From Solanum dulcamara (taxonomy: Eukaryota; Streptophyta; Magnoliopsida; Solanales; Solanaceae): a stretch of DNA of 64,000 bases. This document shows positions 1 to 64,000 of the stretch, in pieces (position 1 is the stretch's first letter; every line of letters begins with the position of its first letter). Below the pieces are notes generated by a model. The model worked only from the letters and a program-made list of their open reading frames with translations, made no database searches and had not been told where the DNA came from. The stretch lies in NCBI RefSeq assembly GCF_947179165.1, contig NC_077242.1, positions 74,691,097 through 74,755,096 of the forward strand. The letters are read 5' to 3'. The translations under genes and the position numbers were made by a program.

Positions 1-293
1 CTGCCTTGACTGCAAGCATCAGTTAGCCTTTTGAGAAAGAGAAGAAACACCAAAACTGGATCTTTTCTCTTCAAACCTCACAAGACCCATCTGAGCTGCC
101 ATACCACGACTTTTTCTTCAATGTCAACCAAATATTGTCTAAACACTAATGAAAAAGACATATATGGTAGAATCGTAACCATAGAATACGACCCTAATTG
201 AAATGCATACATTTGTCTCATACACTAAAGTCTTTTCAGCTCGAGAGGAAAATGTCCGGTTCATCTTTCACAAACAACAATCTTCATAGCCTC
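1..293 (-). ncRNA. A00, class 0, cut by the window edge
   Basis: The box D half lies outside the window. The core is degenerate (GACTGCAAGC) and the loop is lost. The box C end reads GAGGCTATGAAGA on the minus strand. About 115 bp of unrelated sequence interrupts it at roughly 125-238. Confidence 0.4.
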
Positions 294-330
294 TAAAATG
301 TGAAACGGAGGGAGTAATAAATCAATCAAC

Positions 331-442
331 AAAGGGTTGTTTTGCAATTGGAAAAACTTTCATTTGAGAGATCACTGGCAGCAGAGGGGCAAAACCACCC
401 ATAGGAACTCCCTCACAGCTCTCTGTTTTCACCGCAACCTCA
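331..442 (-). ncRNA. B00, class 0
   Basis: The outer arms GGGTTGTTTTG and CAAAACCACCC pair with one mismatch. The extended TTTTG/CAAAA differs from class I TTG/CAA but keeps pairing. CTCTCTG is present; its partner is reduced to GCAGAGGGG. Confidence 0.5.
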
Positions 443-472
443 GACTTAAACTAAGGAGAGTTCCCAGATATT

Positions 473-647
473 GAGGCTCAAGGTCTGTGTTATATCCCGG
501 GCAAAAAGAGATTTGACAACAACATGGCTGCAAAAAACACCAGAAAAACTGGGGTTATGCCCCTCTAAGATACGAGTTGGATAATCTCAAATCTCCAATT
601 AATAAGCTCATAAGGGAATGAAAGGTTGCTAAAGTCATCATTGCCTC
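473..647 (-). ncRNA. A01, class I-like
   Basis: Box C (AATGATGA) and stem GAGGC/GCCTC are kept. Box D is changed to TTGA and the loop to CTAAGATA, so this copy is probably decayed. Confidence 0.45.
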
Positions 648-830
648 TTTCAAGCCGTCAATCATACTGCCATAACTTCTCTCTAGACCGAATGAATCAA
701 TAACAGCTTGCTTGGATGGTTGCTACCCATTGTATTATACTGTTACTTTAGATAGGCCAAATACATAGATAGCCCTTCAAACTTGCCACGAATTTTAAGT
801 TAGACCGTGATCACTTGGACACCTCAACTT

Positions 831-983
831 GACAGATGCAAAAAGAGATCCTACATCGCCATGGCTGCAAGAACCACCACAAAATATAGGGGCATGCACT
901 GCCAAGATACAAGTCGGATAATATCAAATGCCAAATTAATAAGCTCAGAAGGGAATGAAAGATTGATAAAATCATCTTCCCTC
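831..983 (-). ncRNA. A02, diverged copy without box D
   Basis: The core CGCCATGGCTGCA and loop CCAAGATA are intact. The terminal-stem side is replaced (TTGACAGAT) and box C is degenerate. Its counterpart is at 45.07 kb. Confidence 0.4.
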
Positions 984-1060
984 TTTCAAGCCATCAATCA
1001 TATCACCACTGACAATTTAAACAGCCCATGTGTGCAGCTTTTTCTAATTTCCCAGAAATT

Positions 1061-1160
1061 GAGGCTCAGATCTGTGTTATAGCTCAAGCAAATAGAAATC
1101 CAATGATAACATGACTGAACAACCACCAATTTGGGGACATGCTCCGCCAAGATACGGGTC
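1061..1160 (-). ncRNA. A03, class I, box C half missing
   Basis: Begins GAGGCTCAGATCTGTG, has a weak core (ACATGACTGAA), reaches GCCAAGATACGGGT and then runs into spacer sequence. The box C half is deleted. Confidence 0.4.
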
Positions 1161-1460
1161 ACCACCACCACTGGAAGCATTAAATGCTCTGGTAAAGGCA
1201 CAAAGAAAGCAAGCAAGAAAGAAAGATTCATGGTTTTAGCATATATCAAGGAGGAAACCCTTCAAGCTTCCTCACAAATAATGTTTAAACTCCAAATACA
1301 TACTGATCATACTCCCTCTGAAAGGGAATACTGTCAAAATATGGTTGTTACAGTGAAATGTTTTCATAGAGGATGGCTGTTTTAGCGAGGACTGACTGTA
1401 TATGCAACAGATAACTGTTTTTTTGAGACTGCTCTTTAATCCAAAAGAGTGAAGAAAGAG

Positions 1461-1555
1461 ATGCTGCAGTTTTTATAGTAATGGAGAAATCATTGGCTAA
1501 TGCAGAGAGATGCAACCCTTTCAACAAAAATCCTCTTAACTCTCCGGGGCCTCAT
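1461..1555 (-). ncRNA. B01, decayed
   Basis: AATGGAGAAATCATTGGC and GCAGAGAG are recognisable, but both outer arms have lost complementarity and the CTCTCTG strand reads CTCTCCGG. Confidence 0.35.
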
Positions 1556-1776
1556 TCTATCCCTTTTGACCTTTTGCTTTGTCGAGAAGACAGAGGCAAA
1601 TAGACTCTCAAATCTAGAATGGAAGAAATGCCAAATATAGTCCCTTATGTTTGAGAATAGGTTCAACGTAGTCTCTTAAGTATGCAATGAACTCTTTCGG
1701 TCTTTTATATTTGTCATGAGATCAGTACCAAAAAGATACGGTTTCAGTGATCAAACGTAAGTTAAACTGAGATAAG

Positions 1777-1968
1777 GAGGCTCAGATTTTCGCCTATTTA
1801 ATCAAAGAGCAGAGCTAAGCCAGCCATGGCAGCAAATATTGGTTGCCTCATGAGAAGGGACACAATTTCTCATCCTCCTTCACATACCTTCCAAGTTGTC
1901 TTTGCCAAGCCAGGCCTTGGAATTGACTCCAATATTTTCAGTCTTATAAAGATAATCTTCATAGCCTC
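1777..1968 (-). ncRNA. A04, class 0
   Basis: Box D and stem (GAGGCTCAGAT) and the box C end (ATGAAGA plus GCCTC) are intact. The core is GCCATGGCAGCA, and a loop-like GCCAAGCCAGG replaces CCAAGATA. Confidence 0.5.
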
Positions 1969-1984
1969 AGTATTTTTCGATTCT

Positions 1985-2440
1985 CAAGATACAGAAAAGG
2001 GCATCAAACTTGAGGACGGACACATAACACTTCAATTGAAAGACAGAGATAAAAGCTTGTCATGTTAGTACCCTTACATAGTCAAAGCAACTGCTCAAAG
2101 GCCATTTTCCTGACAAGGAATTAAATAGTACAAAGAGCACAAAACCTTCTGAGTTAAATCTTGCCTTAATGGGCAAAGAAAATCTCTTCTCCAGTCAACA
2201 CTCCACTGCTTTGACTCATTCCTGCAAAGTTCAAAGACTTATTTTTCAAGATGATGTAGATAAATGTTGCAGGTTTAATTAAGTAACATATGAATATACA
2301 GCAGGTCACTTTTGTTTGTTTATGGAGAGAATTTAACAGAAGAGACCTGTAAAGTTGCAATTCATGGATTCAAATCCTTCCATCATCAAAAACAACATCA
2401 ACAACTAGTCTTATGACTGAATTTTATAAAATCAATAAAT
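1985..2440. other. Spacer, nothing recognised
   Basis: AT-rich sequence between two A elements. The B expected here is absent, and I see no coding, RNA or transposon signature. Confidence 0.4.
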
Positions 2441-2441
2441 T

Positions 2442-2608
2442 GAGGCTCAGATCTGTGTTTACCTCCGGCAGAAAGAGAGTCCAACAACGGCATGGCTGCA
2501 AAAGCCAACAGAAAATGTGGTGCATGCGCTGCCAAGTTACGGGTCAAATAATCTCAAATGCCCGATTAGTATAAGCCTAGGATGGAATGAAAAATTTACA
2601 AAATCATA
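2442..2608 (-). ncRNA. A05, class I, 3' truncated on plus strand
   Basis: Box D side and core (GGCATGGCTGCAAAAG) are present, the loop is CCAAGTTA, and the copy breaks before box C. Confidence 0.42.
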
Positions 2609-2703
2609 GATTATTATACATGTTAACTGAAGTTCTTAAATTAAATACAGGGTTTGGGCCTAGGTTTTACTGAATTGATAGCTTCCAAAATGACAGAGAA
2701 AGT

Positions 2704-2818
2704 ACAACATACCCAGTGTAACCCCACAAGTGGGTTGGGGGAGGATAGAGTGTATGCAAGCCTTACCCCTAATTCGTAAAGATAGAGAGGTTGTTTCGGA
2801 TAGACTCTCGGCGCAAGT
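2704..2818 (+). mobile_element. Solanaceae-type retroposon (SINE-like) fragment
   Basis: Shows ACAACATACCCAGTG, then CCCACAAGTGGG, GGATAGAGTGTATGCA, CCTTACCCC and GATAGAGAGGTTGTTTC in the order seen in the dispersed retroposon repeated elsewhere in this window. Family name uncertain. Confidence 0.6.
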
Positions 2819-2863
2819 AACGCATCTCAAAGCAATCTGGCGACGCCGTGGCAGAGAGAACAT

Positions 2864-3037
2864 GAGGCTCAGATATGTATTAAGCTCGAGCAAAAAGAGA
2901 GTCCAGCGACGCCATGGCTGCAATAATCACCAGAAACTCTGGGAGCATGCCCTGCCAAGATACAGGTCGGATAATCTCGAATCTCTGATTGATAAGCTCA
3001 CAAAGGTATAAAAGATTTACAAAATCATCATCGCCTC
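2864..3037 (-). ncRNA. A06, class I, intact
   Basis: Stem GAGGC/GCCTC, box C (GATGATGA), box D, core and CCAAGATA loop are all present. No B lies before the next A, 98 bp away. Confidence 0.6.
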
Positions 3038-3135
3038 TTTCAAGCCGTCAATTATGCTCACCACCACCTGTATAACTCTAACCAGTTTCCAACAAAACAA
3101 ACCCTAAATATAAAATATTTTCCAAACTGGACATT

Positions 3136-3289
3136 AAGGCTCAGATCTGTGTTAGGGGCAACGTCATGGCTGCAAAAACAACCAGAAAATCTGGGAGCAT
3201 GCCCTGCCAAGATACGGGTCAGATAATCTCAAATATTCGATTGATAAGCTCATAAGGGTATAAAAGATATACAAAATCATCATCGCCTC
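3136..3289 (-). ncRNA. A07, class I, near-intact
   Basis: All blocks are present. The outer stem has one change (AAGGC), and the CTCGGGCAAAAAGAGAG stretch beside the core is deleted. Confidence 0.57.
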
Positions 3290-3391
3290 TTTCAAGCCGT
3301 CAATTATGCTGCCACCATTTGCATAGCCATAACTCTAACCAGTCTCCAACCAAACGAACCCTAAATATAAAATAGTTTCCAAACCGACATA

Positions 3392-3564
3392 AAGGCTCAG
3401 ATCTACGTTAAGCTCGGGAAAAAAGAGACTCCAGCAACGCATGGGTGCAAAAACAACCAGAAAATCTTGGAGCATGCCCTGCCAAGATACGGGTCAGATA
3501 ATCTCAAATGCCCAAATAATCAGTTCAAAATGGGATGAAAATTCGACAAAATCATCTTTGCCAC
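3392..3564 (-). ncRNA. A08, class I, box C degenerate
   Basis: Box D and loop are kept. The core is GCATGGGTGCA and the box C end reads ATCATCTTTGCCAC. Confidence 0.45.
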
Positions 3565-3891
3565 TTTCAAGCCATTGATGATACTCGCCACTCACACCGC
3601 CAACATTCAATGGTCCAGCAGAAGCATTTAAAAAAGATAGAGAGAATAGATGGTATTAGCATGCATAGCATGGAAGGGTATGAAACCCTTAATAGTACCC
3701 CCTCAATAAGATTGATGAACGGGCTGTGGGATTCTTACAATAATGGAACTCACCACCATCGCTTCCACCACTCCCACTGGTAACATTCAATGCTCCGGCG
3801 AAAGCATTAAAAAAAAGAAAAAAAAGAGTTGAAAGGCAGAGAAACGATATGTAACAACCATCCAAGCGAGTTGTTAATAATATACTCAAAC

Positions 3892-3985
3892 AACAACAAC
3901 AACAAATAACAACATTCCCAGTGTATCCCACAAGTGGGATTTGAGACGGTAATGTGTATGCAGACTTCCCCTGCCGAAAGTCTGT
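3892..3985 (+). mobile_element. SINE-like retroposon fragment in a cassette spacer
   Basis: Repeats CAACAACAACAAC, CATTCCCAGTG, CCCACAAGTGGG and GTGTATGCAGAC as in the copies at 2.7 and 4.6 kb. Confidence 0.55.
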
Positions 3986-4015
3986 TAATAATATATTCCC
4001 TCTGGAAAAATTGAT

Positions 4016-4122
4016 AAAAGGATTGTTGGGGTTTCTTATAGTAATGGAGAAATCATCGACTGATGCAGAGAGCGACAACCACCCTTTCAATGAAAAATCC
4101 CTAAGCTCACTGTAGCCCTCAT
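4016..4122 (-). ncRNA. B02, class I
   Basis: Arms AAAGGATTGTTGG and CGACAACCACCCTTT, central AATGGAGAAATCAT and GCAGAG are present. The CTCTCTG strand has decayed to CTCACTG. Confidence 0.5.
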
Positions 4123-4190
4123 TCTTTCTCTTTTGAATTTTGTTTTGTTCATTTCCCTAACCTTTTGTTTGCCGAAACTGACAGAGAAGT

Positions 4191-4364
4191 GAGGCTCAAA
4201 TCTGTGTTAAGCTCAGGTAAAAAGAGAGTCCAACCAGGCCAAGGCTGCAAAAAAACCCAGAAAAGCTGGTGGTATGCCCCGCCAAGATACGGATCGAATA
4301 ACCTCAAATGTCCAATTAGTCAGCTCATTAGGGAACAAAAATTGGAAAAAATCATCATTGCCTC
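4191..4364 (-). ncRNA. A09, class I, box D mutated
   Basis: The stem and AATGATGA are kept. Box D is TTGA (GCTCAAAT on plus) and the core is CCAAGGCTGCA. Confidence 0.47.
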
Positions 4365-4550
4365 TTTCAAGCCGTCCGATTATACTCACCACCATGCTTC
4401 CACCAGCTCCACCGGCAACATTCAATGATCTGGCGAAAGCACTAAAAAGAAGGAAAAAAAGAGTTGAAGGGCGCAAAAACCCTTTGAAACAATATGTAAC
4501 AACCATCCAAACGAGCTGTTAATTATATACTCCTCCACTTAAATTTGATA

Positions 4551-4857
4551 AAAGGGTTGGGATTCCTACAGTTATGGATAAATCATTGGCTAATTCAGTG
4601 AGAGGCAACCACCATCACCACCAAGAACAACAACATACCCAGTAAAATCCCACAAGTGAAGTCTGGGGAGGGTAGAATGTTCGCAGACCTTACCACTATC
4701 TTGTGGAGGCAGAGAGGTTGTTTCCGAAAGACCCTCCGTTCAAGTACAACAAATCCAGGTACAAAAAAGGAGACAGTAATGGAGAAATCATTGGCTAATT
4801 CAGTGAGAGGCAACCAACCACCCTTGGAACAAAAATCCTCAGATCCCTGTAGCCTCA
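4551..4857 (-). ncRNA. B03, split by a SINE-like insertion
   Basis: A B element whose middle is duplicated. A 42-bp segment (CAGTTATGG... to GAGAGGCAACC) occurs at 4569-4610 and again at 4774-4815 with two differences, flanking the retroposon between them. Confidence 0.6.
4624..4773 (+). mobile_element. SINE-like retroposon inserted in B03
   Basis: AACAACAACATACCCAGT, GGGGAGGGTAGAATG, CAGACCTTACCAC, GAGGCAGAGAGGTTGTTTCC and CCTCCG follow the family order. The 42-bp flanking repeats are far longer than a normal 8-20 bp target duplication. Confidence 0.68.
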
Positions 4858-4956
4858 TTCTTTCCCTTCTGAGCTTTTGCTTTATTCATTTCCCAGAACT
4901 TTTGTTTATATAGTACCCTGAAGATGTTAGAATACTCCGTCCATTAAAATTGACAA

Positions 4957-4987
4957 AAGGGTTATAGGGTTTCTTACAGTAATGGAG
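4957..4987 (-). ncRNA. B fragment joined to A10
   Basis: Only AAAAGGGTTATAGGG...TAATGGAG remains. It joins the box D end of A10 after 11 bp, a recombination junction. Confidence 0.45.
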
Positions 4988-4998
4988 TCCAGTAAATT

Positions 4999-5173
4999 GA
5001 GGCTCAGATCTGTGCTTAAGCTCAGGCAAAAAGCGAGTCCAACCACGCCATGGCTGCAAAAACCACCAGAAAATCTGGTGGCATGCCCCGCCAAGATACG
5101 GGTCGGATAACGTCAAATGTCCGATTAATCACCTCAGAAGAGAATAAAAATTGGCATAAATCATCATCGCCTC
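4999..5173 (-). ncRNA. A10, class I, intact
   Basis: A reference copy. Minus-strand ends are GAGGC-GATGATGA and CTGA-GCCTC; the core and the CCCCG-CCAAGATA-CGGG hairpin are perfect. Confidence 0.62.
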
Positions 5174-5361
5174 TCTCAAGCCGTCTGATTATACTCACCC
5201 TCATCGCTTCCATCAGCTACACTGGCAACATTCAATGCTCTGACAGAAGCATTAAAAAAATAAAAGAAAAAAAAAGAGTGGAAGGGCATAGAAACCCTTT
5301 GATGATATATAACAACAATCCAAGCTACTGTTAATAATATACTCCCTCCAATAAAATTGAT

Positions 5362-5457
5362 AGAAGGACTTTTTACAGTAATGGAGAAATCATTGGCTGA
5401 ATACAGAGAAAGGCAATCATCCATTCAATGAAAAATCATCAACTCTCGGTAGCCTCA
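5362..5457 (-). ncRNA. B04, class I, outer arms decayed
   Basis: Middle and S1 strands are recognisable (ACAGAGAAAGG and CTCTCGGTAGCCTC). The outer-arm pairing is lost. Confidence 0.42.
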
Positions 5458-5528
5458 TTCTTTCCCTTTTGAGCTTTTGCTTTGTTCATTTTCCCAACCA
5501 TTAGTTTCCCTAAACTGACAGAGAAAGT

Positions 5529-5701
5529 TAGGCTCAGATCTGTGTTAAGCTCAGGCAAAAAGAGAGTCCAACAACGCCATGGCTGCAAAAATCACCAGAA
5601 AATCTGGTGGCATGCCGGGCCAAGATACGGATCGGATTACCTCAAATGCCCGAATAATCAGCTCAGAAGGGAATAAAATTGGCAAAAATCATCATCGCCT
5701 C
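5529..5701 (-). ncRNA. A11, class I, near-intact
   Basis: Box C, box D and core are present; one stem change (TAGGC). The loop stem reads GGCCAAGATACGG. Confidence 0.57.
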
Positions 5702-5890
5702 TTTAAAACCACCGATTATACTCACGAACACCGCTTTCAGCTCCCCCGGAAACATTCAATGCTCCAGCAGAAGCATCAAAAAAAGAAAAGAAAAGAAAAA
5801 AGAGTTGAAGGGCATAGAACCCCTTTGAAACGATATACAACAACAATCCAAGCAAGCTGTAAATGATATACTCCCTCCGTTAAAATTGAT

Positions 5891-5995
5891 AAAAGGGTTG
5901 TTGGGATTCTTAGAGTGCTGGAGAAATCATTGGCTGAATGCAGATAGAGGCAACCACCCTTTCAATGAAAAATCCTCAACTCTCTGTTGCTTCAT
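5891..5995 (-). ncRNA. B05, class I
   Basis: AAAAGGGTTGTTGGG and GGCAACCACCCTTT form the outer arms. CTCTCTG is present; the partner strand reads GCAGATAGAGG. Confidence 0.52.
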
Positions 5996-6113
5996 TCTTT
6001 CCCTTCTGAGAGTTTTTTGCTTTTTGATTCTCAACTCTCAAAAACACTTCCCTTCATACCAAATACATCCTAAATATAAAATTAAAAAAATCCAAGGTGA
6101 ATAGAGAAAAATT

Positions 6114-6282
6114 GTTGCTTAGATCTGTGTTAAGCTCGGGAAAAAAGAGAGTCAAACAACACCATGGCTGCAAAACCACCAGACAATCTGGTGGCATGCC
6201 CTGCCAATACAGGTCGGATTACCTCGAATGCTCAATTAATCAGCTCAGAAGGGCATAAAAATTGACTAAATACATTGCTCTC
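6114..6282 (-). ncRNA. A12, class I, both boxes degraded
   Basis: Core CACCATGGCTGCA is kept. Box D is CTAA, the loop is shortened (GCCAATACAGG) and box C is lost. With the SINE at 6.35 kb and A13 it is duplicated as A15/SINE/A16. Confidence 0.42.
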
Positions 6283-6320
6283 TTTCAAACTGTCAATTAT
6301 ACTCAGCGGCACCTCCATAA

Positions 6321-6348
6321 CTCCTCTCTCTCTCTCTCTCTCTCTCTC
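6321..6348. repeat. (CT)n microsatellite
   Basis: About 14 uninterrupted CT units. The paralogous position at 7.84 kb has only a short CT run, so the repeat expanded after duplication. Confidence 0.95.
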
Positions 6349-6349
6349 A

Positions 6350-6462
6350 TTAAAAAAAATAGTGGAGAGAATTAAAAGGTGGAGAATGAAACCTTCACCA
6401 ACAAGTTGAAAGTTAAGGTAGCCAACCAATTGAGCTACAAGATTCCCCACATAACTCGTCTC
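6350..6462 (-). mobile_element. tRNA-derived SINE, minus strand
   Basis: The minus strand carries a clean Pol III A box (TAGCTCAATTGG) about 35 bp before a B-box-like GGTTTCATTCTCC, then a T/A-rich tail. The same SINE sits at the same relative site at 7.85 kb. Confidence 0.65.
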
Positions 6463-6513
6463 CAATACCAAACAAACCCTAAACAACATTTTCCCAATTG
6501 AAATAGAGAAAGT

Positions 6514-6689
6514 GAGGCTCAGATTTGTTCTAAGCTCGGGCAACAAGAGAGTCCAACAACACCATGGCTGCAGAAATCACCAGAAAAGCTTGGAGCATGC
6601 CCCACCAAGATACAGGTCGGATAATCTCAAATGCCCGACTAATCAGCTCAGAAAGGAATTAAAAAATTGACAAAAATCATCATCGCCTC
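6514..6689 (-). ncRNA. A13, class I, intact
   Basis: Stem, boxes and core are intact; loop context CCACCAAGATACAGG. Confidence 0.58.
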
Positions 6690-6870
6690 TTTCAAGCCAC
6701 CAATTATACTCACCCAAACAGCTTCCACTACCCCCACCAATAGCACTCAAAAGCATTAGAGAAAAGAGAATGCACTGTATGAGCATAGCATGGAGGGGTG
6801 TAGACACTATTTGAAAAGTCATATAAGCAATCATCCAAACAAACTCTTACTCCCTCCGTTAAATTTATAA

Positions 6871-6970
6871 AAAGGTTGTTGGGAATCTTATAGTAATGGA
6901 AAAATCGTTGGCTAATGCAGAGAGCGGCAACCACCCTTTCAATGAAATTCCTAAAGTCTCTGTAGCGTCA
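6871..6970 (-). ncRNA. B06, class I
   Basis: AAAGGTTGTTGGG/GGCAACCACCCTTT outer arms; S1 strands GCAGAG and GTCTCTG. Confidence 0.52.
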
Positions 6971-7041
6971 TTCTTTCCCTTTTGAACTTTTGCTTTGTTC
7001 ATTTCCCTAACCTTTTGTTTACCAAAACTAACAGCGAAAAT

Positions 7042-7213
7042 GAGGCTCAGACTGTATTTAAGCTCAGGCAAAAGGAGAGTCCAGGACGCCATAGCTGCAA
7101 AAGCCACAAGAAAATCTAGTGGCATGCCCCACCAAGATACAGGTCGGATAACATCAAATGCTCGATAAATCAGCTCAGAAGGGAATAAAATTGGCCAAAA
7201 TCATCATCGCCTA
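7042..7213 (-). ncRNA. A14, class I
   Basis: Box C GATGATGA and box D are kept; core changed to GCCATAGCTGCA; closing stem GCCTA. Confidence 0.53.
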
Positions 7214-7405
7214 TTAAAAGCCAAAGATTATACTCACGAGTGCTACTTCCACCAGCACCACCGACAACATTCAATATTCCGGGGGAAGCATTAAAAATGG
7301 AAGAGAAAAAAAGTGAGTTGAAAAGCATATAAACCCTTTGAAACAATATGTAACAACGATCCAAATGAGTTGTTAATAATATACTCCCTCCATTTAAAAT
7401 AGATT

Positions 7406-7517
7406 AAAGGGTTGTTGGGTTTCTTACATCAATGGAGAAATCGTTGGCTGACAGCAGAGAGAGGCAACCACCCTTTCAATGAAATATCCTCAACTCTCTG
7501 TAGACTGTAGCCCCATT
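7406..7517 (-). ncRNA. B07, class I
   Basis: AAAGGGTTGTTGGG/GGCAACCACCCTTT, GCAGAGAGAGG and CAACTCTCTG intact. The tail has a small duplication (TAGACTGTAG). Confidence 0.55.
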
Positions 7518-7629
7518 CTTTTCATTCTGAGCTTTTTGCTTTTTGTTTCTCAACTCTTGAAAATATTTTCCTTCATACCAAACACACCCTAAATATTAAA
7601 ACAAAATCCAGGCTAAATAGAGAAAACTT

Positions 7630-7801
7630 GAGGCTCAGATCTGTGTGAAAATGGGGCAAAAGAGAGTCCAACAACCACCATGGCTGCAAAAACCACCAGA
7701 AAATCTGGGAGCATGCCTCGCCAAGATACGGATCGGATAACTCGAATGCCAGATAAATCAACTCAGAAGGGAATAAAAATTGACAAAATCATCACTCTCT
7801 T
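7630..7801 (-). ncRNA. A15, class I
   Basis: Core, loop and box D intact; box C is GTGATGA, but the 5' stem strand is altered (GAGAGT). Confidence 0.52.
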
Positions 7802-7849
7802 TCAAGCCGTCAATTATACTCAACAACACCTACATAACTCCTCTCTCTC

Positions 7850-7975
7850 TCCTTCTAAAAAAATAAAATGGGGGTTGGGGAAGATGAAATAGGGGAGGGA
7901 ATTACAAGGAAGAAAATGGAACCCTCACCAACAAGGTAAAAGTTCAACCAACTGAGCTACTCAGATTCCCCACTC
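7850..7975 (-). mobile_element. tRNA-derived SINE, paralogue of the 6.35 kb copy
   Basis: The minus strand has A box TAGCTCAGTTGG and B-box-like GGTTCCATTTTC. It is followed by the same flank (ACTCGTCTCCAATACC) as the first copy, so the cassettes duplicated with the SINE inside. Confidence 0.65.
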
Positions 7976-8031
7976 GTCTCCAATACCGAACGAACCCTAA
8001 ATCACATTTTCCCAGTTGATATAGAGAAAAT

Positions 8032-8190
8032 GAGGCTCAGATCTATGTTAAGCTCGGGCAACAAGAGAGTCCAACCACGCCATGGCTGAAAAAAACAGCA
8101 TGCCCCTCCAAGATACAGGTCGGATAACCTCAAATGCCCAATTAATCTGCTCAAAAGGGAATAAAAATGGACAAAAATAATCATCACCTC
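8032..8190 (-). ncRNA. A16, class I
   Basis: Box C GTGATGA and box D kept; the 3' side of the core reads GCCATGGCTGAAA; about 15 bp missing before the loop. Confidence 0.52.
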
Positions 8191-8331
8191 TTTCAAACCG
8201 TCCGATTATCCTCACCACCATAGCTTCCACCGGCAACATTCCATGCTCCGACAGCAGCATTAAAATTAGAGTTGAAGGGAATAGAAATCCTTTGAAACAA
8301 TATGTAAGACAATCCAAATGAGTTGTTGATT

Positions 8332-8617
8332 ATAGGCATAATATATAAACGTGCCCTTTAACTTAGCCTCATATGACATCTATGCCCTTCAACTTTGAGT
8401 GTGCACAATTAAGCACATAAACTTGTATAGAGTTGAACAAGTAGACATGCGTCTTACTTGGCGTCCTACATGGCAATCCGCATCATACGTGGTGTCCTGC
8501 ATGTATTGTGCCATGTAGGACGAGTACGCGTGTGTCTACTTGTGCACACCCAAAGTTGGAGGACATAAATGGCAGTTGAGTTCAAGGTAAAGGACATATT
8601 TATGATTATTTCTTAAT
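8332..8617. mobile_element. MITE-like element in a cassette spacer
   Basis: Ends read GGCATAATATATAAACGTGCC and GGTAAAGGACATATTTATGA, roughly inverted. The interior has inverted text around GTAGACATGCG/CGTGTGTCTAC and TGGCGTCCTACATGG/CCATGTAGGACG. It splits the A16-B08 spacer. Confidence 0.55.
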
Positions 8618-8672
8618 TATACACTCCAATCAACATTTCTAAGGGTCTTCATGCTTTTAATATAGTATAGAG

Positions 8673-8776
8673 AAAAGGGTTGTTGGGATTCTTACCATAA
8701 TGGAGAAATCATTGGCTGAATGCTGAGAGAGGCAACCACCCTTTTAATGAAAAATCCTCAACTCTCTGTAGCCTCA
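8673..8776 (-). ncRNA. B08, class I, intact
   Basis: Outer arms AAAGGGTTGTTGGG/GGCAACCACCCTTTT, GAGAGAGG and CAACTCTCTG all present. Confidence 0.57.
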
Positions 8777-8889
8777 TTCTTTCCCTTCTGAGCTTTTTGC
8801 TTTTTGTTTCTCAACTCTTGAAAACATTTTTGTTCATACCGAACACACCCTCATATAATAAAAAAAGCCAAGCTGAATAGAGAAAAATT

Positions 8890-9063
8890 GAGGCTCAGAT
8901 CTGTGTTAAGCTTGGGCAAAAAGAGAGTCCAACAACGCCATGGCTGCAAAAACCACTAGAAAAGCTGGGAGCATGCCCCGCCAAGATACGGTCGGATAAT
9001 CTCAAATGCCCGATTAATCAGCTAAGAAGGGAATTAAAAGTTGACCAAAATCATCATTGCCTC
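8890..9063 (-). ncRNA. A17, class I, intact
   Basis: GAGGC-AATGATGA and CTGA-GCCTC ends; full core; loop stem shortened on one side (CCCCG...CGG). Confidence 0.61.
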
Positions 9064-9241
9064 TTTAAAGTCACCAATTATACTCATCCCACCAGCTGCA
9101 CTCAATGCTCAGGCAGAAGAATTAGAGAAAAGAGAATGCACTGTCTGAGCATAGCATGGAAGGGTGTGGAAAGTATTTGAAACATAATATCAGCAACCAT
9201 CCAAACGAAAAGTTAATATTACTCCCTCAGTTAAAATTTAT

Positions 9242-9345
9242 AAAAGGGTTGTTGGGGTTCTAACAGTAATGGAGAAATCATTGGCTGATGCAGAGAGCAG
9301 CAACCACCCTCTCAATGAAAAATCCTCAACTCTCTGTAGCCTCAT
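9242..9345 (-). ncRNA. B09, class I
   Basis: Arms, central block and both S1 strands present. Confidence 0.55.
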
Positions 9346-9462
9346 TCGTTCCCTTCTGACCTTTTTGCTTTGTGTTTCTTAACTCACGAAAACATTTTCC
9401 TTCATACCAAACACAGCCTAAATATTTTTTTAAAAAAAATCCAAGCTGAATAGAGAAAAATT

Positions 9463-9606
9463 GAGGCTCAGATCTGTGTTAAGCCCGGGTAACAAGAGAA
9501 TCCAACCACGCCATGGCTGCAAAAACCACCAGAAAATCTGGGAGCATGCCCCGCCAAGATACGAGTTGGATAATCTCAAATGCCCGACTAATCAGTTCAA
9601 AAGGGG
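9463..9606 (-). ncRNA. A18, class I, truncated by an insertion
   Basis: Perfect from box D through core and loop; breaks at AGTTCAAAAGGGG before box C. Confidence 0.52.
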
Positions 9607-10110
9607 AGCTTTGAAAATGCAGTAATGGATGTAGGTATAGTTTATTCTATGCATCTGATAAAACTCACCTCAAAATCAACGAACACGAAGAAGGAACTGC
9701 TTGAAAGAGAAAATAAATAGATTTAGATTTATCTAAGTATTAATAAATTGATTTAGATTTCTCCGTCGATGAAATCCAACCTATGGCAGTTGGGGAGGTT
9801 TGAAAGTGCAGTAATGGAGGTGGTTTTAACAAAAGAAGATTGTGTGAGAGAGGAGGAGAAAGAATGGTGAAGAAACGTGGGAGGGGAAACTTAGGAAAGA
9901 GAGTGGGCTGATTTGGAGTGAAGGGATAAATTATGGAGAGAATTAAGTGGATAGATAATTAAGGGCTCTATTTAAGGCTAATTTTAAGGAGTGATGTATC
10001 TCACTCCTAATCTGGTACAAAATTATTAAATAATGGAATAGTAGATTGAAACTATAGGTTAGATTAGTAGATATGGTATACATGTATGTCTAATTAGGTG
10101 GCTTTTCCTA
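9607..10110. other. Unidentified insertion replacing an A tail and spacer
   Basis: About 500 bp with no A or B similarity. It holds an imperfect direct repeat (GAGCTTTGAAAATGCAGTAATGGA and GAGGTTTGAAAGTGCAGTAATGGA, 195 bp apart). No transposon ends recognised. Confidence 0.45.
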
Positions 10111-10118
10111 AAATTTAT

Positions 10119-10222
10119 AAAAGGGTTATTGGGGTTCTTACAGTAATGGAGAAATCATTGGCTGATGCAGAGAGCAGCAACTACCCTTTCAATAAAAAAA
10201 CCTCAACTCTCTGTGGTCTCAT
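10119..10222 (-). ncRNA. B10, class I
   Basis: The 5' arm has one change (GGGTTATTGG); the 3' arm reads GCAACTACCCTTT; S1 strands intact. Confidence 0.52.
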
Positions 10223-10339
10223 TCTTTCCCTTCTGAGCTTTTTGACTTTTGTTCCTCAACCCGCGAAAACATTTTCCTTCATACCAAACACACCCTTAAT
10301 ATTAAACAAAAAAGAGCCCTAGTTGAATAGAGAAAAATT

Positions 10340-10513
10340 GAGACTCAGATCTGTGTTAAGCCCGGGCAACAAGAGAGTCCAACAATGCCATGGCTGCGAA
10401 AACCACCAAAATATCTAGAAGCATGCCCTGCCAAGATACAGGTTGGATAACCTCAAATGCCCAATTAATCAGCTCAGAAGGGAATAAAAATTGGCAAAAA
10501 TCATCATCGCCTC
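10340..10513 (-). ncRNA. A19, class I
   Basis: Box C and box D intact, stem changed to GAGAC on one side, core GCCATGGCTGCG, loop stem CCCTG/CAGG (a compensatory variant of CCCG/CGGG). Confidence 0.56.
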
Positions 10514-10683
10514 TTTCAAGCCGTTCGATTATACTCACCACCATCGCTTCCACCAGTTCCACTGGCAACAATCAATGCTCCGGCGGAAGCATTAAAAAGG
10601 AATTGAAAAAAAGAGTTGAAGGGCATAGAAACCCATTTCAAACAGAAGTTGATAATCATATACTCACTCTGTTTTAACTTGAT

Positions 10684-10785
10684 AAGAGGGTTGTTGGGAT
10701 TCTTACATTAATGGAGAAATCATTGGCTGGATGTTGAGAGAGGCAACCACCCTTTTAATAAAAAATCCTCAGCTCTTAGCCTCAT
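10684..10785 (-). ncRNA. B11, class I
   Basis: Outer arms kept (GAGGGTTGTTGGG/GGCAACCACCCTTTT); the distal S1 strand is eroded to CAGCTCTTAG. Confidence 0.48.
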
Positions 10786-10903
10786 TCTTTCCCTTCAGAG
10801 CTTTTTGCTTTTTGTTTCTCAACTTTCGAAAAAAAAAACATTTTCCTACATACCAAACACACCCTAAATATAACAAAAAAGCCAAGCTGAATAGAGAAAA
10901 TTT

Positions 10904-11078
10904 GATTCTCAGATCTGTATTAAGCTCGGGCAACAAGAGAGTCCAACAACACCCTGGCTGCAAAAACCACCAGAAAAGCTGGGAGCGTGCCCCGCCAAGA
11001 TACGGGTCGGATAATCTCAAATGCCCGATTAATCAACTTAGAGAGGAATTAAACATTAACAAAAATCATCATTGCCTC
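10904..11078 (-). ncRNA. A20, class I
   Basis: Box C AATGATGA, box D and loop present; stem changed (GATTC) and core CCCTGGCTGCA. Confidence 0.5.
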
Positions 11079-11250
11079 TTTAAAGTCACCTACTATACTC
11101 ACCGCCACAGCTTCCACTACCCCAACCAGCAACACTCAGTGCTCTGGTAGAAGCATGAGAGAAAAGAGAATCCATTGTATGAGCATAGCATGAATGGGTA
11201 CAGAATCTATTTGAAACGTTATATAAGCAACCATCCTAACAAACAGTTAG

Positions 11251-12115
11251 GTGCCGTTTGGCCCAAATATTTTTGGGAAAAACTTGGAAACTAGTGTTTG
11301 CCATATAATTGGCCATTACTTGGCAAATATATTTGGTAAATATCCCAAGTTCCCAAGTTCTACATAAAACTAGTATTTGGGTAAGTTCTAGTATTTGGGA
11401 AGTTTTAAATATTTAAAAATTACCCCAATTTTTTATATTTTATAAAAAACACCCATCATTTATTTATTCCAATTAATATTTATCTACCTCCTCCGAAAAA
11501 GTTTGAGTTATAATTTGATTGACAAGATTGAGAAAAAAAACAATTTGTTTATAATGGATTATAATTCCAACTGAATCAGTGACAAGTTTGAGAATGCGAT
11601 TAATGTATTATTCTTGCCCATATTGTTATTTTGTTGTTGATTGTTATTAATTATGTTATAAGGTTATTTTTTAACGAAACATGTTCATTATACAATGATA
11701 ATACAAACTTATGGGTACTTTTAATAATTTTTAGAACTTACGGATATAAATCATATTTTTTCAAATAGTCAAATATTCATGAAAAAATTTGTGACCAAAC
11801 GCATAATCAAACTTCACTGAGTTTGTTTGATTTAACTTATTTAAAACAGTTTATAAGCCACAAAAAAAAATTAGGGTAGCCCAACTTATTTTTTGGGACT
11901 TATAAGCTACTTTAGATAAGCTAAGCCAAACAGGCCCAATTATTTTTTTTTGTTTATTTTAAGCACAAAATGGATTTAAGTTGCCCAGCCAAACATTCAA
12001 AAAAATTGAAAACAACTTATAAACTGTTTTCAGCAACTTATAAGTCAATCCAAACGGGCTCTAAAACTTCAAAAACAAATTGCCAACAATATTCGGGAAT
12101 TCAGGGCCAAACGCT
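11251..12115. mobile_element. PIF/Harbinger-type MITE with a nested MITE
   Basis: Bounded by GTGCCGTTTGGCC and GGCCAAACGCTGG with TTA on both sides. Related cassettes read CAGTTAATATTACTCC without an insert, so the TTA is a target duplication as expected for Harbinger elements. The interior matches the Harbinger relic at 61.4-62.6 kb. A second MITE (about 11818-12062, ends GAGTTTGTTTGATTTAAC and CAATCCAAACGGGCTC) is nested near its right end. Confidence 0.75.
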
Positions 12116-12147
12116 GGCTTAATATTACTCCCTCTGTTAAAATTTAT

Positions 12148-12249
12148 AAAAGGGTTGTTGGGGGTTCTTACAGTAACGGAATCATTGGCTGATGTAGAGA
12201 GCGGCAACCACCCTTTCAATGAAAAATCCTCAACTCTCTATAGCCTCAT
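12148..12249 (-). ncRNA. B12, class I
   Basis: AAAGGGTTGTTGGGG/GGCAACCACCCTTT; distal S1 strand CTCTCTA, partner TAGAGAG. Confidence 0.53.
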
Positions 12250-12374
12250 TCTTTCCCTTCTGAGCTTTTTGCTTTCTGTTTCTAAACTCTCAAAAAACAT
12301 TTTCCTTCACACCAAACACAACCTAAATATTATTTTTTTTTTAAAAAAAAAATCAAGCTTAATAGAGAAAAATT

Positions 12375-12547
12375 GAGGCTCAGTTCTGTGTTAAGCTCGG
12401 GCAACAATAGAGTCCAACAATGCCATGGCTGCAAAAACTACCAGAAAATCTGGAAGCATGCCCTGCCAAGATACGGGTTGGATAACCTCAAATGCCCAAT
12501 TAATCAGCTCAAAAGGGAATAAACATTGGCAAAATCATCATCGCCTC
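12375..12547 (-). ncRNA. A21, class I, intact
   Basis: GAGGC/GCCTC stem, box C GATGATGA, box D CTGA, full core; loop stem CCCTG/CGGG. Confidence 0.6.
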
Positions 12548-12713
12548 TTTCAAGCCGTCCGATTATAATCAGCACCATCACTTCCACCAGCTCCACCGGC
12601 AATAATCAATGCTCCAGCAGAAGCATTAGAAAAAATAAAAGAGAGTTGAAAGGCATAGAAACCCATTTCAAACAAAAGCTGTAAAATATATACTTCCTCT
12701 GTTTAAAATTGAT

Positions 12714-12822
12714 AAGAGGGTTGTTGGGATTCTTACAAAATAATGGAGAAATCGTTGGCTGAAAGCAGAGAGAGGCAACCACCCTTTCAACTAAAAATCC
12801 TCAAAATCCCTGTTAGCCTCAT
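12714..12822 (-). ncRNA. B13, class I
   Basis: Outer arms and GCAGAGAG kept; distal S1 strand altered (AAATCCCTG). It preserves the uninterrupted sequence CCTGTTAGCCTC, the empty site for the MITE in B14. Confidence 0.52.
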
Positions 12823-12909
12823 TCTTTTCTTACTGAGCTTTTGCTTATAGTACCCTGAAGCTGTTAATAATACTCACTCAGTTAAAATTGATGAAGATAC
12901 CGGTAAATT

Positions 12910-13067
12910 GAGGCTCAGATCTGTGTTAAGCTTGAGCAAAAAGAAAGTCCAACCACGCCATGGCTGCAAAAACCAGCATGCCCCACCAAGATACGGATTG
13001 GATAACCTCGAATGCCCAGTTAATCAGCTCAGAAGGGAATATAAGTTACAAAAAACATCATCGCCTC
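12910..13067 (-). ncRNA. A22, class I, shortened body
   Basis: Boxes, stem and loop present. About 15 bp between core and loop (the CACCAGAAAATCTGG stretch) are missing, as in A23, marking a sub-lineage. Confidence 0.56.
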
Positions 13068-13095
13068 TTTCAAGCCATCCGAAGCAATAAAAGCA

Positions 13096-13425
13096 AGAAC
13101 AACATACCCAGCATAGCCCCACATAGTGGGATTTGGGGAAGGTAGAGTGTACATATATCTTACCCTTACTTCTAAGGTAGAGAGGTGGTTTCCGATAGAC
13201 TCTCGTTTCAAGAAAAACAGTCCAAAGCAGTCCAGAAAGAGTAACAAAATATACTGAACATTAACTACAAAAATATACGATAGTCGAAGTATAAGAAATG
13301 TTGGATAGTAACAAAATGGAAATACAAGAAACTACATGAGTAATATTATGACTACTAGTATGGGGCTATGGGCAGATAGCAAGACAATGCACTACTACCT
13401 ACAAACCTCCTACCCTAATCTATGT
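13096..13425 (+). mobile_element. Retroposon (SINE-like with extended 3' part)
   Basis: Starts AACAACATACCCAGC, continues GGATTTGGGGAAGGTAGAGTG, CTTACCCTTACT, GGTAGAGAGGTGGTTTCCG and AGACTCTCG, then an extra 200 bp ending ACCTCCTACCCTAAT...GTCCTCCACA not seen in the short copies. Confidence 0.62.
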
Positions 13426-13572
13426 CCTCCACAATATGTAACAACAATCCAAACGAGATGTTATGTTTGTCCATGAAAATTCCATTTTGAAACAAAAACT
13501 AGTTCTTTTTTTCAAATTTCACAATGAAACACGCCCAAAACACAAACTGATGTACTTCGTTATAAAATGGTA

Positions 13573-13870
13573 AAAAGGTTGTTGGGTTTCTTACGGTAAT
13601 GGAGAAATCATTGGCTGACTGCAAAGAGAGGCAACCACACTTTCAATGAAGACCCTCAAAATCCCTGTTAGTGCCTGTTTGGCTTAACCCAACTTTTTTT
13701 GGCTTATAAGCTGTGTGCTCCTTTAGATAAATCAAGCCAAACTGACTCAATTATTTTTTGGGCTTATTTTAAGCACAAAATGGTTTTAATTTGGCCAGCC
13801 AAACACTCAACAAAGTTGAAAACAGCTTGTAAGCAACTTATAAGCAAATCCAAACGAGCTCTTAACCTCA
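13573..13870 (-). ncRNA. B14, class I, split by a MITE
   Basis: Arms AAAGGTTGTTGGG/GGCAACCACACTTT, then ATCCCTGTTA, a 191-bp MITE, and the remaining ACCTCATTC. Confidence 0.55.
13671..13861. mobile_element. Tourist/Harbinger-like MITE with TTA target duplication
   Basis: GTGCCTGTTTGGC...CAAACGAGCTC is flanked by TTA on both sides; B13 gives the empty site. Interior text (GGCTTATTTTAAGCACAAAATGG) recurs in the MITEs at 11.8 and 52.9 kb. Confidence 0.75.
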
Positions 13871-13976
13871 TTCTTTTCCTTCTAAGCTTTTGCTTATAAT
13901 ACCCTGAAGCTGTTAATCTGTTAATAATACTCCCTCAGTTAAACTTAACAATTAGACCGATAAATTGAGGCTCAGA

Positions 13977-14125
13977 TCTGTGTTAAGCTCGAGCAAAAAG
14001 AGAGTCCAACCACGCCATGGCTGCAAAAACCAGTTTGCCCCGCCAAGATACGGGTCGAATAACCTCCAATGCTCAATTAATCAGCTCAAAAGGGAATAAA
14101 ACTGGACAAAAATCCTCATCGCCTC
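13977..14125 (-). ncRNA. A23, class I, shortened body
   Basis: Box D, core and loop (CCCCG-CCAAGATA-CGGG) intact; box C degenerate (GATGAGGA). Confidence 0.52.
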
Positions 14126-14282
14126 TACAAAACCACAACTTCCACCACCCCCACCAGCAGCACTGAATGCTCCGGTAGAAGTATCAGGAAAAAAAGAAGA
14201 GAAAAAGAGTTGGTAGGGCATAGAAACCCATTTGAAACAAAAGTTGTTAATTATTTATATACTTCCTCTGTTCAAAATCAAT

Positions 14283-14393
14283 AAAAGGGTTGTTGGGATT
14301 CTTACATTTTAATGGAGAAATCATTGGCTGAATGCAGAGAGAGAGAGAGGCAACCACCCTTCAATGAAAAATCCTCAAATCTCTCTAGCCTCA
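14283..14393 (-). ncRNA. B15, class I
   Basis: Arms intact; the GA run inside S1 is expanded (GCAGAGAGAGAGAGAGG), matched only partly by AATCTCTCT. Confidence 0.52.
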
Positions 14394-14449
14394 TTCCTTT
14401 ACCTTCTGAACTTTTTTGCATTTTCCATTTCCCTTAACACTTTGAACTA

Positions 14450-16200
14450 TTAAATACTCCCTAAATTGCAGGAGCAGGTCTAAAATGATTATTTATGGAG
14501 TCTAATCTTTTTAACTATATTAAAAAACTTGTTAGATTTGGTCTCTTAATCATATAAATTTTAATTTTTTTAAACTATATACTTAATGATTTTAATAGTT
14601 TAACCTAGTATTTGGCCACAATTTTTTTTAAGAATATTTAATTATTTCAAAAAATGTTATTTTATATTCGTAAAACAACATCTTAATCATTTAGATGTGC
14701 ATTCAGATTCAGACGACAAATGAGGTCAATCACTTTTTTCATATTTTATTATTATTTTCATTATATAAAACTTTTAATCTAACATTTTATAAATTATATA
14801 TTTTTAATTAAGTCTCTAGTATACTTAATTATTTTTTATGTAGTATATTTATAACATTAATTTTAGATATTAAAGTTGGCGTATATAATTTAATATTCGT
14901 AATTATGATTTTTATATAAAATTTAATTTAATTTTATTATAGATTATAATTGGACAAAAATATAATTATAACCTTCACAAAAATAAAAATGCAAATATAA
15001 TAAATGTGTAAATGGAAGAAAGAATTTTTTTAATGAAGTAAGATAATATAAATGAAATAAAAAATAAATAATATAATATTAAAGAAAGAGAAGAGTATAA
15101 AGAGGATATTTTTTTAATGTAAAATTTAGTTTAGTGGGTTGAAGTTAATTTACACTAAAATAATATTAACATTATTTTAGTGTAAAATTTAATGTTATGG
15201 AGTGGAGATGTCCTAATATTCCATCTTATTACCATAGGAACAGTTCCTTTATCAAAGAATTTAAATCAAAGCTGGGAAATAGTATTTGGAGTTGAAAAAA
15301 TAAAGTTCATGAAGTTTTGTGTTTTAAAATGAACTTTATTTGGGTTTTATTTTTGGTGAAAATATCCTGGAAATGTTTTCTACAGTCACCTAGTATAAAA
15401 AAACAATTTATTTATAAGACGTAGATTTATAAAAAATATATATATATTTTTTGTTTTTTCGGAATTTTCTTTTATCTATACTTGTTACCAGGATTAGTGA
15501 TAGAAATGAAGATATTTGAAATAAAATAAAATATGACCTTGATAGAGGATAAGGTGCAGAAAATGTGGTTGAGATAATTTGAACTTGTGAAGAGGAGATG
15601 TATGAATGCTTTAATGCGGAAGTATGAGAAATGGACAATGAAAAGTTACAAAAGAAGAAGTAGAAAAAGTATTAAAGAGAAATAATAAGACAGAATATGA
15701 CATAAGGAGTCATAAGGACTCGGATTAAAAAAGAGATTTAGTTAGGTAGTTGAAAATTGTCTCACTTATTTTGTCAATTTTTTTCTTTTTTAAAAATGGT
15801 AGGAAAAGAAAAAATGGCAAAATGAATTATAAAATAACCCGACAAGATGAAAGTTCGCGTAACCAACGACTCAGCTAGTATTCATCTTTGTTAGTATTAT
15901 TAATACTTCTTACATTGCGATTATCATATTATTATCATATTATTTTAATGTAGTGATTATTTCTTTTTTAATATAATTTATCATGCTTTCTTTAGTATTT
16001 TATCCTACCTTCTTCACTCCCTATTTTGTAGTACTTCACTCCCTATTTTGTAGTATTTTTACTTGAGAAGTTATCAAAAACAATCTCTCTATTTTTTAGA
16101 TTAGAGGTAAAATTTACATACATATTAGATTATTATCCTCCCAAAGTAAAATGACAATAACTATATTATTGTATTGTTGAATTTTCTCTTCATTTTTACT
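14450..16200. other. AT-rich spacer without array elements
   Basis: Very AT-rich, no A or B copy and no convincing ORF. A LINE scrap lies at about 15.45-15.66 kb and a 23-bp tandem duplication (CTTCACTCCCTATTTTGTAG) near 16.01-16.06 kb. Confidence 0.6.
15440..15660 (+). mobile_element. LINE reverse transcriptase 3' relic
   Basis: Plus-strand translation shows decayed text of the plant LINE C-terminus (DKVQKMWLR, a stop, then FELVKRRCMNALMRKYEKW). It matches the more complete relic at 63.6 kb, with stops and frameshifts. Confidence 0.6.
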
Positions 16201-17060
16201 TTTCTTGCCTTCTCGACTACTTGATCCAAAATCTTTGCAGAAGCTTCTTAATTCTTCCTTGGTCATGCTATGATCTTTCCAATCTTGCCTTTCAAATTTT
16301 TATCTTGTAATATGACGTAAACACTCGATGCGGGTAAGTTTTTATACCAACTAATAATTCCCATCATATATTGCTGTTGAAAACCTTGTCACACTTAATA
16401 TCAAACAATATTCATAAAAACAGTAGAGAGAATTCTCTTTTGTTTTTTAATAACCAAGAAATCCCCCCAGTAATGGCTCACAGTTTGAAACTGTATCTGC
16501 ACAGGTCCATCCCTACCTTTCTCTGCTTAAACACCAAGCTTCTTTCAGTCAGCATCATAATTCAAACTCGTGACATGCATCTAACAGAAAATCAAAGAGA
16601 CCATTTGAAAGAAGGGATTACAAAAGAAACGCGTTGGACTGAGCACGAAGGACTAAAACAACCAAAAAGGAACGTTTGAAGTATAAGCAAAACATATGCA
16701 GGACTCAAATTGTGCAGTCAAAAGAGAATGAGAATGTAGCCAAGCTTAGAATCAGCTGAAGTCAGAACCATATATTAGTTCAACAACTAAATTTGTTCCA
16801 AGCTTGTCCAATTTATAATATTGGCAACAGGGAAAAAGAGGGGATCAACAAATACAGAACCCCTCGGCAAAGTTGCCTTGTTTTGCAGTTAACATGCAAT
16901 TATTTTCTAACTTAACTAATGTTAAATACTCTTTCGACAATAGATATGCATGTTCATTGGCAAAACTTAGGAGGGAAAATGCTTCCTTAAATCCAAGGAT
17001 CACCAACAAGCAGTTTAGAAAACCCTCGACACAAAGAACTATGACAAATACATTATACTA
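16200..17060. other. Spacer, no gene recognised
   Basis: A 102-codon plus frame (16371-16679) exists, but its composition and lack of recognisable domain give no support for a gene. Confidence 0.4.
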
Positions 17061-17064
17061 GTGG

Positions 17065-17845
17065 CGATAACATAGAGCTAATAGAGGCGTCATCTATCAG
17101 AGTAACTATGACAAAAAGCTTCATTTGGATGTTAATCCATGGCTTAAATTAAATTACTCATCATTTAGGATGAATTGCTTAATGCACGAAGTGAACGAAA
17201 TCAAGTGAAGGAGAACAATAAGTATGAAGACTCCTAAGATAATACATCATAAAACAAGGAAGTATGATTTCTTGTATAGATTGTTCATCAACAAAAGAGA
17301 ACCCCTATGATAATACATAGCAGAAACAAGAAACTGACAAAATGAAGCATAAAAATCAACTAGTGAAACAACTTCTTTAGATAAGTAATTGTGATAACAT
17401 AGTGCTAATATAGGTGTCATCTATCAGAGTAACTATGACAAAAAAGCTTCATTTGGATGTTAATCCATGGCTTACTTGAATTACTCATCATTTAGGATGA
17501 AATCTTTTGTGCATAGAGTAAACAAACTGACTAGAAGGACAACAGTAAGAAGGATGAAGAGTCCTAACATAATACACAACATACTTCTTGTATGGATCAT
17601 TCATCAATGAAAGAGAACCCCTAAGATAATACATAGCAGAAACAAGAACCTGACTAAATGAAGCATAAATTCAACTACTGAAACAACTTCTTTAGATAAG
17701 TGGTCGTGATAATATAATATATTGCTGATAGAGGTCGTCTATCAGAGTAACTATGACAAAAAGCTTCATTTGGATGTTAATCCATGGCTTACTTAAATTA
17801 CTCATCATTTAGGATGAATTTCTTCATGCACGGAATAAGACCAAG
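17065..17845. repeat. Tandem repeat, about 2.4 copies of a 314-328 bp unit
   Basis: Units start at 17065, 17393 and 17707 with GATAACATAG...CTATCAGAGTAACTATGAC, then AGCTTCATTTGGATG and TTAATCCATGGCTTA. Units differ by substitutions and small indels. No similarity to A or B. Confidence 0.9.
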
Positions 17846-17849
17846 AAGT

Positions 17850-18570
17850 ATGACTTTTTGTTTAGGTCAATCTTAAAGTGTGCCAAAAAAACCAACTAGC
17901 ACGGAAAAACCTCCAAATTTAGTGGTACTCACAAAACAAGCAACAACTGCAAAATTTGCATAAACTATAAAATGAGCTTACTCCCTTATAATTTATAAAT
18001 AAACTGCCTTGCTCACAAAAGATTTATGGGTTTAGCTTGTATTCTGACAACACAAATTGCGGCGCTCCTGCATAAATTGATGCAGTTGTATTACATCATT
18101 TTAAAAAATGAGTAATCAAATTACAGTTCAAACTACAGGTCAGGTTGACGAAATTATGGACTTTACCTATAAGGAAAACTAAGCATCTCAGCAACAAAGT
18201 AACGAATATACGTTAGTACTCAAATGCCTAGATTTATAGACAAACGGAAACACAATTGGGCACAGGCCTTGTGATTCTATACAGAGTTCAAAAAAAGAGA
18301 AAACATCAAGGCACACTAATCTCAGAGAGAGAGCTTCCCTATTCATTATAATTGAAAAATAGGGGAAAATATTTTTAAGTATCAAAAAGGAACATATTTA
18401 TCAAAACAAAGAAACTAAAAAATAGACATTTGGAGTTGACATTGCTAGAATTCTGGTCAAAAGAAGACATTTTAGGCACACTCCTATGTTTCTCTGAGAA
18501 TTTGATAGCAAAAGAACTCATAGGCTATAAAACTCAGGAATTCATTCCCCGAATCACAAAAGCCAATCAA
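17850..18570. other. Spacer, no gene recognised
   Basis: AT-rich, no conserved block, no transposon ends seen. Confidence 0.4.
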
Positions 18571-18576
18571 GGCAAT

Positions 18577-18620
18577 AGAGTAGGCTCAGCTTATACTGGG
18601 TATGTTGTTTTCGTTGTTAG
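18577..18620 (-). mobile_element. 29-bp retroposon tail with 13-bp flanking repeat at the box D end of A24
   Basis: AGAGTAGGCTCAG occurs on both sides of a 29-bp stretch containing ACTGGGTATGTTGTT, the reverse complement of the family's ACAACATACCCAGT. This reads as an extremely truncated insertion with a target duplication spanning the stem and box D. Confidence 0.6.
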
Positions 18621-18621
18621 A

Positions 18622-18867
18622 GTAGGCTCAGATTCGCCTTTTCTCAGACAAAATCAAAAAGCTTTAAAAAAGAACCACCATGGCTGCAAGCATCTGTCAA
18701 GCATTATGAGACAGAAAAGAAAGATAAAAAATGGACCTTTCTCTTCCACTTCTCACAGACACATCTGGAGCTGCAACACCAAGATAGAGTCTTTTCCAGC
18801 TCCATGGAAATATAGGTCTGTTTCATCTTCCAAAGAAGACAAAAAAATTCAATTCTTCACTGCCTAC
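18622..18867 (-). ncRNA. A24, class 0 with compensated stem
   Basis: The terminal stem is GTAGGC/GCCTAC, a double change that preserves pairing relative to GAGGC/GCCTC. Box C is GTGAAGA, box D CTGA, core CCATGGCTGCA, loop CCAAGATA. At about 246 bp it is among the longest copies. Confidence 0.6.
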
Positions 18868-18927
18868 TTGAACATAATTTGAGAGGTAGGAAGTAACAAA
18901 CGAAAGAAACAGAGGGAGTACCAAACA

Positions 18928-19040
18928 AAAGGATGGTTTTAGCAAATCATTTGAGTGATCATCGGCGGCAGAGCATAACAGAGAGTGGCAAAACCACCCA
19001 TTCAAACTCCCTAAACCTCTCTGCTTTCACAGCCGCCTCA
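18928..19040 (-). ncRNA. B16, class 0
   Basis: Arms GGATGGTTTT/AAAACCACCC pair 9 of 10. S1 is ACAGAGAG/CTCTCTG with an extra lower stem GGCGG/CCGCC. Confidence 0.58.
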
Positions 19041-19058
19041 GACTTAAACTAATGAGCT

Positions 19059-19286
19059 TAGGCTCAGATTCGCCTTTTCTCAGACAAACCAAAAAGCTTT
19101 TGAAAAAACCTCCATAGCTGCAAGCATCAGTTAGCCTTATGAGACAGAAAAAAAAACTTTCTCCTCCACTTCTCACAGACCCATCTGAGCTGCCACGCCA
19201 AGATACCATTTTTTTTCCAGCTCAATAGAAATATGTCTGTTTCATCTTCCAAAGAAGACAAAAATCTTTCAAATCTTCATTGCCTC
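19059..19286 (-). ncRNA. A25, class 0
   Basis: AGGC/GCCT stem, box C AATGAAGA, box D CTGA, core TCCATAGCTGCA, loop CCAAGATA. Confidence 0.55.
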
Positions 19287-19356
19287 ATTAAAGATAAATT
19301 TGGACAGAGAGAGTAACAACAAATGGAATCAGAGGAAGGTCTAGTGAAATTTCACC

Positions 19357-19472
19357 AAAAGGGTAGTTTTTTGCAATCATTTTGAGTGATCATCGGCGGC
19401 GGAGAATGACAGAGAGTGGCAAAACCACCCATTAAAACTCCCTAAAGCTCTCTGCTTTCACTGCCGCCTCAT
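19357..19472 (-). ncRNA. B17, class 0, promoter-proximal
   Basis: On the minus strand GGGTGGTTTT pairs with AAAACTACCC (one G-U), CAGAGAG with CTCTCTG, and GGCGG with CCGCC. It begins about 45 bp downstream of the TATA-like box on the same strand. Confidence 0.6.
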
Positions 19473-19517
19473 ACTTAAACTAATGAGATTTGTGCTATTT
19501 TCTTGTTAATGCTGATT

Positions 19518-19570
19518 CTTATACTGTGCCCTATGCCCTAATCAATTGGGCCTTACCCGAAAAGCCCATC
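19518..19570 (-). promoter_or_regulatory. Candidate promoter for a leftward B-A-B-A cluster
   Basis: On the minus strand two Site II-type motifs (TGGGCT and GGCCCA, 10 bp apart) precede a TATA-like GTATAAG about 30 bp on. The first B follows about 45 bp further. Site II motifs are typical of plant snoRNA and ribosomal-protein promoters. No canonical telo-box seen. The promoter role is inferred. Confidence 0.45.
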
Positions 19571-19610
19571 CAGATAGGGTCAAATCGAACTCACCATTCG
19601 GTTTCCATCA

Positions 19611-19853
19611 TTGCAAATCATCATTGGGAAGAAAACGAAGGGATTAGAGTTTTTGAGAACAGAAACTAACACCTCAATCTCGCCGGTAAAAGAGATCGAC
19701 CGGAGCAAGTTCAAAAGCAGAGTATTTCGGCCGGAATTTCATTGTAAGAAACAAAACAATTCGATTTCGCCGGTAAAAGAGATCGACCGGAGCAAGTTCA
19801 GCAGCTGGGAATTTCCAATCAGGCCAAAATTGAACTTGTTGATTCGCAATTGA
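19611..19853 (+). CDS. Unrecognised 80-codon ORF with an internal duplication
   Basis: The frame holds SISPVKEIDRSKF twice, from a perfect 34-bp direct repeat (19680-19713 and 19767-19800) whose 87-bp period keeps the frame. Local GC is higher than the surroundings. It could be the 5' exon of a former gene divergent from the candidate promoter, or simply a small duplication. No domain recognised. Confidence 0.25.
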   Translation: MQIIIGKKTKGLEFLRTETNTSISPVKEIDRSKFKSRVFRPEFHCKKQNNSISPVKEIDRSKFSSWEFPIRPKLNLLIRN

Positions 19854-19903
19854 TAACAAAAAACATCTATATATCCATATTCAGAAACAGCTTACATAAT
19901 CTT

Positions 19904-20030
19904 GATGCTCAGATCTGTTAATAAAGCTCAAGCCAAAAAAAGAGATCCCGGCGACGCCATCTGAAATTTCCCGATTAAAAAAGCTCAGAAAGGGAATGAA
20001 AACAATTACAAAAATCATCATCACCACCTC
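19904..20030 (-). ncRNA. A26, class I, core deleted
   Basis: Box D and box C (GTGATGA) are kept. The palindromic core and loop are cleanly deleted (GACGCCATCT joins GAAATTTCCCGATT), leaving a 127-bp C/D-like RNA. Confidence 0.5.
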
Positions 20031-20136
20031 TTTGAAGCCATCAATTATACTCACCGGCAACGGCAACACTGAATTTTCCGGCGGAAGCATAAAACAACAG
20101 TTCCAAAATAGGGTATTACATGCAAATGTTCCTGAA

Positions 20137-20238
20137 GAAAGGGTTGTTGGGATTATCTTTGAGAAATCATAGGATGATAATACAGAGAGAAGCAACTACC
20201 CTTTCAATGGAAAAACCTTAAGCTCTCTGTTACCCTCA
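20137..20238 (-). ncRNA. B18, class I, right end of block 1
   Basis: AAAGGGTTGTTGGG/AGCAACTACCCTTT, ACAGAGAG and GCTCTCTG present. Confidence 0.54.
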
Positions 20239-20330
20239 TTTTCTTCCTTCTGAGCTTCTTTTTTTGGCTTTGTTCATTTCTCTGAAATCAATTGTATATC
20301 TGGAAAATCACACTTCAGAAATTATTTCAC

Positions 20331-20349
20331 ATATATCATCGGCCCAAGT
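20331..20349 (-). promoter_or_regulatory. Weak promoter-like patch upstream of B18
   Basis: The minus strand reads TTGGGCC followed by GATGATATATG: one Site II motif beside a TATA-like run, about 95 bp upstream of B18 in the minus sense. Confidence 0.25.
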
Positions 20350-20924
20350 AAAACACAAAGATACGATAAATATATCGAAGGAAAAGATATTTTTGACAAG
20401 CTATGTTCATGGAAAAAATTAGCTAAAAGAGACGTTTGAGAGTCATAAAGGATAATAGATTTGTATTTTTTTTTTGTTATAAATATTTAATTATTAAAAA
20501 TTGGAATTGATTTAAAATATTTATAAATTTATGATAAAAAATTAAAATATTAAAACTTATAATAAAAACCCTAAATCTATTCATTTCCTTCATGTTTTGT
20601 AAATGATCTGTTCGGTCTCTTCTTTTATTTTTCTTCATTCTTTTAATTTTTTTAAATTCTATGTTCTCCTTTTCCCTCCTCTCTTTTCTTTTCTCCATTT
20701 TTTTTAAAGCTCTTGTTCCTTTTTCCTTTCATTTTCTTCTTCCTTAACTTTTTTGCCTTTTTTCTTCTTCGTTTTTCCCTTTCTTTTCAAATTTTTTGTG
20801 TTTTCATCTTCTTCTTCTTCGGATATTGTCATCCTCATTTTTTTCTTTACTCCGATTTGATTATAAAAATTATAAAAAAAAATTGATGAAAAAAGAAGAG
20901 AAGAGAAGAATAAACAAGAGTTGT

Positions 20925-21110
20925 TCAAGCAATCAACCCTAAGTTGTTTAGTTCAAATAACAGAAGTTGTTTAAACAATCAAAAGTTGTTTAGTTCAAAC
21001 AACCAGAAGATATTTAAACAACCCTAAGTTGTTTAGTTCAAACAACAAAAATTGTTTAGTTCAAACAACCAGAAGATATTTTAAATTACCCTAAGTTGTT
21101 TAGGTGTTTT
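20925..21110. repeat. Degenerate minisatellite of AAGTTGTTTAGTTCAAACAAC units
   Basis: GTTGTTTAGTTCAAA recurs four or five times with AACAACCAGAAGATATTT interspersed. GTTGTTT and AAACAAC within units give short inverted repeats. Confidence 0.85.
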
Positions 21111-22729
21111 TTTATGATTCTTTAGTTAAAACAATGAGAATATTTTAAATATCAGCTAGTTGTTCAGAGAAATATGAAAATATTTGTTAATTGTTTTGGA
21201 GATCGAGATATGAAAATATTTGTTAGTTGTTTAGACAAATGTTTAAACATCGGCGTTTGGAAGGCTGAAATATGTTGAGATTGAAAAAAAAAGATATGGA
21301 AGAGGACAAAGATGAATGTGGGAAGCTGCTGCTGCTGCTCCCACTGAAAAAATGAGCAGATTTTCTGAAAATTGTTTGTTGCCTTTTGGCTAAACAACCC
21401 TCTTATATGTTGGGCCTGTTTGTAAATAGCAAAATTTTAGGGTATATAAAAATATTCTTTTTTAAATTAGCATAACCCATTAATACCTAATTATACTAGA
21501 GTTCCTTTTACCCAATTTTTAAAACTTTTGTCCTATATCCTCAAATAGATAACTTAAAAGTCTCTTTTAATTAAAATCCCCATGTTCATGATTCGTCTAA
21601 TATTTGGCACATACAGAGGTTACATCTTTATACTCGAGTCTTAACCTCTATAGCCATGCATTCACTAACGAAAGAAGAGTATATTTAAACCATTTGACTA
21701 ACGTTTTTCGCACAGTGAAAGGATAAATTTAACCATTTCAAAAGAAAAGGCACACAACTTTGTTCGTTTTATTTCTATGTCCACTATGTGAAAGCCACAT
21801 AATTTTGAATTGATTTAAATTGTACACCTACTTTTCTTCCAAGAGATTGTAGTTATGAGAACGTACATCAACTGATCAATGATTATAAGTCACCAACTTC
21901 GAAACAACTTTAGCTATCCAATGCCTTAAATTAAGACATTTTGCCTGAAGGTCAGGCGGAAGTACTTAAACTTCAAACATCTGTGATTTTTTTAAGACAA
22001 ATGATTATAAATAACTACACAACCAGAAAACAGGTCAGCATTCATAGGTGTGAATGTGTGATCATTGAGTATTACTAGAGATATGTGCTAGCTGAATATA
22101 ACATTGGGATTTATATTTTACTGTATTATTTTGATGAATACAATATTGAAATTATGTTGTCACGCATCAACAATATAATGAATAAACTTATATTACTTCA
22201 AACAAAAAAAAAGAAGCTAACAGGTAGAGTCGTTCTAACAAAAGGTAGGTAAAGCATAAAATAGGATATTATCAAAAAACAAGAATCCATAGTTGTTGTA
22301 AAAGTCGAAGCTCAAGAAAGTAGCTATTCTCTAACACTATAAAATTGCAAAACATACAAAAAGTTATATATCCACTGTTATTATCCGCTCTTAGGTCCAC
22401 GAATACTATCAACCGGAGCCCAAAGTAGGAAAATAACAGACTAATGCGAGGAGTTCATTAGCCATACTGATGGGGTTCGAAAAGGTCTCCCCAAGCAGGT
22501 CGCTTGTGAGCTAAGATGGGCCTGTGCTTGTCTAACTCAAGACAGATAGCGGCATGAGACAGCAAAAAAGGGCATCCATTGGCAGAAGTGTTGTGCAAAA
22601 TCACTTTTATTCAGAACAAAAACAAAAAATATACAAGAAATATTTATAACCAGACAGAAGATATGTAAAGGAAAATATAGCCAACTCCTTTTGCAATCTT
22701 GAACAACAATCTACCTGAAATCGTACAAG

Positions 22730-22818
22730 TAAGATCTAAAGAGGGTAGAGGGTGTGCAGACCATACCCCTGCCTTGTGGAGGTAGAGAGGTTGTTGGGAA
22801 AGACCCTCGGCTCAAGAA
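22730..22818 (+). mobile_element. SINE-like retroposon fragment
   Basis: GAGGGTAGAGGGTGTGCAGAC, ATACCCCTGCC, GGAGGTAGAGAGGTTGTTGGG and GACCCTCGGCTCAAG in the family order. Confidence 0.6.
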
Positions 22819-22870
22819 AGGGAAAAAATAATGAAGAAGGGAACTATGAATTACTACTAGTACTTAATAT

Positions 22871-23027
22871 GAGGCTCAGATTTCTCTATGACCAGGTAAT
22901 CAAGTTTCTCAGAAATTCCATGGCTGCAGCCTAGAACAGGTTGCCCTGCCAAGTTAACGAGTCTTATATCATCTCAACAATGCAACCCAATATTGCTATT
23001 TGTCAAATACCATATCATCACTGCCTC
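22871..23027 (-). ncRNA. A27, intact boxes
   Basis: GAGGC/GCCTC, box C GTGATGA, box D CTGA, core CCATGGCTGCAG; loop CCAAGTTA. Confidence 0.55.
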
Positions 23028-23341
23028 AATTTTTCACATTTTTCTTTATTTTGAGCATGATTCACACTGTTTATGTGATAATGCAGCAACACAGCAGCAA
23101 GGCGAGAACCCATAGCAGCAACAAATCAACAATAATGTGCATCTTCTGAAGCTAGAGTTACAAGAAAGAGCTAGCCACTGTTACTTTCTTCCAGCAAGAT
23201 TTCACATCTTGGCCTTACCAGCAAAACCGAATGAAAAAATAAACTATTCACATTTCTCATTGATGATGTCTCATTTATGAGCTGGCTGTTAAAGAAACGA
23301 TTTTCCATCAAACAATGTCCAGAAGGACTACTTGCAATTTT

Positions 23342-23543
23342 GACACTCGGAGCTGGCTACTAATGGATCAAAGAGAGAAACAGACTATGCCATGGCTGCA
23401 AAAGAACCAGTTGCATGTGATAGAGGAGTCTAAAATCACATACCATCATGGGTTTTTGCCAAGCCAAGATACAGATCTACTCATCTCTAAACCCGAACAA
23501 CCTTTTTTTTTAAGCCAAGATAAGCAAATACCATCACTGACTC
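23342..23543 (-). ncRNA. A28, class VIa, degraded ends
   Basis: Core GCCATGGCTGCAAAAG and GCCAAGATACAGATCT intact. Box D is gone (GACACTCGG); box C reads GTGATGG. Confidence 0.42.
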
Positions 23544-23694
23544 ATCTATTATATGGTAGCACAGATTCGAGGAATTTGAGGTGCTTTGGACCTGAGCTCA
23601 TAAATCAGAATGAGGTCCAACAACTACTGCTGCTGCTGCTGTTAATGCTCTGTTTTCTTTGTTTTCTAAAGTGAAAGAAAGGAAAAGGACTAGA

Positions 23695-23730
23695 GGAGGG
23701 CTGTTGGCTTTGGCAATGGAGAAACGATGC
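23695..23730 (-). ncRNA. B fragment joined to A29
   Basis: AGGGCTGTTGG...CAATGGAGAAA is followed almost directly by the box D end of A29. This junction is analogous to the one at 4957-4999 but in another class. Confidence 0.45.
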
Positions 23731-23732
23731 AG

Positions 23733-23880
23733 GAGGCTCAGATTATGTTGTGGGGCTTTGAGTTTTTTGCGCCTGCCATTGCTGCAGATTCCAGAAATTC
23801 ATATTGCCCAGCCAAGACACCGGCTACAGAACTCTAATGCCCGACTCAATGAGCTCAGCAAGCACCATCATCATTGCCTC
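23733..23880 (-). ncRNA. A29, class VIb
   Basis: GAGGC/GCCTC, AATGATGA, CTGA intact; core GCCATTGCTGCA; loop region CCAAGACAC. Confidence 0.54.
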
Positions 23881-24435
23881 ATTGTTTCCTCTTCCTGACT
23901 TTATGAACTCTGTTTAAATTGCATTGAAACAAAGCCAGTGAGGACAAAACTAAGACAACCGAAACATATGCACAATGCCTCATAGACACAAGAAATATGC
24001 ATATGCACAAACAGTCGTCTAGTTTAAAGCAAAAAGAGGTCACCAGAATGTCGGAGATGGTCATCCACATGGAGAAGTTCAACGCAGAAAGAAAACACCA
24101 GAATGTCTGAGATAGTCATCCACACACAGAATCATCTCCCACAGTGTTATTCTTTAAGCTGAAATGGTGTGGTGAGGACTAATCAATGGTTGGCAATAAA
24201 AAGGGTGCTGTTGATTTCTTGCCAAAAGGAAAAATCACCATTTCTCTCAGATATCGCGTTCTTTGAGTAGCTGAAACAGCACAAAATGGGACATTAGGAC
24301 TCAGCTGATACTGAACAAACATGATGATACATTAGGACTTGCAAGATGATGTATAACTTGCAGCAGAAAGTCGCAGGTTCAACATATTCCAACATTGGAT
24401 CATGCAAAAGAATCTATTTGTTTTTCTTTGAAGCA
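23881..24435. other. Decayed class V/VI spacer with B-like scraps
   Basis: Text such as CAGAATGTCGGAGATGGTCATCCACA and AAAGGGTGCTGTTGATTTC matches decayed B copies elsewhere (28.9 and 34.7 kb). No complete element. Confidence 0.4.
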
Positions 24436-24437
24436 AA

Positions 24438-24639
24438 CGGGGCTCAGATGTGTAGAATGATAAGGCAAAAGAGAAGCCAGCCAGTCAGTCATGGCTGCAA
24501 ACACCGGTTGCATGTGAGAGACAGAAGTCCCAGTCACAGGTCATACCGGGTTGCCACACCAAGATACAGATTGGATATTCTCAATGCCCGAATTGGTTAG
24601 CCAGATATAGAAACATCATCATCAGTTCATCACTGCCTC
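24438..24639 (-). ncRNA. A30, class IV
   Basis: GGGGC/GCCTC stem (one G-U), box C GTGATGA, box D CTGA, core TCATGGCTGCA, loop ACCAAGATACAG. Confidence 0.55.
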
Positions 24640-24690
24640 TTTATGTACCTTTCATCGACACATACACACAAGACAAGACGGTGTATATAA

Positions 24691-24797
24691 CAACAACAAC
24701 AACATACCCAGTGGGATCCCACAAGTGGGGTCTGGAGAGGGTAGGGTGTACGCAGACCTTACCACTATCTCATAGAGATAGAGAGGCTATTTCCAAG
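24691..24797 (+). mobile_element. SINE-like retroposon fragment
   Basis: Five-fold AAC run, ATACCCAGTGGGATCCCAC, GGGGTCTGGAGAGGG, GTACGCAGACCTTACC and GATAGAGAGGCTATTTCC. Confidence 0.65.
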
Positions 24798-24849
24798 ATG
24801 GTGTATATAAGTTAAATCCATTTTGCATTTTCCATTTTCTCATAAAGAA

Positions 24850-24954
24850 CAAGGGTTGTTGGTCGTTTAATAATGGAGGAAAATCAATGGCAGAACAGAG
24901 GGGCAAGGGCAACCACCCTTTAAAGAAAATCCCAAACTCTCTGTTTTGCCTCAT
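24850..24954 (-). ncRNA. B19, class IV
   Basis: AAGGGTTGTTGG/GGCAACCACCCTTT; S1 strands ACAGAGGGG and CTCTCTGT; lower stem GGCA/TGCC. Confidence 0.55.
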
Positions 24955-25108
24955 TTTTGAGCCAACCTTTTTCCTTTTTGGGGGAAATTCTTTGGTTTTT
25001 TCACCTTCGAATTTCCCATTTTTCCGATGCTTCAGAGCTAAAATTTCAATTATGGGTTTCTCCACCTGGAGAATGGACTCACCACGGTAAACCATGAAAT
25101 GAGTTATT

Positions 25109-25285
25109 GAGGGTTCAGATTTGCTGTATTTGAACAAAGCTAAAAAGAAGAGCAACGCTGCCATGGCTGCAGACACCAGTTTGCTATCAAAGCTGTACAG
25201 GGTCGCCCTTCCAAGATATGGGTCGGATTTTATTCAATGCCATGATTGAACATCGCCCAAAAAGAAAACAATCTTCACAGCCCCT
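25109..25285 (-). ncRNA. A31, class II
   Basis: Core GCCATGGCTGCAGAC present; box D changed (GTTCAGAT gives CTGA-ACC); box C GTGAAGA. Confidence 0.5.
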
Positions 25286-25352
25286 CAACAAGTTCAGCAG
25301 CAGCAACACAAAGGGTGTGTTTGGATGAAATTTTTTCTTTCTTGTTTATTTC

Positions 25353-25450
25353 AAAGGGCTGTTGGTCTTTTAGGTTATCAATGGAGAAATCATGGGCAGA
25401 GCAGAGAGGGGCAACCACCCTTTACAGAAAACCCAATCTCTGATGCCTCA
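25353..25450 (-). ncRNA. B20, class II
   Basis: AAAGGGCTGTTGG/GGCAACCACCCTTT; GCAGAGAGGGG/CCCAATCTCTGATGC. Confidence 0.56.
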
Positions 25451-25612
25451 TTCTTCTTTCTTTCTAGGCTATGCTCGGCTGATACCTGAACAAATATGAA
25501 GATACATTGGGACTGCAAGATGATTTATAGCTTGTAGCAGAAAATCGCATGTTAAACATATCCCAAAGTTGAATCACGGAAAGATTCTTTTTCTCTTTCT
25601 TTTCAAGCAAAT

Positions 25613-25802
25613 GGGGCTCAGATGTATGTCATGATAAGGACAAAAAGAAGCCAACCATGCCATGGCTGCAAACATGGGTTGCATGTGAGAGACAGAAGCA
25701 TCAATCACATGCCATACCGGGTCGCCACACCAAGATACGGGTCGGATAATCTCAATGCCCAAATTGGTTAGTCCAGAATAGGAACATCATCATCACTGCC
25801 TC
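25613..25802 (-). ncRNA. A32, class IV, intact
   Basis: GGGGC/GCCTC, box C GTGATGATGA, box D, core GCCATGGCTGCA, loop CCAAGATACGGG. Confidence 0.58.
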
Positions 25803-25915
25803 TTTATGTACATTTCATCAACACCGTAAAACACACACAAAGAAGAAAGACAAGGATCTCAGTGTACATATGTTAAATCTATTTTGGTTTTCCAGTTTTT
25901 GCTTTTTTCATAAAC

Positions 25916-26014
25916 AAGGGCTGTTGGTTGTTTGATAATGGAGGAAAGTCAATGGCGGAACAGAGAGGGGCAACCACCCTTTAAAGAAAATGCCGAACTC
26001 TCTGTTTTGCGTCA
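25916..26014 (-). ncRNA. B21, class IV
   Basis: AAGGGCTGTTGG/GGCAACCACCCTTT, ACAGAGAGG and CTCTCTGT. Confidence 0.55.
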
Positions 26015-26129
26015 TTTCTGGGGCCTGGGCTAACCTTTTCCTATTTTGGGGAAATTATTTGGCTTGATAGCTAAATCATCGGCATATCTGAGGTGGTCAA
26101 ACACCCCAGAAATTCCCAAAATTAGCGGG

Positions 26130-26236
26130 AACTCACCAGCCTCTCTACCTTCACAAGGTAGGGGTAAGGTTGCGTACACACCACCCTCCCAGACCCCAGT
26201 CGGTTGTGGGATTACATTGGGTATGTGGTTGATGTG
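26130..26236 (-). mobile_element. SINE-like retroposon fragment, minus strand
   Basis: The reverse complement shows ACATACCCAATGTAATCCCAC, GGTCTGGGAGGG, GTACGCAACCTTACCCC and GAAGGTAGAGAGGC. It is shared with the duplicate at 32.3 kb, so it predates that duplication. Confidence 0.62.
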
Positions 26237-26499
26237 AGTTCCAGCTAATTTCCTTTTTTTCCCACTATTTTCATCCAATTATTTTACGAAGACAAAAAGT
26301 ATTAACGTTTGGAAAACTTAAAGGACCAAAATTGTTAAGTGCATATTTAAGGAATTATTTTGGACATACCCTCAAACATAAGAGACCATTTTTGTCATTT
26401 TCTCCCTCATTCTTCGGAGCCAAAATTTCAACACAAACCCATAATAGGTTTTCACCCCCAAGAATGGACTCACCATGGAAGATCATGAAATGGGTTATT

Positions 26500-26683
26500 G
26501 ATGCTCAGATTTGCTGTATTTCTTAACAAAGAAAAAGAGAAGAGCCCCGCCGCCATGGCTGCAGACACCAGTTTGCTATTCAAAGCCGTAACTAGGTCGC
26601 CCTGCCAAGATACAGGTCGGGTCTATCTCAATGCTATAATTGAACGTAGACCAGAAAGGAAAGCAAGCAATCATCATAGCCCC
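26500..26683 (-). ncRNA. A33, class II
   Basis: Box D intact, core GCCATGGCTGCAGAC, loop CCCTG-CCAAGATA-CAGG, box C ATGATGA; stem partly changed (GATGCT). Confidence 0.55.
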
Positions 26684-26795
26684 TTTACAACATCAGCAGC
26701 AGCAAAGGCACAAAGAGACAGAGGAAGAACAAGAAGAATATAGAGGTGTGTTTGAATGAAATTTTTTCCTTCTTTTTTCCCTTTTTGTTTATTTC

Positions 26796-26898
26796 AAAGG
26801 GCTGTTAGATTTTTTGGTCATCAATGGCGAACTCACTGGCAAAGCAGAGACGGGCAACCACTCTTTACAGAAAATCCCAATTTCTCTGATGCCTTATT
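26796..26898 (-). ncRNA. B22, class II
   Basis: AAAGGGCTGTTAG/GGCAACCACTCTTT; CAGAGACGGG/CCCAATTTCTCTG. Confidence 0.54.
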
Positions 26899-26921
26899 CT
26901 TCAGAGATGAAATTTTCATTT

Positions 26922-27104
26922 GAGGGCTCAGATTTGCTATATTTGAACAAAGCAAAAGAGAAAAGCGTCGCGCTATGGCTGCAGATACCAGTTTGCTATT
27001 CAAAGCCGTAACCAGGTCTCCCTGCCAAGATACGCTTCGGATATATTCTCAAGGCCAGGATTGAACATCGCCCAGAAAGGAAAGCAAACTACCATCACAG
27101 CCCC
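26922..27104 (-). ncRNA. A34, class II
   Basis: GGGCT/AGCCC stem, box C GTGATGG, box D CTGA, core GCTATGGCTGCAG, loop intact. Confidence 0.55.
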
Positions 27105-27234
27105 TTTACAACATCAGTAGCAGCAGCAGCATAAAGACACAGAGGAAGAGAAAGAAGAGTATAGGGGTGTTTGGAGGAAGTATGTGGAGGAAGCTAAATT
27201 TGGGTGCCTGAGAAAGGATGCAACCATGTCGTCT

Positions 27235-27594
27235 CTTCAATAGCTGTGTTTTGCACAGTGCAAACCATCCTTGTGTTGAAAGAGACTCACCCTTTAGCTT
27301 CTGGGAGAAAGACACCGCTTGAAGTTTTCTCCTTGGGAACAGAGTAAAATTTTCAGTAATATCTTTATCAGCAGTCAGCATAAGAAAAAGAACTTGGGGA
27401 GATGAGACATCAAAATTTTCTTTAGTAGCAGCACTTCGCCATGATTTATACAAACGGCACCAAATACAACGAAATCCTCCATAACTGTTAAAAACTTTGC
27501 TATAGTAACAAGTTGGATCGTATTTTAGTTCTGACCAATCCACCATACCTTCCATGGTGAAAAGGGAAAAAGAAACAGCAAAGGATTTAGCCAT
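27235..27594 (-). pseudogene. F-box / DUF295-type protein, 5' fragment
   Basis: Minus-strand frame starting MAKSFAV, then VDWSELKYD (the usual entry to a plant F-box), an F-box-like stretch ending YKSWRSAA, then [19 protein letters not shown] and GWFALCKTQ, which follow the N-terminal layout of F-box/DUF295 proteins of about 350-400 aa. Only about 120 residues remain; the frame then runs into class II spacer (Leu-rich read-through to 27106). Inside the duplicated block and repeated at 33.36 kb with frameshifts. A captured gene piece, not a working gene. Confidence 0.6.
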
Positions 27595-27867
27595 GAGGGA
27601 ACAATTATAATGAATTGAGGGACAAGAATCTGGGATACGAAAATGGCAAGTAATCTATATATGCCACACTGAGTATATTAGTTAAATTTAGTTTCGCTGA
27701 CAGAACCATCTCTTGCTGCCGTAAACCTGGCAACTGGGCTACCAACAACCATATCATCACTGCCTCAATGTTTCACTTTTTTCTAGTATGATTCTTGCGG
27801 TTGGTGTTCACACACCCATGAAGCAGCAAGACAGGAGAACCATCAGTAGCAGAGCTGACCGAATGAA

Positions 27868-27889
27868 CAAATAAATAAATAAATAAATC
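27868..27889. repeat. (AAAT)n microsatellite
   Basis: Five AAAT-type units just before A35. The same position in the related modules at 33.98 and 43.38 kb also carries AAAT units. Confidence 0.9.
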
Positions 27890-27982
27890 CCATTTCTCAT
27901 TGATGCCTCATTTATGAGCTGGCTTTCAAAATAAGTGAAAATGGGTTTCCACCAAAACAATGTCCATGACTACTTGCAATTT

Positions 27983-28532
27983 GAGGCTCGGATCTGGGTT
28001 ATTAATGGGGAAAAGAGAAAGAGACCACGCCATGGCTGCAAAAGTAACTGTTGCCTGTGATAGAGAAGCCATAAATCACATAGCATCTGGGGTTTGCCAA
28101 GCCAAGATACAGATCTGATTCAGTGTTATCAAAAGCAAAAAGTGCAAAAAAGCTCTAAGGTCCATTGGGGCTTCAAGTGCAAAACACAAATAAAGCATGA
28201 CTCTATCGAAAAAAGGCGCAAAGAGAGAAAAAAATACAAATATATAGGTTTAGTCCAAGACTAGAAATTATAAGCATGAGTGACACATGAACAAAGAAGT
28301 GAAAAATTTACGATAAAAGTGAAATATCAATTGTACTGTTACCTCTTCAAAAGAGGCTCATCAGCAAGGAAAAGTATGTCTTAGAACCTTGATGACGACA
28401 CTGACGCGCACATTAAGCGAGGCGAAGCGCTCAACAAGTTTTGAGCCTCGCTTCAGGGCTTAAGCGCGCCTTTGACAACATTGGTCTGATTGTCTTTATC
28501 CCGAAGCCAGATTAGCAAATATTATACTGCCA
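27983..28532 (-). ncRNA. A35, class VIa, split by an hAT MITE
   Basis: Box D side (GAGGCTCGGAT, so box D reads CCGA), core GCCATGGCTGCA and loop CCAAGATACAGATCTGATT, then the MITE, then TCTGATTGTCTTTATCC. The paralogue A45 is uninterrupted. Confidence 0.52.
28121..28483. mobile_element. hAT-type MITE, copy 1
   Basis: Ends CAGTGTTATCAAAAGC and GCGCCTTTGACAACATTG are inverted repeats. Flanked by ATCTGATT/GTCTGATT (7 of 8), and A45 keeps the empty site. Interior CCATTGGGGCTT and GCGAGGCGAAGCGCT. 8-bp duplications are characteristic of hAT elements. Confidence 0.82.
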
Positions 28533-28652
28533 ATTTGAGAAAATGGTTGCATAATTTTCAAGAAATTAGGATACTTTGGATTAAGCCTCATTAACCAGAT
28601 TGAGGTCCAAATACTACTACTACTAGCACTGTTAATGCTTTACTTTCAACTG

Positions 28653-28802
28653 GAGGCTCAGATGTGTATCTGAGGCATTGAGTTTTCTGGCACCTGCCAT
28701 GGCTGCAACCTCAAAAGATTCAAGTTGCCATGCCAAGATACAGGCAACAAAAATCTAGTGCACAATTTTAATTAGTTCAGCAGACATTATCATCATAGCC
28801 CA
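28653..28802 (-). ncRNA. A36, class VIb
   Basis: Box C ATGATGA, box D CTGA, core GCCATGGCTGCA, loop CCAAGATACAGG. Confidence 0.55.
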
Positions 28803-28906
28803 ATTGTTTCCCTTTTCTAGTTCATTGCTTTGGAACACAGCCAGTGAGGACAAAACTAAGACACCATAAGCACAAATCCACATGAACACATACAGAAACA
28901 TGCATA

Positions 28907-29000
28907 AAAAAGGGTTGTCTGGTTTAGAGCGTAAACGAAACCATTGGCATGTTGAAGATGGTCATCCACATTGAGAATCACTTCCCCAGAACCTAATTCT
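28907..29000 (-). ncRNA. B23, class VI (diverged)
   Basis: AAAGGGTTGTCTGG, ACCATTGGCATG, GATGGTCATCCACA and CCTAATTCTGAG align to B, but S1 is eroded. Confidence 0.42.
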
Positions 29001-29010
29001 GAGTTGAAAC

Positions 29011-29176
29011 GGTTGTTGTGGTGTAGTTGGTCATCACGTCAGTCTAACACATAAAACGGAAGAATACCAATTCCAGAGAATAACTTTCCATTGAAAACTA
29101 ATCAATGGTCGCATAAAGAGGGTGTTATTGATTTCTTTCCGTCAAAGAAGGTCTCGTGTTCGATTCCCAGGTTGTC
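29011..29176 (+). pseudogene. tRNA-Val(AAC)-like sequence split by about 95 bp
   Basis: GGTGTAGTTGGTCATCACG and TCAGTCTAACACA match the D arm and anticodon arm (loop CTAACAC, anticodon AAC) of plant tRNA-Val. GAAGGTCTCGTGTTCGATTCCC, about 95 bp later, matches the variable and T-arm half. The acceptor stem does not close. It lies between B23 and A37 on the strand opposite to the inferred A/B transcripts. Confidence 0.65.
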
Positions 29177-29196
29177 AGTAAATAAATTTGGAAAAT

Positions 29197-29434
29197 GAGG
29201 AGCTCAGATCTCAATTTTCTATTGGGGTAAAGAGAAGGCAACCACGCCATGGCTGCAAAAGAACCAATTGCATGTGAAAGAGAAGCCTCAAATCACAGCC
29301 CATGATGGTGTTAGCCAAGCCAAGATACGGGTTGGGATGTCTCTATGCCCAAATGAAAATGAGGACGAAATTTAAAGTGGCCCCAAAAAAGACCATTTTT
29401 GCAAATGCCGATAAACAAGTATCATCACGGCCTC
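29197..29434 (-). ncRNA. A37, class VIc
   Basis: Box C GTGATGA with GAGGC intact; the box D side has an extra base (GAGGAGCTCAGAT). Core GCCATGGCTGCA, loop CCAAGATACGGG. Body extended to about 238 bp. Confidence 0.54.
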
Positions 29435-29567
29435 TTTTAGAAAATGTTCACTCTTCCATATATTTCAAGAAATTGTGGAAATTTTGGAGTAAAGAATCCA
29501 GTAACACCTGACGGCGAAGGCGCCAGATATTTGCTTTCTTGGTTTTCTTCGAGCAAAGGAAGAATAA

Positions 29568-29661
29568 GAGGGCTGTTAGTTTTGTTCATTGAGAAATCAT
29601 AGGCCAAACAGAGAGGACATCGCCCTCCTAGAAGTCCCTCTTACCCCCGTTGGCATCATTT
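29568..29661 (-). ncRNA. B24, class VI
   Basis: GAGGGCTGTTAG, GAGAAATCATAGGC and ACAGAGAGG are present; the 3' arm is eroded (ATCGCCCTCCTAG). Confidence 0.42.
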
Positions 29662-29771
29662 TCCTTCTGGGCTCAATCTCCATTGTTACTTTTGTGGAGA
29701 AAAAAGCTTGTAGTAATACAATGTACTAATATCTAGCTTCTCTTTTAGCCCGTCAGGCAGAAATGTACGAT

Positions 29772-29870
29772 GCTATTATTGGTTTTTTTGGTCGTCAATG
29801 GTGAAATCACTGGCAAAGCAGAGATGGGCAACCATCCTTTACAGAAAATCTCAATTTCTCCGACGCCTCA
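29772..29870 (-). ncRNA. B25, class II, 5' arm lost
   Basis: Begins inside the element after a junction with duplicated-block DNA. The right half (GCAGAGATGGGCAACC...CTCCGACGCCTCA) is intact. Confidence 0.48.
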
Positions 29871-29932
29871 TTCTTCAGAGCTGAAATTTAAACGTAAACC
29901 CGTAATGGGTTCTCTGACCCGAATGGGTTATT

Positions 29933-30100
29933 GAGAGCTCAGATTTGCTGAATTTGAACAAAGCAAAAGAGAAGAGAGATGCCGCCATGACTGCAGACAC
30001 CAGTTTTCTATTCAAAGCCGTACTGGGTCGCTACGGGTCAGATATTCTTTACCATGATTGAATATAGCCCAGAAAGTAAGCAAGCAATCATCACAGCCCA
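29933..30100 (-). ncRNA. A38, class II, loop deleted
   Basis: Box C GTGATGA and box D present; core GCCATGACTGCA. The CCTGCCAAGATA part of the hairpin is missing (GGTCGCTACGGGTC). Confidence 0.48.
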
Positions 30101-30211
30101 TCTACAGCAATAGTAACAGCAGCAGCACAGAGAGACAGAGGAAGAGCAAGAAGAATATAGGGGTGTGTTTGGATGAAGTTTTTTTCAATTTGAGTTCTTT
30201 TAGTTTATTTC

Positions 30212-30313
30212 AAAGGGCTGTTGGGTTTTTTGGTCCATTAATGGAGAAGTCACTGGCACAGCAGAGATGGGCAACCACTCTTCACAGAAAATCCCAATTT
30301 CTCGGACGCCTCA
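30212..30313 (-). ncRNA. B26, class II
   Basis: AAAGGGCTGTTGGG/GGCAACCACTCTT; GCAGAGATGGG/CCCAATTTCTCGG. Confidence 0.55.
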
Positions 30314-30375
30314 TTCTTCAGAGCTGAAATTTCAAAGCAAACCACAAATGGGCTTCCCAACCCGAATGGGTAATT

Positions 30376-30554
30376 GAGGGCTCAGATTTGCTGTATATGA
30401 ACAAAGTAAAAGAGAAGAGCGACGTTGCCATGGCTGCAGACACAAGTTTAATATTCAAAGCCGTAACCAGGTCGCCCTGCCAAGATATGGGTCGGATATT
30501 TTCTCAATTGCCATGATTGAACATAGCCCAGAAAGGAAGCAATCGATCAGCCCC
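30376..30554 (-). ncRNA. A39, class II, box C eroded
   Basis: GGGCT/AGCCC stem, box D, core GCCATGGCTGCAGAC, loop CCAAGATATGGG; box C contracted to ATCGATCA. Confidence 0.5.
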
Positions 30555-30653
30555 TTTAAAACATTAGCAGCACAAAGAGAGGAGAAAGATGCAGAGCAAG
30601 AGGAGTATAGGGGTATGTTAGGTATGATTTTTTTTTTTGTTGTTGTTTATTTC

Positions 30654-30755
30654 AAAGGGCTGTTGATTTTTTCAGTCCATTAATTGAGAAATCACTGGCA
30701 AAGCAGAGATGGCCAACCACCCTTTACAGAAAATCCCAATTTCTCTGATGCCTCA
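30654..30755 (-). ncRNA. B27, class II
   Basis: AAAGGGCTGTTG/CCAACCACCCTTT; GCAGAGATGG/CCAATTTCTCTGATGC. Confidence 0.56.
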
Positions 30756-30819
30756 TTCTTCAGAGCTGAAATTTCAACGCAGATCCGTAATGGATTTTCC
30801 GACCCTAATGGATTATTGA

Positions 30820-30878
30820 GGGGTAAGGCTGCATACACACTCTTCCCCGACCCCACTTCCAGATATGTTGTTGTTGTA
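30820..30878 (-). mobile_element. Short SINE-like fragment, minus strand
   Basis: GGTAAGGCTGCATACACAC, CCCCGACCCCACTT and ATATGTTGTTGTTG. An independent relative sits at the same B-A spacer position at 42.75 kb. Confidence 0.55.
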
Positions 30879-30888
30879 ATGGGTTATT

Positions 30889-30966
30889 GAGGGCTCAGAT
30901 TTGCTGTATTTGAACAAGAGAAGAGCGACAACGCCATGGCTGCAGACCAGTTTGCTATTCAAAGGA
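30889..30966 (-). ncRNA. A40, class II, truncated at duplication junction
   Basis: Box D side and core GCCATGGCTGCAGAC remain; it stops at CAAAGGAGAAG where the second 5-kb block begins. Confidence 0.45.
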
Positions 30967-31031
30967 GAAGCGCATCAAGACAGTGTATATAAGTTGAATC
31001 CATTTTCCATTTTCCATTTTCTCATAAAGCA

Positions 31032-31132
31032 CAAGGGCTGTTGGTTGTATGATAATGGAGGAAAATCAATGGCAGAACAGAGAGGGGCGACTACCCTTAA
31101 AAGAAAATCCCAAACTCTCTGCTTTGCCTCAT
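31032..31132 (-). ncRNA. B28, class IV
   Basis: AAGGGCTGTTGG with 3' arm GGCGACTACCCTT; ACAGAGAGG/CTCTCTG. Confidence 0.54.
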
Positions 31133-31291
31133 TTTTGAGCTAACCCTGTTCCATTTTGGGGGAAATTCTTTGGTTTTTTCACCTTCCAATTTCCCATTTT
31201 CCAGTGCCTAATTATTCAGAGCTAAAATTTCAATTATGGGTTTCTCCACCCAAGAATGGACTCACCATGGTAAACCATGAAATGGGTTATT

Positions 31292-31451
31292 GGGGGCTCA
31301 GATTTGCTGTATTGAACAAAGCTAAAGAAAAGAGCGACACTGGCATGGCTGCAGACACCAGTTTTTGCTATTCAAAGCCGTACAGGGTCGGATTTTTTTT
31401 CAATGCCATGATTGAACATCGCCCAAAAAGGAAAGCAAACCTCACGGCCCC
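31292..31451 (-). ncRNA. A41, class II, loop deleted
   Basis: Box D and core TGGCATGGCTGCAG kept; the CCAAGATA hairpin is deleted (GTACAGGGTCGG) and box C is lost (CCTCACGGCCC). Confidence 0.42.
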
Positions 31452-31533
31452 TTCACAAGCTCAGCAGCAGCAACACAAAGGGTGTGTTTGGATGATTGCT
31501 TTTCTTTTTTCTTTTTATTTTCTTGAATATTTC

Positions 31534-31634
31534 GAAGGGCTGTTGGTCTTTTTGGTTATCAATGGAGAAATCATGGGCAGAACAGAGTGGGGCAACCACC
31601 CTTTACAGAAAATCCCAATCTCTCTGATGCCTCA
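31534..31634 (-). ncRNA. B29, class II
   Basis: GAAGGGCTGTTGG/GGCAACCACCCTTT; ACAGAGTGGGG and CTCTCTGATGC. Confidence 0.55.
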
Positions 31635-31793
31635 TTCTTCTTTCTTTCTAGGCTATACTCAGCTGATACTGAACAAATATGATGATACATAAGGACTGCA
31701 AGATGACTTATAGCTTGTAGCAGAAAATAGCAGGTTCAACATATCCCAAAATTGAATCACGGAAAGATTCTCTCTCTTTCCTTTCAAGCAAAT

Positions 31794-31985
31794 GGGGCTC
31801 AGATGTATGTTATGATAAGGCAAAACAAAAGCCAACCACGCCAGAGCTGCAAACACCGGTTTGCATGCGAGAGTCAGAAGCAGCAATCACAAGCCATACG
31901 GGGTCGCCAAACCAAGATACGGATCGGATAATCTCAATGCCCAAACTGGTTAGCCCAGAAATAGAAACATCATCATCACTGCCTC
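31794..31985 (-). ncRNA. A42, class IV
   Basis: GGGGC/GCCTC, box C GTGATGATGA, box D; core CGCCAGAGCTGCA; loop CCAAGATACGGA. Confidence 0.55.
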
Positions 31986-32097
31986 TTTATGTTACATTTC
32001 ATCAACCCGTAAAATACACACACAGAAGAAAGACAAGGATCTCAGTGTATATATGTTAAATCCATTATGGTTTCTCCAGTTTTTGTTTTTTCATAAA

Positions 32098-32194
32098 CAA
32101 TGGCTGTTGGTTTGATAATGGAGGAAAATCAGCGGCGCAATAGAGAGGGGCAACCACCCTTTAAAAAAAATCCCAAACTCTCTGTTTTGCCTCA
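32098..32194 (-). ncRNA. B30, class IV
   Basis: CAATGGCTGTTGG/GGCAACCACCCTTT; TAGAGAGG/CTCTCTGT. Confidence 0.52.
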
Positions 32195-32304
32195 TTTCAG
32201 GGCTAACCTTTTCCCATTTAGGGCAAATTCTTTGGCTTGACAGCTAAATCATCGGCATATCTGAGAAGGTCAAACACCCCAGATATCCCCCAAAATTAGC
32301 GGGA

Positions 32305-32397
32305 ACTCACTATCTTCACAAGGTAGGGGTAAGGTTGCATACACGCCACACTCCCCAGACCCCAATTGTGGGATTACACTGGGTATGTTGTTGATGT
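32305..32397 (-). mobile_element. SINE-like fragment, duplicate of 26.13 kb
   Basis: Same minus-strand retroposon text with one internal deletion; it was carried with the 5-kb block. Confidence 0.6.
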
Positions 32398-32628
32398 GAG
32401 TTCCAGCTAATTTCCTTTTTTCCCCACTATTTCCATCAAATTATTTTACGAAGTCTAAAAGAGATAGCTTTTGGAAAACTTCCAGGACCAAAATTATTAA
32501 GTGCATATTTAAGGGACTATTTTGGACATACCCTCAAACATAACAGATTTGTCATTTTCAACACAAAACCGTAATAGGTTTTCCAACTCGAGAATAGACT
32601 CACTATGAAGATCATGAAATGGGTTATT

Positions 32629-32808
32629 GAGGGGTCAGATTTGTTGTGTTTCTTAACAAAGAAAAAGAGAAGAATGCCGCCGCCATGGATGCAGACACCA
32701 GTTTGCTATTCAAAGCCGTAACCAGGTCCCCCTGCCAAGATACAGGTTTTTCTCAATGCTATAATTGAACATAGCCCAGAAAGGAAAGTAAGCAATCATC
32801 ATAGCCCC
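32629..32808 (-). ncRNA. A43, class II
   Basis: Box C ATGATGA; terminal side GAGGGGTCAG; core GCCATGGATGCAG; loop CCAAGATACAGG. Confidence 0.52.
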
Positions 32809-32924
32809 TTTACAACATCAGCATCAGCAGCAACAGCAACACAAAGAGACAGAGGAAGAACAAGAAGAGTATAGAGGTGTGTTTGGATGACATTTCTTCA
32901 TTTTTTTCCCTTTTTGTTTATTTC

Positions 32925-33026
32925 ATAGGGCTGTTAATTTTTTTGGTCATCAATGGCGAAATCACTGGCAAAACATAGATGGGCAACCACCCTTTTATAG
33001 TAAATCCCAATTTCTCTGATGCCTCA
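32925..33026 (-). ncRNA. B31, class II
   Basis: ATAGGGCTGTTAA/GGCAACCACCCTTTT; CATAGATGGG/CCCAATTTCTCTG. Confidence 0.53.
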
Positions 33027-33050
33027 TTCTTCAAGGCTGAAATCTCATTT

Positions 33051-33228
33051 GAGGGCTCAGATTTGCTATATTTGAACAAAGCAAAAGAGAAAAGTGATGC
33101 CGCCATGGATGCAGACACCAGTTTGCTATTCAAAGCTGTAACTGGGTCTCCCTGCCAAGATACAGGTTTTTCTCAATGCTATAGTTGAACATAGCCCATA
33201 AAGGAAAGCAAGCTATCATCATAGCCCC
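33051..33228 (-). ncRNA. A44, class II
   Basis: GGGCT/AGCCC, box C ATGATGA, box D; core GCCATGGATGCAG (a change shared with A43); loop intact. Confidence 0.56.
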
Positions 33229-33362
33229 TTTACAACATCAGTAGAAGCAACAGCACAAAGAGACAGAGGAAGAGCAAGAAGAATATAGGGGTGTGTTTGG
33301 AGGAAGTATGTTCAGGAAGCTGAATTTGGGTGTGTGAGAAAGGATGCAACCACGTCATCTCC

Positions 33363-33695
33363 CTATAGCTGTGTATTGCACAGTGCAAACCATCCCTTTG
33401 TTGAAAGACACTCGCCCTTTAGCTTCTGCGAGAAAGACTCTGCTTGAAATTTTCTCCTTGGAAACAGAGTAAAATTCTTGGTAATCGTCATCTTTATAAG
33501 CAGACAGCATAAGCAAAGGAACTTGGGGAGATGAGGCATCAAAATTTTCTTTAGTAGCTGCACTTCACCATGATTTATACAAACAGCACCAAATACAATG
33601 AAATCCTCCATAACTGTTGTAACAAGTAGATCATATTTTGGTTCTGACCAATTCACCATACCTTCCATGGAAAAAAGGGGAAAAGAAAAATGCAA
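33363..33695 (-). pseudogene. F-box / DUF295-type fragment, frameshifted paralogue
   Basis: Duplicate of the 27.2 kb pseudogene. Starts near MEGMVNWSE, keeps MEDFIVFGAVC (an F-box helix phase lost in copy 1), then shifts frame, and returns to NFTLFPRRK and GWFALCNTQ. The two copies carry different lesions, so both decayed independently after duplication. Confidence 0.58.
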
Positions 33696-34102
33696 AGGAT
33701 TTAGCCATTAGAGAACAATTATAATGAATTAAGGGACAAGAATCTGGGATCCAAAAATGGCTAGTTTTTTGTAAATGTCACACCGAGTTTGAGTTGAATT
33801 TGGACTTGATTCGCTAACAGAACCATCTCTTGCTGCCCTAAACCTGGCACCTGGGCTACCAAGAACCATATCATCACTGCCTCAATGTTTCATTTTTTTT
33901 CTAGTATGATTCTCGCTGTTGATGTTCACACAGCCATGCAGCAGCAAGACAAGAGAACCATCAGTAGCAGAACTGACCAAATGAATAAATAAATAAACAA
34001 ATAAACAATTCCCATTTCTCATTGATGCCTCATTTATGAGCTGGCTTTCAAAATAAGTGAAAATGGGTTTTCACCAAACAATGTCAACAACTACTTGCAA
34101 TT

Positions 34103-34282
34103 GAGGCTCAGATCTGGGCTATTAAAGGGGAAAAGAGAACGAGACCACGCCATGGCTGCAAAAGTAACGGTTGCCTATGATAGAGAAGCCTTAAATCACA
34201 TAGCATCTGGGGTTCGCCAAGCCAAGATACGGGTCTGATTGTCTTTATCCCGAAGCCAGATAAGAAAATATCATACTGCCAC
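34103..34282 (-). ncRNA. A45, class VIa, empty-site copy
   Basis: Box D CTGA, core GCCATGGCTGCA, loop CCAAGATACGGGTCTGATTG uninterrupted; box C degenerate (GTATGATA). Confidence 0.54.
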
Positions 34283-34401
34283 TTTGAGAAAATGGTTGCA
34301 TAGTTTTCAAGAAATTAGGATACTTTGGATTAAGCCTTACTAACCAGATTGAGGTCCAAGTATTAATACTACTGGCACTGTTAATGCTTTGCTTTCAACT
34401 G

Positions 34402-34551
34402 GATGCTCAGATGTGTATCTGGGGCATTGAATTTTCTGGCACCTGCCATGGCTGCAACCCACAGATATTCAAGTTGCCATGCCAAGATACAGACAACAAG
34501 AATCTAATGCACGATTTTATTTAGCTCAGCAGACATTATCATCAAAGCCCA
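34402..34551 (-). ncRNA. A46, class VIb
   Basis: Box D and core intact, loop CCAAGATACAGA; box C end GGGCTTTGATGA. Confidence 0.52.
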
Positions 34552-34662
34552 ATTGTTTCCCTTTTCTAGTTCATTGCTTTAGAACACAGTCAGTGAGGAC
34601 AAAGCCAAGATGCCTGAATTATAAGTACAAATCCACATCTACACATACAGAAACATACATCA

Positions 34663-34752
34663 AAAAGGGTTGTCTGGTTTAGAGCATAAAGGAAATCATT
34701 GGCATGTTGAAGATGGTCATCCACATTGAGAATCACTTCCCCAACGCCTCAT
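34663..34752 (-). ncRNA. B32, class VI (diverged)
   Basis: AAAGGGTTGTCTGG, GAAATCATTGGCATG, GATGGTCATCCACA, CGCCTCATTCTGAG. Confidence 0.43.
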
Positions 34753-34765
34753 TCTGAGTTGAAAC

Positions 34766-34922
34766 GGTTGTGATGGTGTAGTTGGTTATCACGTCAGTCT
34801 AACACATAAAACAGAAGAATACCAATTCCAGAGTAACTTTCCATTGAAGACTAATTAACAGTCGCATAAAGAGGGTGTTATTGATCTCTCTCCATCAAAG
34901 AAGGTCTCGTGTTCGATTCCAT
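34766..34922 (+). pseudogene. tRNA-Val(AAC)-like sequence, split, copy 2
   Basis: The best copy: GGTGTAGTTGGTTATCACG and TCAGTCTAACACA agree almost fully with a plant tRNA-Val D and anticodon half. GAAGGTCTCGTGTTCGATTCC is the T-arm half about 90 bp on. Confidence 0.66.
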
Positions 34923-34941
34923 GAAAGAAAATTTGGAAAAT

Positions 34942-35177
34942 GAGGCTCAGATCTCAATTTTCTATTGGGGTAAAGTGAAGGTGACCATGCCATGGCTGCA
35001 AAAGAACCAATTGCATGTGAAAGAGAAGCCTCAAATCACAGCCCTTGCTGGTGTTTGCCAAGCCAAGATACAGGTTGGGATGTCTCTATGCCCAAATGGA
35101 AATGAGGACGGAATTTAAAGTGGCCTCAAAACAGACCATATCTGTAAATGCCGATAAACAAGAATCGTCACAGCCTC
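34942..35177 (-). ncRNA. A47, class VIc
   Basis: GAGGCT/AGCCTC, box D CTGA, box C GTGACGA, core GCCATGGCTGCA, loop CCAAGATACAGG. Confidence 0.56.
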
Positions 35178-35304
35178 TTTCAGAAAATGTTCACTCTTCC
35201 ATAGATTTCAGGAAATTGTAGAAATTTTGGAGTAAAGGATCTAGTAACGCCTGACGGCGAAGGCGCCAGATATTTCCTTGGTTTTCTTCGAGCAAAGGAA
35301 GAAT

Positions 35305-35398
35305 AAGAGGGTTGTTAGTTTTGTTATTTGAGAAGTCATAGGCCAAACAGAGGGGACACTGCCCTCCTAGACGTCCCTCTTACCCCTGTTGGCCTCAT
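35305..35398 (-). ncRNA. B33, class VI, right end of block 2
   Basis: AGAGGGTTGTTAG, GAGAAGTCATAGGC and ACAGAGGGG; 3' arm eroded (ACTGCCCTCCTAG). Confidence 0.43.
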
Positions 35399-35464
35399 TT
35401 TCCTTCTGGGCTCAATCTCCATTGTTACTTTTGTCGAGGAAAAAGCTTGTAGTTATACAACATA

Positions 35465-35845
35465 GAGCCCGTTTGGATTGGCTTTAAGTTGGTCAAAACC
35501 AACTTAAAGCCCCTTTTTAGCTTTTGGACGTGTTTGCCTAATGCTGACTTTAAGCCATAAAGTTCTTAAAGTCAGTCAAAAATGAAAAGTTAGGATTCCT
35601 AACTTTTTTTTCCAAAGTGCTTAAAGTCATTTTCTTTGACCATGGAAATTACTTTTATATCCCTTATATTTTAACTAAATTCTCAAACTACCTTTTTTTA
35701 TTCTTTTAACCCTAAAATTCACATCATAAGCACTTTTATCCAAACACTCAACTGCTTATTTATAAAAATAACTTTCAGCACTTCAAAGTTCTAAAAGCAC
35801 TTCATACATAAAAGTTACTTTTTTTAAGTCAATCCAAACGGGCTC
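35465..35845. mobile_element. MITE with GAGCCCGTTTGGATTG termini
   Basis: Perfect terminal inverted repeats GAGCCCGTTTGGATTG and CAATCCAAACGGGCTC, flanked by ATA on both sides. The duplicate block at 29.72 kb is the empty site (ATGTACTAATATC). A diverged relative is at 55.9-56.28 kb. Confidence 0.85.
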
Positions 35846-35918
35846 ATACTAATATCTAGATTCTCTTTTAGCCCGTCTGGCAGAAATGTACCATGCTATT
35901 GTTTGTGGCTATTTTGGT

Positions 35919-36024
35919 TGAACTCTTCAAAAATATCGAAGGGCGAGTGTCGGATACTCCAAAAATAGTGTATTTTTGGAGAATCCGACATGAGTGCGGC
36001 AACATTTTTGAAGAGTTCAATCAA
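35919..36024. mobile_element. About 105-bp near-perfect foldback
   Basis: GTTGAACTCTTCAAAAAT and ATTTTTGAAGAGTTCAA form the outer arms; GTCGGATACTCCAAAAATA and TATTTTTGGAGAATCCGAC the inner arms around a three-base turn. A very small MITE or a hairpin small-RNA precursor. Confidence 0.7.
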
Positions 36025-36243
36025 CATAGGTTTAAGGTGACATGCAACAATTGAGATGATTTTTTATACTTCTCAGGTAATAAAATATGATGGATATCTT
36101 TACTTTAATATATAAAGATATGTTATATATATAAATCTCACTTACAATGAATTTACTGCAATTACACTTTCCGGTTACCAAATTGCCACGTGGCAACCTC
36201 TAGTAGAATTAAGCACGACTATTAGATATGTGTACAAGTAAGT

Positions 36244-36800
36244 CTATCTAAGAAAAATGACACCAAATGTTGATTGTCTATAGAAGGCTGAGTGATCACA
36301 CTTATTCTTTTTCAATCCAAATTCTTGAACTACATCGTTGAATTTTCCAAACCAGGCACGAGGACTATGCTTCAGACATATAAAAACTTTCTCAGATGAC
36401 AAACTTCCCCATACGTCCCGAGCAACAAACCCAGGTGGTTGGTCCATATATACCTCTTCATGAAGATCACCATGAAGGAACGCATTCTTGATATCCAACT
36501 GATGTAAAGGCCAATGTTGAGAAGCAGACAAGGAAATAAACAAACGGACAGAGCTGAGCTTGGCTACCAGAGAGAAGGTGTCAAACTAATCCACCCCACA
36601 AATCTGAGCATAGCCTTTAGCTACAAGTCTAGCCTTAAGTCTTGCAACAGAGCCATCAGGATCAACTTTCACTGCAAACACCCACTTGCACCCTACTGCT
36701 TTCTTTCCTTTGGGTAAATCCATCAAATCCTGAGTATGATTTTCATCTAGAGCATATATCTCCTCAAGCATTTCGTCGTGCCATTCGGGATGATTTAAGG
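36244..36800 (-). pseudogene. Ty1-copia reverse transcriptase, N-terminal part
   Basis: LPKGKKAVGCKWVFAVK and LKARLVAKGYAQ are hallmark copia RT text. QLDIKNAFLHGDLHEEVYMDQPPGF follows in a later segment, split from the first by frame breaks. The YVDD active-site region is missing. Confidence 0.85.
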
Positions 36801-36839
36801 TTCCTTCACTGTTTGGGGGATTGATATAGAGTCTAGAGA

Positions 36840-37023
36840 GGGAAGGGGAGCCTTGGAGTAACTGGTAAAGTTGCTGTCATGTGACCAGGATGTCACGGGT
36901 TCAAGCCTTGGAAACAGCCTCTGGCAGAAATGCAAGGTAAGGCTGCGTACAATAGACCCTTGTGGTCGGGCCCTTCCCCGGACCCTGCGCATAGCGGGAG
37001 CTTTAGTGCACCGGGCTGCCCTT
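36840..37023 (+). mobile_element. SINE (TS-type) nested in the copia pol gene
   Basis: Plus-strand A box TAACTGGTAAAGT and B box GGGTTCAAGCC, then AAGGCTGCGTACAATAGACC, CCCTTCCCCGGACCCTGCGC and GGGCTGCCCTTTT. Flanked on both sides by TATAGAGTCTAGAGAGG, a long target duplication expected for LINE-mobilised SINEs. Confidence 0.86.
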
Positions 37024-38211
37024 TTATATAGAGTCTAGAGAGGCAATCAAACAACTAGATGCAAGAGATAAGTGGTCATAAGAAACAACATTGGCAATGG
37101 AATAAGTGGATTTGCACTGACATGTACCTTTTCGAAGAGCAATAAAAAGGTCTAGATTTTCTAAAGCATCAAATGGAGGAGGATTTGATGACAAAGGAAT
37201 TGATGTAGGACATGTGTCATCAGTTTCTCGCCTCCGCGTGTAAACTTGGATAATTGGTGGTCTTGTTGGTATAGATAGAGCATGCGTTAAAGGCACAATA
37301 GTTGATTGATGCTCAATAGAAAAACTAAGAGATTGAAGAACAACATCATGTGATTGCTCTGTCACAAAACGAGTAACCCGATAGACTAAGCATTCATCTT
37401 CCTCCCCCTGACTTGTAGAAACAGGAGGTGCATAGAAGAATGGTGTAGTCTCTGAAAACACCACATCAGTTGCCACCAAATATTTGCCAAGTTCAGTAGA
37501 ATAACATTGATACCCTTTCTGAAGGCCAGAATAGCCCAAGAAAACACACTTCAATGCCTTCGGGTCTAACTTGGCAACAGATGGTCGAAAATCTGGGAAA
37601 TAAAATGTGATACCAAACACCTTAGGTTCCAACAAAAATAGTGACTTGTTTGGAAAAAGGACAATGTAAGGCACATTACCAACAAGCACAGTTGATGACA
37701 TTCGATTAATCCGAAAACAAGTGGTAAAGACCGCATCTGCCCAAAACTGTTTAGGAACCTTCATTTGGAACAAAAGTGCCTGAGCTATCTCAAGTAGATG
37801 TCTATTCTTCCGCTCAGCAACTCCATTTTGAGAAGGTGTATCAACACATGAAAACTGATGGAGAATACCGTGTTGTCTCATGTAAGACTGAAACATTTCT
37901 GACATGTATTCTTTAGCATTATCACTCCTTAGAGTACATACCAAAGCATTGAATTGAGTTTTGACTTCAACATGAAAGGCACAAAAGTGAGTAAATACTT
38001 CAAAGCTACTCTTCATAAAATAAATCTAAGTCATTCGAGAGAAATCATCCACAAAAGTGACAAAATACTTACGCCCAATTTTGGAAACAACAGGACATGG
38101 TCCCCAAACATCAGAATGAACTAACTCAAAAGATGACTCAACTCGTTTATTAACCCTTAGACCTAATGAGATGGGATGGTGTTTTGCAAATTTACATGAC
38201 TCACAATCCAA
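37024..38211 (-). pseudogene. Ty1-copia integrase core and GAG-pre-integrase
   Basis: GAG-pre-integrase end MDCESCKFAKHH and integrase start HSDVWGPCP and FVDDFSRMT at 38.03-38.21 kb. The main frame (38016 down to 37024) has LRSDNAKEY, HQFSCVDTPSQNGVAERKN, KCVFLGYSGLQKGYQCY. The D,D(35)E residues are visible across the two frames. Broken between frames at about 38020. Confidence 0.88.
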
Positions 38212-38379
38212 TGTAGAAATTTTTTGAAACTGAGGACAGTTTCTTCAACACAGGTAAGAAGGATGACCCAATCGACAATATGCTTCAAATGGAGACACAA
38301 CACTATAGCATGCAACAGATAGAGATTCCCATTCATCAAGGATGTAGAGATCAGCGGATACATATCCATTACCAATAAC

Positions 38380-38799
38380 CTAATTCATCGTAAGATCACG
38401 AAACAAACAATGATCGGGATAGAAAGAGATATAACACTTAAGGTCTCTTGTAAGTTTACAAACAGAAATCAAATTAAAGGCCAGTTTTGGTAGACTTAAT
38501 ACAGATGACAGAGTAATAGATGAGGTTGGTTTAACAGTCCCTGATCCAAGACTATTACAAGTTAATCCATCGGCTACGGTAACCGGAGAGGGTGCTTTGT
38601 GTGATTGGAAGCTAGAAAAAATATTAGGATTCCCTGTCATGTAATTTGTGGCACCTGAATCAATCACCCATTTATTTGAAGAGATGATAAGACATGTTTT
38701 ATTTGACTCAACAAAGACGTTAATTGAAGCGGATTCCTTCTCTGATTTATGATATTGAAAGAATTTAGCAAACTCATCAGCTGAAACCCGATCAGACAT
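38380..38799 (-). pseudogene. Ty1-copia protease region
   Basis: Starts MSDRVSADEFAKF; contains WVIDSGATNYMTG, the aspartic protease active site DSGA, then SVLSLPKLAFNLISV. Upstream gag (38.8-39.4 kb) is not recognisable. Confidence 0.82.
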
Positions 38800-39434
38800 T
38801 TTGAACTAATGTTTAGTCCAAAAGGATTTTAAAATAGATTACAGATGATTACAGGTAACAAGGGTTGCAACCAAATTAACAAGACCTGTAAATAAGTTAT
38901 CTGCCAACAAAGATGTCCCTCACAGACCAAGAAGATATTTGGACAATGGTGAGACCTGAACCCAATCTGGAAAATGGACTTGAACAGACCTAAAAAGAAA
39001 CTTAAAACTTCACCCAAGTCCTAGAAACAAACAGTCTCCAAACAGAATTCTTAAATCTAGACAGTACCACTGGAAAGGTTCAAATAGAATTTGAATCTAA
39101 GATCCACAGATACCAAAACCCAACAAATACCAAAACCCAATGCTCAAAATTAATGGTGGTTGGAAAAAGAGATCAAAAAAGATCTTTCGAAGAGCTAGAG
39201 TCAAAAAATAGGAAGTGAACAACACACTTTCCAAGCAGAGTTTTAGTGCCAGAAGATTACCAGAATATGTCGTGAATGCCGAGAAGATACTGGAGCAGTA
39301 AGCCAAAACAAGTTCTGCCAGACCATGGACTGGTAAGTGAAAGACAACCCAAATAGCCGAGACCTCCTCTCAAGCTACCAGGAAGGTATGGAATTTCTAA
39401 TCAATGATTTTGAGCCCTAGTAGCTCTGATACCA

Positions 39435-39609
39435 TGTAAAATATAGAGACAATGGAACAATCTTCCTACTCATGTCATTCCAAGAATGAGAGTTATTTAT
39501 ATGTGTACAAGCAAGTCTATCTAAGGAAACAAAATCAGAAAATCCCTAAATATCTTCTATCTATGATTGTGCTATGTATACAATATGATAATATGTCTAT
39601 GTACATTCA
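39435..39609 (-). repeat. 5' LTR of the copia element
   Basis: Minus-strand TGAATGTACATAG...CTATATTTTACA, 175 bp with TG...CA ends, directly followed by TGGTATCAGAGC complementary to initiator tRNA-Met. Confidence 0.75.
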
Positions 39610-39621
39610 GTAATTGATACC

Positions 39622-39902
39622 ATGTAAAAATATGACACCTAGGTCTAACTCAACCCTAGCTCTTGGGTTTGAATTAGGCCAGATGCCATATCTTTACATG
39701 GTATCAGAGCCAGGTCCATCCCCATTTGGGCTCACGATTCACACTCTAGTTGGGTCTGGGCGTGGAGGGGAGTGTTAGAGTGGGTAAAAATCTCACATTG
39801 GTTGGGGAATGGACTGGTGGTCTCTTTATATGGACTTGGGCAATCTTCCCCTCAGGAGCTAGTTTTTGGAGTTGAGTTAGGCCCACGTGTCATATCTTTA
39901 CA
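39622..39902 (+). mobile_element. TRIM (miniature LTR retroelement)
   Basis: Truncated 5' LTR ends GCCATATCTTTACA at 39698; PBS TGGTATCAGAGCCAGG; an internal part of only about 74 bp; purine tract GTGGAGGGGAG; 3' LTR 39773-39902 from TGTTAGAGTGGG to CATATCTTTACA. No coding capacity. Confidence 0.78.
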
Positions 39903-39909
39903 GGTATTA

Positions 39910-40830
39910 TGTGCCGAAAGAAAAGTCAGCAAAAAAATTGAAGATAGATTTCATGAACATCAAGATTGTTTCTCATAAAAGGGTTGCTTTAGTAGAACTC
40001 AATTATTACCATATTTTTATAAAAAGGTTGCCTTAATAGAACTATTTTAGAACTCAATTATTACCTTTTTTTAAAAAAGGTTGCCTTAATAGAACTATTT
40101 TAGAACTCAATTGAACAGATCTTTAACACAATGTGTTTTAGGCAAATTGGTACAATATCATTAATGTATTATAACTCACCATTTCAGAAGCAAAGGCATC
40201 TGCAAATTGGAAGAATTGGATTTGTAACTTAGGTATTCAATTTGAATTTCACCAACATTTCAACAGCTCAGCTCCAATGTTTGACTCAATTAGCACCAAG
40301 ATAAACACCATTTTTTTTCATTTTCTTAGATATTTTGTTCTAAATATTTTCCTGTGAATAGCAACCATGCAGAAGCAGAAGCATGGTCTTTGCTTGCTAA
40401 CCAGCATAAAGAAAAAGGATGATACTTATGTGAATTAGCAATAACCAGGAAGCATATTTATCTGTAGAAACATGTTTTTTTTAAGAACAAAGTATAAAAT
40501 TACACCAAACTGGAAGAAAATAAAAAACTTACAGTACTGGGAAAATGAGGAGAAGTCCTTCCACGTAATAATCTCAAGGAACTCTACTATAGTCTTCCGA
40601 GGATAAGTTAATTCTAGCCAGTCTCATCCTTCATTCTGGGCTGGATCCTTTACACAAAAATGAACATATTTCTGAACCTTATTTTTGCAATTAAGACAAG
40701 ATAGTGATTACTTCCAGACTCTACTATAGCCTTCCCACCTTCACCAAACGTAGGAAAGAAGTTAATTATTTTCCAATATTCATTTAGGTTTCCATGTCAA
40801 GAGCACAAAGTCACATGCTTCACCACTTTC
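39910..40830. other. Spacer with a short tandem duplication
   Basis: A 54-55 bp unit (AAAAAGGTTGCCTTAATAGAACTATTTTAGAACTCAATT) occurs twice, with a partial third copy, at about 39975-40112. The rest is AT-rich with no gene recognised. Confidence 0.6.
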
Positions 40831-40837
40831 CTACTCA

Positions 40838-41027
40838 TATTTATCAGATGTGTTTTATGATAAGGCAAAAGAGAAGCCAGCTACACCATGGCTGCAAACA
40901 CTGGTTGCATGTGAGAGAGAAATCTCAATCACAGGCCATACCGTGTTGCCACACCAAGATACAGGTCAGGTCATCTCTATGCCCGCATTGGTTAGCCCAG
41001 ATATAGAAATATCATCATCACTGCCTT
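40838..41027 (-). ncRNA. A48, class IV, box D lost
   Basis: Core ACCATGGCTGCA, loop CCAAGATACAGG, box C GTGATGATGA; the terminal side reads TATTTATCAGATG. Confidence 0.47.
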
Positions 41028-41135
41028 TTTATGTCATTCCATGAACACAGTAAACACGCACACAAGAAAAGACTCTATATAAGTTAAACCCATTTTGCAT
41101 TTTGCATTTTCTCTTTCTGCTTTTCTCATGAAAAA

Positions 41136-41235
41136 AAGGGCTGTTGGTTGTTTGATAATGGAGGAAAATCAATGGCAGAACGGAGAGGGCAACCACCCTT
41201 TAAAGAAAATCCCAATACTCTCTGTTTTGCCTCAT
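41136..41235 (-). ncRNA. B34, class IV
   Basis: AAAGGGCTGTTGG/GGCAACCACCCTTT; GGAGAGG/ACTCTCTG. Confidence 0.55.
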
Positions 41236-41336
41236 TTCTTTCTTTCTGGGCTAATCTTTTCCGTATTTGGGTAAACTCTTTGGTTTATTCACCTTCAACA
41301 ATGGACAAACTATCAAAGACCATGAAACGGGTCATT

Positions 41337-41508
41337 GAGGCTCAGATTTGCTGTATTGTAACACAGCAAAAGAGAAGGCAACCAAAACATGGCTGCAGAC
41401 AACAGTTTGCTACATTAAGCCATACCGGGTCGTCCGCCAAGATACAGGTCAGATATTTCTCAATGCCGTGATTGAACATAGCCCATAAAAAGCAATCTTC
41501 ACAGCCCC
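41337..41508 (-). ncRNA. A49, class II
   Basis: Box D intact; box C GTGAAGA; core ACATGGCTGCAG; loop GCCAAGATACAGG; stem GAGGCT with AGCCCC. Confidence 0.52.
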
Positions 41509-41579
41509 TTTACAAGATAAGAAGCAGCACAAAGGGTGTGTTTGGATGAAAGTTTTTCTCTTTTCTAATCTTGCTTTTA

Positions 41580-41611
41580 TCGAAAGGAAGCAAGCAATCA
41601 TCACAACCCCT
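41580..41611 (-). ncRNA. A tail fragment
   Basis: Only GGAAGCAAGCAATCATCACA and the CCCC end remain, 70 bp after A49. This is evidence for unequal exchange that removed a B and most of an A. Confidence 0.45.
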
Positions 41612-41716
41612 TTACAACATCAGCAGCAGCAGCAGCACAAAGAGACAGTGGAAGAGTATAAGGTGTCTTTGGATGAAGTTCTCAATTTGTTTTCTTTTTC
41701 CTTTTTTGTTTGTTTC

Positions 41717-41816
41717 AAAGGGCTGTTGGTTTTTTGCGTCATCAATGGTGAAATCACGGCAAAGCAGAGATGGGCAACCATCCTTCATAGAAAATCCCAA
41801 TTTCTCCGACTCCTCA
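41717..41816 (-). ncRNA. B35, class II
   Basis: AAAGGGCTGTTGG/GGCAACCATCCTT; GCAGAGATGGG/CCCAATTTCTCCG. Confidence 0.54.
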
Positions 41817-41878
41817 TTCATCAGAGCTGAAATTGAAATGCAAACCCCTAATGGGTTCGCCGACCCAAATGGGTTATT

Positions 41879-42041
41879 GAGGCTCAGATTTTCTGAATTT
41901 GAACAAAGCACAAGAGAAGAGCAACACCGCCATGGCTGCAGACAATAGTTAACTATTCAAAGCCGTACTGGGTCCCCCTGCCAAGATACGGGTCCATGAT
42001 TGAATATAGCCCATAAAGGAAGCAAGCAATCATCACAGCCC
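41879..42041 (-). ncRNA. A50, class II
   Basis: GAGGCT/AGCC, box C GTGATGA, box D, core GCCATGGCTGCAGAC, loop CCCTG-CCAAGATA-CGGG; short body. Confidence 0.56.
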
Positions 42042-42149
42042 ATTTACAGCAATAGTAACAGCAGCAGCAGCATAAAGAGACAGAGCAAGAAGAATATAAG
42101 GGTGTGTTTGGATGAAATTTTTTTATTATGTTTTCTTTTTGTTTATTTC

Positions 42150-42252
42150 AAAGGGCTGTTGGGTTTTTTCATCCACTAATGGAGAAGTCACTGCACAAAC
42201 AGAAATGGGCAACCACCCTTCACAGAAAATCCTAATTTCTCCGACGACTCAT
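42150..42252 (-). ncRNA. B36, class II
   Basis: AAAGGGCTGTTGGG/GGCAACCACCCTT; ACAGAAATGGG partner slightly eroded. Confidence 0.52.
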
Positions 42253-42306
42253 TCTTCAGAGTTGAAATTTCAAAGAAAATGCATTTTCCAACCATATTGG
42301 GTTATT

Positions 42307-42487
42307 GAGGGCTCAGATTTGCTGTATTTGAACAAAGCAAAAGAGTAGCAACACCGCCATGGCTGCAGACACCAGTTTGCTATTCAAAGCCAAACCAGGT
42401 CGCCCTGCCAAGATACGGGTCAAATATTTTCTCAATTGCCATGATTGAACATAGCCCAGAAAGGAAGCAATCAATCATCATAGCCCC
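42307..42487 (-). ncRNA. A51, class II, intact
   Basis: GGGCT/AGCCC, box C ATGATGA, box D, core GCCATGGCTGCAGAC, loop CCAAGATACGGG. Confidence 0.6.
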
Positions 42488-42585
42488 TTCAAAACATTAG
42501 CAGCACAAAGAGAGGAGAAAGAGGAAGAGCAAGAGGAGTATAGGGGTGTGTTCGATATGATTTTTTTGTTGTTGTTGTTTATTTC

Positions 42586-42687
42586 AAAGGGCTGTTGGTT
42601 TTTTTGTTCCATTAATGGAGAAATCACTGGCAAAGCAGAGATGGGCAACCACCCTTTACAGGAAATCCCAATTTCTCGATGCCTCAT
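42586..42687 (-). ncRNA. B37, class II
   Basis: AAAGGGCTGTTGG/GGCAACCACCCTTT; GCAGAGATGGG/CCCAATTTCTCGATGC. Confidence 0.56.
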
Positions 42688-42749
42688 TCTTCAGAGCTGA
42701 AATTTCAACACAAACCCATTATAGATTTTCCAACTCGAATGGGTAATTG

Positions 42750-42812
42750 AGCGGTAAGGCTTCATACACACCACTCCTCCCCAACCCCACTTATGGATAT
42801 ATTGTTGTTGTA
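42750..42812 (-). mobile_element. Short SINE-like fragment, minus strand
   Basis: GGTAAGGCTTCATACACACC, CCCCAACCCCACTT and ATATATTGTTGTTGTAG. Same place and class context as 30.82 kb. Confidence 0.52.
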
Positions 42813-42825
42813 GTAATGGGTTATT

Positions 42826-43008
42826 GGGAGCTCAGATTAGCTGTATTTGAACAAGAGAAGAGCGACACCGCCAATCGCCATGGCTGCAGACACCGGTTTG
42901 CTATTCAAAGCCATAACCAGGTCGCCATGCCAAGATAAGGGTCGGATATTTTCTCAATTGCCATGATTGAACATAACCAGAAAGGAAGTAATCAATCATC
43001 ATAGCCCC
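42826..43008 (-). ncRNA. A52, class II
   Basis: Box C ATGATGA, box D CTGA, core GCCATGGCTGCAGAC, loop CCAAGATAAGGG. Confidence 0.56.
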
Positions 43009-43108
43009 TTTACAACATTAGCAGCACAAAGAAAAGAGAAAGAGGAAGAGCAAGAGGGTATAGGGGTGTGTTTGGTATGAAGATTTTTTGTTTTTTCTTG
43101 TTTATTTC

Positions 43109-43210
43109 AAAGGGCTGTTGGTTTCTATGGTCCATTGATGGAGAAATCACTGGCATAGCAGAAAGGGTCAACCACCCTTTAAGAAAACCCCAATTTCTCT
43201 GATGCCTCAT
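43109..43210 (-). ncRNA. B38, class II
   Basis: AAAGGGCTGTTGG/TCAACCACCCTTT; GCAGAAAGGG/CAATTTCTCTG. Confidence 0.53.
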
Positions 43211-43378
43211 TCTTCTTCCTTTCTAAGCTATGCTCAACTTGTAGCTTTTGTTTGCCAAGAACCATATCACCACTGTCTCAACTTCACCTTTTTCTAGTAT
43301 GATTCTCTCTGTTTAGGTGTTCACGCAACCATGCAGCAGCAAGAAATCTTGGGCTTACTAGCAAAACTGACTGAATGA

Positions 43379-43400
43379 ACAAATAAATAAATAAATAAAT
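43379..43400. repeat. (AAAT)n microsatellite
   Basis: Positional counterpart of the repeats before A35 and A45. Confidence 0.88.
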
Positions 43401-43499
43401 AGTCCGCATTTCTCATGATGCCTCATTGAGCTGGCTTTCAAAATAAGTGAAATGGGTTTGGTTTCCACCAAGCAAATGCCCAGGACTACTTGCAATTTT

Positions 43500-43683
43500 G
43501 AGGCTCAGATCTGAACTATCAATGAGGAACAGAGAAAGAGACCACGCCACGGCTGCAAAAGTACAGGTTGCATGTGAAAGAGAAGCCTTAAATCACATAG
43601 CAACTGGGGTTTGCCAAGGCAAGATACGGGTCTGATTGTCTTTATTCCCAAAGCCCAGAAAAGCAAGTATTATCACTGCCACC
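43500..43683 (-). ncRNA. A53, class VIa
   Basis: Box C GTGATAA, box D CTGA, core GCCACGGCTGCA, loop GCAAGATACGGG. Confidence 0.52.
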
Positions 43684-43797
43684 TTGAGAAAATAGCTGCA
43701 TAATTTTCAAGATATTAGGATACTTTGAATTAAGCTCATAAATCAGACTGAGGGTCCAAGTACTACTATTACTACGTTAATGCTTTGCTTTCAACTG

Positions 43798-43930
43798 GAG
43801 GCTCAGATTTGTATCTGGAGCATTGAAATTTCTGGAAACCTGCCATGCCAGCAAATCACAGAAATTCAAGTTGCCATGCCAAGATACAGGTAACAAAAGT
43901 TTAATGCCCGATGTTAACAAGCTCAGCCCT
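43798..43930 (-). ncRNA. A54, class VIb, box C lost
   Basis: Box D and GCCATGCCAGCA-type core remain; truncated at AAGCTCAGCCC. Confidence 0.43.
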
Positions 43931-44043
43931 GTTGTTTCCCCTCTTTTAGTTCATTGCTTTGGAAGAGCCAGTGAAGACAAATTACGACAACCGAAACATA
44001 AGCACAAATCCACATATACTCATATGCAGAAACATAAAAAAAA

Positions 44044-44136
44044 AAAAGGTTGCCTGGTTTAGAGTGAAAAGAAAGCACCTGCATGTCGAAGATGGTCATC
44101 CACTCTGAGAATCAACTGATCCCCCAAAGCCTCATT
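44044..44136 (-). ncRNA. B39, class VI (diverged)
   Basis: AAAGGTTGCCTGG, GATGGTCATCCACT, CCCCCAAAGCCTCATTC. Confidence 0.43.
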
Positions 44137-44149
44137 CTTTGAGCAGAAA

Positions 44150-44195
44150 TGACGTGGTGGTAGTTGCTTATCACATCAGTCTAACACATAAAACT
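44150..44195 (+). pseudogene. tRNA-Val-like 5' half only
   Basis: GTGGTAGTTGCTTATCACA and TCAGTCTAACACA, then ATAAAACTGAAGA. The T-arm half is missing. Confidence 0.55.
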
Positions 44196-44271
44196 GAAGA
44201 TTAGGGAAATTTCATGAATGATCATCCAGAAAACCAAAAACTGAAGTACTATGTTGCTCTTTCTTTCTCTT

Positions 44272-44366
44272 CAAGGCTGTTGGTTTGTTGAGAAGGGGAG
44301 AATCATAGGCAAAGCAGACAGGGGCAACCACCCTTGAAAGAAATCCCATACTCTCTGCAGCCTCAC
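44272..44366 (-). ncRNA. B40, class V
   Basis: AAGGCTGTTGG/GGCAACCACCCTT; GCAGACAGGGG/ACTCTCTGC. Confidence 0.54.
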
Positions 44367-44475
44367 TCTCTATTTTTGGGCTAACCTAACAAATGGAATT
44401 CGCTTATATGAGAGCTTAAACGAAAAGACATCAAAATTCTGCATATAAGAGAATTTCTCAGCTTCAACAGTCTTT

Positions 44476-44533
44476 TCAGCTCAAGAGGAAAATGTCTGAT
44501 CATCTTTCACAAACAACAATTTTCATAGTCTCT
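44476..44533 (-). ncRNA. A55, tail fragment of class 0
   Basis: CAGCTCAAGAGGAAAATGTC and TTTTCATAGTCTC correspond to the box C end of A00; box C itself is eroded. Confidence 0.38.
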
Positions 44534-44569
44534 AAAGAGTGGAACGGAGGGAGTAATAAGTAAATCAAC

Positions 44570-44691
44570 TAAGGATGAATTTGCAATTAAAAAACTTTCA
44601 TTTGAGAGATCATTGGCAGTGGAGAATGACAGAGAGGGGCAAAACCACCCATAAAAACTCCCCACAGCTCTCTGTTTTCACCGCAACCTCA
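44570..44691 (-). ncRNA. B41, class 0
   Basis: 5' arm decayed (AAGGATGAATTTG), 3' arm GGCAAAACCACCC, S1 ACAGAGAGG/GCTCTCTG intact. Confidence 0.48.
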
Positions 44692-44721
44692 GACTTATAC
44701 TAAGAAGAGTTCCCAGATAAT

Positions 44722-44893
44722 GAGGCACAGATCTGTGGTATATCCCGAGCAAAAAATGATCCAATGAAGCCATGGCTGCAAAAACCACCAGAAAATCTGG
44801 GGTTATGCCCTGCCAAGATACGGGCCAGATAATCTCAAATGTCCGATTAATAAGCTCATAAGGGAATGAAAGGTTGCTAAATCTTATTGCCTC
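44722..44893 (-). ncRNA. A56, class I-like
   Basis: Core GCCATGGCTGCA and loop CCCTG-CCAAGATA-CGGG intact; box D changed (CTGT) and box C shortened. Confidence 0.47.
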
Positions 44894-45072
44894 TTTCAAG
44901 CCGTCAATCAAACTGGCATAACTTGTCTCTAAACCGAACGAATCAATAACAGCTTGTTTGGATGGTTGTTAACCATTGTATTTTATTGTTACTTTAGATA
45001 GGCCAAATACATAGATAGACCCTCAAACTTGCCATGAATTGTCTGTTGGACAGTGATCACTTGGATACTTCA

Positions 45073-45228
45073 ACTTGACAGGTGCAAAAAGAGATCCGAC
45101 ATCATCATGACTGCAAAATACCACCAGAAAATCTAGCGACATGCCCTGCCAAGATACTGGCCGGATAATCTCAAATGCCCAATTAATAAGCTCAGAAGGG
45201 AATGAAAGATTGATAAAATCATCTTCTA
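45073..45228 (-). ncRNA. A57, counterpart of A02
   Basis: Loop CCCTG-CCAAGATACTGG; core TCATGACTGCA; both boxes degenerate. Confidence 0.38.
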
Positions 45229-45291
45229 TCACCACTGACAATTTAAACATCAGCTTCAAAGTATCCCATTTATGCTAATTTCCCAGAAATT

Positions 45292-45345
45292 GAGCTCAAG
45301 CAAACAGGATCAGATCCAATGCCAACATGGGTGTAACAACCGCCA
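45292..45345 (-). ncRNA. A58, counterpart of A03, truncated
   Basis: TTGAGCTCAAGCAAACAGG and CCAATGCCAACATGGGTG remain. Confidence 0.33.
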
Positions 45346-45628
45346 GAAAAATACAAACATGGTAACTAGCATAAATGCAAAACTTCAAAAAAAAACAGGG
45401 GCTTCCCAGAAAAGGAACGCAACCCCCTCCAACATTTCATTCAAATGCCTCAATCTTGAGCTGTTACTTATCAAAAGATGGAGATGCAGTACGAATGAAA
45501 AGCATTTAAACTGCAAATCAGAAGGGCATTGGTTCAATATCTCACACATTAATCATGGAAAAGATATTGCCCCTTATGCATAGTATAGGGGTAAATTTGA
45601 CCCTTTTCCCTTTTTTCTTTAGCAAATT

Positions 45629-45809
45629 GAGGCTCAGATTTGTGTTGTGCTGAGGCAAAAGAGAAGCCAACCACGCCATGGCTGCAACACATGATTGCAT
45701 GTGTGAGTTATGCATCTCAATCACAGGCCATACTGGGTTGCCCCGCCAAGATACGGGTTGGGTTATCTCAATGGCTGAATTTAGTTAGCCCAGAAATCAT
45801 CACTGCCTC
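45629..45809 (-). ncRNA. A59, class IV, intact
   Basis: GAGGC/GCCTC, box C GTGATGA, box D, core GCCATGGCTGCA, loop CCCCG-CCAAGATA-CGGG. Confidence 0.6.
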
Positions 45810-45946
45810 TTTAATAATTTCATAGTCATGTTGTAGTTGTTGTATAATTGTGTGTATTGCCTTATGAGCATATATTTAAGGGTGCAAAAAAGCAATGAAA
45901 CACAGAAACTCTAGTGTACTCTCTTTGTCTCTCTCTCTATCTTTTT

Positions 45947-46047
45947 TAAGGGATGTTGGTTTGTTTCAAAAAATGGAGAATCATAGGCAAAGCATAGAGA
46001 AGGGCAACCACCCTTGATAGAAATCCCATACACTCAGCTGCCTCATT
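45947..46047 (-). ncRNA. B42, class V
   Basis: AAGGGATGTTGG/GGCAACCACCCTT; S1 eroded (CATAGAGAAGG/CACTCAGCTG). Confidence 0.5.
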
Positions 46048-46123
46048 CTTGCCATTTCTGAGCTAACCTAACGAAAGGGAATTCACAAGACTCGAAAGGT
46101 CCTCTCACCCAATTGTTTCTCTT

Positions 46124-46309
46124 GAGGCTCAGATCTGTTATAAAATCAGGCAAAAGGAGACAAAACAATCGCCATGGCTGCAGGCCTCGGTTGCAAAACA
46201 ATGGAAATGCCTTACCAAGTTGCCCCGCCAAGATACGCACAGTTTCAATGCACAACCCAACTCTATGATCTATACAGCTTCATTTGTTATCATCAGTCAT
46301 CACAGCCTC
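46124..46309 (-). ncRNA. A60, class V, intact
   Basis: GAGGCT/AGCCTC, box C GTGATGA, box D, core GCCATGGCTGCAGG, loop CCCCG-CCAAGATACG. Confidence 0.6.
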
Positions 46310-46330
46310 ATCCTATAATGAAAAGCTAGC

Positions 46331-46402
46331 AATGGTATATAGACCTTACCCCAGTCCTTTGTGAGGAACTAGAGAAGTTGTTTCCCATAGACCTCAGCTC
46401 AA
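46331..46402 (+). mobile_element. SINE-like fragment
   Basis: ATATAGACCTTACCCCAGTCC, GAGGAACTAGAGAAGTTGTTTCCC and AGACCTCAGCTCAAG. Confidence 0.5.
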
Positions 46403-46487
46403 GAACATCAGAGTCAAGAACCTAAATGACTGGGCAAAAAACAAACAGAAACTGTAGTGTACTCTATCTATGTCTCTCTCTCTTTTT

Positions 46488-46592
46488 TAAGGGCTGTTGG
46501 TTTGTTTTAAAAAATGGAAGAATCATAGGCAAAGCAGAGAAAAGGGCAACCACCCTTGTATAGAAATCCCATTACTCTCTATGCTGCCTCAT
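46488..46592 (-). ncRNA. B43, class V
   Basis: AAGGGCTGTTGG/GGCAACCACCCTT; GCAGAGAAAAGG/TTACTCTCTATGC. Confidence 0.55.
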
Positions 46593-46660
46593 TCTGAGCT
46601 AATCTAACAAAAGGGGTTTACAAGTAATTACTTGCCAAAACGGAAATGGGTTTTTCTCTT

Positions 46661-46834
46661 GAGGCTCAGATCTGTAAGATAAAATCAAGTAAAAGGAGAC
46701 AAACAACCACCAGGGCTGCAGACTTCAGTTAGCATAACAATGTAAATTGCCTTACCGAGTCGCCCGCCAAGATACGGGTAGCTCCAATACCCGACCCAAC
46801 TCTAGACAACTCCATTTGTCATCATTACAGCACC
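46661..46834 (-). ncRNA. A61, class V
   Basis: Box D intact, box C TAATGATGA, core ACCAGGGCTGCAG, loop GCCAAGATACGGG; closing stem eroded (AGCACC). Confidence 0.52.
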
Positions 46835-46876
46835 AACAAGTGAAGAAATAGGAGTTTTCAAAAGGGTCTTTCTAGA

Positions 46877-47046
46877 AAGGCTCAGATCTGTAACACAAAA
46901 TCAAGCAAAAGGAGACAAAGCAACTGCCATGGCTGCAGACCTAGGTTTGCAAAATAATGGAAATGCCTTACCAGCTCACCACGCCAAGATACTCCAATAT
47001 GCCCGATCCAACTATAGACAACTTCATTTGTCATCATCACAGCCTC
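46877..47046 (-). ncRNA. A62, class V
   Basis: Only about 42 bp after A61 with no B between. Box C GTGATGATGA, box D, core GCCATGGCTGCAG, loop GCCAAGATACTCC. Confidence 0.54.
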
Positions 47047-47169
47047 GAAGGAGAAGTAGCAGCAGTTGTGCTGCAATTCACTTAATATATGGAATCAAGA
47101 GAGTGTATTTTAGCTCAAAAGCTCCTAAAATAAGCCAATCCAAACACGCTCGTAGATTAGACCTTTTTC

Positions 47170-47260
47170 AACTATGGTAGTTTTGGTGAAATTTTGAAAA
47201 GGAAATCATCGTCTGAAGAACAGAGAGAGGGCAACCACCGTTGAAGTCCCCAATACTCAT
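47170..47260 (-). ncRNA. B44, class V, degraded
   Basis: GGAAATCATCG, AACAGAGAGAGGGCAACCACC kept; 5' arm replaced by ATGGTAGTTTTGG. Confidence 0.42.
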
Positions 47261-47277
47261 ATGCAGAAACATTACAA

Positions 47278-47352
47278 AAAAAGGTTGCCCTGGTTTAGAG
47301 TGAAAGAAAGCACCTGCATGTCGAAGATGGTCATCCACTCTGAGAATCATCC
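47278..47352 (-). ncRNA. B45, class VI, interrupted by hAT MITE
   Basis: AAAGGTTGCCCTGG, GATGGTCATCCACTCTGAGAATCATC, then the MITE; CTGATCCCCAAAACAC resumes at 47733, directly against a tRNA-Val-like remnant. Confidence 0.42.
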
Positions 47353-47724
47353 AGTGTTATCAAAGGCAAAAAGTGCAAAAACACTCTAAGGTCCATTGGG
47401 GCTTTAAGGGCAGAGCGCAAATAAAGTGTGGGCATTAATGAAAAAAGACGCAAAGGGAGAAAAGATACAAATCTATATGTTTAGTCCAAGACCAATAATT
47501 ATAAACATGAATGACAAATATATGACCAAAGAAATTGGAAAAAAAAAGTATGATAAAATGAAATATCAATTGTTTAACGTCACTTCTTCAAAAGAGGCTC
47601 ATTGGCAAGGAAAAGTTTGCCTTAAAACCCTGATGACCACACTGAAGCGCTCATAAAGTGAGGCGAAGCTCTAAACACCTTTTGAGCCTCGCTTCGCGGC
47701 TTAAGAGCGCCTTTGACAACACTG
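47352..47724. mobile_element. hAT-type MITE, copy 2
   Basis: CAGTGTTATCAAAGGC and GCGCCTTTGACAACACTG with a perfect 8-bp duplication GAATCATC on each side. Confidence 0.87.
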
Positions 47725-47739
47725 GAATCATCTGATCCC

Positions 47740-47950
47740 CAAAACACATAAAACTGAAGAATCCCAGATCCAGAGAACAACCTTCTAATGAAGACTAATC
47801 AATGGTTGCATTAAAAGGGTGTTGTTATCACTTGCGAAAAGAATTCCACAAACTTACCACATCAAGAGAAAGGAAATCCAACTTCTCTTTGAAACGAGGC
47901 AAAATGAGTTTCCATTAAAGAAGGTTGCGTGTTCGATTCCCGGGTCATCA
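47740..47950 (+). pseudogene. tRNA-Val-like remnant, copy 3, strongly altered
   Basis: ACACATAAAACTGAAG (anticodon-arm end) and GAAGGTTGCGTGTTCGATTCCCGGG (T arm with a restored CCCGGG) are separated by about 165 bp. The D-arm half is deleted. Confidence 0.5.
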
Positions 47951-47968
47951 ACAGAAAATTTAGAAAAT

Positions 47969-48200
47969 GAGGCTCAGATCTAAGTTTCTGATGGGGCAAA
48001 GAGAAGGCGACCACGCCATGGCTGCAATAGAACCGATTGCATGTGAAAGAGAAATCTCAAATCACAGACCATTTCGGTGTTTGCCAACCAAGATACGGGT
48101 TGGGATGCCTCAATGCCCGGATGAAAATAAGGACAAAATTTAAATAGTGGCCTTAGAAAAGGTCGCAAATTGCCTAATGAACAAGTATCATCACTGTCTC
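47969..48200 (-). ncRNA. A63, class VIc
   Basis: Box D, core GCCATGGCTGCA, loop ACCAAGATACGGG, box C GTGATGA; closing stem GTCTC. Confidence 0.54.
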
Positions 48201-48493
48201 TTTCAGGAAATGGTTACTCTTCCATTGATTTCAAGAAATTGTGGAAGTTTTGAACCGCAAGGACGCAAATGCCCCATGCTTTATCATTTTCTGACTCTAA
48301 TATAATTAATTAAATTATGCAAGGACCAAATTTGAATAACTCCAACACAACATTTCATCACAAAATTCAAACAATAAGCACTAAGAAACAAAAGATTAGC
48401 CCACCATACTCCCATCTCAAATAACAAGCAAGCTGAAAACTGGAACACAACTAATTGGTCAAAAGAGATAATAATAATAATAACAAAGATTTT

Positions 48494-48636
48494 GAGGGTC
48501 AGATTTGTATTTCCATCATGGGCACTGAAATCTCAACACCGCATGGATGCAAATCCCGAAAGGACTGCCGTGCCAAAGATACGGTCTATCAAATCCTGAT
48601 TTCCTCTAGCTCAGAAAAATCAATCATAACAGCCCC
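48494..48636 (-). ncRNA. A64, class II-like, diverged
   Basis: GAGGGTCAGATTTG, core CGCATGGATGCA, loop GTGCCAAAGATACGG; box C eroded (TTATGATT). Confidence 0.45.
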
Positions 48637-48699
48637 ATTAAGAACCTACCCCTGAACTTAAGGGACCATTGAGGTCTCTCTCTCTCTCTCACACACACA

Positions 48700-48745
48700 T
48701 ACGCGGCCTACTTCTAGGATTACACTGGGTATGTTGTTGTACATA
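48700..48745 (-). mobile_element. SINE-like tail fragment
   Basis: GGATTACACTGGGTATGTTG is the reverse complement of the family's 5' text. A short (CT)n/(CA)n run lies just left. Confidence 0.45.
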
Positions 48746-48866
48746 CATACATGCACAAAATAAGGGTTTTGGCTTGACACATAAATCATCGGCATGTCGG
48801 CAAAGGTCAAACACCCCAGAAATCCCCAAAAGTTTGTCCTATGTCTCATTTCTTTAGAGCTGAAAT

Positions 48867-49249
48867 CAGTGTTATCAAAGGCGAAAAGTGCAAAAAAGCT
48901 CTAAGGTCCATTGGGGCTTTAAGCGCAGAGCGCAAATAAAGTGTGGGTTTTAATGAAAAAAGGCGCAAAGAGAGAAAAAGATACATATATATATGTTTAG
49001 TCCAAGACCAATAATTATAAACATGAATGACAAATATATGACCAAAGAAATTGAAAAAAAGGTATGATAAAGTGAAATATCAATTGTTTAGTGTCACTTC
49101 TTCAAAATAGGCTCATTGGCAAGGAAAAATTTGTCTTATAACCTTGATGACCACACTGAAGCGCACATAAAGCGAGGCGAAGTGTTAAACACGTTTTGAG
49201 CCTCGCTTCAGGGCTTAAGCGCGCTTAAAACACGCCTTTGACAACATTG
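48867..49249. mobile_element. hAT-type MITE, copy 3
   Basis: CAGTGTTATCAAAGGCG / CGCCTTTGACAACATTG. The flanking 8-mers GCTGAAAT and GCCAAAAT match at 6 of 8. Confidence 0.82.
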
Positions 49250-49268
49250 GCCAAAATGAAATGCTTAT

Positions 49269-49546
49269 TGAGGACTCAGATTTGCGGTATTTTAATATTT
49301 TTTAGATGAAGCAATTGATTCCATTCATGGCATCAAGATGCAAAGTTGTTACAAAAGAGTGAGCACTAGTATGTTATCTCTAGTACACCATCATAGTCAG
49401 ATTTGCAGTATTTTATGACAAAGCAAAAGAAAAGGAACGCCCCCATGGCTGCAGACACCAGTTTGCTATGCAAAAGCCATACCAGGTCGCCCCGCCAAGA
49501 TACGGGTCTGATAATCTCAATGCAATGATTGAACATTGTCCAAAAG
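49269..49546 (-). ncRNA. A65, class II, with internal retro-insertion
   Basis: Box D side, then a 102-bp insert, then core CCCATGGCTGCAGAC and loop CCCCG-CCAAGATA-CGGG; the box C end is deleted. Confidence 0.5.
49295..49396 (-). mobile_element. 102-bp retro-insertion with a 19-bp target duplication
   Basis: TCAGATTTGC(G/A)GTATTTTA occurs at 49276-49294 and 49397-49415. The insert ends in CTAAAAAATAT on the minus strand, like a short A-rich tail. Source RNA not recognised. Confidence 0.68.
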
Positions 49547-49593
49547 GGCGTGCTTCGATGACAATTTTATTTTTATTTATTTTTCTTGTTTAT

Positions 49594-49693
49594 TTCAAAG
49601 GCTTTTGATTTTTTGGTTATCAATGGAAATCACTGGCATTGCAGAGAGGGGCAACCACCCTTAACAGAAAATCCCAATCTCTGTGATGCCTCA
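49594..49693 (-). ncRNA. B46, class II
   Basis: AAAGGCTTTTG 5' arm altered; GGCAACCACCCTT, GCAGAGAGGGG, CCCAATCTCTG kept. Confidence 0.5.
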
Positions 49694-49849
49694 TTCTTCA
49701 TCATTTCAAGGCTGTTAAGCTGATACTAAAAGAATATGATGTGATCCATTAGGACTGCAAGATGATTTATAGCTTGCAGCAGAAAATCACAGGTTCAACA
49801 CATTCCAAAATTAAATCACTGAAAAGATTCACTCTCTTTTCAAGTAAAT

Positions 49850-50033
49850 AGGGCTCAGATGTGTTTTATGACAAGGCAAAAGAGAAGCCAGCCACGCCAT
49901 GGCTGCAAACACCAATTGCATGGGAGAAAAGTCTCAATCATAGACCAGACCATGTTGCCACGCCGAGATACAGGTTGGGTTATCTACATGCCCGAATTGG
50001 CTAGCCCAGATAGAAAAACATCATCACTGCCTC
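49850..50033 (-). ncRNA. A66, class IV
   Basis: GGGC/GCCT, box C GTGATGA, box D, core GCCATGGCTGCA, loop CGCCGAGATACAGG. Confidence 0.56.
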
Positions 50034-50100
50034 TTTATGCAACTTCCATCAAAACAGTAAGGGCACGCGCACACACACACAAACAAAAGAAAAGACTGTT

Positions 50101-50260
50101 AACAACAACAACAACAAACAACATACCCAGTGAAATCCCACTAAGTGGGGTCTAGGGAGGGTAGAGTGCATGCAAACCTTATCACTACCTCGTGAAGGTA
50201 GAGATGTTGTTCAGAAAGACCCTCGGCTCAAGTGCATCAAACCCAAGTAGAATAAGAAGA
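50101..50260 (+). mobile_element. SINE-like retroposon
   Basis: AAC run, ACATACCCAGTGAAATCCCAC, GGGGTCTAGGGAGGG, TGCAAACCTTATCACTACC, GAAGGTAGAGATGTTG, GACCCTCGGCTCAAG. Confidence 0.62.
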
Positions 50261-50533
50261 AAAAAATGAATAAAGCATAACAGTTAATACAAAAAGTATT
50301 GTAAGGCCTATAAGAAAGATACAATTTGCATTTTCCATTTTCCAATTTGGGTGTGTACGGCACGGAGGGAAATATTTTACATGTTTGGCTGGTCAAAAAA
50401 CTTTAAAAACATTTTCTGTATAGGGATTTTCCTAGTGAAAGGAGGGAAAACAAGCTCCACAATTTTCAAAACAAACCCGTAATGGGTTATCCAACCCAAG
50501 AAGACTCGCCATCCAAGACTGAAACAGGTTATT

Positions 50534-50716
50534 GAGGGCTCAGATTTTCTGTATTTGAACGAAGCAAAAGAGAAGAAAAACGCCGCCACGGCTGCAGACA
50601 CCAGCTTGCTGTTCAAATCCATAACCAGGTCGCCCTGCCAAGATACGGGACGGGTTTTTCTCAATGCCAGGATTGAAGATAGCCCAGTAAAGAAGCAAGC
50701 AATCATCACAAGCCCT
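50534..50716 (-). ncRNA. A67, class II
   Basis: Box D, box C GTGATGA, core GCCACGGCTGCAGAC, loop CCAAGATACGGG. Confidence 0.54.
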
Positions 50717-50838
50717 TTAACAATATCCGCAACAGCAGCAGCACAAACAGAGGAAGAGCGAGAGCAAGAAGAGTATAGGGATGTATTTGGATGAAGTTTT
50801 TTCAATTTGTTTACTTTTTTTCCCTTTTTGATTATTTC

Positions 50839-50852
50839 CAAGGGCTGTTGCT
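50839..50852 (-). ncRNA. B47, 5' arm only
   Basis: CAAGGGCTGTTG followed by unrelated sequence. Confidence 0.3.
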
Positions 50853-51260
50853 TAAAGCTGGAATCCAACAATTTACAACATATCCTACATCCACAAGTGT
50901 GTGTCTATCAAAAGCAAAAGATAAAGAAAAGAAAGAAAAAAATTGTCCCTAGATCCTCTTTCATCTTCATAAGAATCCTAGAATGTCTACAATAGCCATA
51001 GGATCATCTATTTACTCTGAACTACACCAATAGCAAAAAGTGATAAGCAGTTCATTTTAATCTTGTGCAAGGGATTGCTCTTGTTTTCAAAACTCCTAGA
51101 ATTCCTTCCTTTCCATATGGTCCACCATGCTAAAACTTCAAAGCAAACCCAAAGTTCAGCCACGCCCGGTGCCACGAAATGATTGAGAACGTTGATTTTG
51201 ATTCGAGGATCTTACGCGGCGGAGCGAACTCTTCTATCGTGTTGCATTTTCTCTGGCGGA

Positions 51261-51275
51261 CCCCCCCCCCCCCCC
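51261..51275. repeat. 15-C homopolymer
   Basis: Uninterrupted C run in an otherwise AT-rich region, 29 bp before A68. Could be real or a junction artefact. Confidence 0.9.
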
Positions 51276-51303
51276 AACAAGTTTTTCAACGCGAATGGGT
51301 TAT

Positions 51304-51470
51304 TGGGGGCTCAGATTTGCTGTATTTGAACAAAGCAAAAGAGAAAAGTGACGCCACCATGGCTGCAGACGCCAGTTTGCTATTCAAAGCCGTAACCTGG
51401 TTGCCCTGCCAAGATACGGGTCGGATCGTTTCTCAATTGCCATGATTGAACATAGCCCGGAAAGGTAGCA
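51304..51470 (-). ncRNA. A68, class II, truncated
   Basis: Box D, core ACCATGGCTGCAGAC, loop CCAAGATACGGGTCGG; ends at CCCGGAAAGGTAGCAGC, the same breakpoint as A74. Confidence 0.5.
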
Positions 51471-51474
51471 GCAT

Positions 51475-51700
51475 ATGCAAACCACTCCCATCTAAATCAT
51501 AGAAAATACTCCCTCCGGTTCAATTCGTTTGTCTTACTTTCTTTTTTTGTACGTTTCAAAAGAATTGTCTTTTTCCTTTTTTGGCAATTCTTTAGTTTTA
51601 ACTTTCCACATGGCATCGTTAAGACCACGAAATTAAAGGGCATTTTAGTAGATTCAACATATATTTAGTCTAAGACCACAAGGTTCAAAAGTCTCCTATA
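51475..51700. mobile_element. MITE-like sequence fused to a truncated A
   Basis: TACTCCCTCCGGTTCAATTCG...TTTGGCAATTC, CACATGGCATCG, TTAAAGGGCATTTT. A paralogue with the same junction is at 54.2-54.39 kb. Confidence 0.6.
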
Positions 51701-51704
51701 TTTT

Positions 51705-51870
51705 TTAAAAAGAGAAAGCTACCATGTCATGGCTGTAAAATCACCGGTTGCATGCAAAAGAGAGAGCCTCAATTACAGGCCATTCTGGGATTTGCCAGGC
51801 CAGGATATGGGTTGGATCATCTTCAATGCCCGAATTTGTTAACCCAGAGAGTGACATTATTATCAACATT
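51705..51870 (-). ncRNA. A69, box D side lost
   Basis: Core GTCATGGCTGTAA, GCCAGGCCAGGATATGGG loop region, AATGCCCGA; box C eroded. Confidence 0.38.
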
Positions 51871-51994
51871 GAGATATATATCACCTGAAAATTTCACGAC
51901 TTTTCTCTCCTCATAGAATACAATGGTAACCAAGTGCTGATTTCATCATGAAAAATGTTTTCCATCATACCAAAGACACTTTAAGAGTAAAACT

Positions 51995-52170
51995 GAGGTT
52001 TGGATCTGTCAATAAGACAAGAGAATGAAGACAACACCATGGCTGCAAAAACCAGTTGCATGGCACGAAATCACAAGTCATCCGGATTGCCTCGCCAAGA
52101 TTTAGTCACTCTATTTTCTTGCACTATTGAGTTGCTCAAAAAAGCAAATGAAAAAATTATCACCATACCC
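51995..52170 (-). ncRNA. A70, diverged
   Basis: GAGGTTTGGATCTG replaces the box D side; core ACCATGGCTGCA; loop GCCAAGATTTAG; box C GTGATAA. Confidence 0.4.
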
Positions 52171-52203
52171 TCCAATAATAGTTTCCCAATTGATAGAGAA
52201 AGT

Positions 52204-52377
52204 GAGGCTCAGATCTGTGTTAAGCTTGGGCAACAAGAGAGTCCAACAACATCATGGCTGCAAAAACCACCAGAAAGTCTGAGAGCATGCCCCGCCAATA
52301 TATGAGTTGGATTGTCTCAAATGCCTAACTAATCAGCTCAGAAGGAAATTAAAAATTGACAAAATCATCATTGCCTC
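52204..52377 (-). ncRNA. A71, class I
   Basis: GAGGC/GCCTC, AATGATGA, CTGA, core ATCATGGCTGCA; loop changed to CCAATATA. Isolated from other class I copies by 38 kb. Confidence 0.55.
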
Positions 52378-52555
52378 TTTCAAGCCACCGCTTATACTCA
52401 ACCACACAGCTTCCACCACCAGCACTCAATGCTCGGGCAGAAGCATTAGAGAAAAGAGATAGCATAGCATGGAAGGGTATAGAGACCATTTGAAACAATA
52501 TGTAAACAACCATCCAAACAAACTGTTAATATTTACTCCCTTTGTTAAAATTGAT

Positions 52556-52668
52556 AAAAGGGTTGTTGGGGACTAGGGGTTCTTACAGTAATGGAGAAAT
52601 CATAGGCCGATGCAGAGAGAGGCAACCACCCTTTCAATGAAAAATCCCTAAACTCTCTGTAGCCTCGT
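52556..52668 (-). ncRNA. B48, class I
   Basis: AAAGGGTTGTTGGGG (small insertion GACTAGGGG) with GGCAACCACCCTTT; GCAGAGAGAGG/CTCTCTG. Confidence 0.55.
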
Positions 52669-52721
52669 TCTTCCCTTTTGAGCTTTTTCTTTGTTCATTT
52701 AACTAAACTGACAGAGAAACT

Positions 52722-52894
52722 GAGGCTCAGATCTTTGTTAAGCTCGGGCAACAAGAGAGTCCAACAACGCCATGGCTGCAAAAACCACCAGAAAATCTGG
52801 GAGCATGCCCTGCCAAGATATGGGTAGGATAACCTCAAATGCCCTATTATCAGCTCAGAAGGGGATTAAAATCTGACAGAATCATCATTGCCTC
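52722..52894 (-). ncRNA. A72, class I, intact
   Basis: GAGGC/GCCTC, AATGATGA, CTGA, core GCCATGGCTGCA, loop CCCTG-CCAAGATATGGG. Confidence 0.6.
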
Positions 52895-52899
52895 TTTAC

Positions 52900-53071
52900 A
52901 GAGCCAGTTTGGATTAGCTTAAGCTGCTTATAAGTTGTTTTTGGCTTTTTTGAGTGTTTGGCTGACCAACTTAAAGTTATTTTGTGCTTAAAATAAGCCC
53001 CAAAAAATAATTGGGTTTGCTTGTCTTAACTTATCTAAAACAGCTTATAAGCTAAAAAAATAAGTTGGGGT
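52900..53071. mobile_element. MITE fragment
   Basis: GAGCCAGTTTGGATTAGC... with AACAGCTTATAAGC; same family as the nested MITE near 11.8 kb and the one at 13.67 kb. Confidence 0.6.
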
Positions 53072-53325
53072 AACTTCCACCAGCAACATTCAATGCTCCG
53101 GCGGAAGCATTAAAAAAAGAAGAATAAAAAGAGTTGAAGGGCATAGAAACCCTTTAAAACTATATGTAACAAACTATAAAAGGGCCGAACGAGCTGTTAT
53201 CTAAATACTCCCTCCGTTTGAAATTGATAAAAGGGCCATCATGCCGAAAAAAAAAAAACCACACAAACATGGGTGAACTGTCGTATATATGACTTACTTA
53301 AATCCTCTCTGCTTCTGCTTTTTTC

Positions 53326-53470
53326 GAGAGCTGTTGGTTGTTTGATAATGGAGTACAATCAATGGTGCAGGGGAACCCACTGGTTGTTTGATAATGGAGT
53401 ACAATCAATGGCGCAACAGAGAGGGGCAACCATCCTTCAAAGAAAAAATTCAAACTCTGCTATGCCTCAT
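53326..53470 (-). ncRNA. B50, class IV, internal tandem duplication
   Basis: TGGTTGTTTGATAATGGAGT is present twice, 47 bp apart; then ACAGAGAGG, GGCAACCATCCTT and AACTCTGCTATGCCTC. Confidence 0.5.
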
Positions 53471-53588
53471 TTTTGTTTTTTTCACCTTCGAGTTTCCATT
53501 TCTCCAGTGCCTCACTCTTCAGAGGCAAACCCGTAATGGGTTTTCCACCCGAGAAGACTCAATATCGAAGACCGTGAAATGGGTTATT

Positions 53589-53770
53589 GAGGGCTCAGAT
53601 TTGCTGTATTTGAACAGAGCAAAAGAGAACAGCGACGACGCCATGGCTGCAGACACCGGTTTGCTATTCAAAGCTGTACTGGGTCACCCTGCCAAGATAC
53701 GGGTCGGATATTCTCTAAATACCATGATTGAACATAGCCCACAAAGGAAGCAAGCAATCATCACAGCCTA
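53589..53770 (-). ncRNA. A73, class II
   Basis: GGGCT/AGCC, box C GTGATGA, box D, core GCCATGGCTGCAGAC, loop CCCTG-CCAAGATA-CGGG. Confidence 0.58.
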
Positions 53771-53885
53771 TTTACAACATCAGCAGCAGCATAAAGAGAC
53801 AGAGGAAGAGCAAGAAGAGTATAGGGATTTGTTCGAATGAGGTTTTTTCAAATTGTTTTCTTCTTCTTTTTCTTTTTGTTTATTT

Positions 53886-53988
53886 CAAAGGACTGTTGGT
53901 TTTTTTGGTTATCAATGGCGAAATCACTGGCAAACCAGAAATGGGCAACCACCCTTACACAAATTCCCAATTTCTCTGATGTCTCATT
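53886..53988 (-). ncRNA. B51, class II
   Basis: AAAGGACTGTTGG/GGCAACCACCCTT; CCAGAAATGGG and CCCAATTTCTCTG. Confidence 0.53.
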
Positions 53989-54048
53989 TTTCAGAGCTGA
54001 AATTTCAAAGCAAACCCGTAATAGGTTTTTCGACCCAAATGGGTTATT

Positions 54049-54184
54049 GATGGCTTAGAGTTGTTGTATTTGAAAAAAGCAAAAGAAAAGAGCGACGACG
54101 CCCTGGCTGCATACACCAGTTTGCTGCCAAGATACGGGTAGGATATTTTCTCAATTTCCATGATTGAACATAGCCCAGAAAGGT
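54049..54184 (-). ncRNA. A74, class II, degraded and truncated
   Basis: GATGGCTTAGAG side decayed; core GCCCTGGCTGCA; ends at CCCAGAAAGGTGGCAGC and runs into the MITE, as A68 does. Confidence 0.42.
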
Positions 54185-54189
54185 GGCAG

Positions 54190-54390
54190 CATATGCAAGC
54201 CACTCCCATACAAATCATAGAAAATACTACCACCGTTTCAATTTGTTTGTCTTCCTTTTTTAGTCTGTTCTAAAAAGAATGTCTCTTTCCTTTTTTGGCA
54301 ACACTTGAATTCTAACTTTCCACATGACATCTTTAAAACCACAATATTAAAGGGCATTTTGGAACATTCTACATATCTTAAGTTTAAGAC
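54190..54390. mobile_element. MITE-like sequence, paralogue of 51.48 kb
   Basis: ATACTACCACCGTTTCAATTTG, CCACATGACATC, TTAAAGGGCATTTT. Confidence 0.58.
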
Positions 54391-54476
54391 CTCCGGGTTG
54401 CCCGCTAAGATACGGATCCAATTGCTCTCCCGCACTATTGATTTGCTCAGAGAAAGAAGAAAATTATCATCACAGC
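54391..54476 (-). ncRNA. A75, class III, box C half only
   Basis: Starts at CCGGGTTGCCCGCTAAGATACGG; the box C end reads GTGATGATAA on the minus strand. Confidence 0.42.
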
Positions 54477-54574
54477 ATCAGAATGTTTGCAACAATTATT
54501 ATTATTCATGGATGTGAGAATTTGGAGAGAACAAGCAAAGACTTAAGGGTCGTTTGGATACTGTTTAACTGCCA

Positions 54575-54667
54575 CAAGAGCTGTTGAATGCAACACTGAA
54601 ATCACGGGTATTGCACAGAGGAGTGACAGCCCTTTGAACTTCCCCTCTACTCTCTGCAACCCTCATT
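54575..54667 (-). ncRNA. B52, class III
   Basis: AAGAGCTGTTG/TGACAGCCCTTT; GCACAGAGGAG/CTCTCTGC. Confidence 0.53.
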
Positions 54668-54765
54668 CTTCGTCTCTGAACTTTTACTTTTCTAGACTAA
54701 GCTTTTTACCTTTTATGGAAAATTCTCGTGTGTTTTTCAACCTGCGAATTTCCCAACTGCAACTG

Positions 54766-54840
54766 CAACAACAACAACCCAATGTAATCTCACCTCTACC
54801 TTGTGGAGGTCAAGAGGCGATTATCAATAGACCCTAAGCA
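54766..54840 (+). mobile_element. SINE-like fragment
   Basis: CAACAACAACAACCCAATGTAA, TACCTTGTGGAGGTCAAGAGG and AATAGACCCT. Confidence 0.52.
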
Positions 54841-54851
54841 AATCAAACATT

Positions 54852-55027
54852 GAGGCTCAGATTTGTAATACTTACGATACCGCAAGAGAGAATGAATCAC
54901 CGCCATGGCTGCAAGCACCGGTTGCAGGATAACCTGCCATCCGGGTTGCCCCGCCAAGATACGGGTCTGATTTCTTTCCTGCACTATCAATTTGCACAGA
55001 GAAAGAAGAAAATCATCATCATAGCCT
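54852..55027 (-). ncRNA. A76, class III, intact
   Basis: GAGGCT/AGCCTC, box C ATGATGATGA, box D CTGA, core GCCATGGCTGCA, loop CCCCG-CCAAGATA-CGGG. Confidence 0.62.
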
Positions 55028-55042
55028 CGGAATTTTTGCAAC

Positions 55043-55080
55043 AATTATTATTATTATTATTATTATTACTACTACTATTG
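55043..55080. repeat. (ATT)n/(ACT)n microsatellite
   Basis: Twelve or so trinucleotide units. A shorter ATT run follows A77 at the same relative place (55.64 kb). Confidence 0.92.
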
Positions 55081-55151
55081 ATTCTCACTTTGGCGTTGAG
55101 AATTTCGAGAGAACAAGCAAAGATTAAGGGGTCATTTGGTAGTTGTCAATT

Positions 55152-55262
55152 AAAAGGGCTGTTGAATTTATATTTTTTCACAGCAAAAATTGAAATCACA
55201 GGCATTGCAGAGAGGAGCAACAGCCCTTTTAGGTGTTCCCCTCTACTCTCTGCAACCCTCAT
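55152..55262 (-). ncRNA. B53, class III, best-paired B
   Basis: Outer arms AAAAGGGCTGTTG and CAACAGCCCTTTT pair perfectly over 13 bp. S1 strands TTGCAGAGAG and CTCTCTGCAA pair perfectly over 10 bp. The second S2 strand abuts S1 directly, so the pairings can coexist only as a pseudoknot. Confidence 0.65.
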
Positions 55263-55346
55263 TCTTCGTCTCTGAGCTAAGCTTTTTTTCTTTAACAGAG
55301 AAATTCTCATGTGTTTATCAACCTTCGAATTTCGCAGCTGCAACAA

Positions 55347-55436
55347 CGATGACGACAACAACAACAACAACCCAGTGTAATCTCACTCCTACCTTGTGGA
55401 GGTAGCAAGATTGTTTCCAATACACTATCAGCAAAT
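55347..55436 (+). mobile_element. SINE-like fragment
   Basis: CAACAACAACAACCCAGTGTAA, TACCTTGTGGAGGTAGCAAG, TTGTTTCCAATAC. Shared position with 54.77 kb, so it duplicated with the class III cassette. Confidence 0.52.
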
Positions 55437-55444
55437 GAAACATT

Positions 55445-55627
55445 GAGGCTCAGATCTGTAATACTTACGATATAGCAAAGAGAGACTCAAATCACCGCCA
55501 TGGCTGCAAGCACCGGTTTCTGGGTCACCTTCCATCCGGGTTGCCCCGCCAAGATACGGGTCCAAATCCTCTCCTGCACTATCAATTTGCTCAGAGAAAA
55601 AAACGAAGCAAATCATCATCACAGCCT
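55445..55627 (-). ncRNA. A77, class III, intact, right-most A
   Basis: GAGGCT/AGCCTC, box C GTGATGATGA, box D, core GCCATGGCTGCA, loop CCCCG-CCAAGATA-CGGG. Confidence 0.62.
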
Positions 55628-55707
55628 CATAAATTTCGCAACAATTATTATTATTATTATTACTATATGATTCAAGCAAAGGGGCCGTTTGGTAGGTGTT
55701 TAACTGC

Positions 55708-55830
55708 AAAAGGGGCTGTTGAAATTATCAATTTTTCCACAGCAAAAATCAGTATCATAGACGTTGCAGAGAGGAGCAACAAGCCCTTTAAACTTTCTCG
55801 GTTCCTCCTTTACTCTCTGCAATTCCTCAT
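55708..55830 (-). ncRNA. B54, class III, right end of array
   Basis: AAAGGGGCTGTTG with CAACAAGCCCTTT (one bulge); TTGCAGAGAG/CTCTCTGCAA perfect. Confidence 0.6.
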
Positions 55831-55911
55831 TCTTTTGTCTCTCAGCATTTTGGATTTCTGCTGTGTGATGAACACTTTGTTTGGATGGTTATTATTGGGA
55901 CGGCTCATTTA

Positions 55912-56287
55912 AGAGGCCGTTTGGATAGGCTTTAAGTTGGTTTTGATCAACTTAAAGCTTTTTTTTAGTTTTTGGACGTGTTTGACTAATGCTAATTTTA
56001 AGTCATAAAGTTTTTAAAGTCAATCAAAAATGAAAAATTAGCATTCCTAACTTTTTTTTTCTAAGTGCTTAAAGTCATTTTCTTTGACCATAAAAATTAT
56101 TTTTATATCTCTTATATTTTAACTAAATTTCCAAACTATCCTTTTTATTTTTTTAACCCTAAAATTCACATCATTCTACTCATTTAAGCACTTTTATCCA
56201 AACATTCAACTGCTTATTTATAAAAATAATTTTCAGCACTTCAAACATAAAAGTTACTTTTTTTAAGCTCATCCAAACGGGTTCTAA
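55912..56287. mobile_element. MITE, diverged relative of 35.47 kb
   Basis: GAGGCCGTTTGGATAGGCTTTAAG to CTCATCCAAACGGGTTC; the interior is collinear with the 35.47 kb element. Marks the right edge of the array. Confidence 0.78.
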
Positions 56288-56989
56288 GTCTTCTAATTAA
56301 AAGGGTTTCAAGTTTTATTTTTTTTAAGTAAAATGACTCACTTTTTAGATTAGGTAAAAAAAACTCTAATTTAGTTGTGATTAAGAATTTAATTATTATG
56401 TCAGATTAGTACCCATCTTTTATGAACTATAAATTGGTCCAAGATCAATAATAAAAAATAAAAATAAGAAAAATCCTTCAAAATCTCTTTCAACGTCTTT
56501 TTTTCTTCTTTCTTCTATTGTTCTTCTTCCACTTTCAATTTACCCTCTGTGCATATGATTGTGTGTTGTTGAGGTCCTAAAACTCTTCTCTTTTTGGTGA
56601 AGTTGGTTTCAACAAGCTATAATTAGAGAAAATGATGTTAAAGTTTTAAGGAAATAGCCAAACTCAATTTAAATCCGATTAAAGACTTTTTTAGAGTAGC
56701 ATTAGCCTGGGCTTCTGTTAAAACATTGTATCAAGACCTCAGTTTGAAGGTACACAAATGAATTTTATATATTGTTAGAGTTATTATGAAGATGGAAACT
56801 GGTCTGCAATGGACCGATTGACCATCGATTTGACCGATTATATATCAGTCCTCTATGTTATTCAATAGCTAACCGATCATAGTAATTAGTCCGACAGATT
56901 CATTATAGAGTTTTTTATTTTTTATTTCCATGTTTTCAATAATGTTTCATTTTACTAGTTTCTAATAACGTCACATTATTTATTGTAGG

Positions 56990-57320
56990 TAGGTACAAAA
57001 TCATGATAGGAGTTGTCTTACTTGTTGATTATTTTGGAAAGTGGGTAGATGACAAGAGAGGAGATAGAATTCTCAAAATGATACAGTTCGAACAATGCTT
57101 GTGAGCAGTGATATTACCTTTGATAAATTCATGGAAACTATCCTTAGAAGAGGTGAATTGAGTTGCGGACATAATCTTGTTTGTGTCAAGTATATGACTA
57201 ATGTATGTGCTTTTTTGAGGGACAAATATCCGATATCAACAATTGGTGAAGGTGTTAAAAAGTGAAACAAATATTCTTTCTGCAAGCAAGTCGGCCACAA
57301 GAAGACTATTTATCCTGGTA
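56990..57320 (+). pseudogene. MULE (Mutator-like) transposase remnant, internally deleted
   Basis: Plus-strand text LLVDYFGKWVDD is the usual N-terminal start of plant MULE proteins, followed in another frame by SSDITFDKFMETIL, LVCVKYMT and KYPISTI. It jumps directly to a decayed zinc knuckle (YSFCKQVGHKKTIYPG, normally CxxCxxxGHxxxxC). The DDE catalytic core is missing. Confidence 0.62.
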
Positions 57321-57350
57321 AACGTACTTGAACTCTAAATATGCAGTTAG

Positions 57351-57437
57351 TGTTAAATTTTCTTATTGTAATTTAAGACTACAAGTGTTAAATTCTCTTA
57401 TTGTAATTTAAGACTACAAGTGCTAAATTTTCTTATT
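57351..57437. repeat. Tandem repeat, 35-bp unit, about 2.5 copies
   Basis: TGTTAAATTTTCTTATTG and TAATTTAAGACTACAAG alternate. Confidence 0.9.
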
Positions 57438-57511
57438 CCTTATTGTTTTAACTCACGCAGATCATGTATCTGTCGGATAAATCAACAATTTGTTAGTAAC
57501 ATACTCGAACG

Positions 57512-57735
57512 GTCATGCTAAGTATTTTTTGAATTTTTCATTAGTTTTACTCCTTATTCATCAACTCTCAAGTCAATACGAAATATCAACATAAAACTAA
57601 TAAGGAATAAGACGATAAAGAGCGATCGATATCACATTTGGCGGACCAAAGCATCTGCTGTAACAGACAGATCATGTATCTGTCGGACAGATGCTCAATT
57701 TATCAGCATTTATACGAGAGAAAATTTGATGTTAC
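57512..57735. repeat. Long direct repeat, left copy
   Basis: 224 bp nearly identical to 57903-58126. Contains the palindromic motif GACAGATCATGTATCTGTC. Together they may be remnants of transposon ends next to the MULE debris. Confidence 0.88.
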
Positions 57736-57902
57736 ATTCTCTTTTTTTGTGAAAAAGAAATGAACAATATTACAAACTAAAGCGCAGCTTGGACGTACAA
57801 GTAAGAAAACAAATATCGAAACTCTATATGCACCAGATGGTGCCTTCACAAAAATAAATAGTCAGTCTTTTTGTAAATCCTCTTATTGTTTCAACTCAAA
57901 CA

Positions 57903-58126
57903 GTCATGCTAAGTATTTTTTGAATTTTTCATTAGTTTTACTCCTTATTCATAAACTCTCAAGTCAATATGAAATATCAACATAAAACTAATAAGGAATA
58001 AGACGATAAAGAGCGATCGATATCATATCTGGCGGACCAAAGTATCTGCTATAACAGACAGATCATGTATCTTTCGGATGGATGCTCAATTTATTAGCAT
58101 TTATACGAGAGAAAATTTGATGTCAC
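57903..58126. repeat. Long direct repeat, right copy
   Basis: Partner of 57512-57735, 391 bp away. It ends directly against the last recognisable exon of the DUF1985-type pseudogene. Confidence 0.88.
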
Positions 58127-58129
58127 ACC

Positions 58130-59165
58130 ACTAACTACTTTTGCCAACCGATCTATATTATCATCCACCTCATCTTTCAAATCATCCCAATTAATCAAAT
58201 ATGATTTTTTTTGACTCAACATTAATAGGAACCAAAGTAGGATACACCACAACCTATAAGAAAATAAATTATTAAATAAAACTACAATAATAAAAACTTC
58301 TAAAATGAAATATTGCACCAAACAAGCTTAAGTATTCACCTCTTTATTTTGCATTGTTAATAACACTGCTTTATAATCTGGGGGTGTCTTCTTTTTATCG
58401 TACCATCAGAGCAATTTTGGAAGTGGCAAGGGAGATTCTATCAATGGCTGTCCAAAAGCCTCTCCTAGTATAGGAATTTCTTCGAAAGCCCACACCTCTA
58501 TTGAAAACAAAAAAAGTACTAAATAAATATTATTATGTAAATTTCAGATCGATACATAACTTGTTATGACCAATTAAATTTTAGATCGATACATAATCTG
58601 TCATGATCAATTCAATATTTATCTCACCATAAAATTATTTAACCTTACCATAAAAGCCCAAGAGAATCCTTGCAAGCTATAACCTTTAGATGTGGAATTA
58701 TTTTCCTTCCATTCTTTAGATTTTTTCTTTAAGTTAGCATTTAGAAGGAACTCAACTGTCATCTCAAAAAAACGCCTACCCCAAGGATATGCATTAAAGG
58801 AATCCAAGTTTGTCACCATTTTTATATTCTTTATATCAACAATCCGCTTTTGATCACGAGCCCATAAAAAAGACTCAACAAACCACACCATAGCGATCTT
58901 CAACTTTGTTTGCGCATCATATCTATCACTCTTTAATATTTTCTTTAAATCATTTCCCGTTAGACTACTCTTTTTGTTCAACACTAGATCTAAAAAATCT
59001 TTTGCCTTCCCTTCATCATGTAAAGCCTTACCAGTGGGAATTTTTCCACAATTCAGTCTGATAATCATAGCAAACTCCTTCATACCAAATCGAATTGGCT
59101 TACCATCAATTATGAACCAAACCTCCTTTTTCTTTAAGCTTACAATACGTCGTTGTAGAAGATAG
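58130..59165 (-). pseudogene. DUF1985-type protein (MULE-associated), multi-exon
   Basis: Exon 1 (59165-58649): VWFIIDGKPIRFGMKEFA, IIRLNCGK, FNAYPWGRRFFEMTVEFL, YSLQGFSWAFM. A canonical donor (ATG/GTAAGG) and acceptor splice it to exon 2 (58495-58345), which continues VWAFEEIPILGEAFGQPL, restoring the expected VWAFE motif. Exon 2 has an in-frame TGA, and an exon 3 start (acceptor TATAG/GTTGTG) reads VVYPTLVP. DUF1985 genes travel with plant MULEs that also carry Ulp1-like proteases; no protease domain is visible here. Confidence 0.68.
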
Positions 59166-59199
59166 TGTATGATTTGGCCACAAAAATTTTTATTTTAAT

Positions 59200-61400
59200 T
59201 CTCTAGGTTCACTTTTAATAAGCAACCAAAACAACTATTCATAAATTGGTTGGACACTTTTTCCTTCTCCAAGTAATATTGTATAATTTTAACAACATCC
59301 ACCTTGATAAAATGCTCACAAGTCCATCAAAGTGATCCTCGTCCTCCAATTCCTTACGCAAATTATATTGGGAGAGGTCTACTGAGGTTTCACGTTTTGA
59401 TATTAATAATATATCATTCTCCTTAGTAGATTCATCCCTGTTATTAGATGTCTCAGAAGACTCATTCCTATCACTAACTGTTTTAGAAGCATTATCCCAT
59501 CACTAACGGTTTTAGAAGACTCATCCCCCTCGCTAGATATATCATGTTCCTGAAAATATTGTAACAAATGTAATATCAATTAGACAAATAAGAAAAATTA
59601 AAGATTGGTTTCAATATTTTAAAGGACTGATTGTAAATCGATCCGATCAACTATTAGTCGGTCTATTATATATTTAAAAAATCAGTCTGATTTTTACATT
59701 GTTCAGATTAATGTACTATCAATCGCCTGATTTGGTAAACAAAATATTTTAGTCTTTTGGACAATTTTATAAAGTAGATCGATGGTTGATTGAGTAGACC
59801 AATTAATAATTGATCACATAAATTGTGACAGATTTCTACTTAGTCGGATCGATTTATTATCTGTCGCTTTAATTATAGCAATAATGATTCCTTTCTCACT
59901 GATATGAGAAATTTAAGTTGAAAAGCTAAAAATGAAGGTGCATCTGATTCTCCTCTAGCTTGCGGCCAACATTTTTAGGATCAACTAGCACCATAAATTC
60001 TTCAAAAACAAGTAAAAGTTATGATCAAGAAACAACACTCACAAAAAAAAAATTACTTTAACTATAACTTCATATAAACTTTAATTGCATATCTATTGCT
60101 ACAATGTTTTTCTTTACAAAATAAGATTGATGCTAGAATTAAGGGAGAATAGAAAACTTGCAATTTAGAAATTCAAGAAAAATACTCAAAAAGAGAGTTT
60201 AAAAAATGAGTAAATTGAATAAGCAATATGTCTTTAGCAAGAAGGGAGGAGAAAGAGAGAATGTGCCGTTGCAATGAGAAAATTTGGCTGAGCCAAGTAA
60301 ATTTTTTTTGAATGTGCAGTCAATGTCACTTCTATTAGGTTTATATATTTAATTTATTTATAAATAGGTCCCTAGCTTATCTAATATTTTAATTACAGTC
60401 CAATTATTCATTAAGTGCATTTTCTCATTTATTTTGATATATTTTAAATTGAGTAAATAATAGAAGGCATTTTGTTAATTGAGGACTTGAATGGGTCTCT
60501 CAGCCAAATTTTCTCATTATTATTTATGTTTCATGTTGTGTTGTATTGTATTATAGTATATTATTTTAATAAATATAATATTTAAATAAATTATATTGTT
60601 TTCTATTGTTATGTAATATTACATATCAATAATTTGAATAATAAATCTATAAGAAAAATAAAATTTAAGATAGAGCTATTATGCAAAAATATATAAAGAT
60701 AAAATAAAATTATTAAATAATAAAAAGATAAAATAAAAAAAATATTAAGATAATGAAGCAATCATACTAAATCGATCGTTACATGAAATGTACCTTTCTG
60801 TTGTTACTTAATGATGAACAGTGAAATGAGATGATTTTATACGTTTTAAATGCTAAGTTTGCAATTAATGTTTACTTTTCATATGTGAAGGATTGCAAAT
60901 TCAAGTGTTAAACATGATTAGTGAAAAAGGCCAACAAAAATGCTTAAGAAGAAAAAAATGACATTCTCTGGGCGCCGATTGCGCGCTTAAGCGCCCAGCG
61001 ACGCTCCCGCATGAAATTCAAGACATGCACTAGTCCTCTGCGGTGTAAAAGCATGCAAACAATTAAAAGAGTATTATTGGAATTTCTTGTGGAACCCTAT
61101 GCTATATGATGTTGGAATTTGTTCAGAGTTAGGGTATCGAGAAAAAGAAAGAAAAAGGCTAGATTGCGAAGGGGAGAAAGAAAAACATTGTACACTATTC
61201 GAATCCAAAATGGAAGTTGGGATTCAGAGTTTGGTTGTTATGTCTTCTTTTTCATCTTTGTTCTTACTAAGTTTATTCCCCTCGATGGAGTAGTTTCTTA
61301 GAGGGTATTTGACAAACATGGTGTATTGATGAATATGCTGGGATTTTAATTGTCGTTTCTATACTTGAACTTGTTATGGAGATTGAATTAAATTGCAAAA
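59200..61400. other. AT-rich spacer
   Basis: No gene, A or B recognised. Repeated CGATC- and CTGTCGG-like motifs at 56.8-56.9 and 59.6-59.9 kb suggest decayed transposon ends. A GC-rich hairpin sits at 60967-61000. Two overlapping short plus frames at 61.09-61.30 kb have no recognisable domain. Confidence 0.5.
60968..61000. other. GC-rich perfect-stem hairpin
   Basis: CTGGGCGC and GCGCCCAG are exact inverses around CGATTGCGCGCTTAA; striking in AT-rich surroundings. Confidence 0.7.
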
Positions 61401-61410
61401 AGAGAATTAG

Positions 61411-62650
61411 GTGCCGTTTGGCCCCAAATAATTTTTGGAAAAAACTTAAAAACTAGTGTTTGGCCATATAATTTATCATTACTTGGCAAATATAGTTGGT
61501 AAACATCCCAAGTTATAGAAAAAACTGGTGAGTGTTTGGCCCCAAGTAGTTTTTAGAAAAAACTAGAAAAATATTTAAAAATTTATGTTTGTCCATACAA
61601 TTTGCCATTACTTGGAAAAATCCCCAAGTTCCCAAGTTCTAAAAAAAACTAGAACTTGAGAACTTGAAAAGTTTTAAAAATTTAAAAATAACCACAAACT
61701 TTTATATTTTACAAAAAAAATCAATCATTTATTAATTTCAACTAAATATTTATCTACCAACTTACTCTATTAATATGATCAACCAATACCATTAATCCCC
61801 TTAAATAAAACTTATCTATAAAAATGTCCATCGACTCTCTTTAATGAAACTTCTCTCAATGAGCGAACAACCATATTTCTATTAATGGAATGAGATATCA
61901 TTTGCAAGACTACAGGGGTGGTGAAAAAGAGCCTAAGAATGGCAAATAGTTATTTAGCTATAGACATGTCTCTTTGCGTAATATAATTGAAAGAACATTT
62001 GGTACGTGAAAAAGTAAATTCAAAATAATACGACAAGGCATGAACAACTGTGACTTAAACATCCAGGTGACAATAGTAGTTGCATGTGCCGTATTACATA
62101 ATTTTATGCGTGAAAATCAAAGTAGTGATGGAATATTCACTGAATATGAAAGTGATGATATGATCATTGATAAAAATGATAAACAATCGACTCAGAGTAA
62201 CAATATTATTTTATCTTCTCAGTCATCTGATCTAAAAATGAAAGCTTGACAGGAAGAGATTGTTAATAGAATGTGGGAAGATTTTATAAAAATAATAGTT
62301 TGTTATTACCTCATCCGAAAAAGAATAGTTTGAATGACAAGATTGTGAAAAAATAATAATTTATTTTTAATTGATTAATGCATTGATCTCGCCTATATTG
62401 TTATTTTGTTGTTGTTGATTATTATTAATTATGTTATAAGATTTTTTTTAACAGAACTTGTTCATTATAAAATGATAACACAAACTTATGGTATTTTAAA
62501 TAATTTTTAGAACTTAGAGATACAAAATAATATTTTTTAAAATTTCACCAAAACTTGAAAAATTTTATGGTCAAAAGCATGGTGAAACTTCACCAAATTA
62601 TCTCCCAAAATAAACTTGCCGAGAATATTTGGGAACTTGGGCCCAACAAC
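61411..62650. mobile_element. PIF/Harbinger element relic
   Basis: Begins TTA-GGTGCCGTTTGGCCCC like the 11.25 kb MITE. The segments after 61.4 kb and at 62.28-62.6 kb are collinear with that MITE, and the extra interior contains the transposase relic. A further copy of the right-hand part follows at 62.65-63.17 kb. Confidence 0.72.
61922..62249 (+). pseudogene. Harbinger transposase, C-terminal relic
   Basis: Plus-strand frame RHVSLRNIIERTFGT, a stop where a Trp codon is usual, then KSKFKIIRQGMNNCDLNIQ and VVACAVLHNFMREN. The IERTFG and CxVLHNF motifs are diagnostic of PIF/Harbinger DDE transposases. The rest of the protein is missing. Confidence 0.82.
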
Positions 62651-63175
62651 ACCTAGAACTTGGCCAAGTTCTAATATTTGTGAAGTTTTAAAAAATTAAA
62701 AATTACCCCAAGTTTTTAATTTTTTTAAAATACCCATCATTTATTAATTCTAACTAATATTTAACTACCAACTTACCCATTAACATGGTCAACCAACACC
62801 ATTAAATAATATCTGTATCTATTAAAAAAAGATAGCTTGTTACTACATCCTCCAAAAAAGAATAGTTTGAGTGAGAAGATTAAGAAAAAAGAATAATTTA
62901 TTTTTAATGCGATTAATGTATTGTTCTTTTCCATATCGTTATTTTATTGTTGTAGATTATTATCTTATAAACGAACATGTTCATTATAAAATAAAATACA
63001 AACTTATGATTATTTTTAATATTTTTTAAAATTTATGATATAAAATAATATTTTTTGAAATAGTCAAATATTCTAGAAAAAAATTGTGGGCCAAAAGCAT
63101 GATGAAATTTTATTAAAATTTTACTCAAAAATAATTTACCAAGAATATTTAAAAATTTGAGATCAAACGCGTGCT
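62650..63175. repeat. Additional partial copy of the Harbinger-type interior
   Basis: TTTATTAATTCTAACTAATATTTA, TCCAAAAAAGAATAGTTTGAG and ATTCTAGAAAAAAATTG repeat the order of 62.28-62.6 kb; ends near GATCAAACGCGTGCTC. Confidence 0.65.
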
Positions 63176-63635
63176 CAGAAGAGAAACAACTTTAAGAGCT
63201 TCGAAGTTTGTTGTCTTGCCCTTCGAGGTACGCTTATTTGCAAATTGGGCTCATGTGGAATAGCTATCTGGGTTGAAGTTAAATGGGTATTTTGGGCACA
63301 TAATGTGGTAAATGGCTCATGAGTAATTGTTCCGAAATTAGTTATTTTCGAAATGTTATCCACACTTAATATGAAATAAAATAAATATTATTATTTTGAA
63401 ATAACTTACTTGTAATCTTATTCCAATCAAATATGAGATAAATTTATCATAAATAATAAGACAAATAATTTAAAACAAAGAGAATATGGTTATCATTCAA
63501 GCAGTTGATCATATTTATTTCTAGTTCTTTGCAAGTAAATTATTTTTTATGTGATAAAAAGCACCATCAAAACTTAAAGTTAAATTTTATAGAGTGATGA
63601 TTAGATTGACGTTATTGTAGAGAGCAGAGTGTTAG

Positions 63636-63935
63636 CCAATTAAGAGCTCTCATGTTCAAAAAATGTATATTGTAGAAATGAGAATGCTGAGATGCATGAG
63701 TGAACATATTATGAACAAAATATTAGGAAGGAGGTTATCTAGAATGAGCTAGGAATGATGGACAAGATGAGAAAAACGAGACTACGATAGTTTGAACATG
63801 TGAAACAAAAATGCACAGACATCCCAATGAGAGGGTGCAAGAGACTAAATATAATAAGCACGAGAATAGGGGAAATACATCGAAAAAACACTGGAGAGAG
63901 GTGGTTACAGTGGAGGATCCAAAATTTCCGTTCAT
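63636..63935 (+). mobile_element. LINE reverse transcriptase 3' relic
   Basis: Text of the plant LINE RT C-terminus in broken frames: EMRMLRCMSEH, DKMRKTRLR, a stop, FEHVKQKCTDIPMRGCKRL. Stops and frameshifts throughout. Confidence 0.75.
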
Positions 63936-64000
63936 GAGATTCGAAAAAAGTAAGCATGTTAATAGCGTCGATAAATGAACGAATCGAATTAGATTCGAGC

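Follow-up and report, generated by a model that had tools for sequence, protein, structure and literature searches.

SNORD115 and SNORD116 are mammalian box C/D snoRNAs present as many tandem copies in one orientation, intronic in the host transcript of an imprinted region. In tomato, excerpted text of PMC7762058 describes a cluster of C/D snoRNA genes on chromosome 6 (SlSnoR12, SlU24a, Slz44a, and Slz132b). Yeast snR190 shares a dicistronic precursor with U14, according to sections of PMC8994135, and its box A is complementary to helix 73, as an excerpt from PMC8536666 describes.

We analyzed a window of 64,000 nucleotides of Solanum dulcamara DNA (coordinates are positions in this window), in which the repeats look like about 100 copies of a long box C/D-type snoRNA gene (A), many of them decayed, together with a second structured RNA element (B). 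We regard the locus as a probable giant array of plant snoRNA genes. The explanation that we favor, and judge likely, is a minus-strand cluster of C/D snoRNA genes outside Rfam and an accompanying RNA, a cluster that has expanded greatly and is now mostly in decay. In such a one-strand cluster of non-protein-coding RNA genes and decayed copies, A would be a long box C/D-type snoRNA whose terminal stem holds the C and D boxes together and encloses a long central hairpin. B would be a second structured RNA, probably processed from the same precursor as A.

Extent, strand, and composition of the array

Model and motif searches place the array at 331..55842 on the minus strand. A covariance model trained on 15 A copies found 75 A copies at E<=0.001 (including the 15 training copies, which match by construction), spanning 472 to 55628, with 75 on the minus strand and none on the plus strand. 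A motif-only search for A returned 68 places on the minus strand, one on the plus strand, and none in the reversed sequence; one of the 68 (17146) belongs to an snR63-like repeat, not to A. B, defined by an anchor and at least two of three further motifs, is present in 45 copies. Neighboring pairs in minus-strand order are A-B (39), B-A (39), A-A (28), and B-B (5), so A and B alternate, imperfectly. Spacing of the units is irregular. A tRNA/SINE reading of A, for which spacing is too variable, was dropped by eye.

The array runs past the window edges; on contig C6 it spans about 86 kb and comprises 101 A copies, all on one strand. It has the many tandem, same-orientation C/D copies that characterize SNORD115/SNORD116-type loci. 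To the left, the first 10 kb holds one weak A copy, and the model detected none in a further 10 kb. To the right are 7 more A copies and then 18 more; the final 20 kb retrieved on that side has no model hit. Immediately outside the window, also on the right, are two well-preserved B-A-A clusters. Interruptions of the array include copia-like sequence near 36-39 kb. The original prediction of a large array of two alternating elements, all in one orientation, with seventy-odd A and about 50 B copies, agrees well with these counts, apart from the imperfect alternation; that the sense strand is the minus strand and that A is of the box C/D snoRNA kind had not been foreseen. The predicted filling of most of 55 kb is right as to span, but the copia-like sequence breaks the array, which also extends beyond the window.

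A search of the whole genome for GGCTCAGAT-N30-50-CCATGGCTGCA gave 97 exact matches, and the same pattern read backwards gave none. Related copies also occur on four further contigs (five in all), some as small groups on C7 and C11. This dispersal, together with recent near-identical duplicates on C11, would suit A and B being parts of a transposable element or satellite without RNA function. We consider such an origin improbable, given that each fetched stretch with model hits has a single orientation, that spacing is irregular, that the helices described below are paired above permutation, and that snoRNA-like elements adjoin the array.

Features, conservation, and pairing of A

Read on the minus strand, A is about 150-190 nt long, with a terminal stem (GAGGC/GCCTC), a C box (RTGATGA), and a D box (CTGA). 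Its long central hairpin contains an internal loop that hardly varies. Among the 75 copies, 43 have an exact C box (RUGAUGA) near the 5' end, 63 have a D box (CUGA) near the 3' end, and 54 have a terminal stem joining the ends with at least four of five pairs. All three features are kept in 37 copies, and 38 lack at least one of them. At the 68 places found without using the boxes, the exact C box RTGATGA occurs in 36 (background 6%), the D box ATCTGAG in 49 (background 4.5%), and both in 29; a terminal stem with at least four contiguous pairs is present in 32 of 50 copies (background 8%).

Twenty-two A copies, identified by model and feature count, combine the C box, D box, and terminal stem with both central blocks (TATCTTGG and GCAGCCATGG). 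All are on the minus strand, at 2863..3037, 4998..5173, 5528..5701, 6513..6689, 8889..9063 (class i), 10339..10513, and 12374..12547; then at 25612..25802 (class iii), 26499..26683 (class ii), 28652..28802 (class vi), and 29198..29434 (class iv). Farther right are 41878..42042 (class ii), 42307..42487 (the top model score), 42826..43008, 45628..45809 (class iii), 46123..46309 and 46876..47046 (both class viii), 47968..48200 (class iv), 52721..52894, 53589..53770 (class ii), and two class ix copies, 54851..55028 (which contains a weak Rfam match to snR190, discussed below) and 55444..55628. Classes (i-ix for A and b1-b6 for B) were assigned by eye; four of the 68 motif-only places have no class and were left out of the class-level pairing test.

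Across nine class representatives, one per class, identity is 100% for TATCTTGG, 93% for TGCAGCCATGGC, 98% for ATCTGAGCC, and 79% for the C box, figures that lean upwards because the representatives were found with these same motifs (at <=1-3 mismatches). The stretches between the blocks are close to shuffled sequence (0.72-0.78 versus 0.69-0.76; downstream 0.68 versus 0.68), in line with the expectation that short blocks stay fixed while spacers drift. Within the element, class-i copies match their consensus at 0.85, as against 0.58 downstream of it. The original prediction had offered selection or recent amplification as the cause; this divergence is more consistent with an old than with a recent amplification on this chromosome. 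The sequence adjoining the D box is variable, and we found no convincing D or D' guide in A. Among promoter motifs on the minus strand there is no exact telo-box and no USE.

A few minus-strand frames are open through A and looked promising by eye, as would be expected if the units were exons or remnants of a protein-coding gene on that strand. This origin is barely credible: the eight array ORFs tested (from 28 listed ORFs of at least 110 aa) contain no Pfam family, and loop-to-anchor distances vary by non-multiples of three (25, 33, 40, 48, 49, 67, 69, and others). It was rejected on both frame and Pfam.

The central helix of A has an own-duplex energy of -7.19 versus -6.01 when permuted (0 of 5000 as good), and the class-level permutation gave 246 of 362880; permutation counts, here and for B, overstate significance because the copies are related. 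A fixed-register count drew on 158 copies from C3, C6, C10, and C11 (a few chance places included), which supply 125 unique combinations; the paired fraction was 0.670 versus 0.618 shuffled (0 of 2000), with slid registers at 0.34-0.38. Double-changed cells number 61 versus a shuffle mean of 40.4 (1 of 2000), but are not above the slid registers (60 and 55). The terminal stem has no covariation excess over permutation (1257 of 5000; 747 of 5000 in a second test), and RNAalifold on 15 A copies returned a small covariation term (-0.38), with a double change in 1 of 19 pairs. The four A copies of the right-flank clusters fold at -56 to -67 kcal/mol (z -1.6 to -4.4) into a terminal stem and long central hairpin with clean stems. 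For the 40 best A copies, the folding z is -1.72 on the minus strand and -1.53 on the complement.

The prediction that these are non-coding RNA genes is favored in silico by boxes and a terminal stem far above background, helices paired above permutation, and eight of eight tested ORFs without Pfam families. Tests of pairing and covariation came out divided: the central helix and the B stems pair above permutation, but the terminal stem shows no excess, the RNAalifold term is small, and double changes are no commoner than in slid registers. An Rfam search, as originally proposed, returned no family at gathering score for A or B in the window, and a known Rfam RNA was rejected as the identity of either element.

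There is about an even chance that nearly all A and B copies in the window are dead. They would then form a pseudogene array descended from a small number of functional snoRNA clusters, the B-A-A clusters to the right being an example, and maintained by duplication while most copies are under no selection. The presence of all five features in just 22 of 75 A copies, the copia-like insertion, and the spread of younger class-i duplicates over C11 point this way, as do the four cluster copies in the right-flank stretch, whose G+C content (0.50-0.54) is above that of nearly all window copies and whose stems are clean. Arguing against it are the constancy of the central loop and D box between classes that elsewhere come close to shuffled sequence, and the pairing of the central helix above permutation both within and between classes. 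Under the preferred explanation, an expanded snoRNA gene cluster with decayed copies, tandem and segmental duplication would have multiplied the unit, and about half of the window copies would have lost the C box, D box, or terminal stem.

The B element and neighboring snoRNA-like elements

B appears to be a structured RNA element of unclassified kind. Its predicted structure comprises a stem, P1, whose flanking UGA motifs resemble those of kink-turns, and a second pairing, P2, that joins the P1 loop to sequence farther downstream. Copies located by motif search, all on the minus strand and all with approximate edges, include 8670..8785, with P1 CAGAGAG/CTCTC and P2 AAAGGGTGGTTG/CAACAACCC, and 12145..12260, where a C-G to T-A change is kept in P1 (TAGAGAG/CTCTCTA). 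Others are 19358..19475 (class b6; P2 GGGTGGTTT/AAACTACCC), 24850..24965 (class b3), 30654..30770 and 42586..42700 (class b2), 46488..46605 (class b4), and the class b5 copies 55153..55275 (P2 AAAGGGCTGTTG/CAACAGCCCTTT) and 55710..55842, the rightmost in the window. Over 56 copies, P1 was equalled in 0 of 3000 permutations and P2 in 15 of 3000; within the window P1 has no excess over permutation (409 of 5000).

By eye, B copies have neither an H box (ANANNA) nor an ACA three bases from the 3' end, and an H/ACA reading was dropped. A splice-site reading was also dropped by eye, as the GTAAGA donor is present only in class-i-type copies. Against 25S, the 3' end of b1 scored -23.1 (0 of 60 shuffles as good); for the 3' end of b2, a fraction of 0.38 of shuffles was as good.

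Several other snoRNA-like elements occur in the window, on the same (minus) strand as the array. Three tandem copies of a C/D snoRNA-like element with weak Rfam matches to snR63/snoR442 lie at 17095..17168, 17422..17495, and 17740..17812, and an H/ACA snoRNA-like stretch with a weak snoR144 match lies at 16716..16879. Elsewhere, Rfam searches of seven related 10-kb stretches matched two group II intron models alone at gathering score, both in one stretch (L015) and outside its A copies. At the C3 and C10 loci, Rfam gave a truncated U3, and AT repeats there matched microRNA models weakly.

Comparison with yeast snR190 and other snoRNA loci

The architecture of A and its complementarity to helix 73 resemble those of yeast snR190, raising the tentative possibility, which we hold to be less probable than its alternative, that A is the plant orthologue of this C/D snoRNA chaperone of early pre-60S particles. 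Both have box C/D features and a long central stem; snR190 is about 190 nt in length. By-eye comparison with the Rfam consensus gave a common order of C box, CCCGU, internal loop, UGGC...GCC, a further loop, CG.GG, and AGAUCUGAGCC at the 3' end. A full-length match to RF01249 lies at 54854-55026, scoring 27.7 bits; it is a single copy and falls below the Rfam gathering cut-off of 40 bits. A second match, at 54403-54477, scored 13.4 bits (E 4.7), and the snR190 model matched nothing in 45.5-48.2 kb, in the well-preserved flank copies, or in the C3/C10 pieces. Genome-wide there was no snR190 match at E<=0.001, in a search that scored only 31 of the 26723 first-look candidates and gave a match in none of its 14 control genomes. 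A profile HMM of the snR190 consensus scored 8.0, equalled by 11 of 998 shuffles, and U14 is absent at gathering score from the window. The term snR190 does not occur in the Arabidopsis snoRNA/rRNA papers PMC7464842, PMC8053127, and PMC8351944.

As in yeast snR190, box A of A is complementary to helix 73, which may be its rRNA target. In silico, the mean energy of this pairing is -18.5 kcal/mol over 117 unique segments, with 0 of 300 shuffled targets as good, and helix 73 is the best window in each of the four classes tried, with a margin of just 0.1 kcal/mol in class i. The energies are not extreme relative to shuffled snoRNA segments (fractions 0.07-0.33). The yeast consensus forms 14 pairs in a row with helix 73, whereas the predicted duplex of A has helices of 5 and 7 pairs around a small internal loop. 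A pyrimidine stretch resembling box B has 10-11 nt of complementarity to 25S domain I in six class-i copies, not the best site by energy. This stretch pairs in cis in the flank-copy folds, which argues against orthology, and in a fungal D1/D2 scan runs of at least 9 occurred in 31 of 58 copies versus 17 of 58 on the opposite strand. Strand control, energy, and cis pairing led us to withdraw its antisense pairing with domain I as main evidence. Viral contigs scanned for an rRNA piece gave 0 matches.

If transcribed, this long C/D snoRNA of snR190-like architecture, which reaches no Rfam cut-off here, would suggest that plants have a chaperone of large-subunit assembly of this kind; B would add another unknown RNA. 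The locus would then allow snoRNA-family expansion, decay, and dosage to be followed copy by copy. More speculatively, and in our view unlikely, B could be a new structured RNA class, a UGA-flanked stem with a pseudoknot between loop and tail. It would be produced jointly with a plant-lineage C/D snoRNA pairing with helix 73 of 25S, in a lineage that keeps a large array in use as the plant counterpart of the large mammalian snoRNA arrays.

Each of the described systems shares some features with this locus. Yeast snR190 is cotranscribed with U14, whereas A is accompanied by B, in an array of about 100. Plant polycistronic clusters likewise have several snoRNA genes close together, but the tomato cluster, as given in excerpts of PMC7762058, consists of a few different C/D snoRNAs, and this array repeats one type about 100 times along with B. 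SNORD115 and SNORD116 match it in having many tandem C/D copies in one orientation; they are intronic in the host transcript of an imprinted region, and in the array described here the snoRNA alternates with a second structured element.

Organization and extent of the array

The array of A and B elements in the original prediction, and the single orientation given for it, were both borne out. We identified 75 A copies in the window, all on the minus strand, with a covariance model (R1, E ≤ 0.001) built from an alignment of 15 A copies (A1); those 15 are among the 75 and match R1 by construction. A motif search agreed, giving 68 places on the minus strand, one on the plus strand, and none on the reversed sequence; of the minus-strand places, that at 17146 is not an A. 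For B, 45 copies carry the anchor and two or more of three additional motifs. In minus-strand order, the median anchor-to-anchor distance is 206 nt from A to B and 358 nt from B to A, and like neighbors also occur (28 A-A and 5 B-B). The window, which corresponds to C6:74691097-74755096, was read by eye from position 1 to 57500. In the assembly (942 Mb, 32 contigs) the array on contig C6 spans about 86 kb, from 74690550, where the left edge is a single weak A match in the flanking stretch L027, to 74776681. It holds 101 A copies (75+7+18+1), on one strand throughout.

Several other repeats lie among the units. Pieces of a copia-like retrotransposon break up the array at 36244-38805, with a retroviral SH3-like domain above the cut-off and an integrase core below it. 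Short repeats between units (2700-2810, 4630-4740, 13090-13210, 24690-24790, and 50100-50230) by eye resemble what we take to be Solanaceae TS-type SINEs. One end of a presumably Stowaway-like element (CTCCCTCCGTT-like) was seen near 5340, 5880, 7390, 12130, and 53205. This end occupies the same position in many units of class i, one of nine A classes sorted by eye, and so was probably duplicated together with them. Outside the array, an ORF with a DUF1985 domain was detected on the minus strand at 58619-59191.

Element A as a probable box C/D-type RNA

Read on the minus strand, A opens with the stem sequence GAGGC and a C box (RTGATGA) and closes with ATCTGA-GCCTC, a D box plus stem. At the 68 motif-defined places, located without using the boxes, ATCTGAG is present at 49 (background 4.5%) and the exact C box at 36 (background 6%); both stand in the expected position at 29, the backgrounds being those of the single motifs. 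Among the 75 R1 matches, 43 have an exact C box, 63 the D box, and 58 an exact TATCTTGG, and at least four of five terminal-stem pairs form in 54. Both boxes and the stem are kept in 37 of these matches, 22 of which carry TATCTTGG and GCAGCCATGG as well. Thus, by its sequence marks, A is an unusually long box C/D snoRNA-like element. The proposal that the array consists of RNA genes gained in silico support and, for A, can now be made specific as to kind, with box C/D snoRNA-type supported; the strand needed correcting, as the sense strand is minus.

Fixed blocks amid drifting spacers, as originally described, were recovered in nine class representatives. Agreement is 0.79 for the C box, 1.00 for TATCTTGG, 0.93 for TGCAGCCATGGC, and 0.98 for ATCTGAGCC, versus stretches between the blocks that are close to shuffled sequence. 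Consensus agreement falls from 0.85 inside the element to 0.58 downstream in class i (24 copies), and from 0.85 to 0.62 in class ii (15 copies). By conservation rank within class i, the TATCTTGG window is in the top 0.3% and the GCAGCCATGG window in the top 2.2%; the C and D boxes reach only the top 11% and 16%. Such a pattern is what RNA constraint could leave.

When folded as single sequences, the four best-preserved A copies, all in the right flank, form the terminal stem plus a single long hairpin in the center, whose internal loop is conserved. Their MFE values run from -56 to -67 kcal/mol, and z ranges between -1.6 and -4.4 against mononucleotide shuffles. For the 40 best window copies, mean MFE is -51.1 versus -41.8 kcal/mol for their complements, and mean z is hardly different (-1.72 versus -1.53). 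The helix adjoining the internal loop pairs CGACYCG with CGTGGTCG and differs between classes. Its own pairing was equaled by 0 of 5000 permutations, and by 246 of 362880 at class level. The copies are related, so neither these counts nor those that follow for A are formal probabilities. In a fixed register, the paired fraction is 0.670 versus 0.618 shuffled (0 of 2000) and 0.34-0.38 in slid registers. The 158 copies behind this test supply 125 unique combinations; 69 of the copies lie in the window and 23 on the rest of C6, with 49 more on C11, 12 on C3, and 5 on C10. There are 61 double-changed cells. Shuffling yields 40.4 on average (1 of 2000), but 60 and 55 are obtained in slid registers, and this count therefore does not distinguish the register. 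The terminal stem has no pairing excess over permutation (1257 of 5000; 747 of 5000 in a second test). RNAalifold found little covariation (1 of 19 pairs) in alignment A1, whose predicted structure leaves the variable helix out.

Element B, neighboring elements, and copies elsewhere

On the minus strand, B consists of AATGAGGC, a stem (P1), and GCC(T)ATGATTT. The P1 loop contains GGGTGGTTG, predicted to pair with downstream CAACARCCC (P2); P1 and P2 overlap, either as a pseudoknot or as alternatives. Across 56 copies from several loci, the pairing of P1 was matched by 0 and that of P2 by 15 of 3000 permutations; with window copies only, P2 was reached by 3 and P1 by 409 of 5000. At 84 B places located without these motifs, ATGAG lies upstream in 46 (background 3.8%), [AGT]TGA[TC]T downstream in 49 (background 4.7%), and both in 39, which suggests a kink-turn. 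No Rfam family reached its gathering score for B in the window.

Other snoRNA-like elements were detected nearby, all on the minus strand. Three C/D-like copies stand in tandem at 17066-17831 (period 327, 3' end GTCATAGTTACTCTGA), each scoring below cut-off against snR63 and snoR442: 17095-17168 (21.0 and 23.5 bits), 17422-17495 (18.5 and 22.0 bits), and 17740-17812 (20.2 and 23.5 bits). An H/ACA-like stretch at 16716-16879 matches snoR144 below cut-off (32.3 bits), its 5' hairpin well. A clearly chance match to a Streptococcus sRNA has a better E-value in the same whole-window Rfam scan (E 0.00082), so these weak matches need support from position and guide sequence.

The best-preserved units are two similar B-A-A clusters in the right flank (L028, 1622-2420 and 6214-7035, minus strand), with G+C above that of nearly all window copies; they are candidate working genes. 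The hundred copies may be functional, or they may largely be debris surrounding a few clusters that still work.

A DNA search of the genome returned 93 candidates, 40 of them scored (5 on C6 and 35 on C11). The exact pattern GGCTCAGAT-N30-50-CCATGGCTGCA has 97 matches genome-wide (7 on C3, 42 on C6, 5 on C7, 11 on C10, and 32 on C11), and its reverse has none. R1 identified 44 A copies on C11, where it was run on 18 stretches of 10 kb, and gave 24 matches in small pieces of C3 and C10, 5 of them places counted twice in overlapping loci. Strand is uniform within each fetched stretch. Four C11 stretches (L019, L023, L024, and L026) are 97.7-99.8% identical to a fifth (L025) across 8.0-9.5 kb, in segments holding two A copies, the product of a recent segmental amplification. 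On C3 and C10, diverged A and B adjoin each other; the A-B pair therefore probably predates the C6 array. In locus L037 (2768-2870, minus strand), a truncated plant U3 snoRNA (46.3 bits, cut-off 80) lies immediately next to an A copy of opposite orientation.

Comparison with known snoRNAs

Kim et al. reportedly described orphan snoRNAs of Arabidopsis in 2010, and A or B may match one of these. Searches on snR190 with plants, plant snoRNA clusters, plant snoRNA tandem duplication, and Arabidopsis rRNA methylation returned no title on such an array among the matches listed. A C/D cluster described on tomato chromosome 6 carries other snoRNAs (PMC7762058).

By architecture, the nearest known RNA to A is yeast snR190. 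By eye, both share the order CCCGU, internal loop, UGGC...GCC, loop, CG.GG, and the 3' end AGAUCUGAGCC. The snR190 model (RF01249) aligns full length to the A copy at 54854-55026 with 27.7 bits, below the cut-off of 40 (E 0.00063 for 1.9 kb and 0.021 for 64 kb). Rfam thus does not place A in the family, and the other A copies scanned give no RF01249 match. Orthology of A and snR190 is a possibility.

Yeast snR190 has a box A complementary to helix 73 of 25S rRNA, reportedly guides no methylation, and has been proposed to act as a placeholder chaperone (PMC8536666; PMC8994135). The A segment CCCGTATCTTGGC is predicted to pair with the helix-73 sequence GCCAAGGGAACGGG, taken from a fungal LSU primer printed in PMC12625182, at a mean of -18.5 kcal/mol (117 unique segments). 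None of 300 shuffled targets was as good. In a small panel of windows from a plant 25S sequence, each of the four A classes tried paired best with helix 73, class i by 0.1 kcal/mol only, and shuffled snoRNA segments found an equally good 25S window in 7-33%. Part of the A match, CTTGGC, is identical to the rRNA's own helix-73 partner strand, and A may therefore mimic that strand.
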